From NCBI RefSeq assembly GCF_900090325.1, contig NZ_FMHW01000002.1, positions 3,907,001-3,971,000 of the forward strand: 64,000 bases of DNA, read 5' to 3'. How positions within the stretch are numbered: position 1 is the stretch's first letter; each line of letters opens with the position of its first letter. The translations under genes were made by a program, and so were the position numbers. Below, piece by piece: positions 1 to 64,000 of this stretch. Source of the DNA: Micromonospora pallida. GTDB lineage: Bacteria > Actinomycetota > Actinomycetes > Mycobacteriales > Micromonosporaceae. The notes under the pieces were generated by a model. That model saw only the letters and a list, made by a program, of their open reading frames with translations. It had not been told where the DNA came from and did not search any database.

Positions 1-1
1 A

Positions 2-538
2 CTTCCCAGATATTTCAGCGACCGGGGCGAACTGCTCGGAATCCTGCGGGGGCTGATCGACACCATGTTCGGCGGAGCAGCCGCCGACGCGGGCAAACCG
101 ACCTGGTGCGAGAAGACACCGTTCAACCTGCTGTGCATGGAGTTCCTCTGGGAACTGGTCCCCGAGGCGACCATCGTGCACATCAAGCGTCACCCGGTCT
201 CAGTGCTCGCATCCCACCTGGCCCAGCCATGGGCACCGCCCACCGTCGACGGCGCGCTCGCCTACCTCAAGCCGGTCTACCACCGATGGCTCACCTGGAA
301 GAACACGGTCGACCTGACGGGCCGGCGATACATCGAGGTGAAAGCGGAAGATCTTGCAGCCGACTGGCCCGGGCAGCGCCGCGCCCTGTTCGAACGGCTC
401 GACGTCGACGACTTCGCCACCCCGTCAACGTTCCAGTCGCACAAGCTGACGAGCCGCGACGACCAATTCGACGACGAGACCCGCGAGTGCATCGACGAAG
501 CACTCGGCAAGGTCATCCCGGCCATGGGATATGAGTGA
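2..538 (+). CDS. Sulfotransferase family protein, 5'-truncated
   Basis: The frame is open from the window edge, so the N-terminus with the 5'-phosphosulfate loop is missing; 178 residues are visible. The segment IVHIKRHPVSVLASH fits the 3'-phosphate-binding strand-loop of PAPS-dependent sulfotransferases (Arg followed by a conserved Ser), and EKTPFN just before it matches the K-TP-N element of the bacterial Sulfotransfer_3 group. The protein would move a sulfuryl group from PAPS to an unknown acceptor, such as a carbohydrate or small molecule. A 110-bp gap separates it from the GNAT gene, so co-transcription is uncertain. The family assignment is fairly secure; the substrate is unknown. Confidence 0.75.
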   Translation, partial: LPRYFSDRGELLGILRGLIDTMFGGAAADAGKPTWCEKTPFNLLCMEFLWELVPEATIVHIKRHPVSVLASHLAQPWAPPTVDGALAYLKPVYHRWLTWKNTVDLTGRRYIEVKAEDLAADWPGQRRALFERLDVDDFATPSTFQSHKLTSRDDQFDDETRECIDEALGKVIPAMGYE

Positions 539-648
539 CGGCTTTCCGGCCGTCTCTTGAGCCCGCCCGCCGGGAAAACCCATTGCGAGCGGCCAGCACC
601 GGATGTCTGGTTGATCGGCCACCAATCACAGGAGGGGACATCACGGCC

Positions 649-1221
649 ATGTCGCTGCCCACCCCCACGCTGCACACCACTCGCCTCAGACTGCGTCCCT
701 TCGACGACGCGGATGCAGACGACCTTTTCGCGCTGCACAGCAACGCCTACGTGCTGCGCTACTGGGACGCGCCACCGTGGAGCGAACGCGCACGCTCTGA
801 GCGGTTCATCACGGCTTGCCGGCAGATGGCAGAGGCGGGCACCGGAGCACGGCTGGCCGTGGATCGGGTCTCCGACGGCACGTTCATCGGCTGGTGCAGC
901 CTGAACCGGTGGAATCCGGACTACCGCAGCGCATCGCTGGGCTACTGCTTCGGCGATGCAGCGTGGGGCCACGGCTACGCGACGGAGGCCGCGCACGCCT
1001 TGCTGCGGTGGGCATTCGACACGCTGGACCTGAATCGTGTCCAGGCTGAGACCGATACCCGCAACGTGGCATCTGCCCGAGTGCTGGAGAAGCTCGGGTT
1101 CGTGCGTGAGGGAACGTTGCGGGAGGACTGCGTCGTGAACGGCGAGGTCTCCGACTCGTACGTGTACGGGCTGATCAGGCGAGAGTGGCGGCCGTCGTTC
1201 GAGCCGGTTCCCGCCCGCTGA
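649..1221 (+). CDS. GNAT family N-acetyltransferase (RimJ/RimL type)
   Basis: This 190-residue protein starts with TTRLRLRPFDDADADDLF, the usual opening of RimJ/RimL-like GNAT enzymes. The acetyl-CoA pyrophosphate loop is seen in AAWGHGYATEA, followed by NVASARVLEKLGFVREG, the typical C-terminal motif in which the Asn and the ARVLEKLGF helix contact CoA. The ATG at 649 is preferred over upstream in-frame codons because AGGAGGGG lies at 630-637. It should transfer an acetyl group from acetyl-CoA to an amine; the acceptor cannot be read from sequence. It ends shortly before a convergent AHSA1 gene. Confidence 0.85.
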   Translation: MSLPTPTLHTTRLRLRPFDDADADDLFALHSNAYVLRYWDAPPWSERARSERFITACRQMAEAGTGARLAVDRVSDGTFIGWCSLNRWNPDYRSASLGYCFGDAAWGHGYATEAAHALLRWAFDTLDLNRVQAETDTRNVASARVLEKLGFVREGTLREDCVVNGEVSDSYVYGLIRREWRPSFEPVPAR

Positions 1222-1245
1222 GTCTGAGGAACACCTTAGGGGCGA

Positions 1246-1752
1246 TCAGCGACCCTCCTTCTTCTGCGCGACCTCGGCGACGTAGGCCGCCAGGTTGCTC
1301 AGCGTCTGCTCGCCGCCCTCGATCGCGTGGTACTTCTCCACGGCCTGGTCGCGCAGTTGTCTGGTGGGGAAGACCGTGCGCATCACGATCCGGGTCGCGG
1401 TGCCGTGCGGCGCGAAGGCCAGGGTCGACTCGAAGGCGTTCGGGTCGTCGCGGGACTCACCGTGCAGCAGCGCAATCCGCTCCGGTGGGACGATCTCGGT
1501 CCAGGTGATCCACTCGGAGTAGCCGGTCCCGTCCGGTCCGTGCATCACGAAGTCCCAGACTCCGCCCTCACGGAACTCGAAGGACCGCGTGGTGGTGGTG
1601 AACCCCTCCGGACCCCACCACCGCGACAGGTGCCGGACTTCGGTAAACGCCTCGAACACCAGCTCCTGCGGGGCGTCGATGATCCGGGAGATCACGATCT
1701 CCCGGTCTGCCGTCGCCGACTCTGCCCGCGTTTCTTGCCTTGCCCCTGCCAT
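1246..1752 (-). CDS. SRPBCC/AHSA1-domain protein
   Basis: A 168-residue START-like (Bet v 1 fold) protein of the activator-of-Hsp90 homology family. Typical elements are ISRIIDAPQELVFEAFTEV near the N-terminus, RWWGPEGFTT, and a C-terminal helix with LSNLAAYVAE. Such proteins bind hydrophobic ligands; no catalytic role is implied. The start at 1752 is chosen because AGGAGG lies seven bases upstream, whereas the ATG at 1758 sits against the same SD. It follows the ArsR gene with a 2-bp gap, forming the common ArsR-SRPBCC operon in which the regulator controls its partner. Ligand unknown. Confidence 0.85.
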   Translation of the reverse strand: MAGARQETRAESATADREIVISRIIDAPQELVFEAFTEVRHLSRWWGPEGFTTTTRSFEFREGGVWDFVMHGPDGTGYSEWITWTEIVPPERIALLHGESRDDPNAFESTLAFAPHGTATRIVMRTVFPTRQLRDQAVEKYHAIEGGEQTLSNLAAYVAEVAQKKEGR

Positions 1753-1754
1753 CG

Positions 1755-2108
1755 TCATTCCTCCTGCTGTGTCTGTTTGAGGTCCTGCACGTAGGTGTCC
1801 AGCCGGTCGAAACTCTCGTTCCAGAACCGCTCGAATCCGCCGACCCACTCGTGGATTGGCCGCAGCCCGCGGGCATCCAAGCCGTAGAGGCGCTGCTTGC
1901 CCGCCCCACGGACCCGCACCAACCCCACCTCCCGAAGCACCCGCAGGTGCTTGGACGCCTGCGGCTGGCTCATCCCCAGTTCCTGGGCCAGGTCAGTCAC
2001 CGGCCACTCGCCCGACCGCAGCAGCGCCAGGATGTCCCGGCGCTGCGGCTCGGCGATCGCGTTGAACGCGTCCGACGTCGTCGCTGCTCGTGCCATGACA
2101 GCCATCAT
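1755..2108 (-). CDS. ArsR-family winged-helix transcriptional regulator
   Basis: A 117-residue repressor-like protein. DAFNAIAEPQRRDILALL is the canonical start of the ArsR wHTH, and the recognition helix lies in MSQPQASKHLRVLREVGLV. No Cys pair for metal binding is present, so this is the non-metal SRPBCC-linked subgroup (SdpR-like). Three Met codons (2108, 2105, 2096) are close together; GAGGG just upstream suits either of the first two. An inverted repeat begins one base before the start and could be its own operator. It is co-transcribed with the downstream AHSA1 gene. Confidence 0.85.
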   Translation of the reverse strand: MMAVMARAATTSDAFNAIAEPQRRDILALLRSGEWPVTDLAQELGMSQPQASKHLRVLREVGLVRVRGAGKQRLYGLDARGLRPIHEWVGGFERFWNESFDRLDTYVQDLKQTQQEE

Positions 2109-2124
2109 ATTCCCTCAACGGAAT
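2109..2124. promoter_or_regulatory. Candidate ArsR operator (inverted repeat)
   Basis: ATTCC and GGAAT arms flank a 6-bp spacer immediately upstream of the ArsR start codon. Placement and symmetry fit autoregulation by the encoded repressor, but the arms are short and binding is inferred. Confidence 0.35.
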
Positions 2125-2253
2125 GCGTCAAGCCGGTTGGGGATCGCGGGCGAGTCTTGTCGGATGACGACCGCAGGCTGGCGGTTGCGTCCACGGGGTG
2201 GTTGCAACCCGACAACAGGAGCGCTCGGCTGAGCGCGAAGGGATCTCGGGCAG

Positions 2254-2259
2254 TAGGTT
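2254..2259 (+). promoter_or_regulatory. Candidate -10 element for glgE (leaderless)
   Basis: TAGGTT matches the actinobacterial -10 pattern TANNNT and ends six bases before the GTG start of glgE. This is the spacing expected when transcription begins at the start codon. No convincing SD precedes the GTG, which supports a leaderless mRNA. No clear -35 is visible. Confidence 0.35.
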
Positions 2260-2265
2260 GACGGG

Positions 2266-6452
<4,187 letters not shown>

Positions 6453-6463
6453 TGACCCGCCGT

Positions 6464-6509
6464 GATCGTGGTGGGAATGTGCCCCCAGAGGCCGTTTCCC
6501 ACCACGATC
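6464..6509. terminator. Bidirectional terminator hairpin
   Basis: Perfect 14-bp arms GATCGTGGTGGGAA (6464-6477) and its complement (6496-6509) enclose an 18-nt loop. It lies between the convergent glgB and lipoprotein genes. There is no strong U-tract, as is common in actinomycetes. Confidence 0.75.
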
Positions 6510-6531
6510 GGCGAAGGGAATCAAGGGCCGG

Positions 6532-7236
6532 CTATTCCGCCGGGCTGATGTGCACGATGATGACCTGGATGTCCTTGCTGCCGTCGAAGCGCAGGTCGTA
6601 GTTCACCTCGAGGCCCGTGCTGGTGCCGCTTGTTATGGAGAAGTCGCTCTGCATTCCCGGATCGGCGCTCGCCGAACTGATCCAGCCCTCGGCGGAGTCG
6701 CTGTCGATGCCGTACTTCTGTACCCCGTCGCGGATCAGCGCGAAGAACTCCTCGGCCGACGACGCAGTCAGAAAGTAGGTCACCTCGCTGAAATCGGGAC
6801 GGGCGTTGGTGGTGTTGAAGCGGATGCGGTCTGTGCGGGCTTCAATCGTTCCCTTGGGCGCGGCGATACTCAGGGCGATCTTGCCTTCGCGCCGAGTGTT
6901 GATCTCCGGGCCGTAGCTGCTGTCGGTCAGCCCGACCGCCGACTTCATCAGCTTGCCGCTGCTCAGGTCCAGCCGGGCCCTGCGCTCGCTGCGGATCCTT
7001 TCGACGCCTGCGGCATCCAGCGTGGAGAACTCCGAGGAGCTCACCGTACGTGACGGCTGGGCTGGTCCAGCGGGTCGGGAAAACTGGCAGGCCGCCAGTG
7101 AGATGCACGCCGCAGCGGCAAGCGCCACCGAGGCAAGACGGCGGGTGCTCGGACGGCTCCCCCGCCGTTGGGTCAACGTGCCGGGCTTGCCGCGGCCCCG
7201 GGCCTTGTGCGTCGGCGAAACGAAACTTCCGGACAT
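6532..7236 (-). CDS. Putative secreted lipoprotein of unknown function
   Basis: A 234-residue protein. After an unusually long, basic N-terminal region (many Arg/Lys, residues 11-33) comes a hydrophobic stretch and the lipobox LAAC with Cys50, the predicted lipidation site. The mature part is soluble-looking with no transmembrane segment; it contains SSAEEFFALIRDGVQKYGI and ends in an alternating hydrophobic strand (IQVIIVHIS). I recognise no family. The start at 7236 is chosen over an upstream in-frame ATG because it leaves a plausible signal peptide. It lies downstream of the GHL10 hydrolase, but a strong hairpin separates them. Confidence 0.6.
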   Translation of the reverse strand: MSGSFVSPTHKARGRGKPGTLTQRRGSRPSTRRLASVALAAAACISLAACQFSRPAGPAQPSRTVSSSEFSTLDAAGVERIRSERRARLDLSSGKLMKSAVGLTDSSYGPEINTRREGKIALSIAAPKGTIEARTDRIRFNTTNARPDFSEVTYFLTASSAEEFFALIRDGVQKYGIDSDSAEGWISSASADPGMQSDFSITSGTSTGLEVNYDLRFDGSKDIQVIIVHISPAE

Positions 7237-7282
7237 GATCTCCAAGCTACAGAGCATGATCCAGGATGAGGCCCGTGTACTG

Positions 7283-7331
7283 CGTATCGCCGATACGGGG
7301 GTGTCCAGTTGCCCGGGACACCCCCGTATCG
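7283..7331. terminator. Terminator with alternative stems
   Basis: Arms of 16 bp (CGATACGGGGGTGTCC at 7291-7306 and its complement at 7316-7331) form a perfect hairpin with a 9-nt loop downstream of the GHL10 gene. A further CGTATCG at 7283-7289 can pair with CGATACG at 7291-7297, so two mutually exclusive stems are possible. Confidence 0.7.
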
Positions 7332-7366
7332 CCGAAACCGTGTGGATCACCCGCCGATGGCGTCCG

Positions 7367-9415
7367 TCAGAGGCGGGTGATGCGTACGGCGTCGGCGATG
7401 ACGTAGCCGGTGCCGGCGGTCCACCGGCTCACCCCGACCACCTGCCGGGTGCCGGCCGCCAGGGAGTAGGTGCCCAGCGTCCGCCACTGGCCGCCGCCGG
7501 AGCGCTGGTCGACGGTGACCGTGACGTTCCCGGTGCTGGTGGCCACCAGGTGCGGGGTGGCGCTGTTGTAGCCGGGATCGGCCGGGTACCAGACCTCGAC
7601 CCGGTAGCTGCCGGTGGCCGGGATCGTCGCGCTGAACCAGGCCACGTCGCTCACCGACTGCGGGTTGGCGAACCGGTAGTTGCTGCCGTACCGGGTGCTC
7701 AGGAAGGTCGAGGTGCCCCAGTTGGCGCTGGCGGTGAAGCCGCCCGTGGTGGTGTTGTCCACGATCACGCTGAACGCGCCGGAGCCGTCGCCAGGCACGG
7801 TCCGGGCCGCGCTCGGCGCGCTCTCGTGGTGCAGCCGGTGCAGCGCGGTGACCAGGTACCGGTAGGTGCTGCCGGCCGCCGCCGTCGTGTCGAGGTAGGT
7901 GCCGGTGGCACCGGAGGCGCGGACGGTCGCGATCAGATGCCGGCTGTCGGCCAGCGCGCAGGCGTCGACCGGGCCGTCGCCGGGGAGGCGGTACACCGCG
8001 TACCCGGTGGTGGTGCCGGTGGTCGGACGCTGCCAGGTCAGGGTGACCCCACCGCTCCCCCGCGTCGCGGAGCTCAGGGTCGGCGCGCCGGGCGCGGCCC
8101 CACCCCGGGCCAGCGGTACGGGCAGCAGCGCCGGCCGGCTGTAGTGGTCGGCGACCACCCGGGCCATCGCGCCGATCCGGTTGGCGCGGACGTCCTTGGC
8201 GCTGAAGTGGATGTCCCCGACCACCTGCGGGTAGCTACGGTTCAGGGTGAAGTGGCTGGTCAGTTCGCCGGCGTTCTGCCAGGCCGGGTCCTGGCCGGAC
8301 GCGCCGGACCGGTAGGTGGCCTGCCCGACGACGAGTTGCACGTTGGTCCCGGTGGTCACCCCGGACCACCAGCGGACGAGTTCGGCGTAGTCGGCGGCGG
8401 GGTGCCCGATGTGCCAGTAGATCTGCGGGGCGATGTAGTCGACCCAGTTCTGCTTGACCCACCGGCGGGTGTCGGCGTAGATCGAGTCGTACGACTGGAG
8501 TCCGCTGGTGCGGGAGCCGAGTGGGTCGGTGCTGGCGTTGCGCCAGATGCCGAACGGGCTGATCCCGAAGCTGACCCAGGACTTCGCCGCGTGGATCTTC
8601 TGGCCCATCTCCTGGACCAGCAGGTTGACGTTGTTGCGCCGCCAGTCGTTGATGTTGCTGAACCCGGCGCCGTACTGGGCGAAGGTGTCCTGGTCGGGGA
8701 AGCTCACCCCGCTGACCGGGTACGGGTAGAAGTAGTCGTCCCAGTGCACGCCGTCGATGTCGTAGCGGCTGACCGCGTCCATCATGGCGTCCTGCACGAA
8801 GGCCCGTACCGCCGGGATGCCCGGATTGTAGTAGAGCTGACCGCCGTAGGTCTCCACCCAGCTCGGGTTGCGCCGGGCCGGGTGGGTGCTCACCAGCCGG
8901 CTGAGGTCGGCGTGGTTGGCGACCCGGTACGGGTTGAACCAGGCGTGGAACTCGAGGTTGCGGGCGTGCGCCTCGGCGACCATGAACCCGAGCGGGTCGT
9001 AGCCCGGGTTCTGGCCCTGGGTGCCGGTGAGCCAGTGCGACCACGGCTCGTACGTCGAGGGCCAGAAGGCGTCGGCGGTGGGCCGGATCTGCACGATCAC
9101 CGCGTTCATCCGGTTGGTGACCGCCAGGTCGAGCCAGGACCGGTACTCGGCCTGCTGCTGGGCGACGGTGAGCCCGGTGCGGCTGGGCCAGTCCACGTTG
9201 GCGACGCTGGCGACCCACATGCCGCGGAACTGCCGCTTCGGGGTGGCCGGGTCGACCGGGCAGGCCGCCTGCACGGCCACCGGGACGGTGGTGGGCGGCG
9301 CGGACGTCGGCTGGGGTGCCTGCGCGAGCAGACCCGCGCCGACGAGCAGCGCTGTCACCAGCGCGGTACGGACGAGGGTCGGAACACGCAGAGCCATCAT
9401 GACGGAGATCTTCAT
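7367..9415 (-). CDS. Secreted GHL10-type glycoside hydrolase
   Basis: A 682-residue exported enzyme. A signal peptide (basic start, then VTALLVGAGLLAQA) and a Pro/Thr linker precede a family-10-like hydrolase (GHL10, YngK-like) barrel at roughly residues 60-390. Signatures include RQFRGMWVASVANVDWPS, YDPLGFMVAEAHARNLEFH and GVHWDDYFYPYP. An FN3-like segment follows (about 440-540). A C-terminal domain resembling the golvesin C-terminal module (about 545-682, TTGGFTASANWGTS) probably binds carbohydrate. It likely acts on cell-wall or environmental polysaccharide; the exact bond is unknown. A hairpin follows its stop codon, so it is probably monocistronic. Confidence 0.85.
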   Translation of the reverse strand: MKISVMMALRVPTLVRTALVTALLVGAGLLAQAPQPTSAPPTTVPVAVQAACPVDPATPKRQFRGMWVASVANVDWPSRTGLTVAQQQAEYRSWLDLAVTNRMNAVIVQIRPTADAFWPSTYEPWSHWLTGTQGQNPGYDPLGFMVAEAHARNLEFHAWFNPYRVANHADLSRLVSTHPARRNPSWVETYGGQLYYNPGIPAVRAFVQDAMMDAVSRYDIDGVHWDDYFYPYPVSGVSFPDQDTFAQYGAGFSNINDWRRNNVNLLVQEMGQKIHAAKSWVSFGISPFGIWRNASTDPLGSRTSGLQSYDSIYADTRRWVKQNWVDYIAPQIYWHIGHPAADYAELVRWWSGVTTGTNVQLVVGQATYRSGASGQDPAWQNAGELTSHFTLNRSYPQVVGDIHFSAKDVRANRIGAMARVVADHYSRPALLPVPLARGGAAPGAPTLSSATRGSGGVTLTWQRPTTGTTTGYAVYRLPGDGPVDACALADSRHLIATVRASGATGTYLDTTAAAGSTYRYLVTALHRLHHESAPSAARTVPGDGSGAFSVIVDNTTTGGFTASANWGTSTFLSTRYGSNYRFANPQSVSDVAWFSATIPATGSYRVEVWYPADPGYNSATPHLVATSTGNVTVTVDQRSGGGQWRTLGTYSLAAGTRQVVGVSRWTAGTGYVIADAVRITRL

Positions 9416-9487
9416 CTATGCGCCGCGAACGCGCAAGTATCCTTCACCGTCGATTAATAGCGGACAGTCGAAGCGTGGCTCAGCAGG

Positions 9488-10534
9488 TCAGACCAGGCCC
9501 GCCTCGCGGAGCAGCTTCCACAAGCCCGCGCCGTCCGGGGCGCTGAGCCACTTCTGCCCCACCGGCCCGGACGACGACTCCTGCCCGGCCAGCGGCGCGG
9601 GGAGGCTACCGGCGAGCACCGACTGGGCCGGCGAGAGCCGGCGGATCGCCACGCCGGCCACGTTGGCGGGGTGTCCGGCGGCGAACTCCCGGTAGATCTC
9701 CGGGTCGTGCTGGCCGTCGTCGCCGACCAGCAGCCACTGCACGTCGGGGAACTCGCTCGCCAGTCGGGCCAGGGTGGCCCGCTTGTGTTCCATGCCGCTG
9801 CGGAACCACCGGTCGTGGGTGGGACCCCAGTCGGTGAGCAGCAGCGGCCCGGCCGGGTAGAGGTGCCGGGACAGGAACCGGGTCAGCGTCGGCGCGACGT
9901 TCCACGCGCCGGTGGAGAGGTAGAAGACCGGCGCGCCGGGGTGCGCGGTCACCAGACGTTCGTAGAGCACCGCCATGCCGGGCACCGCGGCACGGGCGTG
10001 CTCGTCGAGGACGAAGGTGTTCCACGCGGCGAGCAGCGGCCGGGGCAGCGCGGTGACCATCACCGTGTCGTCGATGTCGGAGAGGATGCCGAACCGGACC
10101 TGCGGATCGAGGATGCGCACCGGCGCCTCCACCGGCTCGGCGTCGGCCATACTCAGCCGCACCGATCCCCACCCAGGGGGCAGGTCGGCCTTGATGACCG
10201 TGTTGACGAACCCGCTGCGGTCGGCGGTCGTCTCGTGCCGGACGCCACCGGCCTCGATGGTGACGGTCACCTTCTTCGCGGGCAGGGTGGCGAAGCTGCG
10301 CCAGCCGCGCACCTTCTCCAGCCGGCCCTTCTTGCGGTTGTCCGCCCGGCCGAGCAGCACCCGGCACATCACCCGCACCCAACCCGGGGCGCCGTACCCG
10401 GTGTACGCGATGATGTTGGTCTGCCACCCGGTGCGGCGCAGCCGGCGTTCCACCAACCGGTGCACGGCGTCTTCGATCCGGGCGGCGCGGTGCAGGGCGG
10501 GTACGGCGAGCTGGCCGGCGGGAGGCGTGGACAC
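9488..10534 (-). CDS. App1-family phosphatase (DUF2183)
   Basis: About 348 residues. The C-terminal half has the HAD-like App1 catalytic motif DIDDTVM (DxDxT type) in FGILSDIDDTVMVT, then FYLSTGAWN and LLVGDDGQHDPEIY, which carry the other acidic and Lys/Ser positions of this family. The yeast relative App1 dephosphorylates phosphatidate; bacterial substrates are not established. The N-terminal half is a beta-rich region found with this domain. A GTG at 10534 preceded by AGGG is chosen; the longest reading would begin with an ATG at 10636 inside the divergent promoter region. Confidence 0.8.
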   Translation of the reverse strand: MSTPPAGQLAVPALHRAARIEDAVHRLVERRLRRTGWQTNIIAYTGYGAPGWVRVMCRVLLGRADNRKKGRLEKVRGWRSFATLPAKKVTVTIEAGGVRHETTADRSGFVNTVIKADLPPGWGSVRLSMADAEPVEAPVRILDPQVRFGILSDIDDTVMVTALPRPLLAAWNTFVLDEHARAAVPGMAVLYERLVTAHPGAPVFYLSTGAWNVAPTLTRFLSRHLYPAGPLLLTDWGPTHDRWFRSGMEHKRATLARLASEFPDVQWLLVGDDGQHDPEIYREFAAGHPANVAGVAIRRLSPAQSVLAGSLPAPLAGQESSSGPVGQKWLSAPDGAGLWKLLREAGLV

Positions 10535-10670
10535 GCTGACACCCTGCCACACCCGCCGGCAACCGGCCACGCGAGCGATCAACCACGGGACCACCTGCGC
10601 CGATCCGCCTCCGAGGGCACGGTACCCGTGAAACACTCCGGTCGCAGGGCGGCGACGGGGGCGTTCGGCG

Positions 10671-12266
10671 GTGGCGATGGGCGTACGAGGACGGGTGGCG
10701 GCGCTGGACCGGCCGGCGCTGGTCGCCCTCCTGCTCGGCGCCGCCGGGGTGGTCTACCGGCTGGTGCTGACCCTGCACACGGTTCCCGGCGGCAACAGCG
10801 ACGAGGCGACGTTCGGCCTGGTCGCGCTGCACGTCGCGCAGGGCCGCTCGCACCCGGTCTTCCTCTACGGGCAGCGGTACATGGGGGTGTTGGAGTCGTA
10901 CCTGGCCGCGCCCCTGGTCGCGGTGGCCGGGCCGTCCTGGGTGGTGCTGCGGCTGCCGCTGCTGGCGCTCTTCGCCCTGTTCGTCTGGCTGATGTACCGG
11001 TTGACCCGCCGGGTCTTCTCCCCCTGGTTCGCGGTGCTGGTGGTCGGCCTGCTGGCCCTGGGCACGGAACGGGTGGTCCGGGACCAGTTGACCGCGGTGG
11101 GCGGGCGGCCCGAGGTGAAGGTGGCGGTGGCGGCGATGCTGCTCGTCGTGGTCGGGCTCGCCGAGCGTACGGTCCGGCACCGCTGGCTGGCCGTGGGCCT
11201 GTTCGGGCTGCTGGCCGGCATGGCCACCTGGTCGGACTGGCTGATCGTGCCGTACCTGGCGGTGGCCGGTCTGGCCCTGGGGTACGCGCTGCGCCGGGAG
11301 CTGCTCGGCTGGCCGGCGCTGCTGCTGCCGGCCGGGTTCGCCGTCGGGGTGTTCCCGATGCTCTGGGACAACCTCACCGCCCCGCCCGGACAGGACTCGC
11401 TGTCGGTGTTCCGGCAGGTCGACGCCACCGGCGGTCCCCCGGGCCCGCTGGCCGGTCGGCTCGTCAGCGGGTTCACCGAGGGGGTGCCGCTGGCCAGCGG
11501 TCTCTGCCCGCCCGGGGGCTGCGCCCGCTGGCAGGAGTGGTTCGGCCTGCTCTACCCGCTGCTGCTCGGGCTCGCCGCCGGGCTCGCGCTGGCCGCGCTG
11601 CGCCGCCGGGCCACCCACCCGGTCCGGCCGGTGGTGCGGCTCGCCCTGGTCGCCGGGGCGGCGTTGACCCTGGTCGGGTACGTCCGCAGCCCGCTCGCCG
11701 CGTCCGATCCGCTGTCCAGCGCCCGCTACCTGTCGGTGCTCCAGCTCTCGCTGCCGGCGGTGCTCTGGCCGCTGTGGGTGGCGGCGGTCGCCTGCTGGCG
11801 GGGCACGGCCGGAGTGACCGGACGGCTCGCCGGGGCCGCCGCCACCGCCGGGCTGGCCGCGCTGACCGCCACCGCGTTCGTGGCCACCGGCCTCTTCGCC
11901 ACCGACACCGCCGACATCCGCGCCGAGGAACGCCAGGCCCGCCGGGTCGCTGAGGTGCTGCGCAGCGCCGGCCCCCGCCACGTGTACGGCGACTACTGGA
12001 CCTGCCACCGGCTGACCTTCACCACCGCCGAGGAGGTGCTCTGCGGGGTGCTCGACGACCAGCTGAACCCGGGGCAGAACCGCTATCCGGCGTACTGGCG
12101 GGCGGTGGCCCGCGCCGAGCGGCCCGGGTACGTGCTGCGGGTCGGCTCGGCGGCCGAGCGGCGGCTGACCGAGCTGCTGGCCGGGGGCGACATCCCGGCC
12201 ACGGTCACCGAGATCGGCGACTACCGGCTGTACCACCCGGCCACCCCCGTACGCCCCTGGCGGTGA
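10671..12266 (+). CDS. GT-C type integral membrane glycosyltransferase (PMT/GT39-like)
   Basis: A 531-residue polytopic protein with roughly ten hydrophobic helices between residues 12 and 415 and a C-terminal soluble domain of about 110 residues. The first extracytoplasmic loop carries GGNSDEATFGL, whose acidic residues match the catalytic loop of polyprenol-phosphate-sugar dependent GT-C enzymes. It would transfer a lipid-linked sugar on the outer face of the membrane; donor and acceptor are unknown. GTG at 10671 and ATG at 10677 are both possible starts. A hairpin overlaps the stop codon. Confidence 0.65.
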   Translation: MAMGVRGRVAALDRPALVALLLGAAGVVYRLVLTLHTVPGGNSDEATFGLVALHVAQGRSHPVFLYGQRYMGVLESYLAAPLVAVAGPSWVVLRLPLLALFALFVWLMYRLTRRVFSPWFAVLVVGLLALGTERVVRDQLTAVGGRPEVKVAVAAMLLVVVGLAERTVRHRWLAVGLFGLLAGMATWSDWLIVPYLAVAGLALGYALRRELLGWPALLLPAGFAVGVFPMLWDNLTAPPGQDSLSVFRQVDATGGPPGPLAGRLVSGFTEGVPLASGLCPPGGCARWQEWFGLLYPLLLGLAAGLALAALRRRATHPVRPVVRLALVAGAALTLVGYVRSPLAASDPLSSARYLSVLQLSLPAVLWPLWVAAVACWRGTAGVTGRLAGAAATAGLAALTATAFVATGLFATDTADIRAEERQARRVAEVLRSAGPRHVYGDYWTCHRLTFTTAEEVLCGVLDDQLNPGQNRYPAYWRAVARAERPGYVLRVGSAAERRLTELLAGGDIPATVTEIGDYRLYHPATPVRPWR

Positions 12267-12282
12267 CCGGCCGGGTCACCGC
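12260..12282. terminator. Hairpin over the stop of the GT-C gene
   Basis: GCGGTGACC and GGTCACCGC pair perfectly around a 5-nt loop and include the TGA of the upstream gene. It probably ends that transcript before yaaA. Confidence 0.5.
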
Positions 12283-12384
12283 TGTCCGTCCCCGTTGGTG
12301 AGCGGCCGGGTCACCGCGCCGGCGGTGGGCGCCCGGGTAGGCTCGCCCGGCCAGCGTCCGACCGGCCCGTGAGGGGTGCCCCCG

Positions 12385-13161
12385 ATGCTCATCCTGCTGC
12401 CGCCCTCGGAGCGCAAGGCCGACGTCCGCGCCGGGCGGCGACTCGACCTGACCCGGCTCAGCCTGCCCGAGCTGAACCCGGCCCGGGAGGAGCTGCTGGA
12501 CGCGCTGGTCGCCCTCGCCACCGCCCCGGACGCGAGCGCAGCCCCGGCGGTGCTGCCCGAGCCGGCCCGCAACGCGCGGCTGCGGCAGGCGGCCACCACT
12601 GCCGCGGCGGCCGTCTACACCGGGGTGCTCTACGAGGCGCTGGACCTGGCCACGCTCCCCGCCCCGGCACTGCGGGCGGCCCGCCGGCAGGTGCTGGTCA
12701 GCTCCGGGCTCTGGGGCGCGGTACGCCTCACCGACCGGATCCCGCCGTACCGCTGCCCGATCGGGCTGACCCTGCCCGGCCCGGGGGCGCTGACCGCGTA
12801 CTGGAAGCGGGTGCTGGCACCGGCGATGGAGTCGGCGGCCGGCGACGGCCCGGTGCTCGACCTGCGCTCCGCCGCCTACGCCGCGGCCTGGACGCCCCGG
12901 GGCGAGCTGGCCGGGCGGACGGTGACCGTGCGGGTGCTGCACGAGCGGGAGGTCGACGGGGTGGTGACCCGCTCGGTGGTCAGCCACTTCAACAAGGCGA
13001 CCAAGGGCCGGCTGGTCCGTGACCTGCTCACCGCCGGAGCCCGCCCGCGTGGCGTGGACGAGCTGGTCACGGCCCTGCGGGACCTGAAGTACACGGTGCT
13101 GGAGGAGCCGGTCACGCCCGGCCGGCCCCGGCGCGTCGACGTGGTGGTCAGCCAACTCTGA
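12385..13161 (+). CDS. yaaA: YaaA/DUF328 peroxide stress protein
   Basis: A 258-residue protein of the YaaA (UPF0246) family. It begins MLILLPPSERKA, a hallmark of the family, and includes VLVSSGLWGAVRLTDRIPPY, YWKRVL and VVSHFNKATKGRLVR, all typical conserved blocks. In E. coli YaaA limits free iron and DNA damage during peroxide stress; a helix-hairpin-helix-like DNA-binding fold is described. GAGGGG at 12371-12376 with eight bases of spacing selects the ATG at 12385 rather than the GTG at 12376. Cytosolic, apparently monocistronic. Confidence 0.9.
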   Translation: MLILLPPSERKADVRAGRRLDLTRLSLPELNPAREELLDALVALATAPDASAAPAVLPEPARNARLRQAATTAAAAVYTGVLYEALDLATLPAPALRAARRQVLVSSGLWGAVRLTDRIPPYRCPIGLTLPGPGALTAYWKRVLAPAMESAAGDGPVLDLRSAAYAAAWTPRGELAGRTVTVRVLHEREVDGVVTRSVVSHFNKATKGRLVRDLLTAGARPRGVDELVTALRDLKYTVLEEPVTPGRPRRVDVVVSQL

Positions 13162-13313
13162 CCGCCGGTCTGCCGCAGCGCGAGGCCGGCTCTGACCGCC
13201 CGGCCCGCGCCACGGCAACGCAATTTTTGCTCAAGGCTTGCGCCGATCGGTACCGCACGGGCCGTCCGACCGCCACGGTAAGGGGTAATCCGACGAGTGG
13301 AGGAGCGGTCCCG

Positions 13314-13985
13314 ATGGAAACCACCCTGCTCGACCGGCCCCGGCCCACGGCGTCCCCGACGCCGCTGGACTGGCCGACCATGGCCGACGCCTTCGAGGTC
13401 GCCTGCCTGCTGCGCTGCATGTCCCTGCCGACTGGCCCCCGGGGCCGGCACCCGGGCGAGCCGTACCGGAGCACCGTCGAGTTCAACCGCGAGGACGCCG
13501 CGCTGCGGATGCGGCAGTTGCTCGGCCGGCTCGGCGTCCCGGTCGAGCACGAGATCACCGTGGGTGGGCTGCGCCGCCGCTACGAGCTACACCAGCTCCG
13601 GGTGCCCGCGCCGGCCCGCGCGACGTACGTGGCCCTGCTGGACTCCGCCTGGCGGCAGGGCCGTCGGGAGCTGCTCGGCGTCCAGGTGCCCGGCGCGTCC
13701 ACGTCCCGCCGGGTGTGGCGGTCGCGGCTGGCCGCCGCCGCCTGGCGGTCCGCGCTGCTGGCCGGTGGTCGGCACGTCCGCCGGCACATCCTCGGGGTCC
13801 GCCTCACCGACCGGGAGCTGGCCGCTGTCCTGGTCCGGGGTGCCGCCCTGCTGGAGGTCCCCGCCACGCTCCGCCCGGGCGCCGGGTGTTTCGTGGTGAG
13901 CGTCGCCGACGGCCCGGACCGCAACCGGATCCTGGAGAGCGCCAGCCTGCACCCCGCCCCGATGCCGACCGCGGAAGCTTCCTGA
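13314..13985 (+). CDS. WhiA-like protein lacking an HTH domain (tentative)
   Basis: A 223-residue protein I cannot assign with certainty. The layout resembles the N-terminal two-thirds of the sporulation regulator WhiA. FEVACLLRCM near residue 25 mirrors its first conserved helix. A region around 50-75 (REDAALRMRQLLGRLGV) and WRSALLAGGRHVRR near 145 are followed by GVRLTDRELAAVLVRGAALL, matching the LAGLIDADG-derived homing-endonuclease fold of WhiA. The C-terminal helix-turn-helix is absent; WhiA is usually about 325 residues. The SD GGAGGAG is eight bases before ATG 13314. It could be a DNA-binding or partner-binding paralogue. Family call is inference. Confidence 0.45.
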   Translation: METTLLDRPRPTASPTPLDWPTMADAFEVACLLRCMSLPTGPRGRHPGEPYRSTVEFNREDAALRMRQLLGRLGVPVEHEITVGGLRRRYELHQLRVPAPARATYVALLDSAWRQGRRELLGVQVPGASTSRRVWRSRLAAAAWRSALLAGGRHVRRHILGVRLTDRELAAVLVRGAALLEVPATLRPGAGCFVVSVADGPDRNRILESASLHPAPMPTAEAS

Positions 13986-14132
13986 CCGCCCCACGGCCGC
14001 GTCCCGGCGGCCCCGCGACCACCTCCTGACCGGCCCGCCGGCCGTCCCGGCCGGGCGCGGCGACCGGCCGGTAGCCCCGCCGTGCGCGGCGGCGGGTTGC
14101 CAACCGGGGGTGTCCCGGCGCAGAGTGCAGCG

Positions 14133-15095
14133 GTGAACGGCGTGCGCTCCACCTCCGGCCGGCGGCGGGCCGCCTGCCTCGTGCTGCTGGCGCTGCTGGC
14201 CGGAACGGCGCTGCCGGCGGTGGTCGGCTGCCGCGACGAACCGGTCGATCCGGTCCGCATCCGGATCGCCACGGGCAGCCCCACCGCCGTCTACCACGCC
14301 TTCGGCGAGTCGCTGGCGACCATCCTCAACCGGGAACTGCCCGGCGTCCAGGCCAGCGTGGTGGTGACCGCCGCGTCGGAGGAGAACATCCGGCTGGTCG
14401 CGGCGGGTTCGGCGGAACTCGGCTTCACCCAGGCCGACGTCCTCTCCCGTACCCCGGGCGCGCATCCCGGGTTGGTGGCGGTGGCCCGGGTCTACGACGA
14501 CCTGCTGCACCTGGTCACCACCGCCGAATCGCCGGTGCGGACGGTGGCGGACCTGCGCGGCCGGCGGGTGTCGGTGGGGGCGCCGGGCTCGGGCACCGGG
14601 ATCACCGCCAGCCGGCTGCTCGACGTGGCGGGACTGGACGGCAGCATGGTGCGGCGGGAACGGCTCGGGCTGGACGACTCGGTGGCCGCGCTGCGGGACG
14701 GACGGGTGGACGCGTTCTTCTTCTCCGGGGGCCTGCCGGTACGGGCGATCGAGCAGCTCGCCAGCACCACCGGTATCCGGCTGGTCGACCTGGGCGAGTG
14801 GACCGAGCCGCTGCGCCGCAGCCACCGGGAGGTGTACGCCTCCCGGGACATCCCCAGTTCGGCCTACGGTGCGGAGTCGGTGACCACGGTGGCGAATCCG
14901 AACTACCTGGTGGTGCGGGCGAACGTGCCGGAGTCGCTGGTGCGGGAGGTGACCCGGCTGCTGATGGAGCGTCGGGAGGAGCTGGCCACCGCGCATCCGG
15001 CCGCCGGCCGGATGAGTGCCCGTTCGGCCATCGCCACCGCCCCGTTGCCCCTGCACCCGGGCGCGGCGGCCTGGTACCGGGCGAGCAAACCCTGA
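14133..15095 (+). CDS. TAXI-family TRAP transporter solute-binding lipoprotein
   Basis: About 320 residues. The hydrophobic signal ends with VVGC, a lipobox, so the protein is probably anchored outside the membrane. The mature part starts RIRIATGSPTAVYHAFG, a classic TAXI motif, followed by ELGFTQADVLS, DLRGRRVSVGAPGSGT and a C-terminal HPGAAAWYR, all family markers. TAXI proteins bind small anions such as glutamate or malate for TRAP uptake, but no TRAP permease lies nearby. It is convergent with a histidine kinase, so a sensing role is possible. The start is uncertain; GTG 14133 leaves a normal signal peptide. Confidence 0.85.
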   Translation: MNGVRSTSGRRRAACLVLLALLAGTALPAVVGCRDEPVDPVRIRIATGSPTAVYHAFGESLATILNRELPGVQASVVVTAASEENIRLVAAGSAELGFTQADVLSRTPGAHPGLVAVARVYDDLLHLVTTAESPVRTVADLRGRRVSVGAPGSGTGITASRLLDVAGLDGSMVRRERLGLDDSVAALRDGRVDAFFFSGGLPVRAIEQLASTTGIRLVDLGEWTEPLRRSHREVYASRDIPSSAYGAESVTTVANPNYLVVRANVPESLVREVTRLLMERREELATAHPAAGRMSARSAIATAPLPLHPGAAAWYRASKP

Positions 15096-15107
15096 CGGGT
15101 CAAGCCT

Positions 15108-15141
15108 GCCGGGCTGACCGGTCCGGACCGGTCAGCCCGGC
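15108..15141. terminator. 34-nt perfect palindrome between convergent genes
   Basis: Arms of 17 bp (GCCGGGCTGACCGGTCC at 15108-15124 and its complement at 15125-15141) meet without a spacer. It lies between the TAXI stop and the kinase gene and covers the kinase stop codon. Most likely a bidirectional terminator. Confidence 0.65.
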
Positions 15142-16529
15142 TCCGGGGCCGGGTCCGGATGGTCGGCCCGGGGGAACCACAGCTCGGCGAGCAGGCCACG
15201 GGGCTCCCCCCGGCGCATGCTGAGCCGGCCGCCGGAGGCGTCCACCAGCACGGCCACGATGGTCAACCCGAGCCCGGCCCCCTCGACGTTCTGTGCGTCC
15301 GGGGCTCGCCAGAACCGTTCGGTCGCCTGTTCGAGTTGACTGTCGGTCATTCCCGGGCCGGTGTCGCCGACCACCAGGGTCACCCCGTCCTCGGCCGGGG
15401 TGACGGTCACCGTCACCACGCCGCCGGGACCGCTGAACTTCACCGCGTTGTCGATCAGGGCGTCCAGGGCCTGGTCGATGGCGGTGGACACGGTGCGGGC
15501 GTACTGTGGGCCACCCGCCGCGCTCAGCCGCAGCGTGACCTCCCGGCGGCGGGCCAGCGGCTCCCACGCGGTCACCCGGGAGGCGGCCACCACCACCGCG
15601 TCCACGGTGACCAGGCGGTTCTCCTCGCGTTCGGCCCGGGCCAGGGTGAGCAGCGCGTCGAGCACCTGCGCCAGCCGGTCGGTCTCCTCCAGGGCCAACC
15701 GGTGCTCGGCCCGCCCGTCCGCGTCGGTCAGGCTCGGCCCCAGCTCCTCCACCCGTAGCCGCAGCGCGGTGAGCGGGTTGCGGAGCTGGTGACTGGCGTG
15801 CGCGACGAAGGCCCGTTGCCGGTCCATCACGTCGGAGACCACGTCGGCCATGTGGTTGAAGCCGGCGGCGAGTCGACGCAGCTCCGGCGGGCCGAGCCGG
15901 TGCTGCACCCGGGCGGTCCGGTCCCCGGCGGCGATCTCGTGGGTGACCGCGTCCAGCTCGGTGACCGGGCGCAGCACCCAGCCGGCCAGCCCGAACGCGG
16001 TCAGCACGCAGGCCAGCACGGCGAGCAGTCCGATCACCGCGAGGATCAGCCACCAGGCGGTGATGGTGTGCCGTACCGCGTCGATCGGGCTGGTGGTGAC
16101 CACCGCGCCCAGCACCTCGCCGCCGTCGTTGATCGGCACCGCCACCACGATCGGCCCCTTCACCCAGGGCCGCACCGCCTCGGCACCGGTGAACTGCTGC
16201 CCGGCGAGCGCGATCCGCAGGGCCAGCTCGGTGGCCGGTGACGACCGGTAGCCATCGGAGACCGCGACGGTCCGCAGTTCCCGGTCGACCACGGCCGCGC
16301 CGATGTCGTACAGGCCCTCGTAGCTGCCGAGTTCCACGTCGAGCTGGCCGGTGCCGCCGCCACGCAGGGCCGGCCCGGCGAGCGAGGCGAACCGGGTGGC
16401 GTCGGCGAGCCGGTCGGCGCGGACCCGGTCGGTCTCCCGGTTGGCCAGGGTCACCGCGAGCGGGGTCTCCAGCGCCAGCAGCACCAGCGCCATCAGCAGC
16501 AGGTAGCTGATGACCAGCCGACGACGCAC
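15132..16529 (-). CDS. Sensor histidine kinase
   Basis: A 465-residue HAMP-containing kinase. There is a TM helix at residues 5-28, an extracytoplasmic sensor region (about 30-155), a second TM helix at 157-185 and a HAMP domain around 186-235. The H-box HASHQLRNPLTAL carries phospho-acceptor His247. The ATPase domain has DNAVKFS (N box), GDTGPGM (G1) and GAGLGLTIV (G2). It lies seven bases after its partner response regulator and is transcribed with it. The neighbouring TAXI binding protein on the other strand may provide the sensed ligand, as inferred from position only. Confidence 0.93.
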   Translation of the reverse strand: MRRRLVISYLLLMALVLLALETPLAVTLANRETDRVRADRLADATRFASLAGPALRGGGTGQLDVELGSYEGLYDIGAAVVDRELRTVAVSDGYRSSPATELALRIALAGQQFTGAEAVRPWVKGPIVVAVPINDGGEVLGAVVTTSPIDAVRHTITAWWLILAVIGLLAVLACVLTAFGLAGWVLRPVTELDAVTHEIAAGDRTARVQHRLGPPELRRLAAGFNHMADVVSDVMDRQRAFVAHASHQLRNPLTALRLRVEELGPSLTDADGRAEHRLALEETDRLAQVLDALLTLARAEREENRLVTVDAVVVAASRVTAWEPLARRREVTLRLSAAGGPQYARTVSTAIDQALDALIDNAVKFSGPGGVVTVTVTPAEDGVTLVVGDTGPGMTDSQLEQATERFWRAPDAQNVEGAGLGLTIVAVLVDASGGRLSMRRGEPRGLLAELWFPRADHPDPAPEPG

Positions 16530-16536
16530 CGGGGCC

Positions 16537-17199
16537 TCACTCGCCGCGGAGCCGGTAACCGACCCCGCGGACGGTCTCCACCAGCCGGGAGTCGCCCAGC
16601 TTGCTCCGCAACGACCCGACGTGCACCTCGACGGTGTGCCGGTCGGCCCAGGTGGTGCCCCAGACGTCGAGCAGGATCCGTTCGCGGGGCACCACCGTGC
16701 CGGGCTGCCGGGCCAGGGAGACGAGGATGTCGAACTCCTTGCGGGTAAGCGCGACCGGCCGGTCGTCCACGGTGACGGTACGCGCGGCCACGTCGATCCG
16801 GAGCCCGCCGGCGGTGATCCGGTCCGGCTCGGGGGCAGCGCGGGCCGCCCGGCGCAGCACCGCCTCGATGCGCGCCTGCAACTCCACCATGGAGAACGGC
16901 TTGACCACGTAGTCGTCCGCGCCGAGCCGGAGCCCGAGCACCCGGTCCCGCTCCTCGCCCCGAGCGGTAACCGCGATGATGCCGATCTGCGCGCTGCGCC
17001 GCCGCAGTTCCCGGCAGAGTTCGGTGCCGTCCCCGTCCGGCAGGGTCAGGTCGAGCAGGACCAGGTCGCACGGGGCAGCGGCCAGCGCCGCCGCCACCGT
17101 CGCCGCGTGCTCGACCCGGTAACCCCGTCGGGTCAACGCCGACGACAGCGCCGCCGCCACCCGGCAGTCGTCCTCCACCAGCAGGACCCGCACCCGCAC
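16537..17199 (-). CDS. OmpR-family response regulator
   Basis: A 220-residue two-domain regulator. The receiver domain has the acidic pair in VEDD, phospho-acceptor Asp50 in LLDLTLPDGDG, a Thr in VTARGE and Lys in VVKPFS. The winged-helix output domain (about 128-218) contains LTRKEFDILVSLARQPG and HTVEVHVGSLRSKLG, standard for OmpR/PhoB. It is the first gene of a two-gene operon with the downstream kinase. Targets are unknown; its own promoter would lie in the divergent region toward 17485. Confidence 0.95.
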   Translation of the reverse strand: MRVRVLLVEDDCRVAAALSSALTRRGYRVEHAATVAAALAAAPCDLVLLDLTLPDGDGTELCRELRRRSAQIGIIAVTARGEERDRVLGLRLGADDYVVKPFSMVELQARIEAVLRRAARAAPEPDRITAGGLRIDVAARTVTVDDRPVALTRKEFDILVSLARQPGTVVPRERILLDVWGTTWADRHTVEVHVGSLRSKLGDSRLVETVRGVGYRLRGE

Positions 17200-17485
17200 C
17201 CCCTCCAGTTGAGCCCCCGGTCAGCGAATGGTGCCAGACGGTCCGGCCTCGCGACACCCCCGGTCAGCCGCGCCCAAGCTTCGACACCGCCGTCCGGCGG
17301 GTGACCGTCCGGGGCGGGCGGGACGGCCGGATATGCTTCCCGCTGCCGTGTTGCTCCCCGTCCGGCGGGCCGGGACCGCGGTGACCGAGCACGCGCGACG
17401 GCGCCGGGCGGGTGCGGCCCGCCGGTCGCCGGCCGTGCGCCCACACCGGCGCGAACGCGCCCTGCGAACACTGTGAGTGGAGCCC
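17200..17485. other. Divergent promoter region
   Basis: This 286-bp gap separates the response regulator from the glycopolymer locus. A TATGCT sequence at 17332-17337 on the plus strand is a possible -10 for the acetyltransferase gene; no matching -35 is evident. No gene is supported here. Confidence 0.3.
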
Positions 17486-18019
17486 ATGAGCCAAGGAACC
17501 GACCAGGTCTTCGTGCACCCGACGGCCGACGTCGAGGAGGGCGCGCGGATCGGCGACGGCACCAAGGTCTGGCACCTGGCACACGTCCGGTCCACCGCGC
17601 AGATCGGCGGCGGTTGCGTGATCGGCCGCAACGTCTACGTCGACAGCAACGTGGTGATCGGGGACCTCTGCAAGGTCCAGAACAACGTCTCGGTGTACCA
17701 GGGCGTCACCCTGGAGGACGAGGTCTTCGTCGGCCCGTGCGCCGTCTTCACCAACGACTTCCGACCCCGGGCGCAGAACCCGGACTGGCAGATCACCCCG
17801 ACCCTGGTACGCCGGGGCGCGTCCATCGGCGCGAACGCCACCCTGGTCTGCGGGATCGAGGTCGGCTCGTACGCGATGATCGCCGCCGGTTCGGTGGTGA
17901 CCCGGGACGTCGCCCCCTACCAGTTGGTGGCCGGCAACCCGGCCCGGCCGAAGGGCTGGGTCAACGAGAAGGGCGAGGTGGTCTCCCGCGACCCGGAGAA
18001 CCCGCCCGCGCGCGGCTGA
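17486..18019 (+). CDS. Hexapeptide-repeat N-acetyltransferase (WbpD/WlbB-like)
   Basis: A 177-residue left-handed beta-helix acetyltransferase. Hexapeptide turns run through the protein (TADVEEGARIGDGT, CVIGRNVYVDSNVVIGD, GASIGANATLVCGIEVGS), with CKVQNNVSVYQG and the segment VFTNDFRPRAQ typical of WbpD/WlbB. These enzymes acetylate the 3-amino group of UDP-2-acetamido-3-amino-glucuronate using acetyl-CoA. The candidate 3-dehydrogenase, aminotransferase, 6-dehydrogenase and 2-epimerase for the same pathway lie within 19 kb. The preferred start is ATG 17486, though its GGAG is only three bases away. A hairpin follows the gene. Confidence 0.82.
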   Translation: MSQGTDQVFVHPTADVEEGARIGDGTKVWHLAHVRSTAQIGGGCVIGRNVYVDSNVVIGDLCKVQNNVSVYQGVTLEDEVFVGPCAVFTNDFRPRAQNPDWQITPTLVRRGASIGANATLVCGIEVGSYAMIAAGSVVTRDVAPYQLVAGNPARPKGWVNEKGEVVSRDPENPPARG

Positions 18020-18049
18020 GTCCGTCCCGGCTCCTGGCTCCGGCACGCC

Positions 18050-18098
18050 GACGGCGGCCGGTCGGTGGGGAATCCCCTCCGGCCGGCCGGCCGCCGTC
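18050..18098. terminator. Terminator between convergent genes
   Basis: GACGGCGGCCGG (18050-18061) pairs with CCGGCCGCCGTC (18087-18098). A smaller GGGGA/TCCCC stem lies inside the 25-nt loop. It separates the acetyltransferase from the convergent glycosyltransferase operon. Confidence 0.65.
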
Positions 18099-18104
18099 CG
18101 TCCG

Positions 18105-20297
18105 TCAGGCCCCGGTCTCCTCGAAGCCGGAAAGCGAGGTGGTGACGGTGATCTCCGGGTGCCGACGAGCGAGCTGCCAGCCGACCGTGAGGCCGTTGGT
18201 GCCGGCCACCACCACCCGGCGGGTCCGCGCCAGGTCCAGCTTCGGGAGCACGTGCTGCCGGACGATGCGCCACATCACCCGGGGCCGGACCAGCCGGTAG
18301 CCCTTCTCGAACCCCTTCTGGTGGATCAGCCCGGCCAGTTTCCCGTGCGCCCGCTGCGCGGTGAGCACACCCAGCTCCGGCCAGATCGCCTCCTGCCGCC
18401 GGGTCCGCTCCCGCACCGTGGCGAGCAGCTTCCCCGGGGCCCGGTAGACCAGCGTCTGCTCGGCCCGGAGCACCGGCCGCCGGGACTCCGCCACGTCGAT
18501 CGGGTGGATGCGCAGCCGGGGATCGCGGGCCGCCTCCCGCCAGAGGTTGGCGTCGTGGGTGATCACGTCCACCCCGTAGCCCGCCGCCGCGGCCCGCAGC
18601 GCGAGGTCCCGGGCCGGGAAGAACCGGGGCGCGTTGATCGCCACGAGGACCACCCGTTCGCCCCGGTCGGGCAGCTTGGCGGAGGTACCCGGACGCGCCG
18701 TTCCGGCGGCCGGCTCCGACCCGTCGTCGGGGACCGCCGCCGGCTCGGCGGCGGTCTCGCCGAGAAGTCGGGGCAGTACGGTGGCCGCACCGTGCCGCTC
18801 GCGCAGACCCGACCGGGCGGTGACCGGGTCCAACGCGACCAGTCGGGTGGTGAGGCGGCGGCGGCCCGCCAGCAGTTCCCGGGCGTCGGTGCCCTGCTCG
18901 ACCAGGGCGCCCGGCGTCCCGGCCAGCCGGTCTGCCGCCTCGGCGCTGGCCGGGTGCTCGGCGACCAGGACCGGCGTGCCGGTGGCCGCCGCGGTGACCA
19001 GCAACTCGCCGTGCCCCTCGCCCTGATTGGCGTGGACGAGCAGGTCGTAGTCGGCGAGCACGGTGGCGAGGTCGGGGGCCGGCGAGGTGGCCCGGAAGGT
19101 CACCCGGTCGCGGAGCTTCAACACGCCGATCCGGTCGCGTTGCCGGACCGAGGTGGCCGTCGCGTCCAGCAGGGTCAGGGTGGCCGTCGGGTCCTGAGCC
19201 GCCAGTTCCGCGAACGACTCCAGCACCACGGACTGGCCACGCACCTCCCACAGCGGGCCGACGTGCACCCAGCGGCGTAGTTCGGTCGGGGGCGTCGACC
19301 GGGTCGGTAGGGCGTCCACGTCGACCAGGGTCGGCACCACCCGGACCTTCGCCAGGTGCTCCGGGAAGTGCCCGGCGAGCGCGTCGGCCAGGTACTGGCT
19401 GACGCAGAGCACCTCGTCGGCCCTGGTCAGCACCTGCTCGTACTGGTCTCGGACGGCTGGCTGGGCCAGCGCGTGCGCGAGCAACGGCGAGTGTTCGACC
19501 ACGACCAGGCGGGCGTCCGGGCGGGCCAGGGCGGTCGCCACCGTACCGCCGAGGACGCCGCCGAAGGCGTACACCACCGGGGCCTCGATCCGGCCGCCCG
19601 GCAGGGCGGCCCGCGCCGCCGCCAGGTGCCCGGCGGCGCGCACCGGGTACTCCCGGGCCGCGACGAGCATCGGCACCGCGACCCGGGTCACCTCGGCCTC
19701 CGGTTCGTCGGTGACGGTGACCGGGTCGACCCGCCGGGCGAGTCGGTCCAGCGTCACCGTGACCAGCGGGGTGGCCGAGCTGCGCGGCGCCCGCCACTCG
19801 TCGGTGTGCAGCACCGACACCCGCCCGTACCGCTGGCCGAGGGCGATCGCCGACTCGCGGACGGCCGCCCCGGCGAGCGGGTCGCCGGGGGCCGGGTAGA
19901 AGGCGGTGACCACCGCGACGTCGGCGGGGGCTGGCCGCCGGTCCGGGTCGGGCGCGGGGGCGAACCGGACCGGCAGGTCCGGTCGGCGTCGCTGGGCGAA
20001 CCAGGCCGCCGGCACCGCCTCCGGGTCACCGGCGACGACCAGTCCAGCCCCGTCCAGTGGCCCCCCGGCGGATTGCAGCAGCTTGCGGGCTGCCTGCACC
20101 GCCTGCCGGGGGTCGGCGGCGACCCGGTGGACGGTCACCCCGTCGGGGAGGTCCACCGACCGCCACTCGGGCACACCGGCGAGCACCGCCACCACCGGGT
20201 GGCCGGCGGCCACCAGCCGGGCGAGCTGCCCGGCGGTGGCGGCCACCCGCGACCGACCGAGCGCGAGGTAGAGCACCGTACGGTCCGTCGTGGTCAC
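18105..20297 (-). CDS. Multidomain GT4 glycosyltransferase with extra N- and C-terminal domains
   Basis: A 730-residue protein. Residues 1-130 form a Rossmann-like segment opening VLYLALGRSRVAATAGQL. A GT4-type GT-B enzyme follows (about 135-560), opening VAVVTAFYPAPGDPLAG, with VVYAFGG, DEVLCVSQYLADAL and the donor-domain run DLLVHANQGEGHGELLVTAA. The last 150 residues (ERVVLVAINAPRFFPARDLALRA onward) are a further nucleotide-binding-like domain ending near SLSGFEETGA. The start GTG at 20297 overlaps the upstream stop as GTGA and has GGAGGG six bases away. It is the last gene of the minus-strand glycosyltransferase operon. The same building blocks occur as separate genes at 28373-30183. Confidence 0.75.
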   Translation of the reverse strand: MTTTDRTVLYLALGRSRVAATAGQLARLVAAGHPVVAVLAGVPEWRSVDLPDGVTVHRVAADPRQAVQAARKLLQSAGGPLDGAGLVVAGDPEAVPAAWFAQRRRPDLPVRFAPAPDPDRRPAPADVAVVTAFYPAPGDPLAGAAVRESAIALGQRYGRVSVLHTDEWRAPRSSATPLVTVTLDRLARRVDPVTVTDEPEAEVTRVAVPMLVAAREYPVRAAGHLAAARAALPGGRIEAPVVYAFGGVLGGTVATALARPDARLVVVEHSPLLAHALAQPAVRDQYEQVLTRADEVLCVSQYLADALAGHFPEHLAKVRVVPTLVDVDALPTRSTPPTELRRWVHVGPLWEVRGQSVVLESFAELAAQDPTATLTLLDATATSVRQRDRIGVLKLRDRVTFRATSPAPDLATVLADYDLLVHANQGEGHGELLVTAAATGTPVLVAEHPASAEAADRLAGTPGALVEQGTDARELLAGRRRLTTRLVALDPVTARSGLRERHGAATVLPRLLGETAAEPAAVPDDGSEPAAGTARPGTSAKLPDRGERVVLVAINAPRFFPARDLALRAAAAGYGVDVITHDANLWREAARDPRLRIHPIDVAESRRPVLRAEQTLVYRAPGKLLATVRERTRRQEAIWPELGVLTAQRAHGKLAGLIHQKGFEKGYRLVRPRVMWRIVRQHVLPKLDLARTRRVVVAGTNGLTVGWQLARRHPEITVTTSLSGFEETGA

Positions 20298-21634
20298 CGC
20301 GATCCCTCCGCGAGCCGGCGCAGCCGCGCCTCCCATGGGCTGAGTGTGGCGTCCCGGGTGTACGTCTGCGCGTGGCGCAGGGCCGCCTCGAAGGTCCCCC
20401 GGTCGAGGTCCCGGGCCGCCTTGGCCGCCTCGACGAACGAGTGCGCCACCGAGTCGGCGTCCAGCCGTGACCCGGCGAACCAGAGCGGGTAGCCGTCCAG
20501 CACCTCGGCGGCGGCGATCTCCGGTTCGTGGACGGAGACCACCGGCTTGCCCGAGGCCATGTACTCGAAGACCTTGCCCGAGGTGACGTACTTCGCCCCG
20601 GGGACGCAGAAGACCAGTGCGTCCGTCTGGGCGTACACGGCAGCGGCCTCGGCCTTGGCGAACGCGCCCCGGTAGCGGACGCCGGCCTCGCGCTCCTCCT
20701 CGATACGCCCCAACAGCGGTGGGACGCTGGCCGGGAAGAAGCCGAGATGGCCGTGGATGTTCAGTTCGGCGCCGGCGAGCAGCGGGTGCTGCCGGGCCCG
20801 CCGCCAGCCGTCGAAGAGGACGTCGAGCGGGAGGTACGAGGTGACCGTGCCCAGGTACGCGAAGCGCAGCGGGCGGTCGGGGTCGGCGACGGCGTACTCG
20901 GGAGTGCCGAGCAGTTCCGGCTCCCAGCCGTTCGGCACCACCTGCATCCGGTCGGCGGCGTACGGGTAGCGCTCGGCGTGCCAGCGGCGCATCCCGTCGT
21001 TGACGAAGACGATCTCCGCCGCGTCCCGCAGGACCTTCGCCTCCCACTTCATGGCCCGCCCGCCCTCGGGGACGGAGAGTTCCTCGGTGAACTGGTTGAT
21101 CGTCCAGGCGTCCCGGTAGTCGACCACGTACGGCACCCGGAAGAGCCGGCCCAGGGTGCGGGCCGCCGCGAACGACACGAACGGGTTGCCGGTCGCCAGG
21201 ACCAGGTCGATCCGGCGCTCGCGGTGCAGCCGCAGCGCGGTGCGGAACACGCCCGGCATCCAGCCCAGGTAGGGCTCCGGGAAGATCCGGTTCCGGACCG
21301 CCATGTGCACCTTGTCGGCGACGATCGGGAAGTTCGCCCGGAACGCGCCGAACTTGCTCAGGTCGGTCTCCCAGTGGCGCATGTCCATCGGCGGACGCTC
21401 GATGCGCACCCGGGGGTCCACGGTGGCTTCGAGCGTCTCGTCGACCGCGCCGCGGAGGTAGTGGGTGAAGAACTCGCGCGGCGCGGCCAGCGCCGTGACG
21501 TCCCAGCCGGCGGCGGCCAGGTGGTTCGCCGTGGCCCGGGCCCGGAAGACCCCGCTGGCCCGGCTGGGTGGGAAGTAGAAGGACAGGTAGAGGATCCGGG
21601 GGCGCGATCCCTCCGCGCCGGTTGCCGCGTCGAT
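20294..21634 (-). CDS. GT4 glycosyltransferase; start codon unclear (possible frameshift)
   Basis: The protein has a full GT4 architecture: RILYLSFYFPPSRASGVFR at the N-terminus, DLVLATGNPFVSFAAAR, VVDYRDAW, VVPNGWEPE, and GKVFEYMASGKPVVSVHEPE in the donor domain. The first in-frame ATG/GTG/TTG is the GTG at 21421, which would cut off about 60 conserved residues. Upstream, the frame is open to a stop near 21715 without any standard start. An ATC at 21634 lies ten bases after AAGGAG and is used here. Alternatively GTG 21645, in the next frame, was the start and one base was lost in the G-run near 21598-21602. It sits in an operon, overlapping the next gene by GTGA. Confidence 0.7.
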   Translation of the reverse strand: MDAATGAEGSRPRILYLSFYFPPSRASGVFRARATANHLAAAGWDVTALAAPREFFTHYLRGAVDETLEATVDPRVRIERPPMDMRHWETDLSKFGAFRANFPIVADKVHMAVRNRIFPEPYLGWMPGVFRTALRLHRERRIDLVLATGNPFVSFAAARTLGRLFRVPYVVDYRDAWTINQFTEELSVPEGGRAMKWEAKVLRDAAEIVFVNDGMRRWHAERYPYAADRMQVVPNGWEPELLGTPEYAVADPDRPLRFAYLGTVTSYLPLDVLFDGWRRARQHPLLAGAELNIHGHLGFFPASVPPLLGRIEEEREAGVRYRGAFAKAEAAAVYAQTDALVFCVPGAKYVTSGKVFEYMASGKPVVSVHEPEIAAAEVLDGYPLWFAGSRLDADSVAHSFVEAAKAARDLDRGTFEAALRHAQTYTRDATLSPWEARLRRLAEGSR

Positions 21635-21766
21635 GGCGCTGCCACTCCTTGTCAGGTCCGCCCTGCCGGGGCCGACCTGCGCCGGCCGGTCCCCGACGGA
21701 AGGATCTCGGTCATCTCAGGGGGTCCGGTGCGGGGGGCGGTGGCAGGCACCGCCCCCGGGAGGTTC

Positions 21767-23050
21767 TCAGCCGCCGATGACGACGCGACGGACGCCAGGC
21801 CAACGGGCGGCGTCGGTCACCCGTCGGCCGTCCACCAGCACTCGCACGTCGGGCAGGTCGGTGCCGGCCAGGGTGCGGTACTCGGCGTGGTCGGCCTGCA
21901 CGACGGCGGCGGTGACCCGCTCACCGGAGTACGGGGGCAGCCCGTGCGCGGTCAGCTCCTCGGCGGTGTACATCGGGTCCGAGACGTATGGCTTGGCGCC
22001 CCGGGCCCGCAGCGCCTCGACGGTCGGGAAGACCCCGGAGAAGGCGGTCTCCTTGACCCCGCCCCGGTACGCCGCCCCGAGCACCAGCACCTCCGCGCCG
22101 GTGAGGTCGCCGTACGCGGCGGCGAGCAGGTCGACCGCGTAGTCCGGCATGGCCGCGTTCGCCTCGCGGGCGGAGCGGACCACGGTGGCGGCCGGGTCGT
22201 TCCACAGGTACATCCGGGGGTAGATCGGGATGCAGTGCCCGCCGACCGCGATGCCCGGCGAGTGGATGTGGCTGTACGGCTGGGTGTTGCACGCCTCGAT
22301 GACCTTCGTGACGTCCACGCCGACGGTGTCGGCGAACCGGGCGAACTGGTTCGCCAGGCCGATGTTGACGTCCCGGTAGGTGGTCTCGGCGAGCTTGGCC
22401 AGCTCGGACGCCTCGGCGGAGCCGAGGTCCCACACGCCGTTCGGCTTGCCCAGGTCGGGGCGCTCGTCGAAGTCGAGCACCGCCTCGTAGAAGCGGACGC
22501 CGTGCACGGCGGACGCCTCGTCGATGCCACCGACCAGCTTCGGGTAGCGGCGCAGGTCGGCAAAGACCCGGCCGGTGAGCACCCGCTCGGGGCTGAACAC
22601 GAGGTGGAAGTCCTTGCCGGCGGTGAGCCCGGAGCCCTGCTCGAGCATCGGCGCCCAGCGGTTGCGGGTGGTGCCCACCGGCAGCGTGGTCTCGTAGCTG
22701 ACCAGCGTGCCCGGCTTCAGCCCGGCCGCGATGGCCCGGGTCGCGTTGTCCATCCAGCCGAAGTCCGGCACGCCCTCGGCGTCCACGAACAGCGGCACGA
22801 CGACCACAACGGCCTCGCTCTCGGCGACCGCGGCGGCGGTGTCGGTGGTGGCCGAGAGGAGCCCGGCGGAAACCACCTCCTTGAGCTTGACGTCCAGGTC
22901 GGCTTCCCCGGGGAACGGCACCGCGCCGTCGTTGACCAGGTTGACCACCCGCTCGGAGACGTCGGCACCGACGACCCGGTGGCCCTTCGTCGCGAACTGC
23001 ACGGCCAGCGGCAGTCCGATCTTTCCGAGGGCTACGACGCAGATGTTCAT
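21767..23050 (-). CDS. UDP-N-acetyl-hexosamine 6-dehydrogenase (WbpA/WecC-like)
   Basis: A 427-residue member of the UDP-glucose/GDP-mannose dehydrogenase family. The NAD-binding Rossmann start is VVALGKIGLPLAVQFATKGH. The catalytic segment GIAVGGHCIPIYP contains Cys273 and the GGHCIP form typical of UDP-GlcNAc/ManNAc dehydrogenases. SETTLPVGTT-like (YETTLPVGTT) and FSPERV blocks are also present. It oxidises C6 of a UDP-N-acetylhexosamine to the uronate with two NAD+. With the WbpB-, WbpE-, WbpD- and WecB-type genes here, the likely substrate is UDP-GlcNAc. It lies five bases after the TarS-like GT2 gene in the operon. Confidence 0.88.
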   Translation of the reverse strand: MNICVVALGKIGLPLAVQFATKGHRVVGADVSERVVNLVNDGAVPFPGEADLDVKLKEVVSAGLLSATTDTAAAVAESEAVVVVVPLFVDAEGVPDFGWMDNATRAIAAGLKPGTLVSYETTLPVGTTRNRWAPMLEQGSGLTAGKDFHLVFSPERVLTGRVFADLRRYPKLVGGIDEASAVHGVRFYEAVLDFDERPDLGKPNGVWDLGSAEASELAKLAETTYRDVNIGLANQFARFADTVGVDVTKVIEACNTQPYSHIHSPGIAVGGHCIPIYPRMYLWNDPAATVVRSAREANAAMPDYAVDLLAAAYGDLTGAEVLVLGAAYRGGVKETAFSGVFPTVEALRARGAKPYVSDPMYTAEELTAHGLPPYSGERVTAAVVQADHAEYRTLAGTDLPDVRVLVDGRRVTDAARWPGVRRVVIGG

Positions 23051-23055
23051 GTCTA

Positions 23056-24612
23056 CTACTTTCCTCCCAGTGGAAGCCTGCGCCGCAGACGGGCCATCAC
23101 CCGTCGTGGCGTCACAGGTGCTACGGCGACGATCAGTTGACCCTTGTGGTTGCTGGTGGCGGTGAGGATGTGCAGGCGCGCGCCGCGGCGTACCACGACG
23201 CGCTGGGGCACCGCCCGCCGGGGACCGCGCAGGGGGGCCGTCCCCGTGGTACCGAACGCGTCGATCCGCGCCTGGATGAGTCGAAGTTTACCGCCGGGTG
23301 CCAGGTCGGTCAGCAGACCCGCCAGCGGGACGCGGGCCCGGATCGTGGTGCCAGTGATGTCCGGGACCAGCTCGGTGGCCTCCGCCGGCACGTCGCCGGC
23401 CAGGAGTTTCAACGCGGATGCCAGATGCGGCAGGTCGGGACGGGGACTGCGGGCGGTCACCACGAGCGCGCGGTTGCCCTCGAAGGTGACCGAGACCGTG
23501 TCGAGCCGGGCGATCCAGTCCGCGGCGCTGCCGGTGATCTCGAACCAGTCGTCGGCGAGGCCGAGACGGGGGTCGCGGAAGCCCGGGTAGTCGGCGTACC
23601 AGCGGTTGTTCTCGACCACCGTCGGCGGGGTGTCCTGGTCGGCGTCCACCCGGATCACGGCAAGCAGGTCGTCCAGTTCGCCGTGCCAGGCGAGGGCGAG
23701 CCGGACCCGGGTCTCGATGCCGAGCTGGTCCCGGATCGGGTCGGTGAGGTACCGCTCGGCCAGTCCCCGTACCCCGGCCTGGACGCTGGCCTGGGTCGGC
23801 CGATCCAGCGCCAGGAAGTCGTTCTCCAGTAGCCGGGCGACCTCCCAGTCGAAGTGGCGCAGCAGCACCGCGTCCCGCCGGGGACCGGCCTCGATCAGTC
23901 CGGCCACGAAATCCATGATCGATTCGGCGCAGTGCAGTCGTTCCAGGTGCCGGCTCTTGTAGGTGATGTTGTGCGCGTTGAACCGGCGCACCGCGAAGTA
24001 GTAGTCGTAGTCGGCGAGGACGGAGACCCGCCGCGCCCGGAAGCACGCCTCGATGGTGAACGGTTGGTCGCTGCCGACCGGCATGTCCTCCGGGTAGCGC
24101 AGCTTGTGCCGATCGATCAGGTCCCGCCGGAACAGCTTGGTGTTCGACAGCGAGTACGGCAGCGGAGAGGTGAACAGGTCCACCTCGGGCTGCGTCGACT
24201 CGTAGATCGCCTGGTGGATGTAGCGGGTGTTCACCCCGACCATCCGGCCCAGCACCACGTCGGAGTCGTACCGGTCGGCGGCGGTGACCAGCCGCTCCAG
24301 CGCCTCCGGGCCGAGGTAGTCGTCCGACCCGATGAAGAAGACGTACCGGCCGGTGGCGATCTCCAGCGCCCGGTTGCTCGGCTTCGCCGGGCCGCCGGAG
24401 TTCGCCTGGTGGATCACCTTGACCGTGCCCGGATAGGTCCGGGCGAACCGATCCAACTCCCGGCCGCTGCCGTCGGTGGAGCCGTCGTCCACCGCGACGA
24501 CCTCCAGCCGGTCGAGCCCGATGGTCTGCTCCAACACGGAGGTCAGGCACCGGGTCAGGTAGGGCATGGTGTTGTAGACGGCGGTGATGACGGTGACGTC
24601 GGGGACGGTCAC
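23056..24612 (-). CDS. GT2 glycosyltransferase resembling wall teichoic acid TarS
   Basis: A 518-residue protein. The GT-A domain (1-220) shows VTVITAVYNTMPYL, VVAVDDGSTDGS, NSGGPAKPSNRALEIATG and FFIGSDDYLG, where the DD pair binds metal and nucleotide sugar. The following stretch (SDVVLGRMVGVN, LPYSLSNTKLFRRDLID, GSDQPFTIEACFRARRVSVL) matches the order of conserved blocks in S. aureus TarS/TarP, recalled from knowledge rather than aligned. TarS adds GlcNAc to polyribitol phosphate. The C-terminal half (about 330-518) is beta-rich and may aid polymer binding or trimerisation. It overlaps the preceding gene by GTGA. Confidence 0.8.
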   Translation of the reverse strand: MTVPDVTVITAVYNTMPYLTRCLTSVLEQTIGLDRLEVVAVDDGSTDGSGRELDRFARTYPGTVKVIHQANSGGPAKPSNRALEIATGRYVFFIGSDDYLGPEALERLVTAADRYDSDVVLGRMVGVNTRYIHQAIYESTQPEVDLFTSPLPYSLSNTKLFRRDLIDRHKLRYPEDMPVGSDQPFTIEACFRARRVSVLADYDYYFAVRRFNAHNITYKSRHLERLHCAESIMDFVAGLIEAGPRRDAVLLRHFDWEVARLLENDFLALDRPTQASVQAGVRGLAERYLTDPIRDQLGIETRVRLALAWHGELDDLLAVIRVDADQDTPPTVVENNRWYADYPGFRDPRLGLADDWFEITGSAADWIARLDTVSVTFEGNRALVVTARSPRPDLPHLASALKLLAGDVPAEATELVPDITGTTIRARVPLAGLLTDLAPGGKLRLIQARIDAFGTTGTAPLRGPRRAVPQRVVVRRGARLHILTATSNHKGQLIVAVAPVTPRRVMARLRRRLPLGGK

Positions 24613-26249
24613 GTGCCGGCCCCCACCGCCGGGCGCGCGGCCTCCGAGCCGGCCGGGTCACTCCCGGCGGCCGGACCCGGCGAACCGGACGGTGTCGGTC
24701 CCGGCCGGTCGGGCAGCAGGCGCCGGTAGACACCGTCCAGCACCTCGGCCTGCGCCTCCCAGGTCCAACTCTCCAGCAGGCCCGGCCGGTCGTACGCGGC
24801 CCGGTAGCGCTCCGGGTCGCCGAGCACCGACCGGACGGCCCGCACGTAGTCGGCCACGTCCTCGGCGCGGAACACCTCACCCTGGCCGGTGGAGCGCACC
24901 GTCCCGGCCATCGTCTTCACGTCGCTGACCACCAGCGGCAGCCGCGCATGCGAGTACTCGAAGAACTTGGTGATCAGCGCGATCTCGTGGTTGGGCCAGT
25001 GGTGGATCGGGATCACCCCGGCGTCGGCGCCGGAGAGGAAGGGCACCACCTGCCAGTGCGCCACGTACGGCAGCGCGTGCACCCGGTCGGCGACACCGAG
25101 CCGCGCCGCACGGGCCAGCACCCCGGTCACGTACGGGCCGGTGGGCTTGTTGACCACCAGCGCGACGTGCACGCCGGGCAACTGCGGCAGCGCGTCGACC
25201 ATGATGTCCAGGCCGCGTTGCTTCGCCGCCGCCCCGCTGTAGACCAGCAGCGGGGTGTCGGGGCCGACGCCGCAGAGGGCGCGCAGGTCGGGCGCGGGCG
25301 CGTCGGGAGTCAGCTCACCGTGGTCGGCTGCCGGCGCGTTGAGCACCACGTCCGGCATGCTGCTCAGCCCGTGCTCACGGCGCAGCAGCTCGGCCAGGCC
25401 GTCGGAGACGGTCATCACCGCGTCGGCGTACGGGGCGTACTCCCGCTCGTGGGCCCGGTGGGCGGGCAGCCAGCGGGCGTTGTCCTGCCACGGCTTCAGG
25501 CCGGGCAGGAACTCGTGCGCGTCCCAGACGATCTTGATCTCCCGGCCCCGGGCGGCCGCGCGGATCTTGGCACGGGCGGCGACACCGAGCATCCGGAAGT
25601 CGTTGGCGTGGATCAGGTCGGGGGCCAACTCGTCGAGCACCGGCCCGTAGGCCAGCTCGTAGTCCCAGAGGCTCGGCTCCAGCCGGCGCCACGCGCCGTC
25701 GCCCTTCACCGCCTGCCAGAACTTCGTGTACGCCAGATCCCACGGATTGCGGAACCGACGACGCTGACGGGCCTGGGTGAGCATCCAGTACCGCCCGGAC
25801 ACCCAGGTCCGGGTGAGCTTCGCGGCAGTCTGCTCGGCCCGCAACAGCCGCTTGCGCAGGGCGAGCCGGGCGGTCGCCGGGTCGGCCACGGACAGCTGAG
25901 CGGCCCGAACGGCGAGGTCGGCCTGCCAGGCCTTGACGCTCTGCTGCCGGTGCGCGGCGATCCCGCTCGGCGGGTACGCCAACGGCCAACGCAGCCAGGC
26001 CCGACGGAACTCGTGGCGGCGGCGGGCCAGCGGGTCGGGCATGGCCAGCAGTCGCACCTCGGCGTCACCGAGGCGCCAGGACTGGGCCACACCCCCCGGG
26101 GAACGGCCCAGCAGGACGACCTCCCAGCCGGCGTCCGCAGCCGAGCGCGCGGTCTTCTGCACCCGGGAGTCACCGTTGACACCGTTGTCCACCAACATGA
26201 CGACGCGTCCGCGGAATCCGGCCGCCGCGGCCGTACCGTCAGTTCCCAT
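24609..26249 (-). CDS. GT4 glycosyltransferase, paralogue 1 of 3
   Basis: A 546-residue GT-B enzyme. The N-terminus GRVVMLVDNGVNGDSRVQK and a long insert of helical, basic sequence (about 95-190) precede PDLIHANDFRML and IVWDAHEFLPG. The donor domain contains PLLVYSGAAAKQRGLDIMV, GVIPIHHWPNHEIALITKFF and VSDVKTMAGTVR. Two closely similar genes occur at 26507 and 30246. The C-terminal 35 residues are Pro/Gly/Ala-rich and probably disordered. Met at 26249 is preferred over an in-frame ATG ten codons upstream because the paralogues start near there. Sugar and acceptor are unknown. Confidence 0.85.
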   Translation of the reverse strand: MGTDGTAAAAGFRGRVVMLVDNGVNGDSRVQKTARSAADAGWEVVLLGRSPGGVAQSWRLGDAEVRLLAMPDPLARRRHEFRRAWLRWPLAYPPSGIAAHRQQSVKAWQADLAVRAAQLSVADPATARLALRKRLLRAEQTAAKLTRTWVSGRYWMLTQARQRRRFRNPWDLAYTKFWQAVKGDGAWRRLEPSLWDYELAYGPVLDELAPDLIHANDFRMLGVAARAKIRAAARGREIKIVWDAHEFLPGLKPWQDNARWLPAHRAHEREYAPYADAVMTVSDGLAELLRREHGLSSMPDVVLNAPAADHGELTPDAPAPDLRALCGVGPDTPLLVYSGAAAKQRGLDIMVDALPQLPGVHVALVVNKPTGPYVTGVLARAARLGVADRVHALPYVAHWQVVPFLSGADAGVIPIHHWPNHEIALITKFFEYSHARLPLVVSDVKTMAGTVRSTGQGEVFRAEDVADYVRAVRSVLGDPERYRAAYDRPGLLESWTWEAQAEVLDGVYRRLLPDRPGPTPSGSPGPAAGSDPAGSEAARPAVGAGT

Positions 26250-26506
26250 TACCGCCCGTCTCCGTCCCGCCTGCGCCACTGTCGAGCGGCGAGTCTACGC
26301 CCGGCTGACCGAGGGTCCAGGACACACATTGGGGGACAATGGCGCCGTTTGCGGCGACTGTCCCTCTTGCAGGGTTGTTCATCGCCGCGCGGCAGCTCCG
26401 CCACATCCGGACACATCTCCTCGTATAGAACACGGCGATTTTACGGCATACCTGCTGGAACCCGCCCGGCTGGTCCGCTCGGGCAGGACCGACCGAAACG
26501 CGACGG

Positions 26507-28156
26507 TCAGCGGGGGACGTAGTCGCCCTGCGCGGCGGCCTCGGACCCGACCTCGCGGCTGGTCGACGCGCCGGTTGCCCCGGCGGGGCGCGGGCGACCG
26601 GGCAGCAGGCGGCTGTAGACCTCGTCCAACACCTCGGCCTGCGCCTCCCAGGTCCACCGCTCCAGCAGGCCGGGCTGGTCGTAGGCGGCCCGGTACCGCT
26701 TCGGATCGGCCAGCACCTCCCGCACGGCGCGCACGTAGTCCGCGACGTCCTCGGCCCGGAACACCTCGCCCTGCCCGGTCCGGCGCACCGTCTCCGCCAT
26801 CGTCTTCACGTCGCTCACCACGATCGGCAGCCGAGCGTGCGAGTACTCGAAGAACTTCGTGATCAGCGCGATCTCGTGGTTGGGCCAGTGGTGGATCGGG
26901 ATCACCCCGACGTCCGCCGAGGAGAGGAAGGACACCACCTGGTAGAACCGGACATACGGCAGCACGTGGATCCGGTCCGCGACACCGAGTTCCGTAGCCC
27001 GCGCCAGCAGCCCCTCGACGTAACCGTCGGTGGACTTCGGCACCACGAAGGCCACGTGGACCCCGTCGAGCTGCGGCAGCGCCTCGACCATCGTGCCGAG
27101 CCCCCGCTGCACGGCCGCACCACCGCTGTAGACGAGCAGCGGCGTGTCCGGGCCGATGCCGCACGCCTCGCGGATGTTCGGCTGCTCCGCGTCGATGTCC
27201 TCGTCGTCCGGCACCTCGTGGACGTTGGGCGCGTTGAGCACCACGTACGGGCGCTCGCGCAGTCCGTGCTCCTTGATCAGCAGGTCACCGAGGCTCTCGG
27301 AGACGGTGATCACCGCATCGGCGTACGGGGCGTACTCCCGCTCGGCAGCGCGGTTGCCAGGCATCCAGCGCAGGGTGTTGTTCCCCGGGTTGACCCCCGG
27401 TAGGAACTCGTGCACGTCCCAGACCAGCTGCACGTCCCGCCGGGCGACCCGCCCCCGGACAGCGGCCCGGGCACCGACCCCGATCATCCGGAAGTCGTGG
27501 GCATGGATCAGGTCCGGCTTGAGCTTGTCGATGACCGGGCCGAAGGCGATCTCGTAGTCCCAGAGGCGGGGCTCCAACCGACGCCAGGCCCGGTCGCCCA
27601 TCAGCTTCGTCCAGACCACCGCCTGGAAGCGGTCCCACGGGCCGGTCAGCCGGCGACGGGCCTCCTGCGCCCGGTTGAGCTGGCGATAACGCAGCGAGAC
27701 CCAGCCGCTGAGCAGCTTCGCGGCCACCTGCTGACCACGGACGACGGCCTTGCGCACCGGCAGCAGGGCCGGTGCCTTGCCGGACCGCTGCGCCAGCACC
27801 AGCAGGCCGTGCCGCACCCGCAGGTCCGCCTGCCACGCCTTCACCGACTGACGCCGGTGGGCGGCCACCCCGGTGGGCAGGTAGCCGAGCGGACCCCGCA
27901 GCCAACGCCGGCGGAAATCGTGCCGCCGACGGGTCAGCGGGGACGACATCGGAATCAGCCGGACCTCGGCCTGACCCTCGTGCCAGGTGTGCGGCTGACG
28001 GTCCGGTGACCGGCCGAGCAGGATGACCTCCCACCCGGCCGCCGCGGCCGAGCGGGCGATCTTCTGCACCCGGGAGTCACCCTTGACCGCGTTGTGGACC
28101 AGCATGACCACGCGCCCCCGGGCCTCGCCGGACGCGACGCCGCTCGAAGAGTGCAT
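26507..28156 (-). CDS. GT4 glycosyltransferase, paralogue 2 of 3
   Basis: A 549-residue copy of the preceding family: GRVVMLVHNAVKGDSRVQK at the start, PDLIHAHDFRMIG, LVWDVHEFLPG, and GVIPIHHWPNHEIALITKFF in the donor domain. Its C-terminal block, AEDVADYVRAVREVLADP, is nearly the same as in the neighbour, consistent with tandem duplication followed by divergence of the middle helical insert. The SD AGGAG lies four bases before ATG 28156. A 257-bp gap to the next gene and a 216-bp gap upstream suggest it may have its own promoter. It likely adds a sugar of the surface polymer. Confidence 0.85.
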   Translation of the reverse strand: MHSSSGVASGEARGRVVMLVHNAVKGDSRVQKIARSAAAAGWEVILLGRSPDRQPHTWHEGQAEVRLIPMSSPLTRRRHDFRRRWLRGPLGYLPTGVAAHRRQSVKAWQADLRVRHGLLVLAQRSGKAPALLPVRKAVVRGQQVAAKLLSGWVSLRYRQLNRAQEARRRLTGPWDRFQAVVWTKLMGDRAWRRLEPRLWDYEIAFGPVIDKLKPDLIHAHDFRMIGVGARAAVRGRVARRDVQLVWDVHEFLPGVNPGNNTLRWMPGNRAAEREYAPYADAVITVSESLGDLLIKEHGLRERPYVVLNAPNVHEVPDDEDIDAEQPNIREACGIGPDTPLLVYSGGAAVQRGLGTMVEALPQLDGVHVAFVVPKSTDGYVEGLLARATELGVADRIHVLPYVRFYQVVSFLSSADVGVIPIHHWPNHEIALITKFFEYSHARLPIVVSDVKTMAETVRRTGQGEVFRAEDVADYVRAVREVLADPKRYRAAYDQPGLLERWTWEAQAEVLDEVYSRLLPGRPRPAGATGASTSREVGSEAAAQGDYVPR

Positions 28157-28372
28157 GACGCTCCTACCTCTTTCCACCGGCCGGAGCGGCCGGGTCGTTG
28201 TGGGTCTACCGAATCCGGTACCGGTCAACTGGTCCGCTCGGCCCATGGTTCCAGCTTGCCGGCGGCGGTGACCACCGCAACCGGAGTGCCGCCGGACCAG
28301 CCGGCGACCGAGGGGACCAGGACACGATCCCCCGCGTACCGGTCGGCATGCGTCCGGCGCTGCGGGTCGAGA

Positions 28373-28927
28373 TCACGCGTCGTCGGCACCGACCGCTGAC
28401 GCCGCGTAGTCGAGCCCGAAGGCCACCCGTGGTACGGAAAGGCCACGCGCCTCGTAGTCGGCGATCAGCCCGGCGGCGTACGGCATGGAAGCCGGGTCGA
28501 CCACCACGATCAGGTCGAAGATGCCGTCGCCGGGCAGGCCGCCGCGGATCACGGAGTGCGACCGTTCACCCCACCCGGCGCGGTACAGCAGCATCACCAA
28601 CCGCCGGTGCACCCGATCGGCGAAGCGGGCCTCGTAGGTCCCCGAGACCTTCTCGACGCCGGTCCGCAGCGGACCCCGGCCGACCGCCCGGAAGACCTTG
28701 CGGGGTGCCCGGTGCAGGAGGAAGCGCTCGATCCGCACCGGCAGTCGGGTGGCCTCCAGCCGGCTCAGTTCGACCACCTTGACGGCCGGGTCGAACTTCA
28801 TCCGGCGCCAGGACGCACGCTGGTCGACCAGGACCACGGGCCGACCGCCGTCGGCGACGACCTGGGCGGAATCCACCACGGCGGCCTGTGCCCGGTTAGC
28901 CCCGAGGGCCAGAAAAAGTACCTGCAC
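28373..28927 (-). CDS. Glycopolymer-locus accessory protein (no known family)
   Basis: A 184-residue cytosolic-looking protein. It opens VQVLFLALGANRAQAA, closely matching the N-terminal domain of the 730-residue glycosyltransferase (VLYLALGRSRVAATAG). Its C-terminal FDLIVVVDPASMPYAAGLI resembles a Rossmann-type strand-loop-helix and parallels that enzyme's C-terminal domain. The middle is rich in Arg and Leu. It may be a nucleotide-sugar or partner-binding subunit for the GT4 encoded just upstream. GTG 28927 is chosen for its GGAG; a GTG at 28933 overlaps the upstream stop. I recognise no catalytic motif. Confidence 0.6.
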   Translation of the reverse strand: MQVLFLALGANRAQAAVVDSAQVVADGGRPVVLVDQRASWRRMKFDPAVKVVELSRLEATRLPVRIERFLLHRAPRKVFRAVGRGPLRTGVEKVSGTYEARFADRVHRRLVMLLYRAGWGERSHSVIRGGLPGDGIFDLIVVVDPASMPYAAGLIADYEARGLSVPRVAFGLDYAASAVGADDA

Positions 28928-28929
28928 GG

Positions 28930-30183
28930 TCACTCCATCGAGGGGGCGGTCGCGAACGAGGTCGCGGCGGCGGACCCGGCGTCGTCGGTCTCCGGGAACC
29001 ACGTCCGCGCGTGGGCCTGCCCGACCGCGTCGTACCCGTAGCGGGCCACCAGGACGGAGCGGGCGTGGGCCAGGTCCAGTCCCTGCGGGAACCGGTCGCG
29101 CAGCCGCCGGTAGCCGTCGACGATGGTGTCCGGGTCGTCGGTCACGTCGATCAGCCCGCCGACGGCATCCTCGATGCCGGCGAGCGTCTCCTCCGGGCCG
29201 CCGCACCGGGTCACCAGGACCGGGACACCCGCCGCGATGGCCTCCACCACCGTCATGCCGAAGGTCTCCAGCCGGCTCGGGTGGATCAGCAGATCGTGCT
29301 CGCGCATCAGCTCGAGCGCCTGGTCCGGCAGGACCGAGCCGGCGAAGCTCACCGCGTCCGTCAGGCCCAGCGCAGCGGCCCGCGAGGTGAGCTTCGACCG
29401 CAGCCGCCCGTCACCCACGAAGGTCAGGCTGAGCGACGGATCCTCCGCCCGGCACCGCGCGAAGGCCTCCAGCAGCAGGGCCACGCCCTTGCGCTCACTG
29501 AGCGAACCGACGTAGAGCCAGCGGCGCAGCGCGGTGACCGGCTGCTCGCGGGGAGCGGTGAACGAGATCGGATTGGGCATGAAGCCGATCTTGTGGGCGT
29601 GATGCGGAAACGCCTCGACCAGGACGGACCGCAGCACCTCGCCGACCGCGAAGAACCCGGTCGCCCGGCTGATCACCTCGTCGTACATGGCCCGGGAGTC
29701 CGGCTCGGCGAGCACGGTCGGCAGGAAGGTCGCGTGTTCGGTCACGTAGACCCGGGCGTCGGGGCGGGCGTTCTCGAGTGCCGTCCACCCGCCGCGCAGG
29801 CCGACGTGGGCATGCACCACCGGGGCGGCGATCGGCTTCCCGCGCAGCACGGTCCGCAACGCCTCGGCGTTCCGCCGGGCGAACTGGGCGAAGGACAAAC
29901 CGACCCGCATCGGCACGGGCACGTACCACAGTCCGGCTCCGGCGACCGTGCTGGTCTCGGTGACCGCCCGGGTGAGGAGCTTCCGGTGGGCCCGCATGAT
30001 TGCCTGGTCCTGCGACTCGGGAACCCGTGCGCCCCAGCCGTCGACGTGGTAGACGGTGGCGCGGTCCCAGGCCGACACGGTCGCCTCGACCATCGCCTGG
30101 ACGAAGGCACCGCCGAACGGCACCTGCCTGGTCGGGTACCAGGGCGTGACGATGGCCACGTCCCGGTCAGCGGGAACACCCAC
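28930..30183 (-). CDS. GT4 glycosyltransferase
   Basis: A 417-residue GT-B enzyme. It opens VAIVTPWYPTRQVPFGGAFV, like the central GT domain of the 730-residue protein. It continues with VVHAHVGLRGG, YVTEHATFLPT and the donor-domain signature LLIHPSRLETFGMTVVEAIA, which contains the E-x7-E motif of retaining GT4 enzymes. GTG 30183 has AAGGAG seven bases upstream. It overlaps or abuts the accessory gene at 28927 and follows GT4 paralogue 3 by 62 bp, so the three are probably co-transcribed. Donor and acceptor are unknown. Confidence 0.87.
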   Translation of the reverse strand: MGVPADRDVAIVTPWYPTRQVPFGGAFVQAMVEATVSAWDRATVYHVDGWGARVPESQDQAIMRAHRKLLTRAVTETSTVAGAGLWYVPVPMRVGLSFAQFARRNAEALRTVLRGKPIAAPVVHAHVGLRGGWTALENARPDARVYVTEHATFLPTVLAEPDSRAMYDEVISRATGFFAVGEVLRSVLVEAFPHHAHKIGFMPNPISFTAPREQPVTALRRWLYVGSLSERKGVALLLEAFARCRAEDPSLSLTFVGDGRLRSKLTSRAAALGLTDAVSFAGSVLPDQALELMREHDLLIHPSRLETFGMTVVEAIAAGVPVLVTRCGGPEETLAGIEDAVGGLIDVTDDPDTIVDGYRRLRDRFPQGLDLAHARSVLVARYGYDAVGQAHARTWFPETDDAGSAAATSFATAPSME

Positions 30184-30245
30184 CCGAACTCTCCTTCTCT
30201 GGATCGTCAGACCGGCCGGCGGTCACCGTCGTTGGCCCTGCCGGA

Positions 30246-31898
30246 TCAGGGCTGTGCGACCGGCACGACGATGCCGGGGCCAGCGGCCGGATCGGGCTGC
30301 CCGGAACCGGTGTCCACGGCCCGGTCGACGTCGTGCGGGGCGGGGGCCGCCGGGGCGTGGGGCAGCAGCCGGGCATACAACTGGTCCAGGGTCGCCGCCT
30401 GCGCCTCCCAGCTCCACTGCTCGAGCAGGCCCGGCCGGTCGTACGCGGCACGGTACTTGTCCGGATCGGCCAGCACCAACTTCGCGGCACGGAGGAAGTC
30501 GGCCAGGTCCTTCGCCCGGAAGACCTCGCCCTGGCCCGTCGACCGCACCATGTCGGCCATCGTCTTCACGTCGCTGACGATCAGCGGCAACCGGGCATGC
30601 GAGTACTCGAAGAACTTGTTGCTCAACGCGATCTCGTGGTTCGGCAGGTGGTGCAGCGGGCTCACCGCCGCGTCGGCGCTGGCCAGCACCCGGGACACCT
30701 GCCAGTGCGGCACGTACGGCAGCAGGTGGACCCGGTCGGCCACGCCGAGGGCGACCGCCTGCTCCCGGAGCTTTGCGGCGGCCCGGCTGACGATCCCGCT
30801 CGGCGCCACCGAGAGCATCGCCAGGTGCACGTCCGGCAGATGGGTAAGGGCCTCGACGACGAGGTCCACGCCGCGTACCACGGTGATCCCGCCCGAGTAG
30901 GCCAGCAGCGGGGTGTCGGGGCCGAGCCCGCACAGCGCCCGCAGATCCCGCACCGGAGTGTCGTCGTCGGCAGCCTCGGCCGTGGAGAGCACGGGGGAGT
31001 TCATCACGACGGTGGGCTTCTCGGCCAACCGGTGGTCGGTCCGCAGCAGGTCGGCCAGCGCGTCGGAGACGGTGACCACCGCGTCGGCCTGCCGGATGTA
31101 CTCGCGCTCGTAGGCGACCTGCGCCTCAAGCCAGCCGGGCGTCCGGGGCAGCAGGCCGGGCACGTACTCGTGGGCGTCGAAGACGAACCGTACGTCGCGG
31201 CCCCGGGCCCGCGCCCGGGCGGCTGCCCGCGCGCCGACGCCGACCATCTTGAAGTCGTGCGCGTGGATGATGTCGGGCTTCAGGTTGTCGATGACCTTGC
31301 CGAAGGCGAGTTCCCATTCCCACAGCGAGGGGTCCAGCCGGCGCCAGCTACGCGCGCCCATCGTCGCCGTCCAGTACCGGACGGTCATGCGGTTCAGCCA
31401 CTGATCGGGCTGGACGCGCGCCTCCCGCAGCTTCCGGGTCTGCCCGGCCCGGAAACGCACCCAGCGGCTGGCCAGCGCGAGCCCGGCCCGGGGGACGATC
31501 AGTCGCGGGAGGCCCCGACCGCCGGCCTTGCCGCGCTCGGCCCGCTGCTGGGCGATCCGGGCCACGATGTCGGCGCGCCAGGCCTTCATGAGTTGCTGCC
31601 GGCGGCCGACGTGCCGGCCGTCGGCGTAGGCGAACGGCCGGCGCAGCGAGCCGCCGCGCCGGAACGCGGGCTCCGCCAGCTGTTTGGCGACCGGGACGAG
31701 CCGCACCTCGGCGTCGCCGAGCCGCCACGACTCGACCTCCGAGTCACCCTTCATCCCGATCAGGATGACGTCCCAGCCGGCTTCCGCGGCCGAGCGGGCG
31801 GACTTCTGCACCCGGGAGTCACCGTGCACGCCGTTGTCGACCACCATGACGACCCGGCCCCGAGTGGGGCGCGCCGCGACAACGCCATTGAGATCCAT
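30246..31898 (-). CDS. GT4 glycosyltransferase, paralogue 3 of 3
   Basis: A 550-residue member of the tandem family: GRVVMVVDNGVHGDSRVQK, the basic helical insert (about 85-190), PDIIHAHDFKMVG, FVFDAHEYVPG and NHEIALSNKFFEYSHARLP. It is the most divergent of the three in the insert and in the position of ITVVRGVDLVVEAL. It is the first gene of the leftward glycosyltransferase operon; ATG 31898 has only a weak SD. The operon promoter would lie in the 400-bp divergent region shared with the epimerase gene. It likely builds part of the surface polymer repeat or linkage unit. Confidence 0.85.
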   Translation of the reverse strand: MDLNGVVAARPTRGRVVMVVDNGVHGDSRVQKSARSAAEAGWDVILIGMKGDSEVESWRLGDAEVRLVPVAKQLAEPAFRRGGSLRRPFAYADGRHVGRRQQLMKAWRADIVARIAQQRAERGKAGGRGLPRLIVPRAGLALASRWVRFRAGQTRKLREARVQPDQWLNRMTVRYWTATMGARSWRRLDPSLWEWELAFGKVIDNLKPDIIHAHDFKMVGVGARAAARARARGRDVRFVFDAHEYVPGLLPRTPGWLEAQVAYEREYIRQADAVVTVSDALADLLRTDHRLAEKPTVVMNSPVLSTAEAADDDTPVRDLRALCGLGPDTPLLAYSGGITVVRGVDLVVEALTHLPDVHLAMLSVAPSGIVSRAAAKLREQAVALGVADRVHLLPYVPHWQVSRVLASADAAVSPLHHLPNHEIALSNKFFEYSHARLPLIVSDVKTMADMVRSTGQGEVFRAKDLADFLRAAKLVLADPDKYRAAYDRPGLLEQWSWEAQAATLDQLYARLLPHAPAAPAPHDVDRAVDTGSGQPDPAAGPGIVVPVAQP

Positions 31899-32304
31899 AG
31901 TTACTGTCTCTACCTCTCCCCGCCGGCACCGGTCTCGCCGAGAACCCCGGCGAGTGTACGGCAACACATCGGCCGAACATGCCGCCCCGTATGTCGGCCG
32001 CTTCCGGCCGGCTCGCCGGTCCCGCCTCCCCGGGTCGACCAGGGACGATTCCCCGCAGGCGTGCGGGGCGGTCGGCCCGCCGGCGAGGCCCGGCCCCGCC
32101 GCGTACCCACAGGCCGCAACCGGACACACATGACGTATGGTGTGGGCACCAGGCGTGGCGGCTGGGGCGTCAATCTCATGCGATGCAAGGCCCCCTGGCG
32201 GAGATCCGCGGGCCCGCTGGCGGAGATCTGCAAGCTGGCGGAGATCTGCGGAGCCCCTGGCGGAGATCCCAGTCGTGACCCACCGACAATCCGGGAGACA
32301 GACC
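31899..32304. promoter_or_regulatory. Divergent regulatory region of the glycopolymer locus
   Basis: No gene is supported here. Leftward, TACACT (31958-31953 on the minus strand) is a possible -10 for the glycosyltransferase operon. Rightward, TATGGT at 32136-32141 is a possible -10 for the epimerase and lies inside an imperfect CACACAT/ATGGTGTG dyad (32125-32144). That start would give a leader of about 155 nt containing four direct repeats. -35 elements are not clear. Confidence 0.4.
32195..32268 (+). repeat. Four direct repeats in the epimerase leader
   Basis: CTGGCGGAGATC occurs exactly at 32195-32206, 32217-32228, 32235-32246 and 32257-32268, with start-to-start distances of 22, 18 and 22 bp. 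Each copy carries an SD-like GGAG. The array ends 36 bp before the GTG of the epimerase gene. Confidence 0.9.
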
Positions 32305-33408
32305 GTGAAGGTAGTCAGCGTCGTCGGCGCGCGTCCGCAGTTGGTCAAGCTCGCGCCGATCGCGGCAGCCTTCGCCCGTACCGATCACCAGCACGTGATC
32401 GTGCATACCGGGCAGCACTACGACGTCAACCTCTCCGATGTCTTCTTCTCCGGCCTGGGCATCCCCGATCCGGACGTCCACCTGGGCATCGGCTCCGGCA
32501 GCCACGGCGCGCAGACCGGGCGGATCCTCGAGGCCATCGACCCGGTACTGGCTCGGGAGTCCCCCGACTGGGTGCTGGTCTACGGTGACACCAACTCGAC
32601 CCTTGCCGGAGCCGTCTCGGCGGTGAAGCAGCACCTCAAGGTGGCACATCTGGAGGCGGGGCTGCGCTCGTTCAACCGCCGGATGCCGGAGGAGCACAAC
32701 CGGGTGCTCACCGACCACGCCGCCGACCTGCTGCTGGCCCCGACCGAGGAGGCGCTGCGGCACCTGGCCAACGAGGGTCTGGCCGAGCGGTCGGTCCTCA
32801 GCGGCGATGTCATGGTCGATGTCTGTCTGCGGGTCCGGGACAGCGTCCTCGCCGGCGAGCACCCCCAGCCGGTGCTGCCCGCCGGGGTCGACCCGAACGA
32901 GCCCTACCTGCTCGCCACCCTGCACCGCGCCGAGAACACCGACGACCCCGCGCGACTGGCGGCGCTGGTCGAGGCACTGGCCGGGCTGCCCGTCCCGGTC
33001 GCGCTGCTGGCCCACCCGCGACTGGTCGCCAAGGCACAGGAGCAGGGCCTGAAACTCGCCCAGGGCGCACTGCACGTGGGTGACCCGGTCGGGTACGCCG
33101 CGATGATCGCCGCCGTCCTCGGCTCGGTGGGCGTGGTGACCGACTCCGGCGGGTTGCAGAAGGAGGCGTACCTCCTGGCGCGTCCGTGCACCACGCTGCG
33201 GTCGGAGACCGAGTGGCTGGAGACCATGGCGGGCGACTGGAACCGGCTCGTGCCGGATCCCGCGCTGCTCGACGCGGACGAGTGGGTGCGCATCGCCACC
33301 CGGCCGTCCCCCGACGCGCCGCAGGGTGAGCCGTTCGGTGACGGACGGGCTGCCGATCGCGTGGTCGAGTTCCTCGCCGAGCGGGCTGGGCCGGCCGCGT
33401 CGGCATGA
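32305..33408 (+). CDS. UDP-N-acetylglucosamine 2-epimerase, non-hydrolysing (WecB/WbpI type)
   Basis: A 367-residue GT-B fold epimerase. Key segments are VVGARPQLVKLAPIA, YGDTNSTLAGA, HLEAGLRSFNRRMPEEHNR, TLHRAENTD and DSGGLQKEAYLL, which hold the catalytic acidic and His residues and the UDP-binding loop of WecB. It inverts C2 of a UDP-2-acetamido sugar through a 2-acetamidoglucal intermediate. In this locus it may act as WbpI, converting UDP-GlcNAc3NAcA to UDP-ManNAc3NAcA. GTG 32305 has GGGAG about eight bases upstream. It is divergent from the glycosyltransferase operon and follows an unusual repeat-bearing leader. Confidence 0.92.
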   Translation: MKVVSVVGARPQLVKLAPIAAAFARTDHQHVIVHTGQHYDVNLSDVFFSGLGIPDPDVHLGIGSGSHGAQTGRILEAIDPVLARESPDWVLVYGDTNSTLAGAVSAVKQHLKVAHLEAGLRSFNRRMPEEHNRVLTDHAADLLLAPTEEALRHLANEGLAERSVLSGDVMVDVCLRVRDSVLAGEHPQPVLPAGVDPNEPYLLATLHRAENTDDPARLAALVEALAGLPVPVALLAHPRLVAKAQEQGLKLAQGALHVGDPVGYAAMIAAVLGSVGVVTDSGGLQKEAYLLARPCTTLRSETEWLETMAGDWNRLVPDPALLDADEWVRIATRPSPDAPQGEPFGDGRAADRVVEFLAERAGPAASA

Positions 33409-33471
33409 CCGCCGGCGGGCGTTGCGGGCCGCCGCCCGTGTCACCACCTCACCCGGGCTCGACCGGCACGC

Positions 33472-34569
33472 TCAGGCGTCGAGGAACTCCTCGAAGACGC
33501 GGGCGGTACGCCGTCCGTCGTGGTACTCCCGGGCGTACTCCACCGACTCGGCGCCGATCCGGGCCGCCCGCCTCGGGTCGGCGACGAGCGCCGTCAGCTC
33601 GTCGCGCAGGGTCTGCGGGGTGGCGTTGACGATCGGCGGCGGTTCGTCCATGAGCGTGACCACCTCGTCGTGCAGGTAGGCGAGCACCGGCCGGCCGGCC
33701 GCCATCGCCTCGACCGCGAACGTGCCGTAACTGCCCAACGCGAACTGGTCGAGCACCACGTCGGCGCTCCGGACCAGATCACGCAGCTCGGTCCAGGGCA
33801 TCTTCTCGGCCAACCTCAGGTCGATCACACCTTCGTCGTGCAGGCTGGTCAGTACCGGCAGGATCTGCTCGGTGCCCTTCGTCCAGCGTTTCGACGGGGC
33901 GTGCAGCACCACCGGTCGTCGTCGCCGCAGTCCGGCGCGCCGACGCAGTACCGGTTCGTCGCTGTGCCAGGCCGACACGTTCACCACCACCGGTGCCCAC
34001 GTCGCGGACGGCAGGTCCAGCAGCAGGTCCGGGGTGGTGACGAAGACCGGCAACCCGCTCGTCTCGGCCACCCGGCGGTTACGTTCGGCGCGGGCGGTCA
34101 TCTTGTCCCGCACGTCGTCCGCCAGGGTGTGGAAGGGTGAGTGCGCGGTGCGCTCCCGGTGCCGTACCGGATGGCGCACCTCGCTGCCGTGTGCCAGCAG
34201 CGCGACCTTCACCCCGGCCTGCCGGAGCGCGGGCAGGTCCGCCCCGATGTGATGGCCGTTGAGCAGCCCGAACACGGGCAGGAACGCGTCGGCGACCAGA
34301 TGGGTGTAGCGCCCGATCACCCGCTGGAGCTGCTCGATCTGCAGGTCCAGGTCACCGAGCCGCTCCGGTTCGATGTGGATGTCGGTCGGGAAGGCGAAGC
34401 GGGCGCCCGTCCGCCGGGTCGTCACCTCGGCGGAGACATCGGCCCGGTGCCGGCAGATCGCCTCGGCGAAGGCCGCGGCCTGCCCGGCGTAGTTGGCCGG
34501 GCCGAGACCGAGCCGGATCGGGGTCTCGCCCAACGGCCGCCAGCCGGACGCCGGTGTCGTGGTCTCCAT
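33472..34569 (-). CDS. GT-B glycosyltransferase of the glycopolymer locus
   Basis: A 365-residue protein. The start RLGLGPANYAGQAAAFAEAI is typical of a GT-B acceptor domain that lacks a DXD motif. The region VVLHAPSKRWTKGTEQIL and the block VVLDQFALGSYGTFAVEAMA with a later PVLAYL form the nucleotide-sugar domain. It probably transfers a sugar on the cytoplasmic face to a lipid-linked intermediate. It is transcribed leftward, separated from the upstream WbpB/WbpE-like operon by a strong hairpin, so it may have its own promoter in the 110-bp gap. Substrates cannot be predicted. Confidence 0.7.
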   Translation of the reverse strand: METTTPASGWRPLGETPIRLGLGPANYAGQAAAFAEAICRHRADVSAEVTTRRTGARFAFPTDIHIEPERLGDLDLQIEQLQRVIGRYTHLVADAFLPVFGLLNGHHIGADLPALRQAGVKVALLAHGSEVRHPVRHRERTAHSPFHTLADDVRDKMTARAERNRRVAETSGLPVFVTTPDLLLDLPSATWAPVVVNVSAWHSDEPVLRRRAGLRRRRPVVLHAPSKRWTKGTEQILPVLTSLHDEGVIDLRLAEKMPWTELRDLVRSADVVLDQFALGSYGTFAVEAMAAGRPVLAYLHDEVVTLMDEPPPIVNATPQTLRDELTALVADPRRAARIGAESVEYAREYHDGRRTARVFEEFLDA

Positions 34570-34628
34570 CTGTGGCTGCCCTCCTCCAGGTGACGGACGT
34601 TGGGCGGGCCGCGCGTGCTCGGAGCGTT

Positions 34629-34673
34629 GCGTACCCGGTCACCGCCGGACGCGCCGACGGTGACCGGGTACGC
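34629..34673. terminator. Terminator hairpin
   Basis: Perfect 16-bp arms (GCGTACCCGGTCACCG at 34629-34644 and its complement at 34658-34673) enclose a 13-nt loop just after the Gfo/Idh stop codon on the minus strand. Confidence 0.75.
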
Positions 34674-34679
34674 GTTCCG

Positions 34680-35720
34680 TCAGGCGGGGACTTCCAGCCC
34701 CGTGGTGCTCCGGCCCGGCACCGTGACGGTGCTGCCGCCCGCCGCCGACTCGAGCAGTGCGGCGGCGACCTGGACCGTCCGGAGGCCCTGGCGCAACGTC
34801 ACGATGTCGCTTTCCTTGCCCTCGACCGCGTCGCGGAAACGCTCGTGCTCGACCAGAAGCGGCTCGCGCTTCGGGATCGCGTACCGGACCATGTCGCCCT
34901 CGGCCACCCCACGGAAGGCGCGCAGCGCCTCCCACTCGGTGTCGATCGCGGCGTTGGCGTAGAAGGTGAGGTCGGCGGTGAGGGTGTCGGCGACGAAGCA
35001 GCCCTTGTCGCCGGTGATGACGGTGGACCGCTCCTTGAGCGGGCTCAGCCAGTTGACCAGGTGGTTGACCATCGTGCCGTCGGCCAGCTGGCCGACCACG
35101 GCGACCATGTCCTCGTGCAGCCGGCCGCTACGGGAGACCGTCCGGGCCGCGACCGAGGAGTAGTCCTGGCCGGTCACCCAGGCGGTCAGGTCGATGTCGT
35201 GGGTGGCCAGGTCCATCACCACGCCGACATCGGCGATCCGGTGCGGGAACGGGCCCTGCCGTCGGGTGACGACCTGGAACACCTCGCCCAGTTCGCCGGC
35301 CTCCAACCGGATCCGGAGGTTCTGTAGGGCCGGGTTGTAGCGCTCGATGTGCCCGACGCCGGCCACCAGCCCGGCCGTCTCGAAGGCCTCGACCAGCCGG
35401 CTGGCCGCCTCGACGGACTGGGCAAGCGGCTTCTCGATCAGCGCGCAGACGCCGTTGCGGGCCAACTCCATGCCGACCTGCTCGTGCAGGGCGGTCGGGC
35501 AGGCGACCACGGCGTAGTCGAGACCGAGGGCAAGCAGGTCCTCCAGCGCCGGGAAGACCGGGGCGCGGAGCACGCCGTTCGGGTCGCCGGCGGGGTCGAC
35601 GATGCCGACCAGTTCGACGCCGTCCAGTCCGGAGAGGACCCGGCCGTGGTTGCGGCCCATCGCGCCGAGGCCGATCAGACCGGCCCGCAGCTTCCGTCCG
35701 CCGCTGGTTCGCTCGCTCAT
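34680..35720 (-). CDS. Gfo/Idh/MocA oxidoreductase (probable UDP-sugar 3-dehydrogenase)
   Basis: A 346-residue protein. The Rossmann start LRAGLIGLGAMGRNHGRVL binds NAD(P), EKPLAQS carries the conserved Lys of the EKP motif, and GVVMDLATHDIDL provides the H-D substrate pair. In the WbpA-B-D-E-I pathway a family member (WbpB/WlbA) oxidises C3 of the UDP-uronate to a ketone for transamination. The start overlaps the stop of the aminotransferase gene as ATGA, indicating coupled synthesis of the two consecutive enzymes. Substrate is inferred from context; Gfo/Idh enzymes are diverse. Confidence 0.8.
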   Translation of the reverse strand: MSERTSGGRKLRAGLIGLGAMGRNHGRVLSGLDGVELVGIVDPAGDPNGVLRAPVFPALEDLLALGLDYAVVACPTALHEQVGMELARNGVCALIEKPLAQSVEAASRLVEAFETAGLVAGVGHIERYNPALQNLRIRLEAGELGEVFQVVTRRQGPFPHRIADVGVVMDLATHDIDLTAWVTGQDYSSVAARTVSRSGRLHEDMVAVVGQLADGTMVNHLVNWLSPLKERSTVITGDKGCFVADTLTADLTFYANAAIDTEWEALRAFRGVAEGDMVRYAIPKREPLLVEHERFRDAVEGKESDIVTLRQGLRTVQVAAALLESAAGGSTVTVPGRSTTGLEVPA

Positions 35721-36826
35721 GCCGCACCCCCGGCGATGTTCGCGCCCTCGGCGATCCGCTCCAGGTCGGCCTGGCTCAGCGACGGGTGTACCGGCAGCGA
35801 GACGACCTCGGCGGCGGCCCGCTCGGTCTCCGGCAGGTGCCAGTCGCCCGGCTTACCCTCGGCGGTCAGGTACGGCTTGAGCCGGTGGATCGGGGTCGGG
35901 TAGTAGACGGCGTTGCCGATGCCCAGCTCGGTGAGGCGCTGCTGGGCGGCGTCCCGGTCACCGGTCACCCGGACCGTGTACTGGTGGTAGACGTGCCGCA
36001 CGTTGTCGGCGACCGGCGGGGTCACCATCGAGGTGATCTTGGAGTCGAGGAACTTGGCGTTGGCCCGCCGCTGCTCGGTCCAGTCGGCGAGCTGCCGGAG
36101 CTGCACCCGCCCGATGGCCGCGGCGACGTCGGTCATCCGCATGTTCGCGCCGACGATCTCGTTGGCGTACCGCTGCTCCATGCCCTGGTTGCGCAGCAGG
36201 CGCAGGGTTCGGGCCAGCTCGGCGTCGGCGGTGGTGACCATGCCGCCCTCGAGGGAGTGCATGTTCTTCGTCGGGTAGAAGCTGAAGCAGCCGGCGGTAC
36301 CGAAGGCGCCCACCGGGTGGCCGCCCAGCGCCGCGCCGTGGGCCTGGGCGGCGTCCTCGATCACGGCCAGCTTGTGCCGCTCGGCGATCTGCATGATCCG
36401 GTCCATCGCGGCGGGGTGCCCGTACAGATGCACGGGCATGATCGCGACGGTGCGCGAGGTGACCGCCGCGGCGACCGCCTCCGGGTCGACGCAGAAGCTG
36501 CCCGGCTCGATGTCGACGAAGACCGGCTCCGCGCCGACCAGCCGGATGCTGTTCGCGCTGGCAGCGAAGGAAAAGGAGGGGACGATGACCTCGTCACCGG
36601 GGCCGAAGCCGAGCGCCATCAGGGTGAGCTGGAGGGCCGACGTGCCGGAGTTCAGCGCGACGCAGTGCCGGCCGGCGACCAGCTCGGCGAACTCCTCCTC
36701 GAAGGCGGCCACCTCGGGCCCCTGCACCACGCGTCCGCTGCGCAGCACCCGCACCGCCGCGTCGATCTCGGCCTCACCGATCACCGGGCGGGCTGGTGGG
36801 ATGAATTCTGCGTTCAGCCCAGACAT
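35717..36826 (-). CDS. DegT/DnrJ/EryC1 PLP aminotransferase (WbpE-like)
   Basis: A 369-residue sugar aminotransferase. The PLP Lys is predicted at Lys187 in FYPTKNMHSLEGG; other markers are LNSGTSALQLTLMALG, IEDAAQAHGA and NMRMTDVAAAIGRVQL. Such enzymes use glutamate to convert a keto-sugar nucleotide to an amino sugar; here the 3-keto UDP-uronate made by the next gene is the likely substrate. AGGAGG six bases before ATG 36826 sets the start and excludes a 39-residue upstream extension. It is the first gene of a two-gene leftward operon. Confidence 0.88.
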   Translation of the reverse strand: MSGLNAEFIPPARPVIGEAEIDAAVRVLRSGRVVQGPEVAAFEEEFAELVAGRHCVALNSGTSALQLTLMALGFGPGDEVIVPSFSFAASANSIRLVGAEPVFVDIEPGSFCVDPEAVAAAVTSRTVAIMPVHLYGHPAAMDRIMQIAERHKLAVIEDAAQAHGAALGGHPVGAFGTAGCFSFYPTKNMHSLEGGMVTTADAELARTLRLLRNQGMEQRYANEIVGANMRMTDVAAAIGRVQLRQLADWTEQRRANAKFLDSKITSMVTPPVADNVRHVYHQYTVRVTGDRDAAQQRLTELGIGNAVYYPTPIHRLKPYLTAEGKPGDWHLPETERAAAEVVSLPVHPSLSQADLERIAEGANIAGGAA

Positions 36827-36908
36827 GGGCTTCCTCCTGTCGACGGGGGGATTCAGGTCGGATGCTAACGGGGTCACGCGGCAACCGGGACGAGAGGCAC
36901 GGGACAGG

Positions 36909-37577
36909 TCATGACCGGTCGGACTCGGCACTGGGGACGACACGGGACAAACCAGCGTCGACCCGGACGGCCGGTTGGCATGCTACCCGCAGCGCCGCGG
37001 CGACTGCGGTCGCCATCCGGGGTAGCTCCGCCAGGGACAACGGGGTACGGGAGACCGCCAGCCGCCAGTAGAGCGGCCCGACGATCAGGTCGACCGCGAT
37101 GTCGAGATCGGTGTCGGGGCTGAGTTCCCCCCGGTCGATCGCCCGGCCGAGCACCTGCCCGGCGATGTCCCGCTGGTTGGCGCGGAGCGCGGCTTGGAGG
37201 GTCTGTGCGATCTGGGGGTTGCGTGCGGCCTCCGCGAGCAGATCGGGGATGATCTGTGCGGCCAGCGGGTGCCGCAGCGCACGGGCCATGATCATGAAAA
37301 GCATCTCGAGATCGCCACGGAGGTCGCCGGTGTCGGGCAGGGGAAGGCTCTTGCCGGCCACCGCCGAGACGATCTCCAGCACGAGCTCCAGCTTGGAACT
37401 CCACCGCCGATAGATGGCCGTCTTACCGACTCCGGCCCGCCGGGCCACCGCCTCGATGGAGAGCCGGCCGTAGCCGACCGCCGCGAGTTCCTGCATCACG
37501 GCACGGCGGATCGCCGTGGTGATCTCACCACGCAGCACCGCCGCACCCGCCGGAGCACGCCTCTTCTCGGTCGTCAC
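36909..37577 (-). CDS. TetR-family transcriptional regulator
   Basis: A 222-residue regulator. The N-terminal HTH covers VMQELAAVGYGRLSIEAVARR and AGVGKTAIYRRWSSK; the C-terminal ligand domain is all-helical and of the TetR_C type seen with PLYWRLAVSR. GTG 37577 is favoured since the longer reading runs through the palindrome upstream. It is divergent from the TagGH-type exporter genes, and an 18-bp inverted repeat lies between them, so it probably represses itself and perhaps the exporter operon. The inducer is unknown. Confidence 0.9.
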   Translation of the reverse strand: MTTEKRRAPAGAAVLRGEITTAIRRAVMQELAAVGYGRLSIEAVARRAGVGKTAIYRRWSSKLELVLEIVSAVAGKSLPLPDTGDLRGDLEMLFMIMARALRHPLAAQIIPDLLAEAARNPQIAQTLQAALRANQRDIAGQVLGRAIDRGELSPDTDLDIAVDLIVGPLYWRLAVSRTPLSLAELPRMATAVAAALRVACQPAVRVDAGLSRVVPSAESDRS

Positions 37578-37587
37578 GTGGGACAAT

Positions 37588-37605
37588 GTACCGCAGGGAC
37601 GGTAC
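37588..37605. promoter_or_regulatory. Candidate TetR operator
   Basis: GTACCG and CGGTAC flank a 6-bp spacer, giving an 18-bp dyad 11 bp upstream of the TetR start and 126 bp before the exporter permease. Size and position fit a TetR-family binding site; binding is inferred. Confidence 0.5.
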
Positions 37606-37730
37606 GGTTGCGTCCCGACGTGTTTTCCACTACGGTCCACGCAGCGACGGAGCGAAGACGGTTCATGTCCCGGTCACGCTCTCTGCCGTCGCGGGTCCCG
37701 TAAACGCCTGACAGATCGGAGCGCCCAACG

Positions 37731-38627
37731 ATGGCCAACACGGCGGTGGCCGACGCCGACTCAGGACTGACCGGGGCGCAGCTCGCCGCCCGGTACGGCC
37801 TGAGCGTCGCCGGGGCGAGACCCACCCTGGCCGCGTACACCCGGCAACTCTGGGCCTACCGACACTTCATCTCGGCCTACGCCAACGCCAGGCTGGTCGC
37901 GACCTTCAGTCGAGCCCGGCTGGGTCAACTCTGGCAGGTGCTGACGCCGCTGACCAACGCCGCGGTGTACTACCTGATCTTCGGCGTGATCCTGGACACC
38001 AAGGACGGAATCCCGAACTTCATCGCGTACCTCTGCGTCGGGCTCTTCGTCTTCAACTTCACCCAGAGCGTGGCGATGGGCGGCACCCAGGCGATCAGCG
38101 GCAACCTGGGCCTGATCCGGGCACTGCACTTCCCCCGGGCCTCGCTGCCCTTCGCGGTGACCCTGACCCAGTTCCAGCACCTGGTCTCGGCCATGGTGGT
38201 GCTGGTCGCCATCGTGCTGGTGACCGGGGAGCCGATCACCCTGGAGTGGCTGCTGGTGCTGCCGGCCATGCTGCTCCAGACGATCTTCAACGTCGGCCTG
38301 TCGCTGGCGCTGGCCCGGGTGGGCGCCAAGGTCACCGACCTGAAGCAGGTCATGCCGTTCGTGATGCGGACCTGGATGTACGGCTCCGGCGTGCTCTACA
38401 GCGTGGACGCGTTCGCGGAGAACCTCCCCCGCCCGCTGGCCACGCTGGTGGAGTTCAACCCGCTGCTGATCTACATCGAGCTGGTCCGGCACGCGCTGCT
38501 GGAGGGCTCGCCGCTGACCTCGTCCGCGCCCCGGTTGTGGCTGCTGGCGACGGCCTGGTCGATCCTGGTGGGCGTCTCTGGATATGTCTACTTCTGGCGC
38601 GGCGAACAGGAGTACGGTCGTGGCTGA
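37731..38627 (+). CDS. ABC-2 type polysaccharide/teichoic acid exporter permease (TagG-like)
   Basis: A 298-residue membrane protein with about six hydrophobic segments between residues 75 and 290. An amphipathic N-terminal region (YRHFISAYANARLVATFSRARLGQLWQVLTP) is typical of ABC-2 polysaccharide exporters such as TagG, Wzm and KpsM. It would form the channel for export of a lipid-linked polymer. The downstream ATPase gene overlaps by 8 bp, so the pair form one transporter. The promoter and TetR dyad lie in the upstream 153 bp. It starts the rightward operon that ends at 42817. Confidence 0.9.
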   Translation: MANTAVADADSGLTGAQLAARYGLSVAGARPTLAAYTRQLWAYRHFISAYANARLVATFSRARLGQLWQVLTPLTNAAVYYLIFGVILDTKDGIPNFIAYLCVGLFVFNFTQSVAMGGTQAISGNLGLIRALHFPRASLPFAVTLTQFQHLVSAMVVLVAIVLVTGEPITLEWLLVLPAMLLQTIFNVGLSLALARVGAKVTDLKQVMPFVMRTWMYGSGVLYSVDAFAENLPRPLATLVEFNPLLIYIELVRHALLEGSPLTSSAPRLWLLATAWSILVGVSGYVYFWRGEQEYGRG

Positions 38628-39438
38628 GTTCAACACCATCCCCGCGAACGCCACCACCACTACGGTGGGCGAGCGGATCCCCACCGTGATCGTGGACAAC
38701 GTGCACCTCATCTACCGGGTGTACGGCGCCAGCGCCGGCGGAGCCGGCTCCGCGGTGGCCGCCCTGAAGCGGATCGTCACCCGACAGCCGCAGCGCCCCA
38801 CCCTGCGGGAGGTGCACGCGGTCAAGGGCGTCAGCTTCGTCGCGTACCGGGGCGAGGCGATCGGCCTGATCGGCAGCAACGGCTCCGGCAAGTCGACCCT
38901 GTTGCGGGCCATCGCCGGACTGATGCCGGTGAACCGGGGCGCGATCTACACCCAGGGCCAGCCCTCGCTACTCGGCGTGAACGCCGCCCTGCTCGGCGAC
39001 CTCTCCGGCGAGCGGAACGTGGCTCTCGGCTGCCTGGCCATGGGCATGACGCCGGAGCAGGTCAAGAAGGCCACGCCGGACATCCTCACCTTTTCCGGCA
39101 TCAACGAACGGGGCGACTTCGGCTCGCTGCCGATGCGTACCTACTCCTCCGGCATGCAGGCCCGGCTGCGGTTCTCCATCTCCGCGGCGAAGAAGCACGA
39201 CGTGCTGCTGATCGACGAGGCGCTGGCCACCGGCGACAGCCGGTTCCGGCGGCGCAGCGAGCGGCGGATCCGGCAGTTGCGGGCCAACGCGGGTACCGTC
39301 TTCCTGGTCAGCCACTCGATCGGTTCGATCCGGGACACCTGCGAGCGGTCCGTCTGGCTGGAGTCCGGCGAGATCCGGATGGACGGCCCCACCGACGAGG
39401 TCACCCGGGCCTACGAGGACTTCATGTCCAGCCGCTGA
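38620..39438 (+). CDS. ABC exporter ATPase (TagH/Wzt-like)
   Basis: A 272-residue nucleotide-binding subunit. Walker A is GSNGSGKST, the signature is TYSSGMQARLRFS, and Walker B is VLLIDEALATGD. The N-terminal VDNVHLIYRVY and the absence of a long C-terminal carbohydrate-binding domain fit TagH-type proteins rather than long Wzt. GTG 38620, with AGGAG seven bases upstream, overlaps the permease stop by 8 bp. It powers export of the surface polymer made by the locus. Confidence 0.9.
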   Translation: MAEFNTIPANATTTTVGERIPTVIVDNVHLIYRVYGASAGGAGSAVAALKRIVTRQPQRPTLREVHAVKGVSFVAYRGEAIGLIGSNGSGKSTLLRAIAGLMPVNRGAIYTQGQPSLLGVNAALLGDLSGERNVALGCLAMGMTPEQVKKATPDILTFSGINERGDFGSLPMRTYSSGMQARLRFSISAAKKHDVLLIDEALATGDSRFRRRSERRIRQLRANAGTVFLVSHSIGSIRDTCERSVWLESGEIRMDGPTDEVTRAYEDFMSSR

Positions 39439-39568
39439 ACAAACCGCCGGCGGGCGCCCCGGCCGACCACCGCGCGGTCGGCCGGGCGTCCGCTGACCGG
39501 TGTGCGGCACCGCACGCCCCGGAGCCAGCCGTATCCAGTACCAGCCGTGGATCAGTGAGGATCGCCAG

Positions 39569-41050
39569 ATGGCCCAGGACCCGACCGCACCCGACAACCC
39601 GACGCCGTGGCGGCCCGCCCGGACAGTCGCGGTGGTGCTGGCCGGCGGGACCGGTTCCCGGGTCGGGCTCGGTATCCCGAAGCAGCTCGTCAAGATCGCC
39701 GGTAAGCCGATCATCGAACACACCATCGCGGTCTTCGAGGCGGCTCCCGAGATCGACGACATCGTCGTCCTGATGGCCCCCGGGTACGTCGACGACGCCC
39801 GGCGGATCGTCGAGGCGGCCGGCTTCCGCAAGGTCCGCCAGGTGCTCGCCGGTGGCGAGACGCGCAGCGACACCACCCGGCTCGCTCTGGACGTGATCGG
39901 ATCCGACGACTGCAACGTCCTCTTCCACGACGCGGTACGCCCCCTGCTCAGCGGGCGAATCGTCCGGGAGTGCGTGAACGCGCTCTGGACGCACTCGGCG
40001 GTGGACGTGGCGATCCCCTCGGCGGACACCATCATCGAGGTGGGCGACGACGAGTGCATCACCGGTATCCCGGTGCGTTCCCGGCTGCGCCGCGGGCAGA
40101 CCCCGCAGGCGTTCCGCTCCGGCACCATCCGGGAGGCGTACCGGCGGGCGGCCGACGACCCGCACTTCGCCGCCACCGACGACTGCGGCGTGGTGCTGCG
40201 CTACCTGCCCGAGGTGCCGATCAAGGTGATCGACGGCTCGGACGAGAACATCAAGGTCACCCACCCGGTGGACGTGCACCTGGTGGACAAGCTCTTCCAG
40301 CTCGCCGCCGCGCGGGCCCCCGGCCCGGTGGACGAGCACCGGTACACCGAGGAACTGACCGGCCGGACGATGGTGGTCTTCGGCGGCAGCTACGGTATCG
40401 GCCACGAGCTGGCCGAACTGGCCCGCCGCTACGGCGCGCAGGTCTTCGCGGTCAGCCGCTCCAGCACCGGCACGCACGTCGAGCGGGACGCCGACGTACA
40501 GGACGCCCTGCGCACCGCGTTCGAGGCCACCGGCCGGATCGACCACGTGGTGGTGACCGCCGGCATCCTGGAGAAGGGCGCGCTGGCCGAGATGGACGAG
40601 GCGACCATGGACCGCCTCCTCCAGGTCAACTTCGTCGGGCCGGTGACCGTCGCCCGGCACGCGCTGCCGTACCTGCGGCAGACGCGCGGGCAGTTGCTGC
40701 TCTACACGTCCAGCTCGTACACCCGGGGCCGGGCCCGGTACGCGCTCTACTCGGCGACCAAGGCGGCGCTGGTCAACCTCACCCAGGCCCTCGCCGACGA
40801 GTGGGCCGAGTTCGGCGTCCGGGTCAACTGCGTCAACCCGGAGCGCACCGCCACCCCGATGCGTACCCGGGCGTTCGGCGCGGAGCCGGAACACACCCTG
40901 CTCGCCGCCGCCACGGTGGCCCGGTCCTCGCTGGACGTGCTCCTGTCCGACCTCACCGGCCAGGTGATCGACGTCCGCCGCCCGGCCGACGAGCCGACGG
41001 TGCCGACCCAGGCCGGCCCGTCTCCCTCCGCCGCACTCCCGACCCACTGA
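39569..41050 (+). CDS. Fused cytidylyltransferase (IspD/TarI-like) and SDR reductase (Bcs1-like)
   Basis: A 493-residue fusion. Residues 15-240 are an IspD/TarI nucleotidyltransferase: VVLAGGTGSRVGLGIPKQL (CTP loop), HDAVRPLLS and RRGQTPQAF. Residues 255-480 are a short-chain dehydrogenase: VVFGGSYGIGHELAE (NADPH loop) and the catalytic YSATK (Tyr-x-x-x-Lys) after a Ser-rich strand. This order equals Bcs1 of Haemophilus influenzae, which reduces ribulose-5-phosphate and activates ribitol-5-phosphate to CDP-ribitol. It would supply CDP-ribitol, or a related polyol, to the next enzyme. GAGG eight bases upstream supports ATG 39569. Confidence 0.88.
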   Translation: MAQDPTAPDNPTPWRPARTVAVVLAGGTGSRVGLGIPKQLVKIAGKPIIEHTIAVFEAAPEIDDIVVLMAPGYVDDARRIVEAAGFRKVRQVLAGGETRSDTTRLALDVIGSDDCNVLFHDAVRPLLSGRIVRECVNALWTHSAVDVAIPSADTIIEVGDDECITGIPVRSRLRRGQTPQAFRSGTIREAYRRAADDPHFAATDDCGVVLRYLPEVPIKVIDGSDENIKVTHPVDVHLVDKLFQLAAARAPGPVDEHRYTEELTGRTMVVFGGSYGIGHELAELARRYGAQVFAVSRSSTGTHVERDADVQDALRTAFEATGRIDHVVVTAGILEKGALAEMDEATMDRLLQVNFVGPVTVARHALPYLRQTRGQLLLYTSSSYTRGRARYALYSATKAALVNLTQALADEWAEFGVRVNCVNPERTATPMRTRAFGAEPEHTLLAAATVARSSLDVLLSDLTGQVIDVRRPADEPTVPTQAGPSPSAALPTH

Positions 41051-41095
41051 GCCGGCACCGAGACACCCGACCCGCAACAGGCAGGAGAGTCAGCC

Positions 41096-42817
41096 ATGCG
41101 TGGCACCCTGGTCCGGAAACTGCTCGCCCGGGTCCTCACCGTGGGCTTGGCGGTCCTGGCCTTCCTCCTGGTCGCGCTCACCGGGGCGACCCTCCCCGGG
41201 CTGCTGCTGGCGGTCGCCGCCCTGGCCGCCGGGGTGTGGGAGCGCCGGGTCCGCCCCGGCGCGGACGTGGCGGCCGAGTCCGTCCTGGTCGCCGCCGCCA
41301 TCCTCGTCGGGTACGCCCGTCGCCTCGACGCCGGCTTCGACCTCGCCCTGGCCGCCACCGCGCTGGTGCTGCTGGCGCTGGTGCTGCTGGACGGCCCGCT
41401 GCGCGAGGCGGGCGGGCTGGAGATCCGCACCGCCAACCTGCCGGTCCGGCACGGACTCACCACCACGCACGTCGGCACCGCGATCCCGGTGCTGCTCGGC
41501 GCGGTCACGGTCGGCGCGCTGCTCGCCCTGCCCACCTGGTACGCCCTGCTGGTCAGCCTGCTCGTCGGTGGCCTCGCCGGGGTGGTCGGGCTGAACCTGG
41601 CCCGGCGACGGTTCCGCCCGTCGACCTCGGCCAGCCCGGTGGCCCGCGCCCTGCGGCAGCACCAGCCGGAGTTCCTGCTCTACTTCTCCGCCCCGCCCGG
41701 CTCCGAGTACCAGGTCACCATGTGGCTGCCGTACCTGGAGCGGATCGGCCGGCCGTTCCTGGTGCTGCTGCGCGAGCCGGAGTTCCTGGCCCCGATCGCG
41801 GCGGCCACCCGCGCGCCGGTGGTGTACTGCCCGACGCTGAAGGCCATCGACGAGGCGCTCGTGCCCAGCCTGCGGGTGGCCTTCTACGTCAACCACGGCG
41901 CGAAGAACGCGCACTGCATCCGGTTCACCCAGCTCACCCACATCCAGATCCACCACGGCGACAGCGACAAGGCCCCGAGCGCCAACCCGGTCTCGGGGAT
42001 CTTCGACAAGAACTTCGTGGCCGGGCAGGCGGCGATCGACCGGTACGCCCGCGCCGGAGTGCACATCCCGGCGGAGAAGTTCGTCGTCGTCGGCCGCCCG
42101 CAGGTGGAGGCGATCGAGGTACGCCGCCCGCCGGTGGCGCTGCCGGCCAACCCGACCGTGCTCTACACCCCCACCTGGACCGGGCACCACGCCGACGCCA
42201 ACTACTGCTCGCTGCCGGTGGCCGAGGCGCTGGTCGGCCGGCTGCTGGCCCGGGGGGCGACGGTGATCCTGCGGGCGCACCCGTACACCGCGCAGAACCC
42301 GGAGTCGGCGCGGCAGCTCGCCCGGGTGGAGGAGCTGCTCGCGGCGGACCGTGCCCGCACCGGCCGGCCGCACGTCTGGGGCACCGACGCCAGCCGGGCG
42401 ATGAGCCTGGTCGACTGCGTCAACCGCTCGGACGCGCTGGTCTCCGACGTCTCCGGAGTGATCTCCGACTACCTCTATTCCGGCAAGCCGTACACGGTGA
42501 CCGACATGGGCGCGGACGGCGACGCGTTCACCGAGCGCTTTCCGCTGGCCCGCTCCGGCTACGTGCTGCGCCGCGACCTGGCCGACGTGGACACCGTGCT
42601 GGAGCGGCTGCTCGGCACCGACCCGCTGGCCGAGGCCCGCTGGGCGATGCGTACCCACTACCTGGGTGACTTCCCGGTCGAGTCGTACGCCGAGGGGTTC
42701 CTGTCGGCTGCCCGGGCGCACCTCGAGCCGGCCACCGTGCCGGCCGGCCGCCCGCCCCGGCCAGGCGGACCGGCCAGTCGGCGTGGAGCCCGTCGCCGGC
42801 TGACGTTGGGGTGGTAG
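41096..42817 (+). CDS. CDP-glycerol/CDP-ribitol polyol-phosphate transferase (TagF/TarL family)
   Basis: A 573-residue protein. The N-terminal 180 residues carry four to five hydrophobic helices, unlike the mainly soluble TagF. The rest is a GT-B type Glyphos_transf domain: QIHHGDSDKAPSANPVSGIF contains the family His, LRAHPYTAQNPES the second conserved His-Pro, and DVSGVISDYLYSGKPY the nucleotide-binding strand. It likely polymerises or primes polyol-phosphate from a CDP-polyol, here perhaps CDP-ribitol from the preceding gene. GGAG-bearing SD precedes ATG 41096. Its stop codon lies inside a long hairpin that ends the operon. Confidence 0.87.
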   Translation: MRGTLVRKLLARVLTVGLAVLAFLLVALTGATLPGLLLAVAALAAGVWERRVRPGADVAAESVLVAAAILVGYARRLDAGFDLALAATALVLLALVLLDGPLREAGGLEIRTANLPVRHGLTTTHVGTAIPVLLGAVTVGALLALPTWYALLVSLLVGGLAGVVGLNLARRRFRPSTSASPVARALRQHQPEFLLYFSAPPGSEYQVTMWLPYLERIGRPFLVLLREPEFLAPIAAATRAPVVYCPTLKAIDEALVPSLRVAFYVNHGAKNAHCIRFTQLTHIQIHHGDSDKAPSANPVSGIFDKNFVAGQAAIDRYARAGVHIPAEKFVVVGRPQVEAIEVRRPPVALPANPTVLYTPTWTGHHADANYCSLPVAEALVGRLLARGATVILRAHPYTAQNPESARQLARVEELLAADRARTGRPHVWGTDASRAMSLVDCVNRSDALVSDVSGVISDYLYSGKPYTVTDMGADGDAFTERFPLARSGYVLRRDLADVDTVLERLLGTDPLAEARWAMRTHYLGDFPVESYAEGFLSAARAHLEPATVPAGRPPRPGGPASRRGARRRLTLGW

Positions 42818-42866
42818 CAGGGGTCCCCTGTTACCGCATTTTGCGGAACAGGGGACCCCTGCTACC
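42813..42866. repeat. Dispersed hairpin repeat, copy 1 (terminator)
   Basis: Arms of 20 bp (GGTAGCAGGGGTCCCCTGTT at 42813-42832 and its complement at 42847-42866) form a near-perfect stem; an inner CCGCA/TGCGG stem extends it to a 3-nt loop with one bulge. It starts inside the stop codon of the polymerase gene and separates it from the convergent peptidase. A second copy lies at 59721-59770. Confidence 0.85.
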
Positions 42867-42895
42867 TCACAGCGACGGGTACGCCCCGCGTGGGC

Positions 42896-43735
42896 TCAGG
42901 CGGAGTAGCCGCGGGTGGCGGCCCAGTTCGCCAGGTCGATGGTGGTCATCCAGTACGAGCTGGCGGCGGGGTTCGCCGGGTCGGAGATCTTGACGGTACG
43001 GCCGTTGTCCCGGTAGCCGACCACGGTCAGGTAGTGCCCGCCCGGGTACGAGTGCCACCCGCCGTCGACGTCGGTGGCGGAGCCGGCGATGTTGACCACG
43101 ACGGCGTACCCGCTGCCGACGGCCCGGACCACGTCGGCCTGGAGCCGGTCCATCTGGGCCGGGGTGGCCGAGCCGCCGGAGATCATGCGGGTCCGGTAGA
43201 AGTCCTTGCCGACGAGGGCGTTGAGGACGCGGGTGGTGTCCTCGGCGGAGTTGGTGCCGGCCTCGGTGGTGTTCAGCCGCTGGGCGAGGTCGTCCTGGGT
43301 GCGGACGATGTCCCGGGCGGTCAGGGCGATCCGGGTGGCCGCCGGGCCGCAGTAGTAGTAGGTGGTCTGCGCCTGGTACTGGATGTCCAGCACCTTCGAC
43401 GCGGGCGGCTTCGGCGGGGTGGGTTTGGCCGTCACGTCCGGGTCCGCCGTGGCGGTGGCGGTGGGCGACGCGGACGGGGTGGCCGGCGCGGTGGTGGCGA
43501 CGGCGGACGGGCTCGCCGGGGACGCGGCGGTGCGCTCGAGGTCACGGGAGGCGGCGGCCGACCGGTTCGCCTCGGCCGCGGCGGCCACCGTGTCGCCCTG
43601 GCGTACCGGTGTGTCGGGGTTGGTGAGCAGGGCGCCGGCAGTGGACGCCGCCACCAGCACCGCCGCTGCGGCGGCGACCTGGTACGACCGGCGGGCCCGG
43701 AACGGGTTGAACGGTCGGTTGACCGGGTACTTCAC
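42896..43735 (-). CDS. C39-like cysteine peptidase, exported or membrane-anchored
   Basis: A 279-residue protein. After a basic start (NPFRARRS) comes one hydrophobic segment (about 18-36) and a long Ala/Thr/Pro-rich linker (to residue 110), so the enzyme domain is outside the membrane. The papain-like Peptidase_C39_2 domain shows QTTYYYCGPAA with Cys129, SYPGGHYLTVVGY with His234, and ISDPAN with the orienting residue. It may process peptides or wall cross-links. GTG 43735 has GGAGG five bases upstream. A ydaO-type leader upstream suggests control by c-di-AMP, common for actinobacterial wall hydrolases. Confidence 0.85.
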   Translation of the reverse strand: MKYPVNRPFNPFRARRSYQVAAAAAVLVAASTAGALLTNPDTPVRQGDTVAAAAEANRSAAASRDLERTAASPASPSAVATTAPATPSASPTATATADPDVTAKPTPPKPPASKVLDIQYQAQTTYYYCGPAATRIALTARDIVRTQDDLAQRLNTTEAGTNSAEDTTRVLNALVGKDFYRTRMISGGSATPAQMDRLQADVVRAVGSGYAVVVNIAGSATDVDGGWHSYPGGHYLTVVGYRDNGRTVKISDPANPAASSYWMTTIDLANWAATRGYSA

Positions 43736-43776
43736 GGATTCCTCCACGGAAGACAGGGGTGGAGAGCGGCGCACCT

Positions 43777-43844
43777 GGTCGGCACAGGCCGGGCCGTGGT
43801 CGGCATCGGCCAGGCCGCGCGATCGGCACTGGTCAGGCCGCGCG
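43777..43844. repeat. Imperfect short tandem repeats in peptidase leader
   Basis: Three imperfect units of 21-24 bp related to TCGGCACTGGTCAGGCCGCGC lie between the riboswitch and the peptidase start. The last two share GGCCGCGCGA. They may form the expression platform of the riboswitch or be simple slippage products. Confidence 0.5.
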
Positions 43845-43909
43845 AGACCCGAGGGTCACGGGTCGCGGCGGGTGCCCGCTCGGACGGTGTCTGGGAACAG
43901 AGACCGCAG

Positions 43910-43987
43910 TCAGTGCCGGCGGCGCGGACGGACGGCCGGCGGCACCACGGCACCGTGGAGGAACCGGGAGAGGGGGGCGTGCAGCAC
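43910..43987 (-). CDS. Possible 25-residue leader peptide downstream of the riboswitch
   Basis: Immediately after the riboswitch 3' end, AAGGAG with six bases of spacing precedes a GTG that opens a 25-codon frame starting MLHAPLSRFLHGAVV and ending in Arg/His. The SD is much better than chance and lies where the aptamer's last stem could sequester it. The frame ends 174 bases before the peptidase start. It may be a regulatory leader peptide or a remnant; no homologue is known to me. Confidence 0.35.
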   Translation of the reverse strand: MLHAPLSRFLHGAVVPPAVRPRRRH

Positions 43988-44002
43988 GAACTACTCCTTC
44001 CG

Positions 44003-44165
44003 ATGCCGCCTACCGGGTTAGCTGACGGATTCGGGCGGGAAGATCGCCCTACCGCAGGGACTCGCCCCTGCGGATTCACCCCGGACGTACCTGGGTCCCC
44101 GGCTCGTGAGCACGATTAGGCGGGCCGGCGCGGTGTCGCCCTCTGCGACCTAGGACCGCACCAGA
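44003..44165 (-). ncRNA. ydaO/yuaA-type c-di-AMP riboswitch
   Basis: On the minus strand the leader contains, in order, GAGCCGGGGACCCAGGTACG, GGGGTGAATCCGC, a short GC stem (GCAGGGGC/GTCCCTGC), GGTAGGG, and near the 3' end CCGAATCCGTCAGCTAACC followed by GGTAGGCGGC. These are the conserved blocks of the ydaO class as I recall them. It lies upstream of the C39-like peptidase, a usual target in actinobacteria, where c-di-AMP normally turns expression off. The exact ends are approximate. Confidence 0.8.
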
Positions 44166-44403
44166 CGGGCCGACACTACTGACACCGCAATCCGCTGCCA
44201 ACCCTCGTGGGCAGGGGAAACGACTCACCACACCCGGAAGCGCGACGTGTTCGTGCGCTGACGTCACTCAATGGGACGAGCAGTTTTCCGGGTACCGGTG
44301 GGCAACAACGGGACGCCTTGACACAATCGGGCCGCCCCACTCGGCGCAGACCGGCACAACCGGCCTCGAACACGCCAGGCCGCAACCCGTGGTCGGGGTC
44401 ACG
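44166..44403. other. Intergenic region upstream of the riboswitch
   Basis: These 238 bp should hold the promoter for the riboswitch-controlled transcript, but no clear -10/-35 pair is visible. No gene, tRNA or strong hairpin was found. Confidence 0.3.
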
Positions 44404-45231
44404 TCACGATCCGGTCACGCTCCGCGCGACGGCGTACGGAATCGGCGTCACCGTGGGACGGACCGCACCGGACGCCGGCCGGGGCGCGTCGACGGTGGGA
44501 CGGACCGTACCGGACGCGGGGCGGGCCGCGTCGACGGCCGCCCGGCTGCCCGCCCACACCTGTTCCGCGGCGAGGTACGCCTCCTCGGTCAGGCACCGCG
44601 CCGCCGTCGCGGCGACCTCGGCCCGCTGCCAGGCGGCCCGCTCGCGGTCGACCGCCGTCCGGTAGTCCGCCCGCCGCAGGTCACGCAGCACCCGGTGCAG
44701 GACCGCCTCCTGGTCGACCTGGTGCAGGCGCGGATCCCACCCCTTGCGGCCGGCGAACACGTCGCCGAGGTGCCCCACCGACAGCTCACCCCGCCAGTAC
44801 GCGGCCATCGCGGCCCGGTGCAGGTACCGCTCGCGGGCGGCGTACTCGGTGGGGGTGCGCGACACGTGGGGAACGGGCAGGACGGTGACCCCGGCGAGCC
44901 GACGGGCGGCGGTCTCCGCCTCGTCGTACGCCTGCCAGGCCTCGTCCACCCGGTCCTGGGCGGTCAACCAGTCCGCCCGACAGCAGTGGGCGGTGTGCGC
45001 GGCACCGGCGGCGGCGACGGCCACCTCCTCCGCGTACCGGCGCAGATCCACCGGGTCCGGGTCAGCGGCCCCCTCGTCCGGGACGGCGGACGGGGACGGC
45101 GTCGCGGCCGGCTCCCGCTCCGGGCGGGCCACCAGGACGGTGAGCACGGTCAACGCGAGCACGAGCAGGGCGGACCAGATGGCGGCCGCCCGGGGCACGT
45201 CGACCAGGAACTCGTAGAGAACGACGTCCAT
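44404..45231 (-). CDS. Membrane-anchored protein of unknown function with C-terminal repeats
   Basis: A 275-residue protein. One N-terminal TM helix (about 17-35, AAAIWSALLVLALTVLTVLV) is followed by an Ala/Glu/Arg-rich helical domain (65-235) with segments such as YAARERYLHRAAMAAYWRGE, GHLGDVFAGRKGWDPRL and RAAWQRAEVAATAARCL, suggesting coiled coils. A tail carries two copies of a 14-residue repeat (ASGTVRPTVDAPRP type) matching the 42-bp DNA repeat. I recognise no family. A short Trp-rich peptide gene ends directly before its start, so the two are probably co-transcribed. Start: GTG 45240 or ATG 45231. Confidence 0.6.
   Translation of the reverse strand: MDVVLYEFLVDVPRAAAIWSALLVLALTVLTVLVARPEREPAATPSPSAVPDEGAADPDPVDLRRYAEEVAVAAAGAAHTAHCCRADWLTAQDRVDEAWQAYDEAETAARRLAGVTVLPVPHVSRTPTEYAARERYLHRAAMAAYWRGELSVGHLGDVFAGRKGWDPRLHQVDQEAVLHRVLRDLRRADYRTAVDRERAAWQRAEVAATAARCLTEEAYLAAEQVWAGSRAAVDAARPASGTVRPTVDAPRPASGAVRPTVTPIPYAVARSVTGS
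44453..44536. repeat. 42-bp tandem duplication inside the membrane protein gene
   Basis: Two 42-bp units (44453-44494 and 44495-44536), both starting GTGGGACGGACCG and ending GCGTCGACG, lie head to tail in frame and encode the repeated Pro/Ala/Val tail. Confidence 0.85.
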
Positions 45232-45240
45232 CGTCGGCAC

Positions 45241-45336
45241 CTAACGGAACACGGGGTGGGCGGGGGCCGGGGTGAACACCTGGAACGCCCAGCGCACCGA
45301 CCACCACAGCGGGCAGTCGAGCGCGGCGCGAGGCAC
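45241..45336 (-). CDS. Leaderless 31-residue Trp-rich peptide
   Basis: A 31-codon frame starting MPRAALDCPLWWSVRW and ending in a Pro/Phe/Arg tail. TAATCT (45349-45344, minus strand) is an excellent -10 and ends seven bases before the GTG, the spacing of a leaderless actinobacterial mRNA. Its TAG stop is followed at once by the GTGCCGACGATG that starts the membrane protein gene, so it would be the first gene of that operon. The promoter overlaps the end of the acyltransferase gene. Three Trp, one Cys and a hydrophobic core suggest membrane association. Function unknown. Confidence 0.5.
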   Translation of the reverse strand: MPRAALDCPLWWSVRWAFQVFTPAPAHPVFR

Positions 45337-45346
45337 GGGGAGCAGA

Positions 45347-46687
45347 TTACCCGGATCGTCGGGTACCCGCGTCGATGTCGGCGGTGTCGGATTCCCGTGC
45401 CTGGTCATCGACCGCGACGGCGTGTTGCCGGTCCGACTCGACGGCGTGTCGCCGGTCGGACTCGGCGGCGTCGCGGGCCCGCTGCCGGGGCGGCCCGGCC
45501 GCCGCCAGGCCCCCTTCCGGCCCGGCCACCGCAGGGGCTTCTCCCGGCCCGGCCACCGCAGGGCCCCCTTCCGGCCCCGACGGTCGCCCGGGTGCGGTGC
45601 GTCGCTTCCGGGACGGGGCGAGCAGGCGCATCATCGGGGTCTCCACCCACCGGTACAGCAGCCAGGCCAACAACAGATTCAGCAGCAGGAAGCCGACCAC
45701 CACCAGCGGGCCCGTCCAGCCGGTGAAGCCCACGCCGCGATCGCCGGTGAGCCGAAGGATGGTGACCATGACGAAGACGTGTACCAGGTAGAAGGCGAAG
45801 GAGACCTCACCGAGCCAGACCAGCGGTCGGGAGCGCCACGGCGAGGGCAGGCCCCGCACGTCGGCCCGCGCCGCCGCGGTGATGACCAGGATGTACGCGG
45901 CCGAGAGCAGCGCCGCCCAGAGCTCCGCGCGGATCCACTCGGCGGCCACCGCCCAGGTCACCACGAAGATCAGGCTGGCCAGGGGCAGTCCCGGCCCACG
46001 CCAGTGGCCGCGGCGCATCAGCTCGGCGGCGGCGACGCCCATCCAGAACTCGGTGGAGCGCACCAGCGGGAAGATCTGGGTGAACCACCAGCGGTTCTCC
46101 TCCACCACCAGGAGCTGTCCCGGCCAGAGGGCGAGGATCACCAGCGGCACCGCGACGACGACGGTCCAGAGCGCCCAGGACGGCGTCCGGCGCAGCACCG
46201 GCAGCACGAAGGGCAGGCAGAAGTAGAAGAACAGCTCGCAGGAGAGCGACCAGCTCACCGTGTTGACGCTGTAGAAGTAGCCCGGGGTGGGGTTCCAGGC
46301 CTGGACGAGGAGGAGGTTCTGCACCGTCGCCGAGGGGTTGACCGGGTCGGCGAACCAGAGCCCGACCAGCAGCACCAGCGCCCACGTCAGCACGTGGTTC
46401 GGGTAGATCTTGGCGAGTCGACGCCGCCAGAACGCCCACTTCGTGTCCTGCGGGCGGGCCGACCAGACCAGCACGAACCCGCTGAGGATGAAGAAGAACT
46501 GCACCCCGGACAGGCCCAGGGTGAACAACCAGTCCACCACGGACTTGAACTCCGGCTCGACGATGATCCGCATCGTCCCGACGTGGAAGCCGAAGACCAG
46601 CATCGCCGCGATCCACCGCAGGCCGGTCAGGGACGGCAGTCGGGACAGGGACCGGTCGACCCCGGCCACCGGGGCGAGGCTGGTCAC
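45347..46687 (-). CDS. Acyltransferase 3 family membrane protein
   Basis: A 446-residue polytopic protein. SLTGLRWIAAMLVFGFH carries the Arg and His of acyltransferase-3 (OafA/NodX-like) enzymes, and GVQFFFILSGFVLVW is the next conserved block. About ten TM helices follow up to residue 345 (WLGEVSFAFYLVH is the conserved last block). These enzymes move acyl groups from a cytoplasmic donor to extracytoplasmic sugars or lipids. A 95-residue hydrophilic tail with repeats (AVAGPGEAPAVAGPEGG; ESDRRHAVESDRQHAV) is unusual. GTG 46687 is chosen because upstream codons give low-quality sequence. It might acylate the surface polymer, inferred only. Confidence 0.82.
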   Translation of the reverse strand: MTSLAPVAGVDRSLSRLPSLTGLRWIAAMLVFGFHVGTMRIIVEPEFKSVVDWLFTLGLSGVQFFFILSGFVLVWSARPQDTKWAFWRRRLAKIYPNHVLTWALVLLVGLWFADPVNPSATVQNLLLVQAWNPTPGYFYSVNTVSWSLSCELFFYFCLPFVLPVLRRTPSWALWTVVVAVPLVILALWPGQLLVVEENRWWFTQIFPLVRSTEFWMGVAAAELMRRGHWRGPGLPLASLIFVVTWAVAAEWIRAELWAALLSAAYILVITAAARADVRGLPSPWRSRPLVWLGEVSFAFYLVHVFVMVTILRLTGDRGVGFTGWTGPLVVVGFLLLNLLLAWLLYRWVETPMMRLLAPSRKRRTAPGRPSGPEGGPAVAGPGEAPAVAGPEGGLAAAGPPRQRARDAAESDRRHAVESDRQHAVAVDDQARESDTADIDAGTRRSG

Positions 46688-46822
46688 GACACCGCCCGCG
46701 GGTACGGCTCGCGGATGGGCATGCGGGGGTCTCCCGTCGGTCGGCCGGCGGACGCCGGGATTGGTCACACCGGGCGGAACCGGTCGGCTCCACCCCGCCG
46801 GGCACCCTACCCCGAGCAACCA

Positions 46823-46846
46823 GCTCTCGTACGCGTGTACGAGAGC
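46823..46846. promoter_or_regulatory. LexA-like palindrome upstream of alkB
   Basis: A 24-bp dyad with perfect 10-bp arms GCTCTCGTAC and GTACGAGAGC around GCGT. Its core TCGTAC-N4-GTACGA matches the actinobacterial SOS box TCGAAC-N4-GTTCGA at 10 of 12 positions, with a symmetric pair of changes. It covers the -35 zone of the alkB promoter. Confidence 0.6.
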
Positions 46847-46850
46847 CGGG

Positions 46851-46856
46851 TAGCAT
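46851..46856 (+). promoter_or_regulatory. Leaderless -10 element for alkB
   Basis: TAGCAT (TANNNT type) ends six bases before the GTG start at 46863. No SD is present, so the mRNA probably begins at the start codon. The palindrome just upstream would let a bound repressor block polymerase. Confidence 0.55.
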
Positions 46857-46862
46857 CGCCCT

Positions 46863-47498
46863 GTGCCAGACCTCGCCTACCAGCCCTCGATGCTGGACCT
46901 CACCGAGCACGGCCCGACCCTGGAGCCGCTGGTCGACCGGGTGCGCCGGCACGAATTGGGCCGGGGCGCCTGGGTCGACCACCTGCCCGGCTGGGTTCGC
47001 GGTTCCGACCCGGTGCTCGCCGCCCTGCTGCACGAGGTGCCCTGGCGGGCCGAACGCCGCCGGATGTACGACACCGAGGTGGACGTGCCCCGGCTGCTCT
47101 GCTGGTACGCCGCCGGTCGCCCACTGCCCCACTCGGTGCTCACCGAGGCCCGGGCCGCGCTCAACGCGCACTACGCCGCCGAGCTGGGCGAGGAATTCGT
47201 CACCGCCGGCATGTGCCTGTACCGGTCGGGCCGGGACAGCGTCGCCTGGCACGGCGACACCATCGGTCGGGGTGCGCACGCGGACACCATGGTGGCGATC
47301 GTCTCGTTCGGCACGCCCCGGCCGCTGCTGCTGCGCCCACGGGGCGGCGGGACCGGCCCGCGTTTCACCCTCGGCCACGGCGACCTGGTCGTCATGGGCG
47401 GCTCCTGCCAACGCACCTGGGAACACGCCGTGCCCAAGACCAGCCGCCCGGTCGGGCCCCGGGTCAGCGTCCAGTTCCGTCCCGCCGGCGTGGCCTGA
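46863..47498 (+). CDS. alkB: AlkB-family 2-oxoglutarate/Fe(II) dioxygenase
   Basis: A 211-residue DNA/RNA repair demethylase. The iron ligands are His130 and Asp132 in WHGDTIG and His188 in WEHAVPK; the 2-oxoglutarate Arg is in RVSVQFRP near the C-terminus. DTEVDVPRLLCWY and SFGTPRPLLLRP are typical of bacterial AlkB homologues. It removes alkyl lesions such as 1-methyladenine oxidatively. The GTG start is leaderless and lies behind a LexA-like palindrome, so induction by DNA damage is plausible. It is divergent from the acyltransferase gene. Confidence 0.9.
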   Translation: MPDLAYQPSMLDLTEHGPTLEPLVDRVRRHELGRGAWVDHLPGWVRGSDPVLAALLHEVPWRAERRRMYDTEVDVPRLLCWYAAGRPLPHSVLTEARAALNAHYAAELGEEFVTAGMCLYRSGRDSVAWHGDTIGRGAHADTMVAIVSFGTPRPLLLRPRGGGTGPRFTLGHGDLVVMGGSCQRTWEHAVPKTSRPVGPRVSVQFRPAGVA

Positions 47499-47688
47499 GC
47501 CGCGCCCCCGACCAACGTCCCGCTCCACCTGCGGACCTGGCCTCCCGGGCTGCCCGACTCCGGTCCCGGCTCGCGTCCGCGCTGCTCAGGGCCGGTCCGG
47601 TGGAACAGCCGCCGCCGGCAGTCTGTTAGACACGTCCAGGGTCACCGCCGCCCCCACCAGCTCGAGTCGACGTGAAGGGCAGTGCGCC

Positions 47689-49032
47689 ATGACCTCACCC
47701 TCCCCCGGGACACCACCCGCCACCGGACATCGCCGGGCGCCCTGGCGACTGCACGGCGACGGGCGGACGGTACGCCCCGGCGACGTGGTCGCCCCGGACG
47801 AGCGCCTTTCCTGGCCCCGTACCGTCGGGGTCGGCGTACAACACGTCGTGGCGATGTTCGGGGCCACCTTCACGGTGCCGCTGATCACCGGTTTCCCACC
47901 GGCCACCACGCTGTTCTTCTCCGGGCTGGGCACCCTGCTGTTCCTGGTGCTCACCGGCAACCGGCTGCCGTCGTACCTCGGCTCGTCGTTCGCCTTCATC
48001 GCGCCGGTCCTGGCGGCGAAGGCCGGCGGTGACCTCGGCCCGGCGCTCGGCGGCATCGTGGTCGCGGGCGCGGCGCTGGCGCTGGTCGGACTGGTCGTCC
48101 AGGTCGCCGGCACGCGGTGGATCGACGCGCTGATGCCCCCGGCGGTGACCGGCGCGATCGTCGCGCTGATCGGGCTCAACCTCGCCCCGGTGGCCTGGGA
48201 CGGCAACGGCAGCGGCACCGGTGTCAAGGCGCAGCCGCTGATCGCGGCGGTCACCCTGGTCGCGATCCTGCTCGCCACGGTGGCGTTCCGGGGATTCCTG
48301 GGCCGCCTGTCGATCCTGCTCGGCGTCGTGGCCGGCTGGCTGTTCGCCGCCGGAGTCGGCGGGCTGGACGAGGCCACGCTGACCCGGCTGCGCGAGGCCG
48401 CCTGGGTGGGGCTGCCCGAGTTCCACGCGCCCAGTTTCAGTCTCCGCGCGGCGGTGCTGGTGATCCCGGTGATTCTCGTGCTCATCGCGGAGAACGCTGG
48501 CCACGTGAAGGCGGTCGCCGCGATGACCGACCGCAACCTGGACCGGTACCTGGGTCGGGCGTTCATCGGTGACGGGGTCGCCACCATGCTCGCCGGTTCG
48601 GCCGGCGGTTCCGGCACCACCACGTACGCGGAGAACATCGGCGTGATGGCGGCGACGCGGGTCTACTCCACCGCCGCGTACTGGGTGGCCGGGGTGACAG
48701 CGGTGCTGCTCGGCCTCAGCCCGAAGTTCGGGGCGTTGATCCTGACCGTGCCGGCGGGGGTCCTCGGCGGCGCCACCACCGCCCTCTACGGGCTGATCGC
48801 CATCCTCGGCGCGCGGATCTGGATCGAGAACCGGGTCGACTTCCACGATCCGGTGAACCTGTTCACCGCCGCGGTCGCGCTGATCATCGGCGCCGCCGAC
48901 TACACCGTCACCGCCGGGGACCTCTCCTTCAACGGCATCGCCCTCGGCACCGCCGCCGCCCTGCTCACCTACCACGGCATGCGCGCGGTAACCCGCCTCC
49001 GCACCCCCCGTACCCGTCCCCCGGCCGTCTGA
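47689..49032 (+). CDS. NCS2 nucleobase:cation symporter (uracil/xanthine permease)
   Basis: A 447-residue transporter with about 12 hydrophobic segments. Markers of the UraA/PurT-like NCS2 family are VGVQHVVAMFGATFTVPLI in TM1, a TM3 QxSF-like loop (SYLGSSFAFIAPV), and the TM8/TM10 region IAENAGHVKAV and GGSGTTTYAENIGV, where the Glu residues bind base and proton. It imports uracil or a related base with protons. No pyrimidine gene is adjacent. The ATG at 47689 is set by GAAGGG upstream. A strong hairpin follows the stop. Confidence 0.92.
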   Translation: MTSPSPGTPPATGHRRAPWRLHGDGRTVRPGDVVAPDERLSWPRTVGVGVQHVVAMFGATFTVPLITGFPPATTLFFSGLGTLLFLVLTGNRLPSYLGSSFAFIAPVLAAKAGGDLGPALGGIVVAGAALALVGLVVQVAGTRWIDALMPPAVTGAIVALIGLNLAPVAWDGNGSGTGVKAQPLIAAVTLVAILLATVAFRGFLGRLSILLGVVAGWLFAAGVGGLDEATLTRLREAAWVGLPEFHAPSFSLRAAVLVIPVILVLIAENAGHVKAVAAMTDRNLDRYLGRAFIGDGVATMLAGSAGGSGTTTYAENIGVMAATRVYSTAAYWVAGVTAVLLGLSPKFGALILTVPAGVLGGATTALYGLIAILGARIWIENRVDFHDPVNLFTAAVALIIGAADYTVTAGDLSFNGIALGTAAALLTYHGMRAVTRLRTPRTRPPAV

Positions 49033-49058
49033 CCCTCGGCCGTCTGACCTTCGGGCGG

Positions 49059-49116
49059 TTGATCAGGAGGTTTGCGTCACGTCCGGGCGAAACCGTGACG
49101 CAAACCTCGTGATCAA
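49059..49116. terminator. Bidirectional terminator hairpin
   Basis: Arms of 23 bp (49059-49081 and 49094-49116, beginning TTGATCA and ending TGATCAA) pair with a single mismatch around a 12-nt loop. It separates the convergent permease and topoisomerase genes. Confidence 0.8.
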
Positions 49117-49122
49117 AGGGCG

Positions 49123-51615
49123 TCAGGCCTGGGCGGAGTGGTGGTGGCCCAGGAGGGTGGGGCCGAGCATGACGGCGAAGCCGGAGCCGTCCCGGCGGGG
49201 GTCCTCGGCCGGCAGTTCGACCGGCTCGCCGTTGGCGGTGGAGGCGACCGGGCGGGTGCCCACCCAGGCCACCACCAGGTCCGTCTCACCCTTGAGGAAG
49301 CGCTGCGCACGCACCCCGCCGGTCGCCCGCCCCTTGGCCGGGTACGCCGCGAACGGCGTGACCTTGACCGTGGCCCCGGTCGAGGTGACCACCATCGGCA
49401 CCCCGTGCTCCGGGTCGTCGGTGCGGACCGCGCCGAAGAAGACCACCCGCGCCCCGGCCGGCAGGTTGACCCCCGCCATACCGCCGCCCCGGATGCCCTG
49501 CGGGCGGACCAGAGTGGCCGGGAAGCGCAGCAGCGACGCCTCGGAGGTGACGAAGGTCAGGGCCTCCTCGCCGTCGGTCAACCAGGTCCCGCCGACCACC
49601 TCGTCCCCCTCGCGCAGGGAGATCACCTCGAACTCGTCGGACCGGACCGGCCACTCCGGCGCGCACACCTTGACCACGCCCTGTCGGGTGCCCAGTGCCA
49701 GACCGGGCGAGCCCCCGGCGGTCGGGCCGAGCGGGGCCAGGGCGACCACGGTCTCCCCCGCCTCCAGCGGCACCAACTCGGCGGCGGACATCCCGCCGCT
49801 GAGCGAGACCGTGCCGGGCTGCTGGGGCAGCACCGGCAGCGGCAGCACGTCGACCTTGAACGCCCGGCCGGCGCTGGTGACCAGGAGCACCCGCCCCCGG
49901 GCGGTGGAGTGCACGAGCGCGCGTACCGCGTCGTGCTTGACCCGGCCGCGCCGGCCGCGCCCCTCGGCGGCTTCCTCCGACTCGGCCGCGGTCCGCGCGA
50001 TCAGCCCGGTGGCGGAGAGGATCACCTGGCAGGGGTCGTCGGCGACCTCCAGCGGCCCGGCCGGCGCGGACGCCGCCAGGACCTCCTTCAGGTCGCCGTC
50101 GACCAGGGTGGTACGACGCGGCGTCCCGAACTGCTTCGTCACCGCGGCCAGTTCGTCGGAGACGAGCTTGCGCAGCACCTTCTCGTCGTCGAGGATCCGG
50201 GACAGGTCGGCGATCTCGCCGCGCAGCTTCTCCTGCTCGGCCTCGAGTTCGAGGCGGTCGTACTTCGTCAACCGACGCAGCGGGGTGTCCAGGATGTAGG
50301 TGGCCTGGATGTCGGAGAGACCGAACCGGCTCATCAGGCCGTCCTTGGCGGCCTGGGCGTCCTCGCTCTCCCGGATCAACCGGACCACCCGGTCGATGTC
50401 GAGCAGGGCGATCAGCAGGCCGTCCACCAGGTGCAGCCGCTCCTCGCGCCGACGCCGGCGGTACGTGGTACGCCGGGTCACCACCTCGTACCGGTGGGCG
50501 AGGAAGACCTCCAGCAGCGCCTTGAGCCCCAGGGTCCGTGGCTGCCCGTCGACCAGGACGAGGTTGTTGACGCCGAACGACTGCTCCAGCGGGGTGAGCC
50601 GGTAGAGGTCGGCCAGGAGCGCCTGCGGGTTGACCCCGACCTTGCACTCGATGACCAGGCGCGTGCCGCTCTCCCGGTCGGTGAGGTCCTTGACGTCGGC
50701 GATGCCGGTCAGCCGCTTGGTCTTGGTCACCTCGTTGGTGATGGCGGCGATGACCTTCTCCGCGCCGACGCCGTACGGCAGCTCGACCACGGTGATCGCC
50801 TGCCGACCCCGGCTGCCCTCCAGGGGGCCGATCTCCACCCGGCCGCGCATCCGCACCACGCCGCGCCCGGTCTCGTACGCCCGGCGCACCTCGTCCAGGC
50901 CGAGGAGCAAGCCGCCGGTGGGCAGGTCCGGGCCGGGGACGAACTCCATCAGCTTGTCGAGGGTGGCGTCCGGGTACCGGATCAACCAGCGGGCCGCCGC
51001 GACGATCTCGCCCAGGTTGTGCGGGATCATGTTGGTGGCCATCCCGACGGCGATCCCGGACGCGCCGTTGACCAGCAGGTTGGGGAAGGCGGCCGGCAGC
51101 ACGGTGGGCTGGGTCAGCGAGCCGTCGTAGTTCGGCTCGACGTCGACGGTCTCCTCGCCCAGCTCGCCGACGAGCAGCATCGCCTCGCGGGACATCCGGG
51201 CCTCGGTGTAGCGCGCGGCGGCCGGGCCGTCGTCCGGGGACCCGAAGTTCCCATGGCCGTCGATGAGCGGGACGTTGAGCGAGAAGTCCTGGGCGAGCCG
51301 GACCAGGGCGTCGTAGATGGCCGTGTCGCCGTGCGGGTGGTAGCGGCCCATCACGTCGCCGACCACCCGGGCGGACTTGACGTGCGCCCGGTCCGGACGG
51401 AAGCCGGACTCGTGCATCGCGTAGAGGATGCGCCGGTGCACCGGCTTGAGACCGTCCCGGGCGTCGGGCAGGGCCCGGGAGTGGATGACCGAGAAGGCGT
51501 ACTCCAGGTAGGAGTCGGAGACCTCGGTGACCAGGGGGTTGTCGAAGACCCGCGCGCCCGCCTGGTCGAAGGCGGCCAGGTCCGCCCGGGGGCCGGTGTT
51601 CTTACGGCGTGCCAT
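49123..51615 (-). CDS. Second type IIA topoisomerase, subunit A (GyrA/ParC-like)
   Basis: An 830-residue subunit. The breakage-reunion domain shows YLEYAFSVIHSRALPDARDG, RVVGDVMGRYHPHGDTAIY and the catalytic Tyr136 in AARYTEARMS. The coiled-coil region and a C-terminal beta-pinwheel with decayed repeats follow (RAFKVDVLPLPVLPQQ, ATGGVRAQRFLKGE). No clear GyrA box (QRRGGKG) is seen, which argues for a ParC-like or relaxing activity over supercoiling. It lies 47 bp after the GyrB-like gene and is probably co-transcribed. Chromosomal gyrBA would lie near dnaA, not here. Confidence 0.92.
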   Translation of the reverse strand: MARRKNTGPRADLAAFDQAGARVFDNPLVTEVSDSYLEYAFSVIHSRALPDARDGLKPVHRRILYAMHESGFRPDRAHVKSARVVGDVMGRYHPHGDTAIYDALVRLAQDFSLNVPLIDGHGNFGSPDDGPAAARYTEARMSREAMLLVGELGEETVDVEPNYDGSLTQPTVLPAAFPNLLVNGASGIAVGMATNMIPHNLGEIVAAARWLIRYPDATLDKLMEFVPGPDLPTGGLLLGLDEVRRAYETGRGVVRMRGRVEIGPLEGSRGRQAITVVELPYGVGAEKVIAAITNEVTKTKRLTGIADVKDLTDRESGTRLVIECKVGVNPQALLADLYRLTPLEQSFGVNNLVLVDGQPRTLGLKALLEVFLAHRYEVVTRRTTYRRRRREERLHLVDGLLIALLDIDRVVRLIRESEDAQAAKDGLMSRFGLSDIQATYILDTPLRRLTKYDRLELEAEQEKLRGEIADLSRILDDEKVLRKLVSDELAAVTKQFGTPRRTTLVDGDLKEVLAASAPAGPLEVADDPCQVILSATGLIARTAAESEEAAEGRGRRGRVKHDAVRALVHSTARGRVLLVTSAGRAFKVDVLPLPVLPQQPGTVSLSGGMSAAELVPLEAGETVVALAPLGPTAGGSPGLALGTRQGVVKVCAPEWPVRSDEFEVISLREGDEVVGGTWLTDGEEALTFVTSEASLLRFPATLVRPQGIRGGGMAGVNLPAGARVVFFGAVRTDDPEHGVPMVVTSTGATVKVTPFAAYPAKGRATGGVRAQRFLKGETDLVVAWVGTRPVASTANGEPVELPAEDPRRDGSGFAVMLGPTLLGHHHSAQA

Positions 51616-51662
51616 GGTTCAGCTCTCTCCTCGGCGGGCCACGGTCTGGCGTCGGGCGGTCG

Positions 51663-53720
51663 TCATGCGTCGATCGCCTCGCGGTCGACCCGGTCGGCGG
51701 ACTCGATCAGCCAGTTGCGGCGCGGTTCGACCTTCTCCCCCATGAGCAGTTCGAGGATCCGCTCGGCGGCGTCCACGTCGTCGAGGGTGATCCGACGGAC
51801 CGCCCGGGTGGCCGGGTTCATCGTGGTCTCCCAGAGTTCGTCGGCGTCCATCTCGCCGAGTCCCTTGAACCGGGGGATCGGGGTGACGATCTGCTTGCCG
51901 GCCTTCTCCAGCTTGCGGACCGTCGCCTCCATCTCGGCCTGGGTGTAGGTGTAGATGGTCTGCGGGTTCCGCCCCTTAGTGGTGATCTTGTGCAGGGGCG
52001 GCATCGCGGCGTAGAGCCGTCCGGCCTCGATCAGCGGCCGCATGTACCGGGCGAAGAGGGTGATCAGCAGGGTACGGATGTGCGCGCCGTCCACGTCGGC
52101 GTCCGCCATGATCAGGACCCGGCCGTACCGCATCCCCGACAGGTCGAAGGTACGCCCCGAGCCGGCCCCGAGCACCTGCACGATCGCCGCGCACTCGGCG
52201 TTGTCCAGCACCTGCTGGAGGTTCGCCTTCTGGACGTTGAGGATCTTGCCGCGGATGGGCAGGAGGGCTTGGTACTCGGCCACCCGGGCGAGCCTGCTCG
52301 ACCCGAGCGCGCTGTCGCCCTCCACGATGAACAGCTCACTGCGGTCCACGCCGGTGGAGCGGCAGTCGACCAGCTTCGCCGGCATCGCCGCGCCCTCCAG
52401 GGCGGTCTTACGCCGGGCGGCGTCCTTCTGCTGCTTCTGGGTCAGCCGTACCCGGGCCGCGTCGACGATCTTCTGGAGGACGGTGCGCGCCTCGGCCTTC
52501 GTCCGGCGGTCCTCCAGCCACGCCTTGAGGTGCTGCTCCACCAGGGACTGGATGACCTTGGTGATGCCGGCGGTGGAGAGTTCGTCCTTGGTCTGCGAGG
52601 TGAACTGCGGCTCGGGGATGCGCACGTGCACCACGGCGGTCATCCCCTCCAGGACGTCGTCCAGGGTGGGCGGGTCCTCCTTGGCCCGCAGCAGGCCACG
52701 CGTACCGCGCACGGCGTCGGCGAGGGTACGGGTCAGCGCCCGCTCGAAGCCCTTGCGGTGCGTACCGCCGTGCGCGTTGCGGATGGTGTTGGTGAAGCAC
52801 TCGACGGTGCGCTCGTAGCCGGTGCCCCAGCGGAAGGCCACCTCGACCTCGGCGCGACGCTGCACGTTGGACTGCATGACGCCGTTGGCGTCGGCGGCGT
52901 TCTCCCGGTAGGTGCCCTCGCCGGTGACCAGCAGGGTGCCGGAGACCGCCCGCTCCCCGGCCGGGGCGAGGAACTCCACCATGTCGGTCAACCCGTTCGG
53001 GTAGTGGAACTCCTCCCGGGTCGGCTCCTCGCCGGTCTCGTCGCGCAGCAGGTAGTTGACGCCCGGCACCAGGAAGGCGGTGTTGCGCAGCTTGGTGCGG
53101 ACCGCGTCGGCGTCCAGCCGCGCGCCGGTCTCGAAGTAGCGCGCGTCGTGCCAATACCGGATCGAGGTGCCGGTCCGCTGGCCGCGCTTCATCGCGCCGA
53201 CCACCTGGAGTCCGGGGCCGGGGGTGAACGGCGCGTCCGGGCCGTCGCCGTCGAAGACCCCCGGCACGCCGTGCCGGAAGGACATGGCGTGCACCTTGCC
53301 GCCCCGGCGGACGGTCACGTCGAACCGGCGGGAGAGCGCGTTGACCGCCGAGGCGCCGACGCCGTGCAGACCGCCGGAGGTCTTGTAGCCGGAGCCGCCG
53401 AACTTGCCGCCGGCGTGCAGCCGGGTCAGCACCAGTTCGACGCCGGAGATGCCGGACTTGGCGTGCACGTCGGTGGGGATGCCCCGGCCGTCGTCGTCGA
53501 CCTGCACCGAGCCGTCGGCGTGCAGCACGACATCGATCCGGGCAGCGTGGCCGGCGACCCCCTCGTCGGTGGAGTTGTCGAGGATCTCGTTGACGAGGTG
53601 ACCCACGCCACGGCTGTCGGTCGAGCCGATGTACATGCCGGGGCGCTTGCGGACGGCGTCCAGCCCCTCCAGGTGGGTGAGGTCGTCGGCCCCGTAGAGA
53701 GGCTCAAGCTCTGCGGTCAA
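51663..53720 (-). CDS. Second type IIA topoisomerase, subunit B (GyrB/ParE-like)
   Basis: About 685 residues. The GHKL ATPase has HLVNEILDNSTDEG, DDDGRGIP and KTSGGLHGVGASAVNALS; the TOPRIM domain has FIVEGDSALGSSRLAR, MADADVDGAHIRTLL and a C-terminal RFKGLGEM. EGDSALGSS differs from the usual EGDSAGGS of primary gyrase. No start is clear: TTG 53720, ten bases after GGGAG, opens right before LTAELEPLYGADDL, while an ATG at 53819 would add a low-complexity segment. ATP binding drives strand passage with the subunit A partner encoded downstream. Confidence 0.92.
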   Translation of the reverse strand: MTAELEPLYGADDLTHLEGLDAVRKRPGMYIGSTDSRGVGHLVNEILDNSTDEGVAGHAARIDVVLHADGSVQVDDDGRGIPTDVHAKSGISGVELVLTRLHAGGKFGGSGYKTSGGLHGVGASAVNALSRRFDVTVRRGGKVHAMSFRHGVPGVFDGDGPDAPFTPGPGLQVVGAMKRGQRTGTSIRYWHDARYFETGARLDADAVRTKLRNTAFLVPGVNYLLRDETGEEPTREEFHYPNGLTDMVEFLAPAGERAVSGTLLVTGEGTYRENAADANGVMQSNVQRRAEVEVAFRWGTGYERTVECFTNTIRNAHGGTHRKGFERALTRTLADAVRGTRGLLRAKEDPPTLDDVLEGMTAVVHVRIPEPQFTSQTKDELSTAGITKVIQSLVEQHLKAWLEDRRTKAEARTVLQKIVDAARVRLTQKQQKDAARRKTALEGAAMPAKLVDCRSTGVDRSELFIVEGDSALGSSRLARVAEYQALLPIRGKILNVQKANLQQVLDNAECAAIVQVLGAGSGRTFDLSGMRYGRVLIMADADVDGAHIRTLLITLFARYMRPLIEAGRLYAAMPPLHKITTKGRNPQTIYTYTQAEMEATVRKLEKAGKQIVTPIPRFKGLGEMDADELWETTMNPATRAVRRITLDDVDAAERILELLMGEKVEPRRNWLIESADRVDREAIDA

Positions 53721-54034
53721 CTTGGTCGTACTCCCAGGTCTCGGCGGTGCGGGGCCACCTCCGACGGAGATCGCCGGTGGACGGCACGCCGCAGCGAGCC
53801 TAGCCGGGCGCGCCGACATACTGCCGCCGCCCCGCGCCACGGCGGTCCGGACGGACCGATCGTGAGCAGGGCGCGGGCGGGCCGTACGGCCGGCGGCTGC
53901 CCCCGACCAACCCGACAGGGAACGAAACTTGTCGATTAAAAAGAGGGCCGAACCGTTGACGCCCCCGAGTGGCGCGTGATCTGATCGCGACCTCCAAAAC
54001 TTTTTCACATTTCCATCAATGGATGGAGGTCCCG
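53721..54034. other. Intergenic region with an AT-rich promoter-like stretch
   Basis: These 314 bp lie between the divergent topoisomerase and hydrolase genes. The stretch 53920-54010 is much less GC-rich than its surroundings and contains TTGACG at 53956-53961 followed after 16-17 bp by weak -10 candidates, so the hydrolase promoter is probably here. No gene is supported. Confidence 0.4.
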
Positions 54035-55291
54035 ATGTCCGTGATCCGTCGTACCGCGCTCGCGGCGGCGCTGGTCGTGGCCTCGGCCGGACTCACCGCC
54101 ACGGTCGCGCCCTCCGCTCCGGCGACCGCCGCGCTGCCCACTGCCGCAGTGGCGCTCGGCGACAGCTTCGTCAGCGGCGAGGGCGCCGGCGCGTACGCCC
54201 CGGTGGTCGACGTCAACGGGGTGGCCCAGGGCTTCCCCGGCTGGTCCGCGCCGAACAGCAACGCGTACTTCTGCCACCGCTCGGCGAACGCGTCCCTGCA
54301 CCGGGCCAACCTGCCGGGCATCCAGGACCGGTTCAACCTGGCCTGCTCCGGCGGACAGCCGTACGACATCGGGGCCGCCTCGGCGGTCCGGGCCAAGGGC
54401 CGGCAGGTCTCCTCCCAGCTCGACCAGCTCCGCACGGTCGCCCGGACCCACGACATCGACGTCGTCCTGGTCGGGCTCGGTTCCAACAACAGCTCGTTCA
54501 CCTTCGGCTCGGTGGCGGAGAAGTGCGCCAACCGGTTCATCGCCGACGCCTGGACCGGCTGGTGGGAGTTCTGGGCCTACCTCGGCGGCCCGGTCCCGCA
54601 GGAGCCGTGCACCGATGCCGACCTGGCCACCTCGGCGCAGTTCGCGGCGGCCACCGGCGAGACCACCTCGGCGGTCCGGCAGATCCTCGCCACGCTCGCC
54701 CAGGTCGACGCCGACGGCCAGCACCGGGTGGTCCTCCAGGACTACACCAACCCGCTGCCGTTCGACCTGTACCCGACCTTCCACGAGGAGGACGGCCGGG
54801 CCGACGACCGGGACAAGTTCCGGGACCTCGGCGCCGAGCGGTACGCCGCCGGCTGCCCGATCCACCGGGGCAGTCTGGCTCCGGGGCACCGCTTCTCCGC
54901 CGGCCTGGGCACCCTGGTGCGGTCGACCCGGGACGCCCTGGCCGCCGAGTTCCCCGGCGCGGCCCTGGTCTACCTGAACGTGCAGCGGGCCTTCGACGGC
55001 GCCCGGCTCTGCGAGTCGCCGAACAGCCCCACCGGCACGCTGGCCACCCCGATCCGACTCATGGACGGGCCGTCCGGGGTCTTCGTGACCAGCCTCTCCG
55101 GCTACGACAAGCTGGATATCCAGGACATCGCCAACACCTGCGTCAGCTACTTCCAGACCTGCCAGGAGTCGTGGCACCCGAACGCCGCCGGACACCAGGT
55201 GCTCGGCCAGTGCCTGGCCGGGGCGGCGACCACCGCCGCCCGCAGCGTGGCCTGCGTACGGGCACCGGACGGCAGCGTCACCGTCTCCTGA
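54035..55291 (+). CDS. Secreted SGNH/GDSL hydrolase
   Basis: A 418-residue exported esterase/lipase-like enzyme. The signal peptide (VIRRTALAAALVVASAGL, cleavage near ATAALP) is followed by block I, ALGDSFVSGEGAGAY with the nucleophile Ser, the GLGSNN block and the C-terminal ESWHPNAAGHQ containing the catalytic His. Several Cys residues (CHRSANASL, ACSGGQ, CADR-type) suggest disulfides. The length is long for the family, with an insert around residues 160-250. GGAGG before ATG 54035 sets the start. It likely hydrolyses esters outside the cell; substrate unknown. Confidence 0.88.
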   Translation: MSVIRRTALAAALVVASAGLTATVAPSAPATAALPTAAVALGDSFVSGEGAGAYAPVVDVNGVAQGFPGWSAPNSNAYFCHRSANASLHRANLPGIQDRFNLACSGGQPYDIGAASAVRAKGRQVSSQLDQLRTVARTHDIDVVLVGLGSNNSSFTFGSVAEKCANRFIADAWTGWWEFWAYLGGPVPQEPCTDADLATSAQFAAATGETTSAVRQILATLAQVDADGQHRVVLQDYTNPLPFDLYPTFHEEDGRADDRDKFRDLGAERYAAGCPIHRGSLAPGHRFSAGLGTLVRSTRDALAAEFPGAALVYLNVQRAFDGARLCESPNSPTGTLATPIRLMDGPSGVFVTSLSGYDKLDIQDIANTCVSYFQTCQESWHPNAAGHQVLGQCLAGAATTAARSVACVRAPDGSVTVS

Positions 55292-55303
55292 GCCCACCTC
55301 CAC

Positions 55304-55346
55304 CGAACGACCGGGATCCCGCCACCTCCAGCGGGGTCCCGTTCGT
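55304..55346. terminator. Probable terminator after the SGNH hydrolase
   Basis: GGGATCCCGC pairs with GCGGGGTCCC (one G-U) around a 7-nt loop, with CGAAC/GTTCG extending the stem. It lies 13 bp after the stop codon. Confidence 0.55.
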
Positions 55347-55632
55347 GCTGGCCGGGCGGCTCGTGTACGAGGTGTCCGCCCGGGCCTGCTCCGTGACGAC
55401 GCCGGAGCGTACGTCGGCCGTGACCCGATCGATTGGTTAGGCCGGGCGGCTCAGGGTACGGACCCTGCCATGCGGGTCGGGCGTCCGCGCCACCCGGACC
55501 GTGACGGACGCGCCCCCGGTCGGCCCCCACCGGCCGGGGCGCGCTCCGCCGACCCGCGTCGGACATGGGACGGAGACGTGTCGGCGGTCGACCGTTCCCC
55601 GGGCGACGGGACCGGCTGATGGAGGAGGAAGC
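55347..55632 (+). other. Intergenic region before the GT4 gene
   Basis: GC-rich spacer presumed to hold the GT4 promoter. The only standout is the very strong SD GGAGGAGGAAG directly before 55633. No gene or stable RNA is supported. Confidence 0.3.
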
Positions 55633-56850
55633 ATGCGCATCGCGATGATCTCAGAGCACGCCAGCCCGCTCGCCGTACCGGCCGAGCCGGACACCGACGG
55701 CCAGCACACGCACGTCGCCGAGCTGGCCACGGCGCTCGTGGACGCGGGCCACGACGTGCGGGTCTACACCCGCCGGGACTCCACCGCGATGCCCGACGCC
55801 GTCCCCAGCGGCGACGGCTACCTGGTCTGCCATGTGCCCGCCGGACCGGCCGAGCGGCTGCCCCGAGACGAACTGCTGCCGTATCTCGGCGAGTTCGGAC
55901 GCTGGCTCGCCGGACAGTGGCGGGACGGCGACTGGCTGCCCGACGTCGCGCACGCGCACTTCTGGATGAGCGGCCTGGCCACCCTGCACGCGGCACGCCG
56001 GACCCGGGTGCCGGTCGTGCAGACGTACCACGGGCTCGGCACGGCGGCCCGCCGCCGGCTCGGCCCCCGGGACACCAGCCCACCGGGACGGATCGGCTAC
56101 GAACGGGCCATCGGCCGGGCCGTCGACCGGGTGGTCGTGCAGAGCCAGGACGAGGTCGCCGAGCTGATCCGGCTGGGGGTGCCCCGGTCCCGGATGACCC
56201 TCGTCCCGACCGGCGTCGACCAGGAGTTGTTCCGCCCCGACGGGCCGGTGGCCCCCCGCAAGCCGGACCGGCCCCGGATCCTCACCGTCGCTCCGCTGGT
56301 CGCCACGCAGGGCCTGCCGGACGTGGTCCGGGCGATGCCGGCCGTACCGGAGGCGGAGTGGGTCCTGGTCGGCGGTCCCCCCGCCGACCAACTGCCCACC
56401 GACGGCACGGCCCGCCGGCTGCGGGCGCTCGCCACGGCCTGCGGCGTCGCCGACCGGGTACGCCTCGTCGGCGCGGTGCCCCGCGCGGAGCTGGGCCGCT
56501 GGTACCGCTCCGCCGACATCCTCGTCGCCGCCGGCTGGCACGAGCCGTTCGGCCTCACCCCGCTCGAGGGCATGGCCTGCGGGGTTCCGGTGATCGGCAC
56601 CACCGTCGGCGGGATCACCGACAGTGTGGTCGACGGACTCACCGGGGACCTCGTCCCGCCCCGCGATCCCCGGGCGCTCGGCACGGCGATCCGCCGACTG
56701 CTGCGGGACAACGTCCGCCGTTTCTCGTACGCCACGGCGGCGCTGGACCGGATCCGCAGCCGGTACTCCTGGAAGCGCGCGGTCGAGCAGCTCGGCGCGG
56801 TGTACGCCATGGTCGGCGGGGTCAGCCAGCCGACCCCGGCGGTCGCCTGA
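55633..56850 (+). CDS. GT4 glycosyltransferase
   Basis: A 405-residue GT-B enzyme away from the polymer locus. It opens RIAMISEHASPLAVPAEPDT, an N-terminus with a long variable loop. PDVAHAHFWMSGLATLHAAR and VVQTYHGLG are acceptor-domain blocks; LVPTGVDQELF and HEPFGLTPLEGMACGVPVIG contain the phosphate and E-x7-E motifs. It resembles MshA/GtfA-like GT4 enzymes generally but lacks a specific marker. It may glycosylate lipid or small metabolites. Monocistronic; imperfect tandem repeats follow the stop codon. Confidence 0.88.
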   Translation: MRIAMISEHASPLAVPAEPDTDGQHTHVAELATALVDAGHDVRVYTRRDSTAMPDAVPSGDGYLVCHVPAGPAERLPRDELLPYLGEFGRWLAGQWRDGDWLPDVAHAHFWMSGLATLHAARRTRVPVVQTYHGLGTAARRRLGPRDTSPPGRIGYERAIGRAVDRVVVQSQDEVAELIRLGVPRSRMTLVPTGVDQELFRPDGPVAPRKPDRPRILTVAPLVATQGLPDVVRAMPAVPEAEWVLVGGPPADQLPTDGTARRLRALATACGVADRVRLVGAVPRAELGRWYRSADILVAAGWHEPFGLTPLEGMACGVPVIGTTVGGITDSVVDGLTGDLVPPRDPRALGTAIRRLLRDNVRRFSYATAALDRIRSRYSWKRAVEQLGAVYAMVGGVSQPTPAVA

Positions 56851-56864
56851 CCGCTGTCGCCCCG

Positions 56865-56985
56865 GTGACCTGGCCGCCGGGGTTTGGCCGCCTGGCCGCC
56901 GGGGTATGGCCGCCGTCGCCTGACCACCATCGCGTTACCGCCGTCGCTGACCGCCGTCGCCTGACCGCCGGGGTTTGGTCGCGGG
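56865..56985. repeat. Tandem short repeats
   Basis: Units related to TGGCCGCCGGGGTTTGGCCG and TGACCGCCGTCGCC recur five to seven times between the GT4 gene and the next gene. No coding or hairpin function is apparent. Confidence 0.6.
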
Positions 56986-57041
56986 AATAGCCGTCCGGGG
57001 GGCGGGTATGCCGCACCGCCCACACGGCGGAAGGGGATCAG

Positions 57042-57695
57042 ATGTCCGAACGGCACACCGTACTGCGCTCGATGCACGACCTCGGCCTGGCGGCCTGGTT
57101 CGGCGGCTCGTTGATGGGGGCCACCGGGGTCAACGGCGCGGCGGCACAGATCAGCGACCGAACCCAACGGCTACCGATGGCCTCGGCGGGCTGGGCCCGG
57201 TGGACACCGGTCAACGCGGCGGCGATCGGCGCGCACCTGGCCGGCGCGGTCGGCGAACTGGTGACGGAGAGCCCTCGAATGCTCGCCCAGTCCGGCGTCG
57301 GCCGGATGAGCGCGGCCAAGACCGTACTGACCGTCGCCGCCCTGGCCGTGACCGGCTACAGCCGGATGCTCGGCATGCGGTTGGAGAAGTGCGGCCAGCC
57401 CCCGGTGGCCGGGGTCACCGAACCCCACCACGACACGCCGCGCGGGGTCGCCGCCACGCAGCGGCAGATGAAGGTGCTCCAGTGGGCCGTCCCGGCCATC
57501 ACCGGGGCGTTGATCGTGGTCACCAGCTACGCCGGTGAGCAGCAGAAACCCGGTCAGGTGCTGCGGGGCATGCTCGGCCGGGCCGGCGGCATGATGAGCG
57601 GGGCGAAGATCGGGGCCAAGGGGATGGGAATGGGTATGGGCATGCTCGGCGCGAACGGCAACGGCCGGATGCACCGGATGATGGCGCACCGTTGA
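57042..57695 (+). CDS. Small membrane protein with a Gly/Met-rich tail
   Basis: A 217-residue protein of no family I recognise. MHDLGLAAWFGGSLMGATGV, VNAAAIGAHLAGAVGEL, TVLTVAALAVTGYS and WAVPAITGALIVVTSYA give three to four moderate hydrophobic segments. The last 40 residues are rich in Gly and Met (GAKGMGMGMGMLG) with several basic residues, so the tail is probably flexible. AAGGGGAT before ATG 57042 is a fair SD. A hairpin follows the stop, so it is likely transcribed alone. Function unknown. Confidence 0.65.
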   Translation: MSERHTVLRSMHDLGLAAWFGGSLMGATGVNGAAAQISDRTQRLPMASAGWARWTPVNAAAIGAHLAGAVGELVTESPRMLAQSGVGRMSAAKTVLTVAALAVTGYSRMLGMRLEKCGQPPVAGVTEPHHDTPRGVAATQRQMKVLQWAVPAITGALIVVTSYAGEQQKPGQVLRGMLGRAGGMMSGAKIGAKGMGMGMGMLGANGNGRMHRMMAHR

Positions 57696-57704
57696 CGGTG
57701 CTGA

Positions 57705-57736
57705 GCGACCCGCGACCACCTACGGTCGCGGGTCGC
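57705..57736. terminator. Terminator hairpin
   Basis: GCGACCCGCGACC (57705-57717) pairs perfectly with its complement (57724-57736) around a 6-nt loop just after the stop codon of the Gly/Met-tail protein. Confidence 0.75.
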
Positions 57737-57770
57737 CGCGTACGCCGCCCCGGCCGGCGCCGACCTCTGG

Positions 57771-57842
57771 CGCGCGTACCCGACTGACGGCATCGCGTAC
57801 CCGGCTGACCGGGCATCGCGCGTACCCGGCCGACGGGCATGG
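57771..57842. repeat. Three imperfect tandem repeats
   Basis: Units of about 24-27 bp, each containing GCGTACCCGGCTGAC-like sequence followed by GGCATCGC or GGGCATGG. They precede the 133-residue protein gene. Confidence 0.6.
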
Positions 57843-57898
57843 GGACGTCACGGGCGGGGATTCAGCGCTGGCAGACACAGCCGAGCAGCGAGGTGATC

Positions 57899-58300
57899 AT
57901 GACGGCGCAGGACCGACCCGACCGGCACGCCGAGCAGCGCGGACCGGAGCGGGCAGGAGCGTGGGGCACCACCGGCGAGTACGAGGGCGAGTTGCCGTGG
58001 GGCGTCGGCGAGGACTCGCCGATGGACGAGGGCAGTGAGACGGCAGCCGTACCACCGGGCCGGCGCGGCGAGCGGCGGGCCGGCGAACCGACGCGCGGCG
58101 GTCGGCCCGGGGCCACCGGCCGGCACGGGTTCGGGTCGGTGGAGCCGAGCCGTCACCTTGAGGCCGGACCGGGAGCGCCCCCGGATCCGGCACCGTCCCG
58201 GCGCACCTTCCCGGACGACCGGGCCGGCGGCGACCTGCCGGACAACGCCCTGGAGGAGGCGACCGGCATGCATCCGGAGACCTGGTCGCCGGGCAGTTGA
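57899..58300 (+). CDS. Hydrophilic, probably disordered protein
   Basis: A 133-residue protein rich in Gly, Pro, Arg, Glu and Asp with no hydrophobic core (GRRGERRAGEPTRGG, PDPAPSRRTFPDDRAGG). It ends DNALEEATGMHPETWSPGS. GAGG five bases before ATG 57899 and sustained GC-biased codon third positions support expression. I recognise no family; it may be a small stress- or sporulation-associated protein, but that is only a guess from composition. Confidence 0.45.
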   Translation: MTAQDRPDRHAEQRGPERAGAWGTTGEYEGELPWGVGEDSPMDEGSETAAVPPGRRGERRAGEPTRGGRPGATGRHGFGSVEPSRHLEAGPGAPPDPAPSRRTFPDDRAGGDLPDNALEEATGMHPETWSPGS

Positions 58301-58380
58301 AGCGGCGGTTTCGGCGGACGGTCAACGACCGGTTTCGCTTGACGGGGTAGCCGGACGCGGGGAGCCAGACAGACACGGGA

Positions 58381-58403
58381 GCCGACCGGTTTCGCCGGTC
58401 GGC
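58381..58403 (+). promoter_or_regulatory. Hairpin directly upstream of the P450 ribosome site
   Basis: GCCGACCGG and CCGGTCGGC pair around TTTCG, ending ten bases before the SD of the P450 gene. It could be a terminator for upstream transcription or influence translation of the P450. Confidence 0.4.
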
Positions 58404-58423
58404 GGGCCGGGCAGGAGGTGCCC

Positions 58424-59665
58424 ATGTCGTCGCACCGCGTTCTCCGCCTGGACAACACCATTCCGCTCGCGGTGCAGGGGTACGCCTGGTTGCCGAACCG
58501 GCACCGCCGCGCCCGCGCCGACGCCGTACCGATGCGGTTGCTCGGGCGGCCGGCGGTGGCGCTGCGCGGGCCGGAGGCCGCCCGGTTCTTCTACGACGAG
58601 CGCCACGTCCGGCGGCACGGCGCGATTCCCGAGCCGGTCCGCAGCACCCTCTTCGGCCACGGCGCGGTACACGCCCTGGACGGGAGCGCGCACCGGGTCC
58701 GCAAGGCGATGTTCCTGGCGCTGCTGACCGGCGGCGGGGTCGACCACCTGGTCGTCCGGTCCCAGGCGGCCTGGGACGCGGCGGTGCCGGAGTGGGCCGA
58801 CCGCTCCCCCGTCGTGCTCTTCGACGAGACCGCGCGGCTGCTCACCCGGGCGGTCTGTGACTGGACCGGGGTACCGGTCCCGCCGGACGATCTGCCCGCG
58901 CTCGCCACGGACCTGATCGCGCTGGTGGACGGCTTCGGCACCGCCGGGCCTCGGCACTGGCGGGCCCGTCGGGCCCGGGCCCGGCGGGAGGCATGGCTGG
59001 CCGACCTGGTCGACCGGGTACGCCGCAACGACCCCACCGCGTCCGCCGACTCGGCTGTTGTCGCGGTGGCCCGGCACCGGGACGCCGACGGCGCCGAGTT
59101 GGACCGGCACACCGCCGCCGTGGAACTGCTCAACATCCTCCGCCCCACCGTGGCGGTGAGCTGGTTCGTCGCGTTCGCCGCGCACGCGCTGCACCGGTGG
59201 CCCGGACACCGGGACCGGCTGCGCGCCGACGACCCGGCCTTCGCCGAGGCGTTCACCCAGGAGGTACGGCGGTTCTACCCGTTCGCCCCGTTCGTCGGCG
59301 GCCGGGCGGTCCGGGACCTGGAGTGGGCCGGGGAACGCATCCCGGCCGGGGCGATGGTGCTGCTCGACATCTACGGCCAGCACCACGACGCCCGGTTCTG
59401 GCCTGATCCGTACCGGTTCACACCGGAACGCTTCCTCAACCGGGAGGTCGACCCGTACGAGCTTCTCCCGCAGGGCGGCGGCGACCCGGCGGCGGGACAC
59501 CGCTGCCCGGGCGAGCTGATCACGGTGGCCCTGCTGCGGGCGTTCGCGGTGCGGCTGGCCCGCCTCGACCACACCCTGCCCGACCAGGACCTGGCCATCC
59601 CGCTGAACCGCATCCCCACCCGGCCGCGCAGCGGCGTGCTCATCCAGGTACGCCGCCCCGGCTGA
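58424..59665 (+). CDS. CYP152-type cytochrome P450 (fatty acid peroxygenase)
   Basis: A 413-residue P450. The haem-ligand loop is PQGGGDPAAGHRCPGE with Cys361, a form specific to the CYP152 group (P450 BSbeta, OleTJE). In place of the usual acid-alcohol pair the I-helix has ILRPTVAVSWF with Arg240-Pro241, matching the substrate-carboxylate-binding Arg-Pro of BSbeta. Such enzymes use hydrogen peroxide to hydroxylate or decarboxylate fatty acids, needing no redox partner; none is encoded nearby. AGGAGG five bases before ATG 58424 sets the start. Soluble and cytosolic. Confidence 0.92.
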   Translation: MSSHRVLRLDNTIPLAVQGYAWLPNRHRRARADAVPMRLLGRPAVALRGPEAARFFYDERHVRRHGAIPEPVRSTLFGHGAVHALDGSAHRVRKAMFLALLTGGGVDHLVVRSQAAWDAAVPEWADRSPVVLFDETARLLTRAVCDWTGVPVPPDDLPALATDLIALVDGFGTAGPRHWRARRARARREAWLADLVDRVRRNDPTASADSAVVAVARHRDADGAELDRHTAAVELLNILRPTVAVSWFVAFAAHALHRWPGHRDRLRADDPAFAEAFTQEVRRFYPFAPFVGGRAVRDLEWAGERIPAGAMVLLDIYGQHHDARFWPDPYRFTPERFLNREVDPYELLPQGGGDPAAGHRCPGELITVALLRAFAVRLARLDHTLPDQDLAIPLNRIPTRPRSGVLIQVRRPG

Positions 59666-59720
59666 CGCGTGCCCGCCTGCCGTGCCCCCGCTTTGCCGTG
59701 CCCCAGGAAGTGAGTGAGGT

Positions 59721-59770
59721 GGTAGCAGGGGACCCCTGTTACCGCTTTCTGCCGAGCAGGGGTCCCCTGC
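59721..59770. repeat. Dispersed hairpin repeat, copy 2
   Basis: GGTAGCAGGGGACCCCTGTT with GTTACCGC matches copy 1 at 42813 except for an A/T swap at the palindrome centre; the other arm (59757-59770) is CAGGGGTCCCCTGC. The DUF72 gene runs into it and uses its TTA complement as stop codon. It probably ends both convergent transcripts. Confidence 0.8.
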
Positions 59771-60656
59771 AGTCGCCCCCACCCGCCGGTACGCCGAGCA
59801 GGTCGGCCAGCCGGGCGGCGTCCCGCTGGGCCTGGTCGCCGCAGCAGTTGTTCATCAGCACGTGCAGTTCGTCGGCCTGCCCGGCCAGCTCGGTCAGTTG
59901 CTCCGCCCAGTGCGCCAGCTCGCGCTCCCCGTACGCGTAGCGGAACCGTTCCTGTTTGTCGCCGCTCTCCCAGGCGGTGCTGTGCCCGTGGAACCGGATC
60001 ATCGCCAGCCCGGCGGTGACGGTCAGGATCGGCGGCACCGAGGAGGCGAACCCCTGGGGCATGTCGACACAGACGAAGGTCAGGTCGTGCTCCCGGAGCA
60101 GGCCGAGGGTGTCCACCACGGTCGGTTCGGCGAACCAGGAGTGGTGCCGCAGCTCGACGGCGACCCGGTGTGGTCGGCAGCGGCCGGCGAGTTCCACGAT
60201 CCGTCGCTTCGCCGCCTCGCCGTGGGCGAACCACGGCGGGAACTGCAACAGCACCGCGCCCAGCCGGTCGGCCCCGGCGAGCGGGTCCAGCACGGCGTGA
60301 AACCGCTCCCACAGCTCGTCGTACGCCTCGCGCGGCAGATCCCGGCGCTGCACCTGTCGAGGGGTGCCGGCCGGACGCAGGTCCCGGGGCAGCACGGAGA
60401 CCGGGGTCGGATGCCCGGTGAACAGGCTGAACGCCTTGACGTCGAAGGTGAAGCCGGCCGGGGTGGCCGCTGCCCAGCCCTCGGCGGTCTCCACCGTGGG
60501 CACCGCGTAGTAGGAGGTGTCCACCTCGACCAGACCGAACCGGCCGGCGTAGTGACCGAGCCGGGCCGCCGGGGTCCGGGCCGAGCGGGGATACCAGCCG
60601 GAGCGCAGCAGCAGCTGGTCGGCCCAGGAGGACGTACCCACCTTGATCACACCCAT
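59739..60656 (-). CDS. DUF72 domain-containing protein
   Basis: A 305-residue TIM-barrel-like protein of the DUF72 (YecE) family: KVGTSSWADQLLL and HYAGRFGLVEVDTSYYAVP near the start, LGAVLLQFPPWF, VAVELRHHSWF, VCVDMP and MIRFHGHSTAW in order, all family blocks. HVLMNNCCGDQAQRDA ends the conserved domain. The biochemical role is unknown; structures suggest an enzyme-like barrel. The C-terminus enters the hairpin repeat, so the final residues (DCRGPLLGRKR) are encoded by repeat DNA and may not be conserved. ATG 60656 is used. Confidence 0.88.
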   Translation of the reverse strand: MGVIKVGTSSWADQLLLRSGWYPRSARTPAARLGHYAGRFGLVEVDTSYYAVPTVETAEGWAAATPAGFTFDVKAFSLFTGHPTPVSVLPRDLRPAGTPRQVQRRDLPREAYDELWERFHAVLDPLAGADRLGAVLLQFPPWFAHGEAAKRRIVELAGRCRPHRVAVELRHHSWFAEPTVVDTLGLLREHDLTFVCVDMPQGFASSVPPILTVTAGLAMIRFHGHSTAWESGDKQERFRYAYGERELAHWAEQLTELAGQADELHVLMNNCCGDQAQRDAARLADLLGVPAGGGDCRGPLLGRKR

Positions 60657-60746
60657 GACACCAGTTGACCCCTGATGTCCGGGTTCGGCAACCGGTGGCG
60701 GCCACGGGCCGGTCAGGGGCGATGACCACGGCGGCCAGGTGCGCCG

Positions 60747-60781
60747 CAGCGGCGGTCCCGGGCACGCCGGGGCCGCCGCTG
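60747..60781. terminator. Terminator hairpin after wrbA
   Basis: Arms of 15 bp (CAGCGGCGGTCCCGG at 60747-60761 and 60767-60781) pair with one G-U around GCACG. It lies just after the wrbA stop on the minus strand. Confidence 0.65.
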
Positions 60782-60806
60782 ACGGATGTCCTGCCGGGTG
60801 GCTCGG

Positions 60807-61415
60807 TCAGGCAGCGCGTCCGGCCTTGAGCGCCGCCGCGATCGTGACGGCGCGCCGGGCCTGGTAGCGGGCTGCTTCCAGGGTCACGTCACCGGGCGGG
60901 CCGGAGGAGACCACGTGGGAGGTGCCGTAGGGGTTCCCCGTCTGGAACTGGACCGGGTCGGTGTAGCCGGGAGGCACGATGATGCCACCCCAGTGGTAGA
61001 ACGTGTTCGCCAGCGCCAGGAGGGTGGACTCCTGTCCACCGTGGGCCGTGCCGCTGGAGGTGAACGCCGAGTACACCTTGTCGGCGAGTCTGCCCTGTCG
61101 CCACAGGCCGCCCGTGGTGTCGATGAACGCCTTCAACTGGCTGGCCGCGTTGCCGAAGCGGGTGGGCGTGCCGAACAACACCACGTCCGCCCAGGCCAGG
61201 TCGTCGAGGCTGACCTCGGCGACGTCGGCGGTGTCCTGGATGTGCTGGCCCCAGGCCGGGTTCGTGGCGATCGCCTCCGGTGGGGCCAGTTCGGCGACCT
61301 TGCGCAGTCGCACGTCCGCGCCGGCCTTCTCCGCGCCGTCGGCGGCGGCCTGCGCCAGGGCGTGCACGGTGCCGGTGGAGCTGTAGTAGACGATCGCGGC
61401 GTTCACGGATTCCAT
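60807..61415 (-). CDS. wrbA: WrbA-like NAD(P)H:quinone oxidoreductase
   Basis: A 202-residue flavodoxin-fold protein. The FMN phosphate loop is YYSSTGTVHALAQA, and FGTPTRFGNAASQLKAFIDTTGGLW is the WrbA signature. FTSSGTAHGGQESTLLALANTFYHWG carries the FMN-contacting and tetramer blocks. WrbA reduces quinones by two electrons with NAD(P)H, protecting against redox cycling. It lies 112 bp after DoxX on the same strand and is probably part of the operon controlled by the ECF41-type promoter. SD AAGGGA precedes ATG 61415. Confidence 0.92.
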   Translation of the reverse strand: MESVNAAIVYYSSTGTVHALAQAAADGAEKAGADVRLRKVAELAPPEAIATNPAWGQHIQDTADVAEVSLDDLAWADVVLFGTPTRFGNAASQLKAFIDTTGGLWRQGRLADKVYSAFTSSGTAHGGQESTLLALANTFYHWGGIIVPPGYTDPVQFQTGNPYGTSHVVSSGPPGDVTLEAARYQARRAVTIAAALKAGRAA

Positions 61416-61527
61416 GATCGTTCCCTTCCCTCGCGGGGTCTGTCCGGTGGCACCGGTGGCCGCCGACCGCGCCGCCGGCGAACAGCCGGGTGCCGCCGGA
61501 GCGCACCGGCCGGCTACGACCTGCCGG

Positions 61528-61908
61528 TCAGCCGGTGAAGGACTCGGGACCGAAGCGGCCCCATGCCACGAAGGCGCTCAGAGCGAGCAGGACCACGTTC
61601 ACCACGAGCGCCTGGGTCTCGCCACGACGCAGGTGCGTGATGATCGCGCCGACCATCAGCAGCGCCAGACCGAGGGCGGCCAGCGGCACCAAAATCGGCA
61701 TGATGTCGAGCACGGCGGGCAGGATCAGGCCCACTGCGGCCAGGATCTCGAGGGCACCGATGGCCTTGATGGTGCTGAGGTTCCAGTCCTCGACCCAGCC
61801 CAGGCCGGAGGCGGCCATCTTCTCCTTGGACTGGACCAGCTTCATCACGCCGCTGGCCAGGAAGATCGCGGCCAGCAGTCCCGCCACGATCCACAGGGCG
61901 AGGTTCAT
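61528..61908 (-). CDS. DoxX-family membrane protein
   Basis: A 126-residue protein with four TM helices (about 3-21, 48-66, 70-90, 98-118). IVAGLLAAIFLASGVMKLVQ with the Gly-x-x-Lys and IGALEILAAVGLILP are DoxX markers. DoxX-like proteins often sit with redox enzymes and ECF41 sigma factors; in mycobacteria a DoxX protein takes part in a membrane-associated oxidoreductase complex. AAGGAG precedes ATG 61908, which overlaps an upstream small frame as ATGA. It is divergent from the sigma factor gene and followed by wrbA. Confidence 0.85.
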   Translation of the reverse strand: MNLALWIVAGLLAAIFLASGVMKLVQSKEKMAASGLGWVEDWNLSTIKAIGALEILAAVGLILPAVLDIMPILVPLAALGLALLMVGAIITHLRRGETQALVVNVVLLALSAFVAWGRFGPESFTG

Positions 61909-62251
61909 GATGCTTCTCCTTCAGAGTTGTCAGCGACCTCGGTCTCGAGGTCGCGGATGGCGATCGGGGCTACCAGGTGGGACATGGCCGGGGCGGAGGG
62001 CGAGGCCGAGCCCGTGGACCGGACCGGTGGGACGCACAGGGCGTCCCGGCGGTGCGATGGCGCTGTCCGGTCGGATGGCTCTGGAGCGGCCCGCCTTCGA
62101 CGTTGATCGATCATACGGTCTCCGCGACGCCCGTCGCTGACCGCGCGGGCATCGGCTTGATCCGGGCTGGCGCCGTCGCGCCCGGCCTCGCCGAGCGGGC
62201 AGCGCGCCGCATGCCGTTCGGGCACGATCGCGAGGCGGGAAAGTCGGTCAT
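61905..62251 (-). other. Leader of DoxX with two overlapping small frames
   Basis: Between the ECF41-type promoter and DoxX lie two minus-strand frames: 62111-62251 (46 codons, starting MTDFPASRSCPNGMR) and 61905-62114 (69 codons, starting MIDQRRRRAAPEP). The first overlaps the second, and the second overlaps DoxX, both as ATGA. Their amino acid content (Arg/Pro/Ser-rich) and lack of SD argue against true genes, and I see no homology. They may be a regulatory leader or decayed coding DNA. A plus-strand frame ending at 62288 also exists here but is equally unsupported. Confidence 0.3.
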
Positions 62252-62304
62252 GATGTCGCGCGGAGCCTTCGTGTTCGCTGGACGGTGATCGTTCTCAGCA
62301 GTAA

Positions 62305-62330
62305 GACGACGTACTCCTCCGTGATGTGAG
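62305..62330 (-). promoter_or_regulatory. Leftward ECF41-type promoter (DoxX-wrbA)
   Basis: On the minus strand CTCACA (62330-62325) is followed after exactly 16 bases by CGTC (62308-62305). The ECF41 consensus I recall is TGTCACA-N16-CGTC. Transcription would start near 62299, giving a leader of about 390 nt before DoxX. Confidence 0.6.
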
Positions 62331-62347
62331 GTCGGCCCGACCTCACA
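62325..62347. promoter_or_regulatory. Perfect dyad formed by two back-to-back -35 elements
   Basis: TGTGAGGTCG and CGACCTCACA form a 23-bp palindrome around GCC. Its two halves supply the -35 elements of the leftward and rightward ECF41-type promoters, so the divergent promoters are mirror images. Confidence 0.6.
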
Positions 62348-62367
62348 GTTCGGTGCGATGTCTCGTC
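62341..62367 (+). promoter_or_regulatory. Rightward ECF41-type promoter (sigma factor autoregulation)
   Basis: CCTCACA (62341-62347), then 16 bases, then CGTC (62364-62367). This matches the ECF41 pattern TGTCACA-N16-CGTC except at two upstream positions. The start site would be near 62373, about 36 nt before the sigma gene ATG, consistent with autoregulation. Confidence 0.65.
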
Positions 62368-62408
62368 GGACTGGAAGGGCAGTTGCGACCGAGGGAGCCG
62401 GCGACACC

Positions 62409-63341
62409 ATGAGCACGCAATCCGAGCCAGCGGACGACCAGCCCGATCCGGGTCTGAGCGCGATCATGAGCGAACGGCGCAAGCTGATCAATCTCGCGTA
62501 CCGACTGCTCGGTTCTCTGGCCGATGCCGAGGATGTCGTGCAGGAGACCTACGCCCGCTGGTACGCCATGTCCCCGGAGCAGCAGGACGCCATCGAGTCC
62601 CCCGGTGCCTGGCTGACCAGGGTCGCCAGCCGCATCTGCCTCGACCTGCTCGGCTCGGCCCGGGCCAGGCGGGAGAGGTACGTGGGCGAATGGATCCCCG
62701 AGCCGCTGCCCGACCGTACGGAGTGGATCAGCGGGCGGTCGGTGGACGTCAACACCGACCCGGCCGACCGGGTCACCCTCGACGAGTCGATCAACATGGC
62801 CTTCCTCGTCGTGCTCGACTCGATGACCCCGGCCGAGCGTGTCGCGTTCATCCTCCACGACGTCTTCCGCTACTCCTTCGCCGAGGTGGCCGCGATCGTC
62901 GGCCGTACGCCGGCGGCCTGTCGCCAGTTGGCCTCGTCGGCCCGCCGTCGCATCCGCGCGTCGCAGAATCCCGCGACTCCGACGCCCCAGCGCGCCGACG
63001 TCGTCCGGGACTTCAAGCGGGCGTGGGAAGCCAAGGACATCGACGCCCTCGTCGGCCTGCTCGACCCCGACGCCACGACGATCGCCGATGGTGGCGGCCT
63101 CGTCAACGCCGAACTTCGCCCGATCGAAGGCAACGAACAGATCGCCCGCGTCCTGGTCGACATCGCTGACCGGGCACCTGACCTGAGGATCCTGGAGCGC
63201 ACGGTCAACGGTCAGCCCGGTCTGGCGGCCCAGCAGGAGGGCGTCACCGTGGTGGTGATGGCGTTCGACGTCGCAGGCGACCGGATCAAGCGCATCTGGG
63301 CGGTACGGAACCCCGAGAAGCTCCGGCCCTGGAAGGGCTGA
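62409..63341 (+). CDS. ECF41-group sigma factor (SigJ-like) with fused SnoaL-like domain
   Basis: A 310-residue RNA polymerase sigma factor. Sigma2 covers LINLAYRLLGSLADAEDVVQETYARWY; sigma4 includes SFAEVAAIVGRTPAACRQLASSARRRI. EWIPEPLPD at 94-102 fits the ECF41 WLPEPL motif in the interdomain linker. The C-terminal 120 residues form a SnoaL/NTF2-like domain ending with VRNPEKLRPW, matching the NPDKL motif. In ECF41 factors this domain replaces an anti-sigma factor and tunes activity. Its likely targets are its own promoter and the divergent DoxX-wrbA promoter. ATG 62409 follows a distant GGGAG. Confidence 0.92.
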   Translation: MSTQSEPADDQPDPGLSAIMSERRKLINLAYRLLGSLADAEDVVQETYARWYAMSPEQQDAIESPGAWLTRVASRICLDLLGSARARRERYVGEWIPEPLPDRTEWISGRSVDVNTDPADRVTLDESINMAFLVVLDSMTPAERVAFILHDVFRYSFAEVAAIVGRTPAACRQLASSARRRIRASQNPATPTPQRADVVRDFKRAWEAKDIDALVGLLDPDATTIADGGGLVNAELRPIEGNEQIARVLVDIADRAPDLRILERTVNGQPGLAAQQEGVTVVVMAFDVAGDRIKRIWAVRNPEKLRPWKG

Positions 63342-63693
63342 CGCCGTCCCCGTACCCCGGGTCCCTGCCCCCCATGGGGTTCCACCAAGCCGCCGCCAAG
63401 CCGGCGCCAACCCGCCGGACAGTCCCAGCCAAGTCCGGTGGTCGATGCTGGGCGCACGGAGATCGGGAAGGGCCTCACCACGGTTGATGCTCGGCCGAAC
63501 GGCCCTGCCCGGATCGTCGACGAGTCGACCGGTCCGGGCGCCCGGTCGACTCCGTGGACCGACCTCGAAGCATCCGCAAGCTGATCGACTCCGAACCGGC
63601 TGACGCCTCCGGCGCTCGTTGGGCAGATCCGCGCGCCCATCGAGGCGGCGACAGCCCGAATGTCCCTCGACCATCGCGAAGGAGGCGGTTTGG
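63342..63693. other. Intergenic region with a hairpin
   Basis: No gene is supported in these 352 bp. GAGTCGACCGG (63522-63532) and CCGGTCGACTC (63542-63552) form a perfect stem with a 9-nt loop, either a terminator for the sigma gene or a dyad operator of the synthetase gene. AGGAGG-like SD for the next gene lies at 63680-63686. Confidence 0.5.
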
Positions 63694-64000
63694 GTGAAGG
63701 ACCTCATGCTCCACAGATCGGTACGGAAGCACGGCCTTCATCTCGGCACGGTGCCGGAGGCGGCCGCCGCCAGGAACGGCGCCATGCCGCTCACTCTCGA
63801 CCACGACCTGGACAGCCTTCCGGAAGCGGGCCGGAGCCTGACGGTCGCCCAGCTCGCCGGCCACGTGGACGACCTGGCGGGCCGGCTCTGGGCGGCCGGG
63901 GTCCGACCCGGTGAACACCTCGCGATATACAAGACCGCGAACTTCGACGTCTGGGTGCTCGCCACCGCGGCGGCGCGCGTCGGGGCGATTCCCGTGCTGC
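63694..64000 (+). CDS. AMP-dependent synthetase/ligase, N-terminal part
   Basis: The first 102 codons of an acyl-CoA synthetase or adenylation enzyme, cut by the window end. After an opening MKDLMLHRSVRKHG comes the usual early adenylation pattern: PLTLDHDLDSLPEAG, then SLTVAQLAGHVDDLAGRLWA (the Y/LTYxEL-like helix), GVRPGEHLAIYKTANFDVWV and ARVGAIPVL. The core motifs lie beyond the window, so acid specificity and CoA or carrier partner are unknown. GTG 63694 is eight bases after GGAGG. It is the third plus-strand unit after the sigma factor, possibly under separate control. Confidence 0.85.
   Translation, partial: MKDLMLHRSVRKHGLHLGTVPEAAAARNGAMPLTLDHDLDSLPEAGRSLTVAQLAGHVDDLAGRLWAAGVRPGEHLAIYKTANFDVWVLATAAARVGAIPVL

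Follow-up and report, generated by a model that had tools for sequence, protein, structure and literature searches.

A Micromonospora chromosome stretch encodes the full five-enzyme set for a rare acidic wall sugar, which is probably attached to the teichoic-acid polymer encoded in the same window

Results

Pathway, glycosyltransferase, and teichoic-acid genes in one island

The window, i.e., the whole 64,000-nucleotide stretch of the Micromonospora pallida chromosome analyzed here, carries genes for each of the five enzymes leading to a rare acidic wall sugar, as well as teichoic-acid genes. The genes are listed below, with the evidence for each assignment in parentheses.

17477-18019, + strand: hexapeptide N-acetyltransferase, WbpD/WlbB/UtrJ role (PF00132; 3mqg, 171 bits)
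18105-20291, - strand: GT4 glycosyltransferase (Pfam GT4 domains)
20294-21421, - strand: GT4 glycosyltransferase (PF13579/PF13439)
21767-23050, - strand: nucleotide-sugar 6-dehydrogenase, WbpA/UtrD role (TIGR03026, 280 bits; 4r16, 215 bits)
23056-24612, - strand: TarS-like GT2 glycosyltransferase, UtrC role (PF00535 and PF22181 TarS linker)
24609-26279, - strand: GT4 glycosyltransferase, first of three paralogs (65% identical to the one at 26507, 53% to the one at 30246)
26507-28246, - strand: GT4 paralog (65% identical to the one at 24609)
28930-30183, - strand: GT4 glycosyltransferase (domain search)
30246-32270, - strand: GT4 paralog (58% to a glycosyltransferase from a Streptomyces microflavus locus)
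32305-33408, + strand: non-hydrolysing UDP-GlcNAc3NAcA 2-epimerase, WbpI/UtrH role (PF02350; 8sxv, 351 bits)
33472-34569, - strand: glycosyltransferase-like protein (weak NCBIfam glycosyltransferase hits, no Pfam hit)
34680-35720, - strand: UDP-sugar 3-dehydrogenase (Gfo/Idh/MocA), WbpB/UtrB role (PF01408, PF02894; GnnA/archaeal type by sequence)
35717-36826, - strand: PLP 3-aminotransferase (DegT/DnrJ/EryC1), WbpE/UtrA role (PF01041, 411 bits)
37731-38627, + strand: ABC-2 export permease, TagG/Wzm-like (PF01061; NF050109, 70 bits, under cut-off)
38584-39438, + strand: export ATPase, TagH-like (NF010066 TagH, 172 bits, under its cut-off of 320)
39500-41050, + strand: fusion of a TarI-like cytidylyltransferase and an SDR reductase (PF01128 and PF00106)
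41096-42817, + strand: polyol-phosphate polymerase, TagF/TarL-like (PF04464, 32 bits versus a cut-off of 22)

All five pathway genes claimed in a preliminary description of this DNA were found where it had placed them or within a few bases. Open frames are longer for three genes, starting at 32137 (upstream of 32305) for the 2-epimerase and at 36943 (beyond 36826) for the aminotransferase, and extending to 32348 for the GT4 paralog at 30246. Since the pathway genes alternate in strand order (+ / - / + / -), at least four transcription units are predicted; what stands of the earlier split over four transcripts is four alternating-strand blocks. Two + strand frames (18159-19280 and 19356-20492) were taken as spurious, as they have no Pfam hit, yield Arg/Gly/Pro-rich translations, and overlap the - strand GT4 gene at 18105-20291.

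TarIJ and TagF counterparts thus lie near the pathway genes (39500-41050 and 41096-42817). The TarI-like fusion protein has as its best solved relative the ribitol-5-phosphate cytidylyltransferase 6xhp (119 bits), and it probably makes CDP-ribitol. The best solved relatives of the TarS-like GT2 are 5tze (145 bits) and 6h1j (105 bits), which we take to be TarS and TarP, respectively. Its gene lies immediately upstream of the 6-dehydrogenase gene in 18 of the 21 named loci holding both, and a relative is present in 24 of the 26 other Micromonospora islands. Among the remaining glycosyltransferases, the GT4 at 24609 shows 62% identity to one from a Streptomyces globisporus locus, and the protein at 33472 shows 59% to part of an ORF in the S. 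microflavus locus. When we compared the 26 other genomes, some of whose islands were read only in part, glycosyltransferase content showed no significant difference with presence of the 2-epimerase (lowest p 0.13).

The core enzymes are co-inherited

One and the same set of 27 of 101 genomes (own genome included) has close orthologs of the 3-dehydrogenase, aminotransferase, and 6-dehydrogenase, and the N-acetyltransferase occurs in all of these and in six more. In a sample of 298 genomes from the phylum (own included), the counts were 25 for the 3-dehydrogenase, 22 for the 6-dehydrogenase, and 21 for both. In both sets these are raw counts, which ignore relatedness and linkage. The 3-dehydrogenase is thus held by only 25 of the sampled genomes, even though the gene set is found again in many actinobacterial families. 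Across 80 named loci, the aminotransferase gene is directly upstream of the 3-dehydrogenase gene in all 78 with sufficient upstream DNA. All five pathway genes are found in 21 of the 80. At the thresholds used, one or both of the 6-dehydrogenase and N-acetyltransferase are missing from 34, in part because contigs or flanks end. The shared occurrence across genomes shows that the pathway-gene set is more than a chance assembly and that its core enzymes are co-inherited.

The best solved relative of the N-acetyltransferase is 3mqg, presumably WlbB, with 171 bits versus 123 for the next, which makes it a WlbB/WbpD-type enzyme. It belongs to a Micromonosporaceae clade, outside a 59-row clade of N-acetyltransferases from other actinobacterial loci, and is 45-48% identical to those of Streptomyces loci. 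Two islands (G006 and G011) suggest a swap of the 3-dehydrogenase and aminotransferase next to the same N-acetyltransferase. The aminotransferase has as solved relatives 7b0d (314 bits), 2oga (269 bits) and, in third place and level with QdtB (3frk), WbpE (3nyu, 240 bits).

The 2-epimerase is of the UDP-GlcNAc3NAcA type

Among solved structures, the 2-epimerase best matches 8sxv, a proven UDP-GlcNAc3NAcA 2-epimerase, with 351 bits versus 141 for 1vgv, which we take to be E. coli WecB. The WecB/WecC check proposed in the preliminary description thus came out against a WecB/WecC-only pathway, in which the epimerase and the 6-dehydrogenase would make UDP-ManNAcA and the remaining three enzymes an unrelated 3-acetamido sugar. 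In line with such a pathway, the epimerase does clear the TIGR00236 wecB cut-off (254 versus 210 bits), and the solved chain nearest to the 6-dehydrogenase, 4r16, is named a hypothetical ManNAcA dehydrogenase. The 6-dehydrogenase itself scores above cut-off for TIGR03026 and under cut-off for the listed equivalogs, among them WecC, TviB, and the archaeal ManNAcA dehydrogenase (for UDP-ManNAc dehydrogenase, 180 bits versus 459 for NF008286 and 251 versus 750 for NF040825). Moreover, the 2-epimerase is optional, being found in 19 of the 27 genus genomes with the core enzymes, and the other eight retain the 6-dehydrogenase (at least 90% identity) without a window-type epimerase. Five of these eight lack any TIGR00236 match, so that in them the 6-dehydrogenase must work without UDP-ManNAc supplied by an epimerase of this kind. 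The 3-dehydrogenase, for its part, is present in 21 of the 22 phylum genomes with the 6-dehydrogenase. The similarity of the epimerase, together with the genomes having the 6-dehydrogenase and no such epimerase, led us to rule out a WecB/WecC-only pathway as extremely improbable.

The epimerase might instead be used elsewhere, e.g., to supply UDP-ManNAc for a linkage unit, leaving the uronic acid in its gluco form. Its absence from 8 of the 27 islands would fit, and no ordinary MnaA was found among the TIGR00236 matches of the own genome, because the sole other match (C2:3885120) is CapG-like (7ya2, 354 bits) and was ruled out as a pathway enzyme. However, the best match of the window epimerase acts on UDP-GlcNAc3NAcA, and at 60% identity or more the epimerase occurs only alongside both the 3- and 6-dehydrogenases (nine of nine phylum genomes, own included), which makes use elsewhere very unlikely. 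At a looser threshold of 1e-90, 8 of the 21 phylum genomes having the epimerase lack the 3-dehydrogenase.

In sequence, the 3-dehydrogenase resembles GnnA and archaeal enzymes more than WlbA

By sequence, the 3-dehydrogenase is nearer to GnnA and to archaeal UDP-GlcNAc 3-dehydrogenases than to WlbA. It scores 200 bits against NF040723 (archaeal UDP-GlcNAc 3-dehydrogenase), under the cut-off of 450, and 85 bits against GnnA versus 68 against WlbA; profile comparison gave 135 bits for GnnA (7bvj) and 97 for WlbA (3q2k), with six other chains in between, and a chain named wbpB (3o9z) scores 30 bits. Fold comparison ended in a tie between WlbA and GnnA and was dropped as an arbiter, since many Gfo/Idh/MocA chains are equally close or closer. 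The match to the Wbp/Wlb pathway of Pseudomonas and Bordetella claimed earlier holds for the five reaction types and is not supported by the sequence kinship of the 3-dehydrogenase, and the steps may run in another order than in Pseudomonas, where 6-oxidation comes first. The 3-dehydrogenase could act on UDP-GlcNAc, amination and acetylation then giving UDP-GlcNAc3NAc, with 6-oxidation and 2-epimerization following and the same final product, an order to which we give a little less than an even chance. Besides the scores above, it is favored by two genomes (G015 and G062) that have the 3-dehydrogenase/aminotransferase pair (59-64% identity) and no 6-dehydrogenase match at 1e-40, and by a third (G077) with the pair and a 6-dehydrogenase match of only 34%. 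As proof of order, such genomes are weakened by the finding that all seven checked genomes without this 6-dehydrogenase hold other NDP-sugar dehydrogenases above the family cut-off. In one case (G202), the missing 6-dehydrogenase may be an assembly break, since a fragment of an NDP-sugar dehydrogenase gene lies beside the 3-dehydrogenase gene on the same contig.

Discussion

The same enzyme roles have been described in Streptomyces griseus, where the utr (TUA-WTA) locus gives rise to a teichuronic-like chain of ManNAc3NAcA carried by ribitol teichoic acid and has ribosomal proteins L21 and L27 as its chromosomal anchor; S. antibioticus, without that epimerase and two further genes, has a GlcNAc3NAcA chain (Cell 2025, PMC13274773). 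Both chains were shown by NMR, Streptomyces genetics was reported as well, and the five enzyme roles were assigned by modelling (PMC13274773). Micromonospora is not mentioned in the main text of that paper (PMC13274773). The preliminary description is supported in combining a UDP-ManNAc3NAcA pathway with teichoic-type machinery, with TarS-like, TarIJ, TagF-like, and TagGH-like genes in the window; its view that this pairing would be unusual fails, because two Streptomyces species carry such chains on ribitol teichoic acid (PMC13274773).

Very probably, then, the island represents the actinobacterial utr locus as it occurs in Micromonospora, real but with precedent. Gene content, family, synteny, and co-inheritance are the basis for this reading. 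As in S. griseus and S. antibioticus, there are five pathway roles, a TarS-like glycosyltransferase, TarIJ and TagF nearby, and an optional 2-epimerase. Homologs of utrA, B, C, D, and H lie in one locus, with best tblastn segments, measured against named Streptomyces loci other than that of S. griseus, of 67-77% for the gene at 35717, 72-77% for 34680, 47-51% for 23056, 75-86% for 21767, and, where found, 70-74% for 32305; in those loci, too, the TarS-like gene adjoins the UDP-sugar dehydrogenase gene. Unlike in utr, the Micromonospora pathway genes form four strand blocks around the glycosyltransferases, three of which are paralogous GT4s, and unlike in the other Streptomyces loci the N-acetyltransferase comes from a different clade. 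The scan of island ORFs turned up neither a separate 4-epimerase (utrE role), another departure from utr, nor an O-acetyltransferase (utrI role), so that the repeat unit is probably unlike that of S. griseus. An acyltransferase-3 protein is encoded at 45347, outside the island. With Wbp/Wlb, the island shares the five reaction types, the epimerase type, and an acetyltransferase nearest to 3mqg, while WbpE ranks third among the solved relatives of its aminotransferase; it differs in the sequence affinity of its 3-dehydrogenase, and the product would be a wall polymer in place of an O-antigen. By sequence, its 3-dehydrogenase type is that of GnnA and archaeal systems, from which the island differs in pairing this enzyme with a co-inherited 6-dehydrogenase.

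By analogy with the Streptomyces work, from which we take substrates, linkage, and polymer, UDP-GlcNAc would be converted to UDP-GlcNAc3NAcA by the 6-dehydrogenase, 3-dehydrogenase, aminotransferase, and N-acetyltransferase, and then to UDP-ManNAc3NAcA by the 2-epimerase. The first diacetamido uronic acid would probably be placed on ribitol phosphate by the TarS-like GT2 and the chain extended by the GT4 proteins, on a backbone supplied by TarIJ and the TagF-like protein, with export through the ABC pair.

A broader reading, which we advance tentatively and consider less probable than its alternative, is that Actinomycetota follow the archaeal/GnnA order (3-amination first, late 6-oxidation) and that the island is a wall-sugar switching cassette in Micromonospora. 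Gain or loss of the epimerase would toggle between ManNAc3NAcA and GlcNAc3NAcA, a swap of the 3-dehydrogenase and aminotransferase with the N-acetyltransferase kept would give other 3-acetamido sugars, and selection would plausibly come from surface-binding toxins or phages.

Taken together, these findings would extend to Micromonospora the hybrid teichuronic/teichoic wall polymers very recently described in Streptomyces. With its GnnA-type 3-dehydrogenase, the island opens the step order of the Gram-positive pathway to direct testing, and the 27 islands, of which 19 carry the 2-epimerase and 8 do not, form a natural series in which the wall sugar would be predictable from the genes.

Results

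All five pathway genes have open frames in the window (G000:C2:3907001-3971000 of our 7.76-Mb genome; 64 kb, GC 66–77% per 2 kb). As the preliminary description stated, they are scattered, falling into four strand blocks: the N-acetyltransferase (17477, +), the 6-dehydrogenase with glycosyltransferases (21767, −), the 2-epimerase (32305, +), and the 3-dehydrogenase with the aminotransferase (34680 and 35717, −). Other features of the island and its right side are as follows.

Right of the pathway genes: ABC export pair, TarI–SDR fusion and TagF-like protein
45347-46819, near the island: acyltransferase-3 membrane protein, a possible polymer O-acetyltransferase
49123-54008, − strand: gyrase A/B-like (or topoisomerase IV-like) pair

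The + strand frames 18159-19280 and 19356-20492 look like high-GC artefacts opposite a GT4 gene. The position of the island on the chromosome is conserved. Among 10 genus loci read beyond the N-acetyltransferase, the left-flank two-component gene was recognised in seven (G006, G011, G021, G032, G043, G053 and G059) and not in G036, G041 and G058, and the right-flank gyrase-like pair was present in both loci read that far (G032 and G053). Left of the window lies a second TIGR00236 epimerase (G000:C2:3885120-3886112; L033:17994-19115), which is CapG-like (7ya2, 354 bits), with a DegT aminotransferase ~13 kb further left; this region is perhaps another surface polysaccharide cluster.

We determined how the pathway genes are distributed in 101 genomes (our own, 60 of the genus and 40 of the order), using raw counts that ignore kinship and linkage. 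The same 27 genomes, ours included, hold close orthologs of the 3-dehydrogenase (at least 87% identity), aminotransferase (at least 82%) and 6-dehydrogenase (at least 90%), which, together with the five open frames, bears out the proposal of a complete five-step pathway. The N-acetyltransferase (at least 81%) occurs in these 27 genomes and six others. Across the 101 genomes, an epimerase at 74% identity or more is confined to 19 of these 27. Of the eight remaining island genomes, five lack any TIGR00236 match: G021, G022 and G043, which are single-contig assemblies, and G026 and G053. G041, G058 and G059 have other TIGR00236 members, which could supply an epimerase. In a phylum sample of 298 genomes (own included; E cut-offs 1e-60, 1e-100 and 1e-90 for 3-dehydrogenase, 6-dehydrogenase and epimerase; raw counts, again ignoring kinship and linkage), the 3-dehydrogenase was found in 25, the 6-dehydrogenase in 22 and both together in 21. 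The epimerase was found in 21, 13 with the 3-dehydrogenase and eight without, and all nine phylum genomes with an epimerase at 60% identity or more carry both dehydrogenases.

A scan of named genomes gave at least 590 relatives of the 3-dehydrogenase. Close relatives (90–91%) among the matches listed are those of M. sicca and M. chaiyaphumensis, which suggests Micromonospora as the genus of our genome. We analysed the best 80 of these at least 590 loci (identity cut-offs: aminotransferase 50, N-acetyltransferase 40, 6-dehydrogenase 55, epimerase 50). By name, 78 of these best 80 are actinobacterial (Streptomyces, Actinomadura, Glycomyces, Kribbella, Cutibacterium, Arthrobacter, Microbacterium and others), and the other two come from Chloroflexi and Woesearchaeota, one each. 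In this set, the aminotransferase lies directly upstream of the 3-dehydrogenase in all 78 loci with enough upstream DNA, and the most frequent order is N-acetyltransferase–aminotransferase–3-dehydrogenase–6-dehydrogenase (15/80). All five genes are present in 21 of the 80, a further 25 lack only the epimerase, and at least one non-epimerase gene is missing in 34, partly because of contig or flank ends. A relative of the TarS-like GT2 23056 occurs in 22 of the 80. Of the 21 loci that also have the 6-dehydrogenase, 18 carry this relative immediately upstream of it; all four relatives tested from these 22 loci have the TarS linker domain.

By sequence, the window 3-dehydrogenase is closer to GnnA and archaeal enzymes than to WlbA. 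In a 75-row tree, the window N-acetyltransferase belongs to a Micromonosporaceae clade of 13 rows (support 100/98), and a separate clade of 59 rows (98/95) holds other actinobacterial loci; some long branches leave deep joins unsure. Yet the window N-acetyltransferase scores higher with 3mqg (171 bits) than does the single operon N-acetyltransferase tested (115 bits). At the same chromosomal place, G006 (L048) and G011 (L047) have the same N-acetyltransferase (84%) alongside a different 3-dehydrogenase (28%) and aminotransferase (46–48%); in both, the window 6-dehydrogenase has only 34–35% matches, located elsewhere in the genome. These two genomes suggest that sugar modules are exchanged within the island. 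G002 has a compact module of contiguous 3-dehydrogenase (30%), aminotransferase (48%) and N-acetyltransferase (72%) genes (L043:9831-12525).

The GT4 paralogs 24609, 26507 and 30246 are 52–65% identical to each other and 54–62% to glycosyltransferases of two Streptomyces loci; this trio (24609-32270, one strand block) likely arose by duplication. In 26 other Micromonospora islands, where the stretch read contains them, core enzymes are 82–94% and the epimerase 77–80% identical, and glycosyltransferases vary or are missing, as expected for a variable surface polymer built on a constant precursor.

Discussion

Teichuronic acids were already known from actinomycetes, as the text and reference list of PMC13274773 (Cell 2025), with Tul'skaya 2011 among the references, indicate. 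That paper lists S. griseus utrA-J in order as aminotransferase, oxidase, TarS-like UtrC, UDP-sugar dehydrogenase, 4-epimerase, TarM-like UtrF, UtrG, 2-epimerase UtrH, O-acetyltransferase UtrI and N-acetyltransferase UtrJ; on the basis of modelling, it assigns them a Pseudomonas-like biosynthetic route. The S. griseus wall polymer it describes has the repeat ->3)GalNAc-alpha(1->4)-ManNAc3NAcA-beta(1->, and its reducing end is a GlcNAc3NAcA attached to the ribitol phosphate of wall teichoic acid; S. antibioticus, without utrE, utrF and utrH, makes a beta-1,4 GlcNAc3NAcA chain. "Micromonospora" has no match in its main text.

By role, 35717 most likely corresponds to utrA, 34680 to utrB, 23056 to utrC, 21767 to utrD, 32305 to utrH and 17477 to utrJ. 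Best tblastn segments against Streptomyces-named loci (not S. griseus) were 67–77% identical for 35717, 72–77% for 34680, 47–51% for 23056, 75–86% for 21767, 70–74% for 32305 where found and 45–48% for 17477. Since no separate 4-epimerase was found among the island ORFs scanned, GalNAc may be absent from the repeat of the window polymer or supplied from elsewhere. Epimerase-less Micromonospora genomes fit the S. antibioticus picture, with the caution that this species also lacks utrE and utrF (PMC13274773).

The preliminary description held such a pathway to be unusual beside a teichoic-type apparatus. That surprise is gone because Streptomyces already has the same gene roles and the sugar on teichoic acid (PMC13274773) and because the gene set, though confined to a minority of sampled genomes (25/298), recurs across many actinobacterial families. 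The remaining interest lies in a genus some of whose members naturally lack the epimerase, an N-acetyltransferase from another clade, and the order of the pathway steps.
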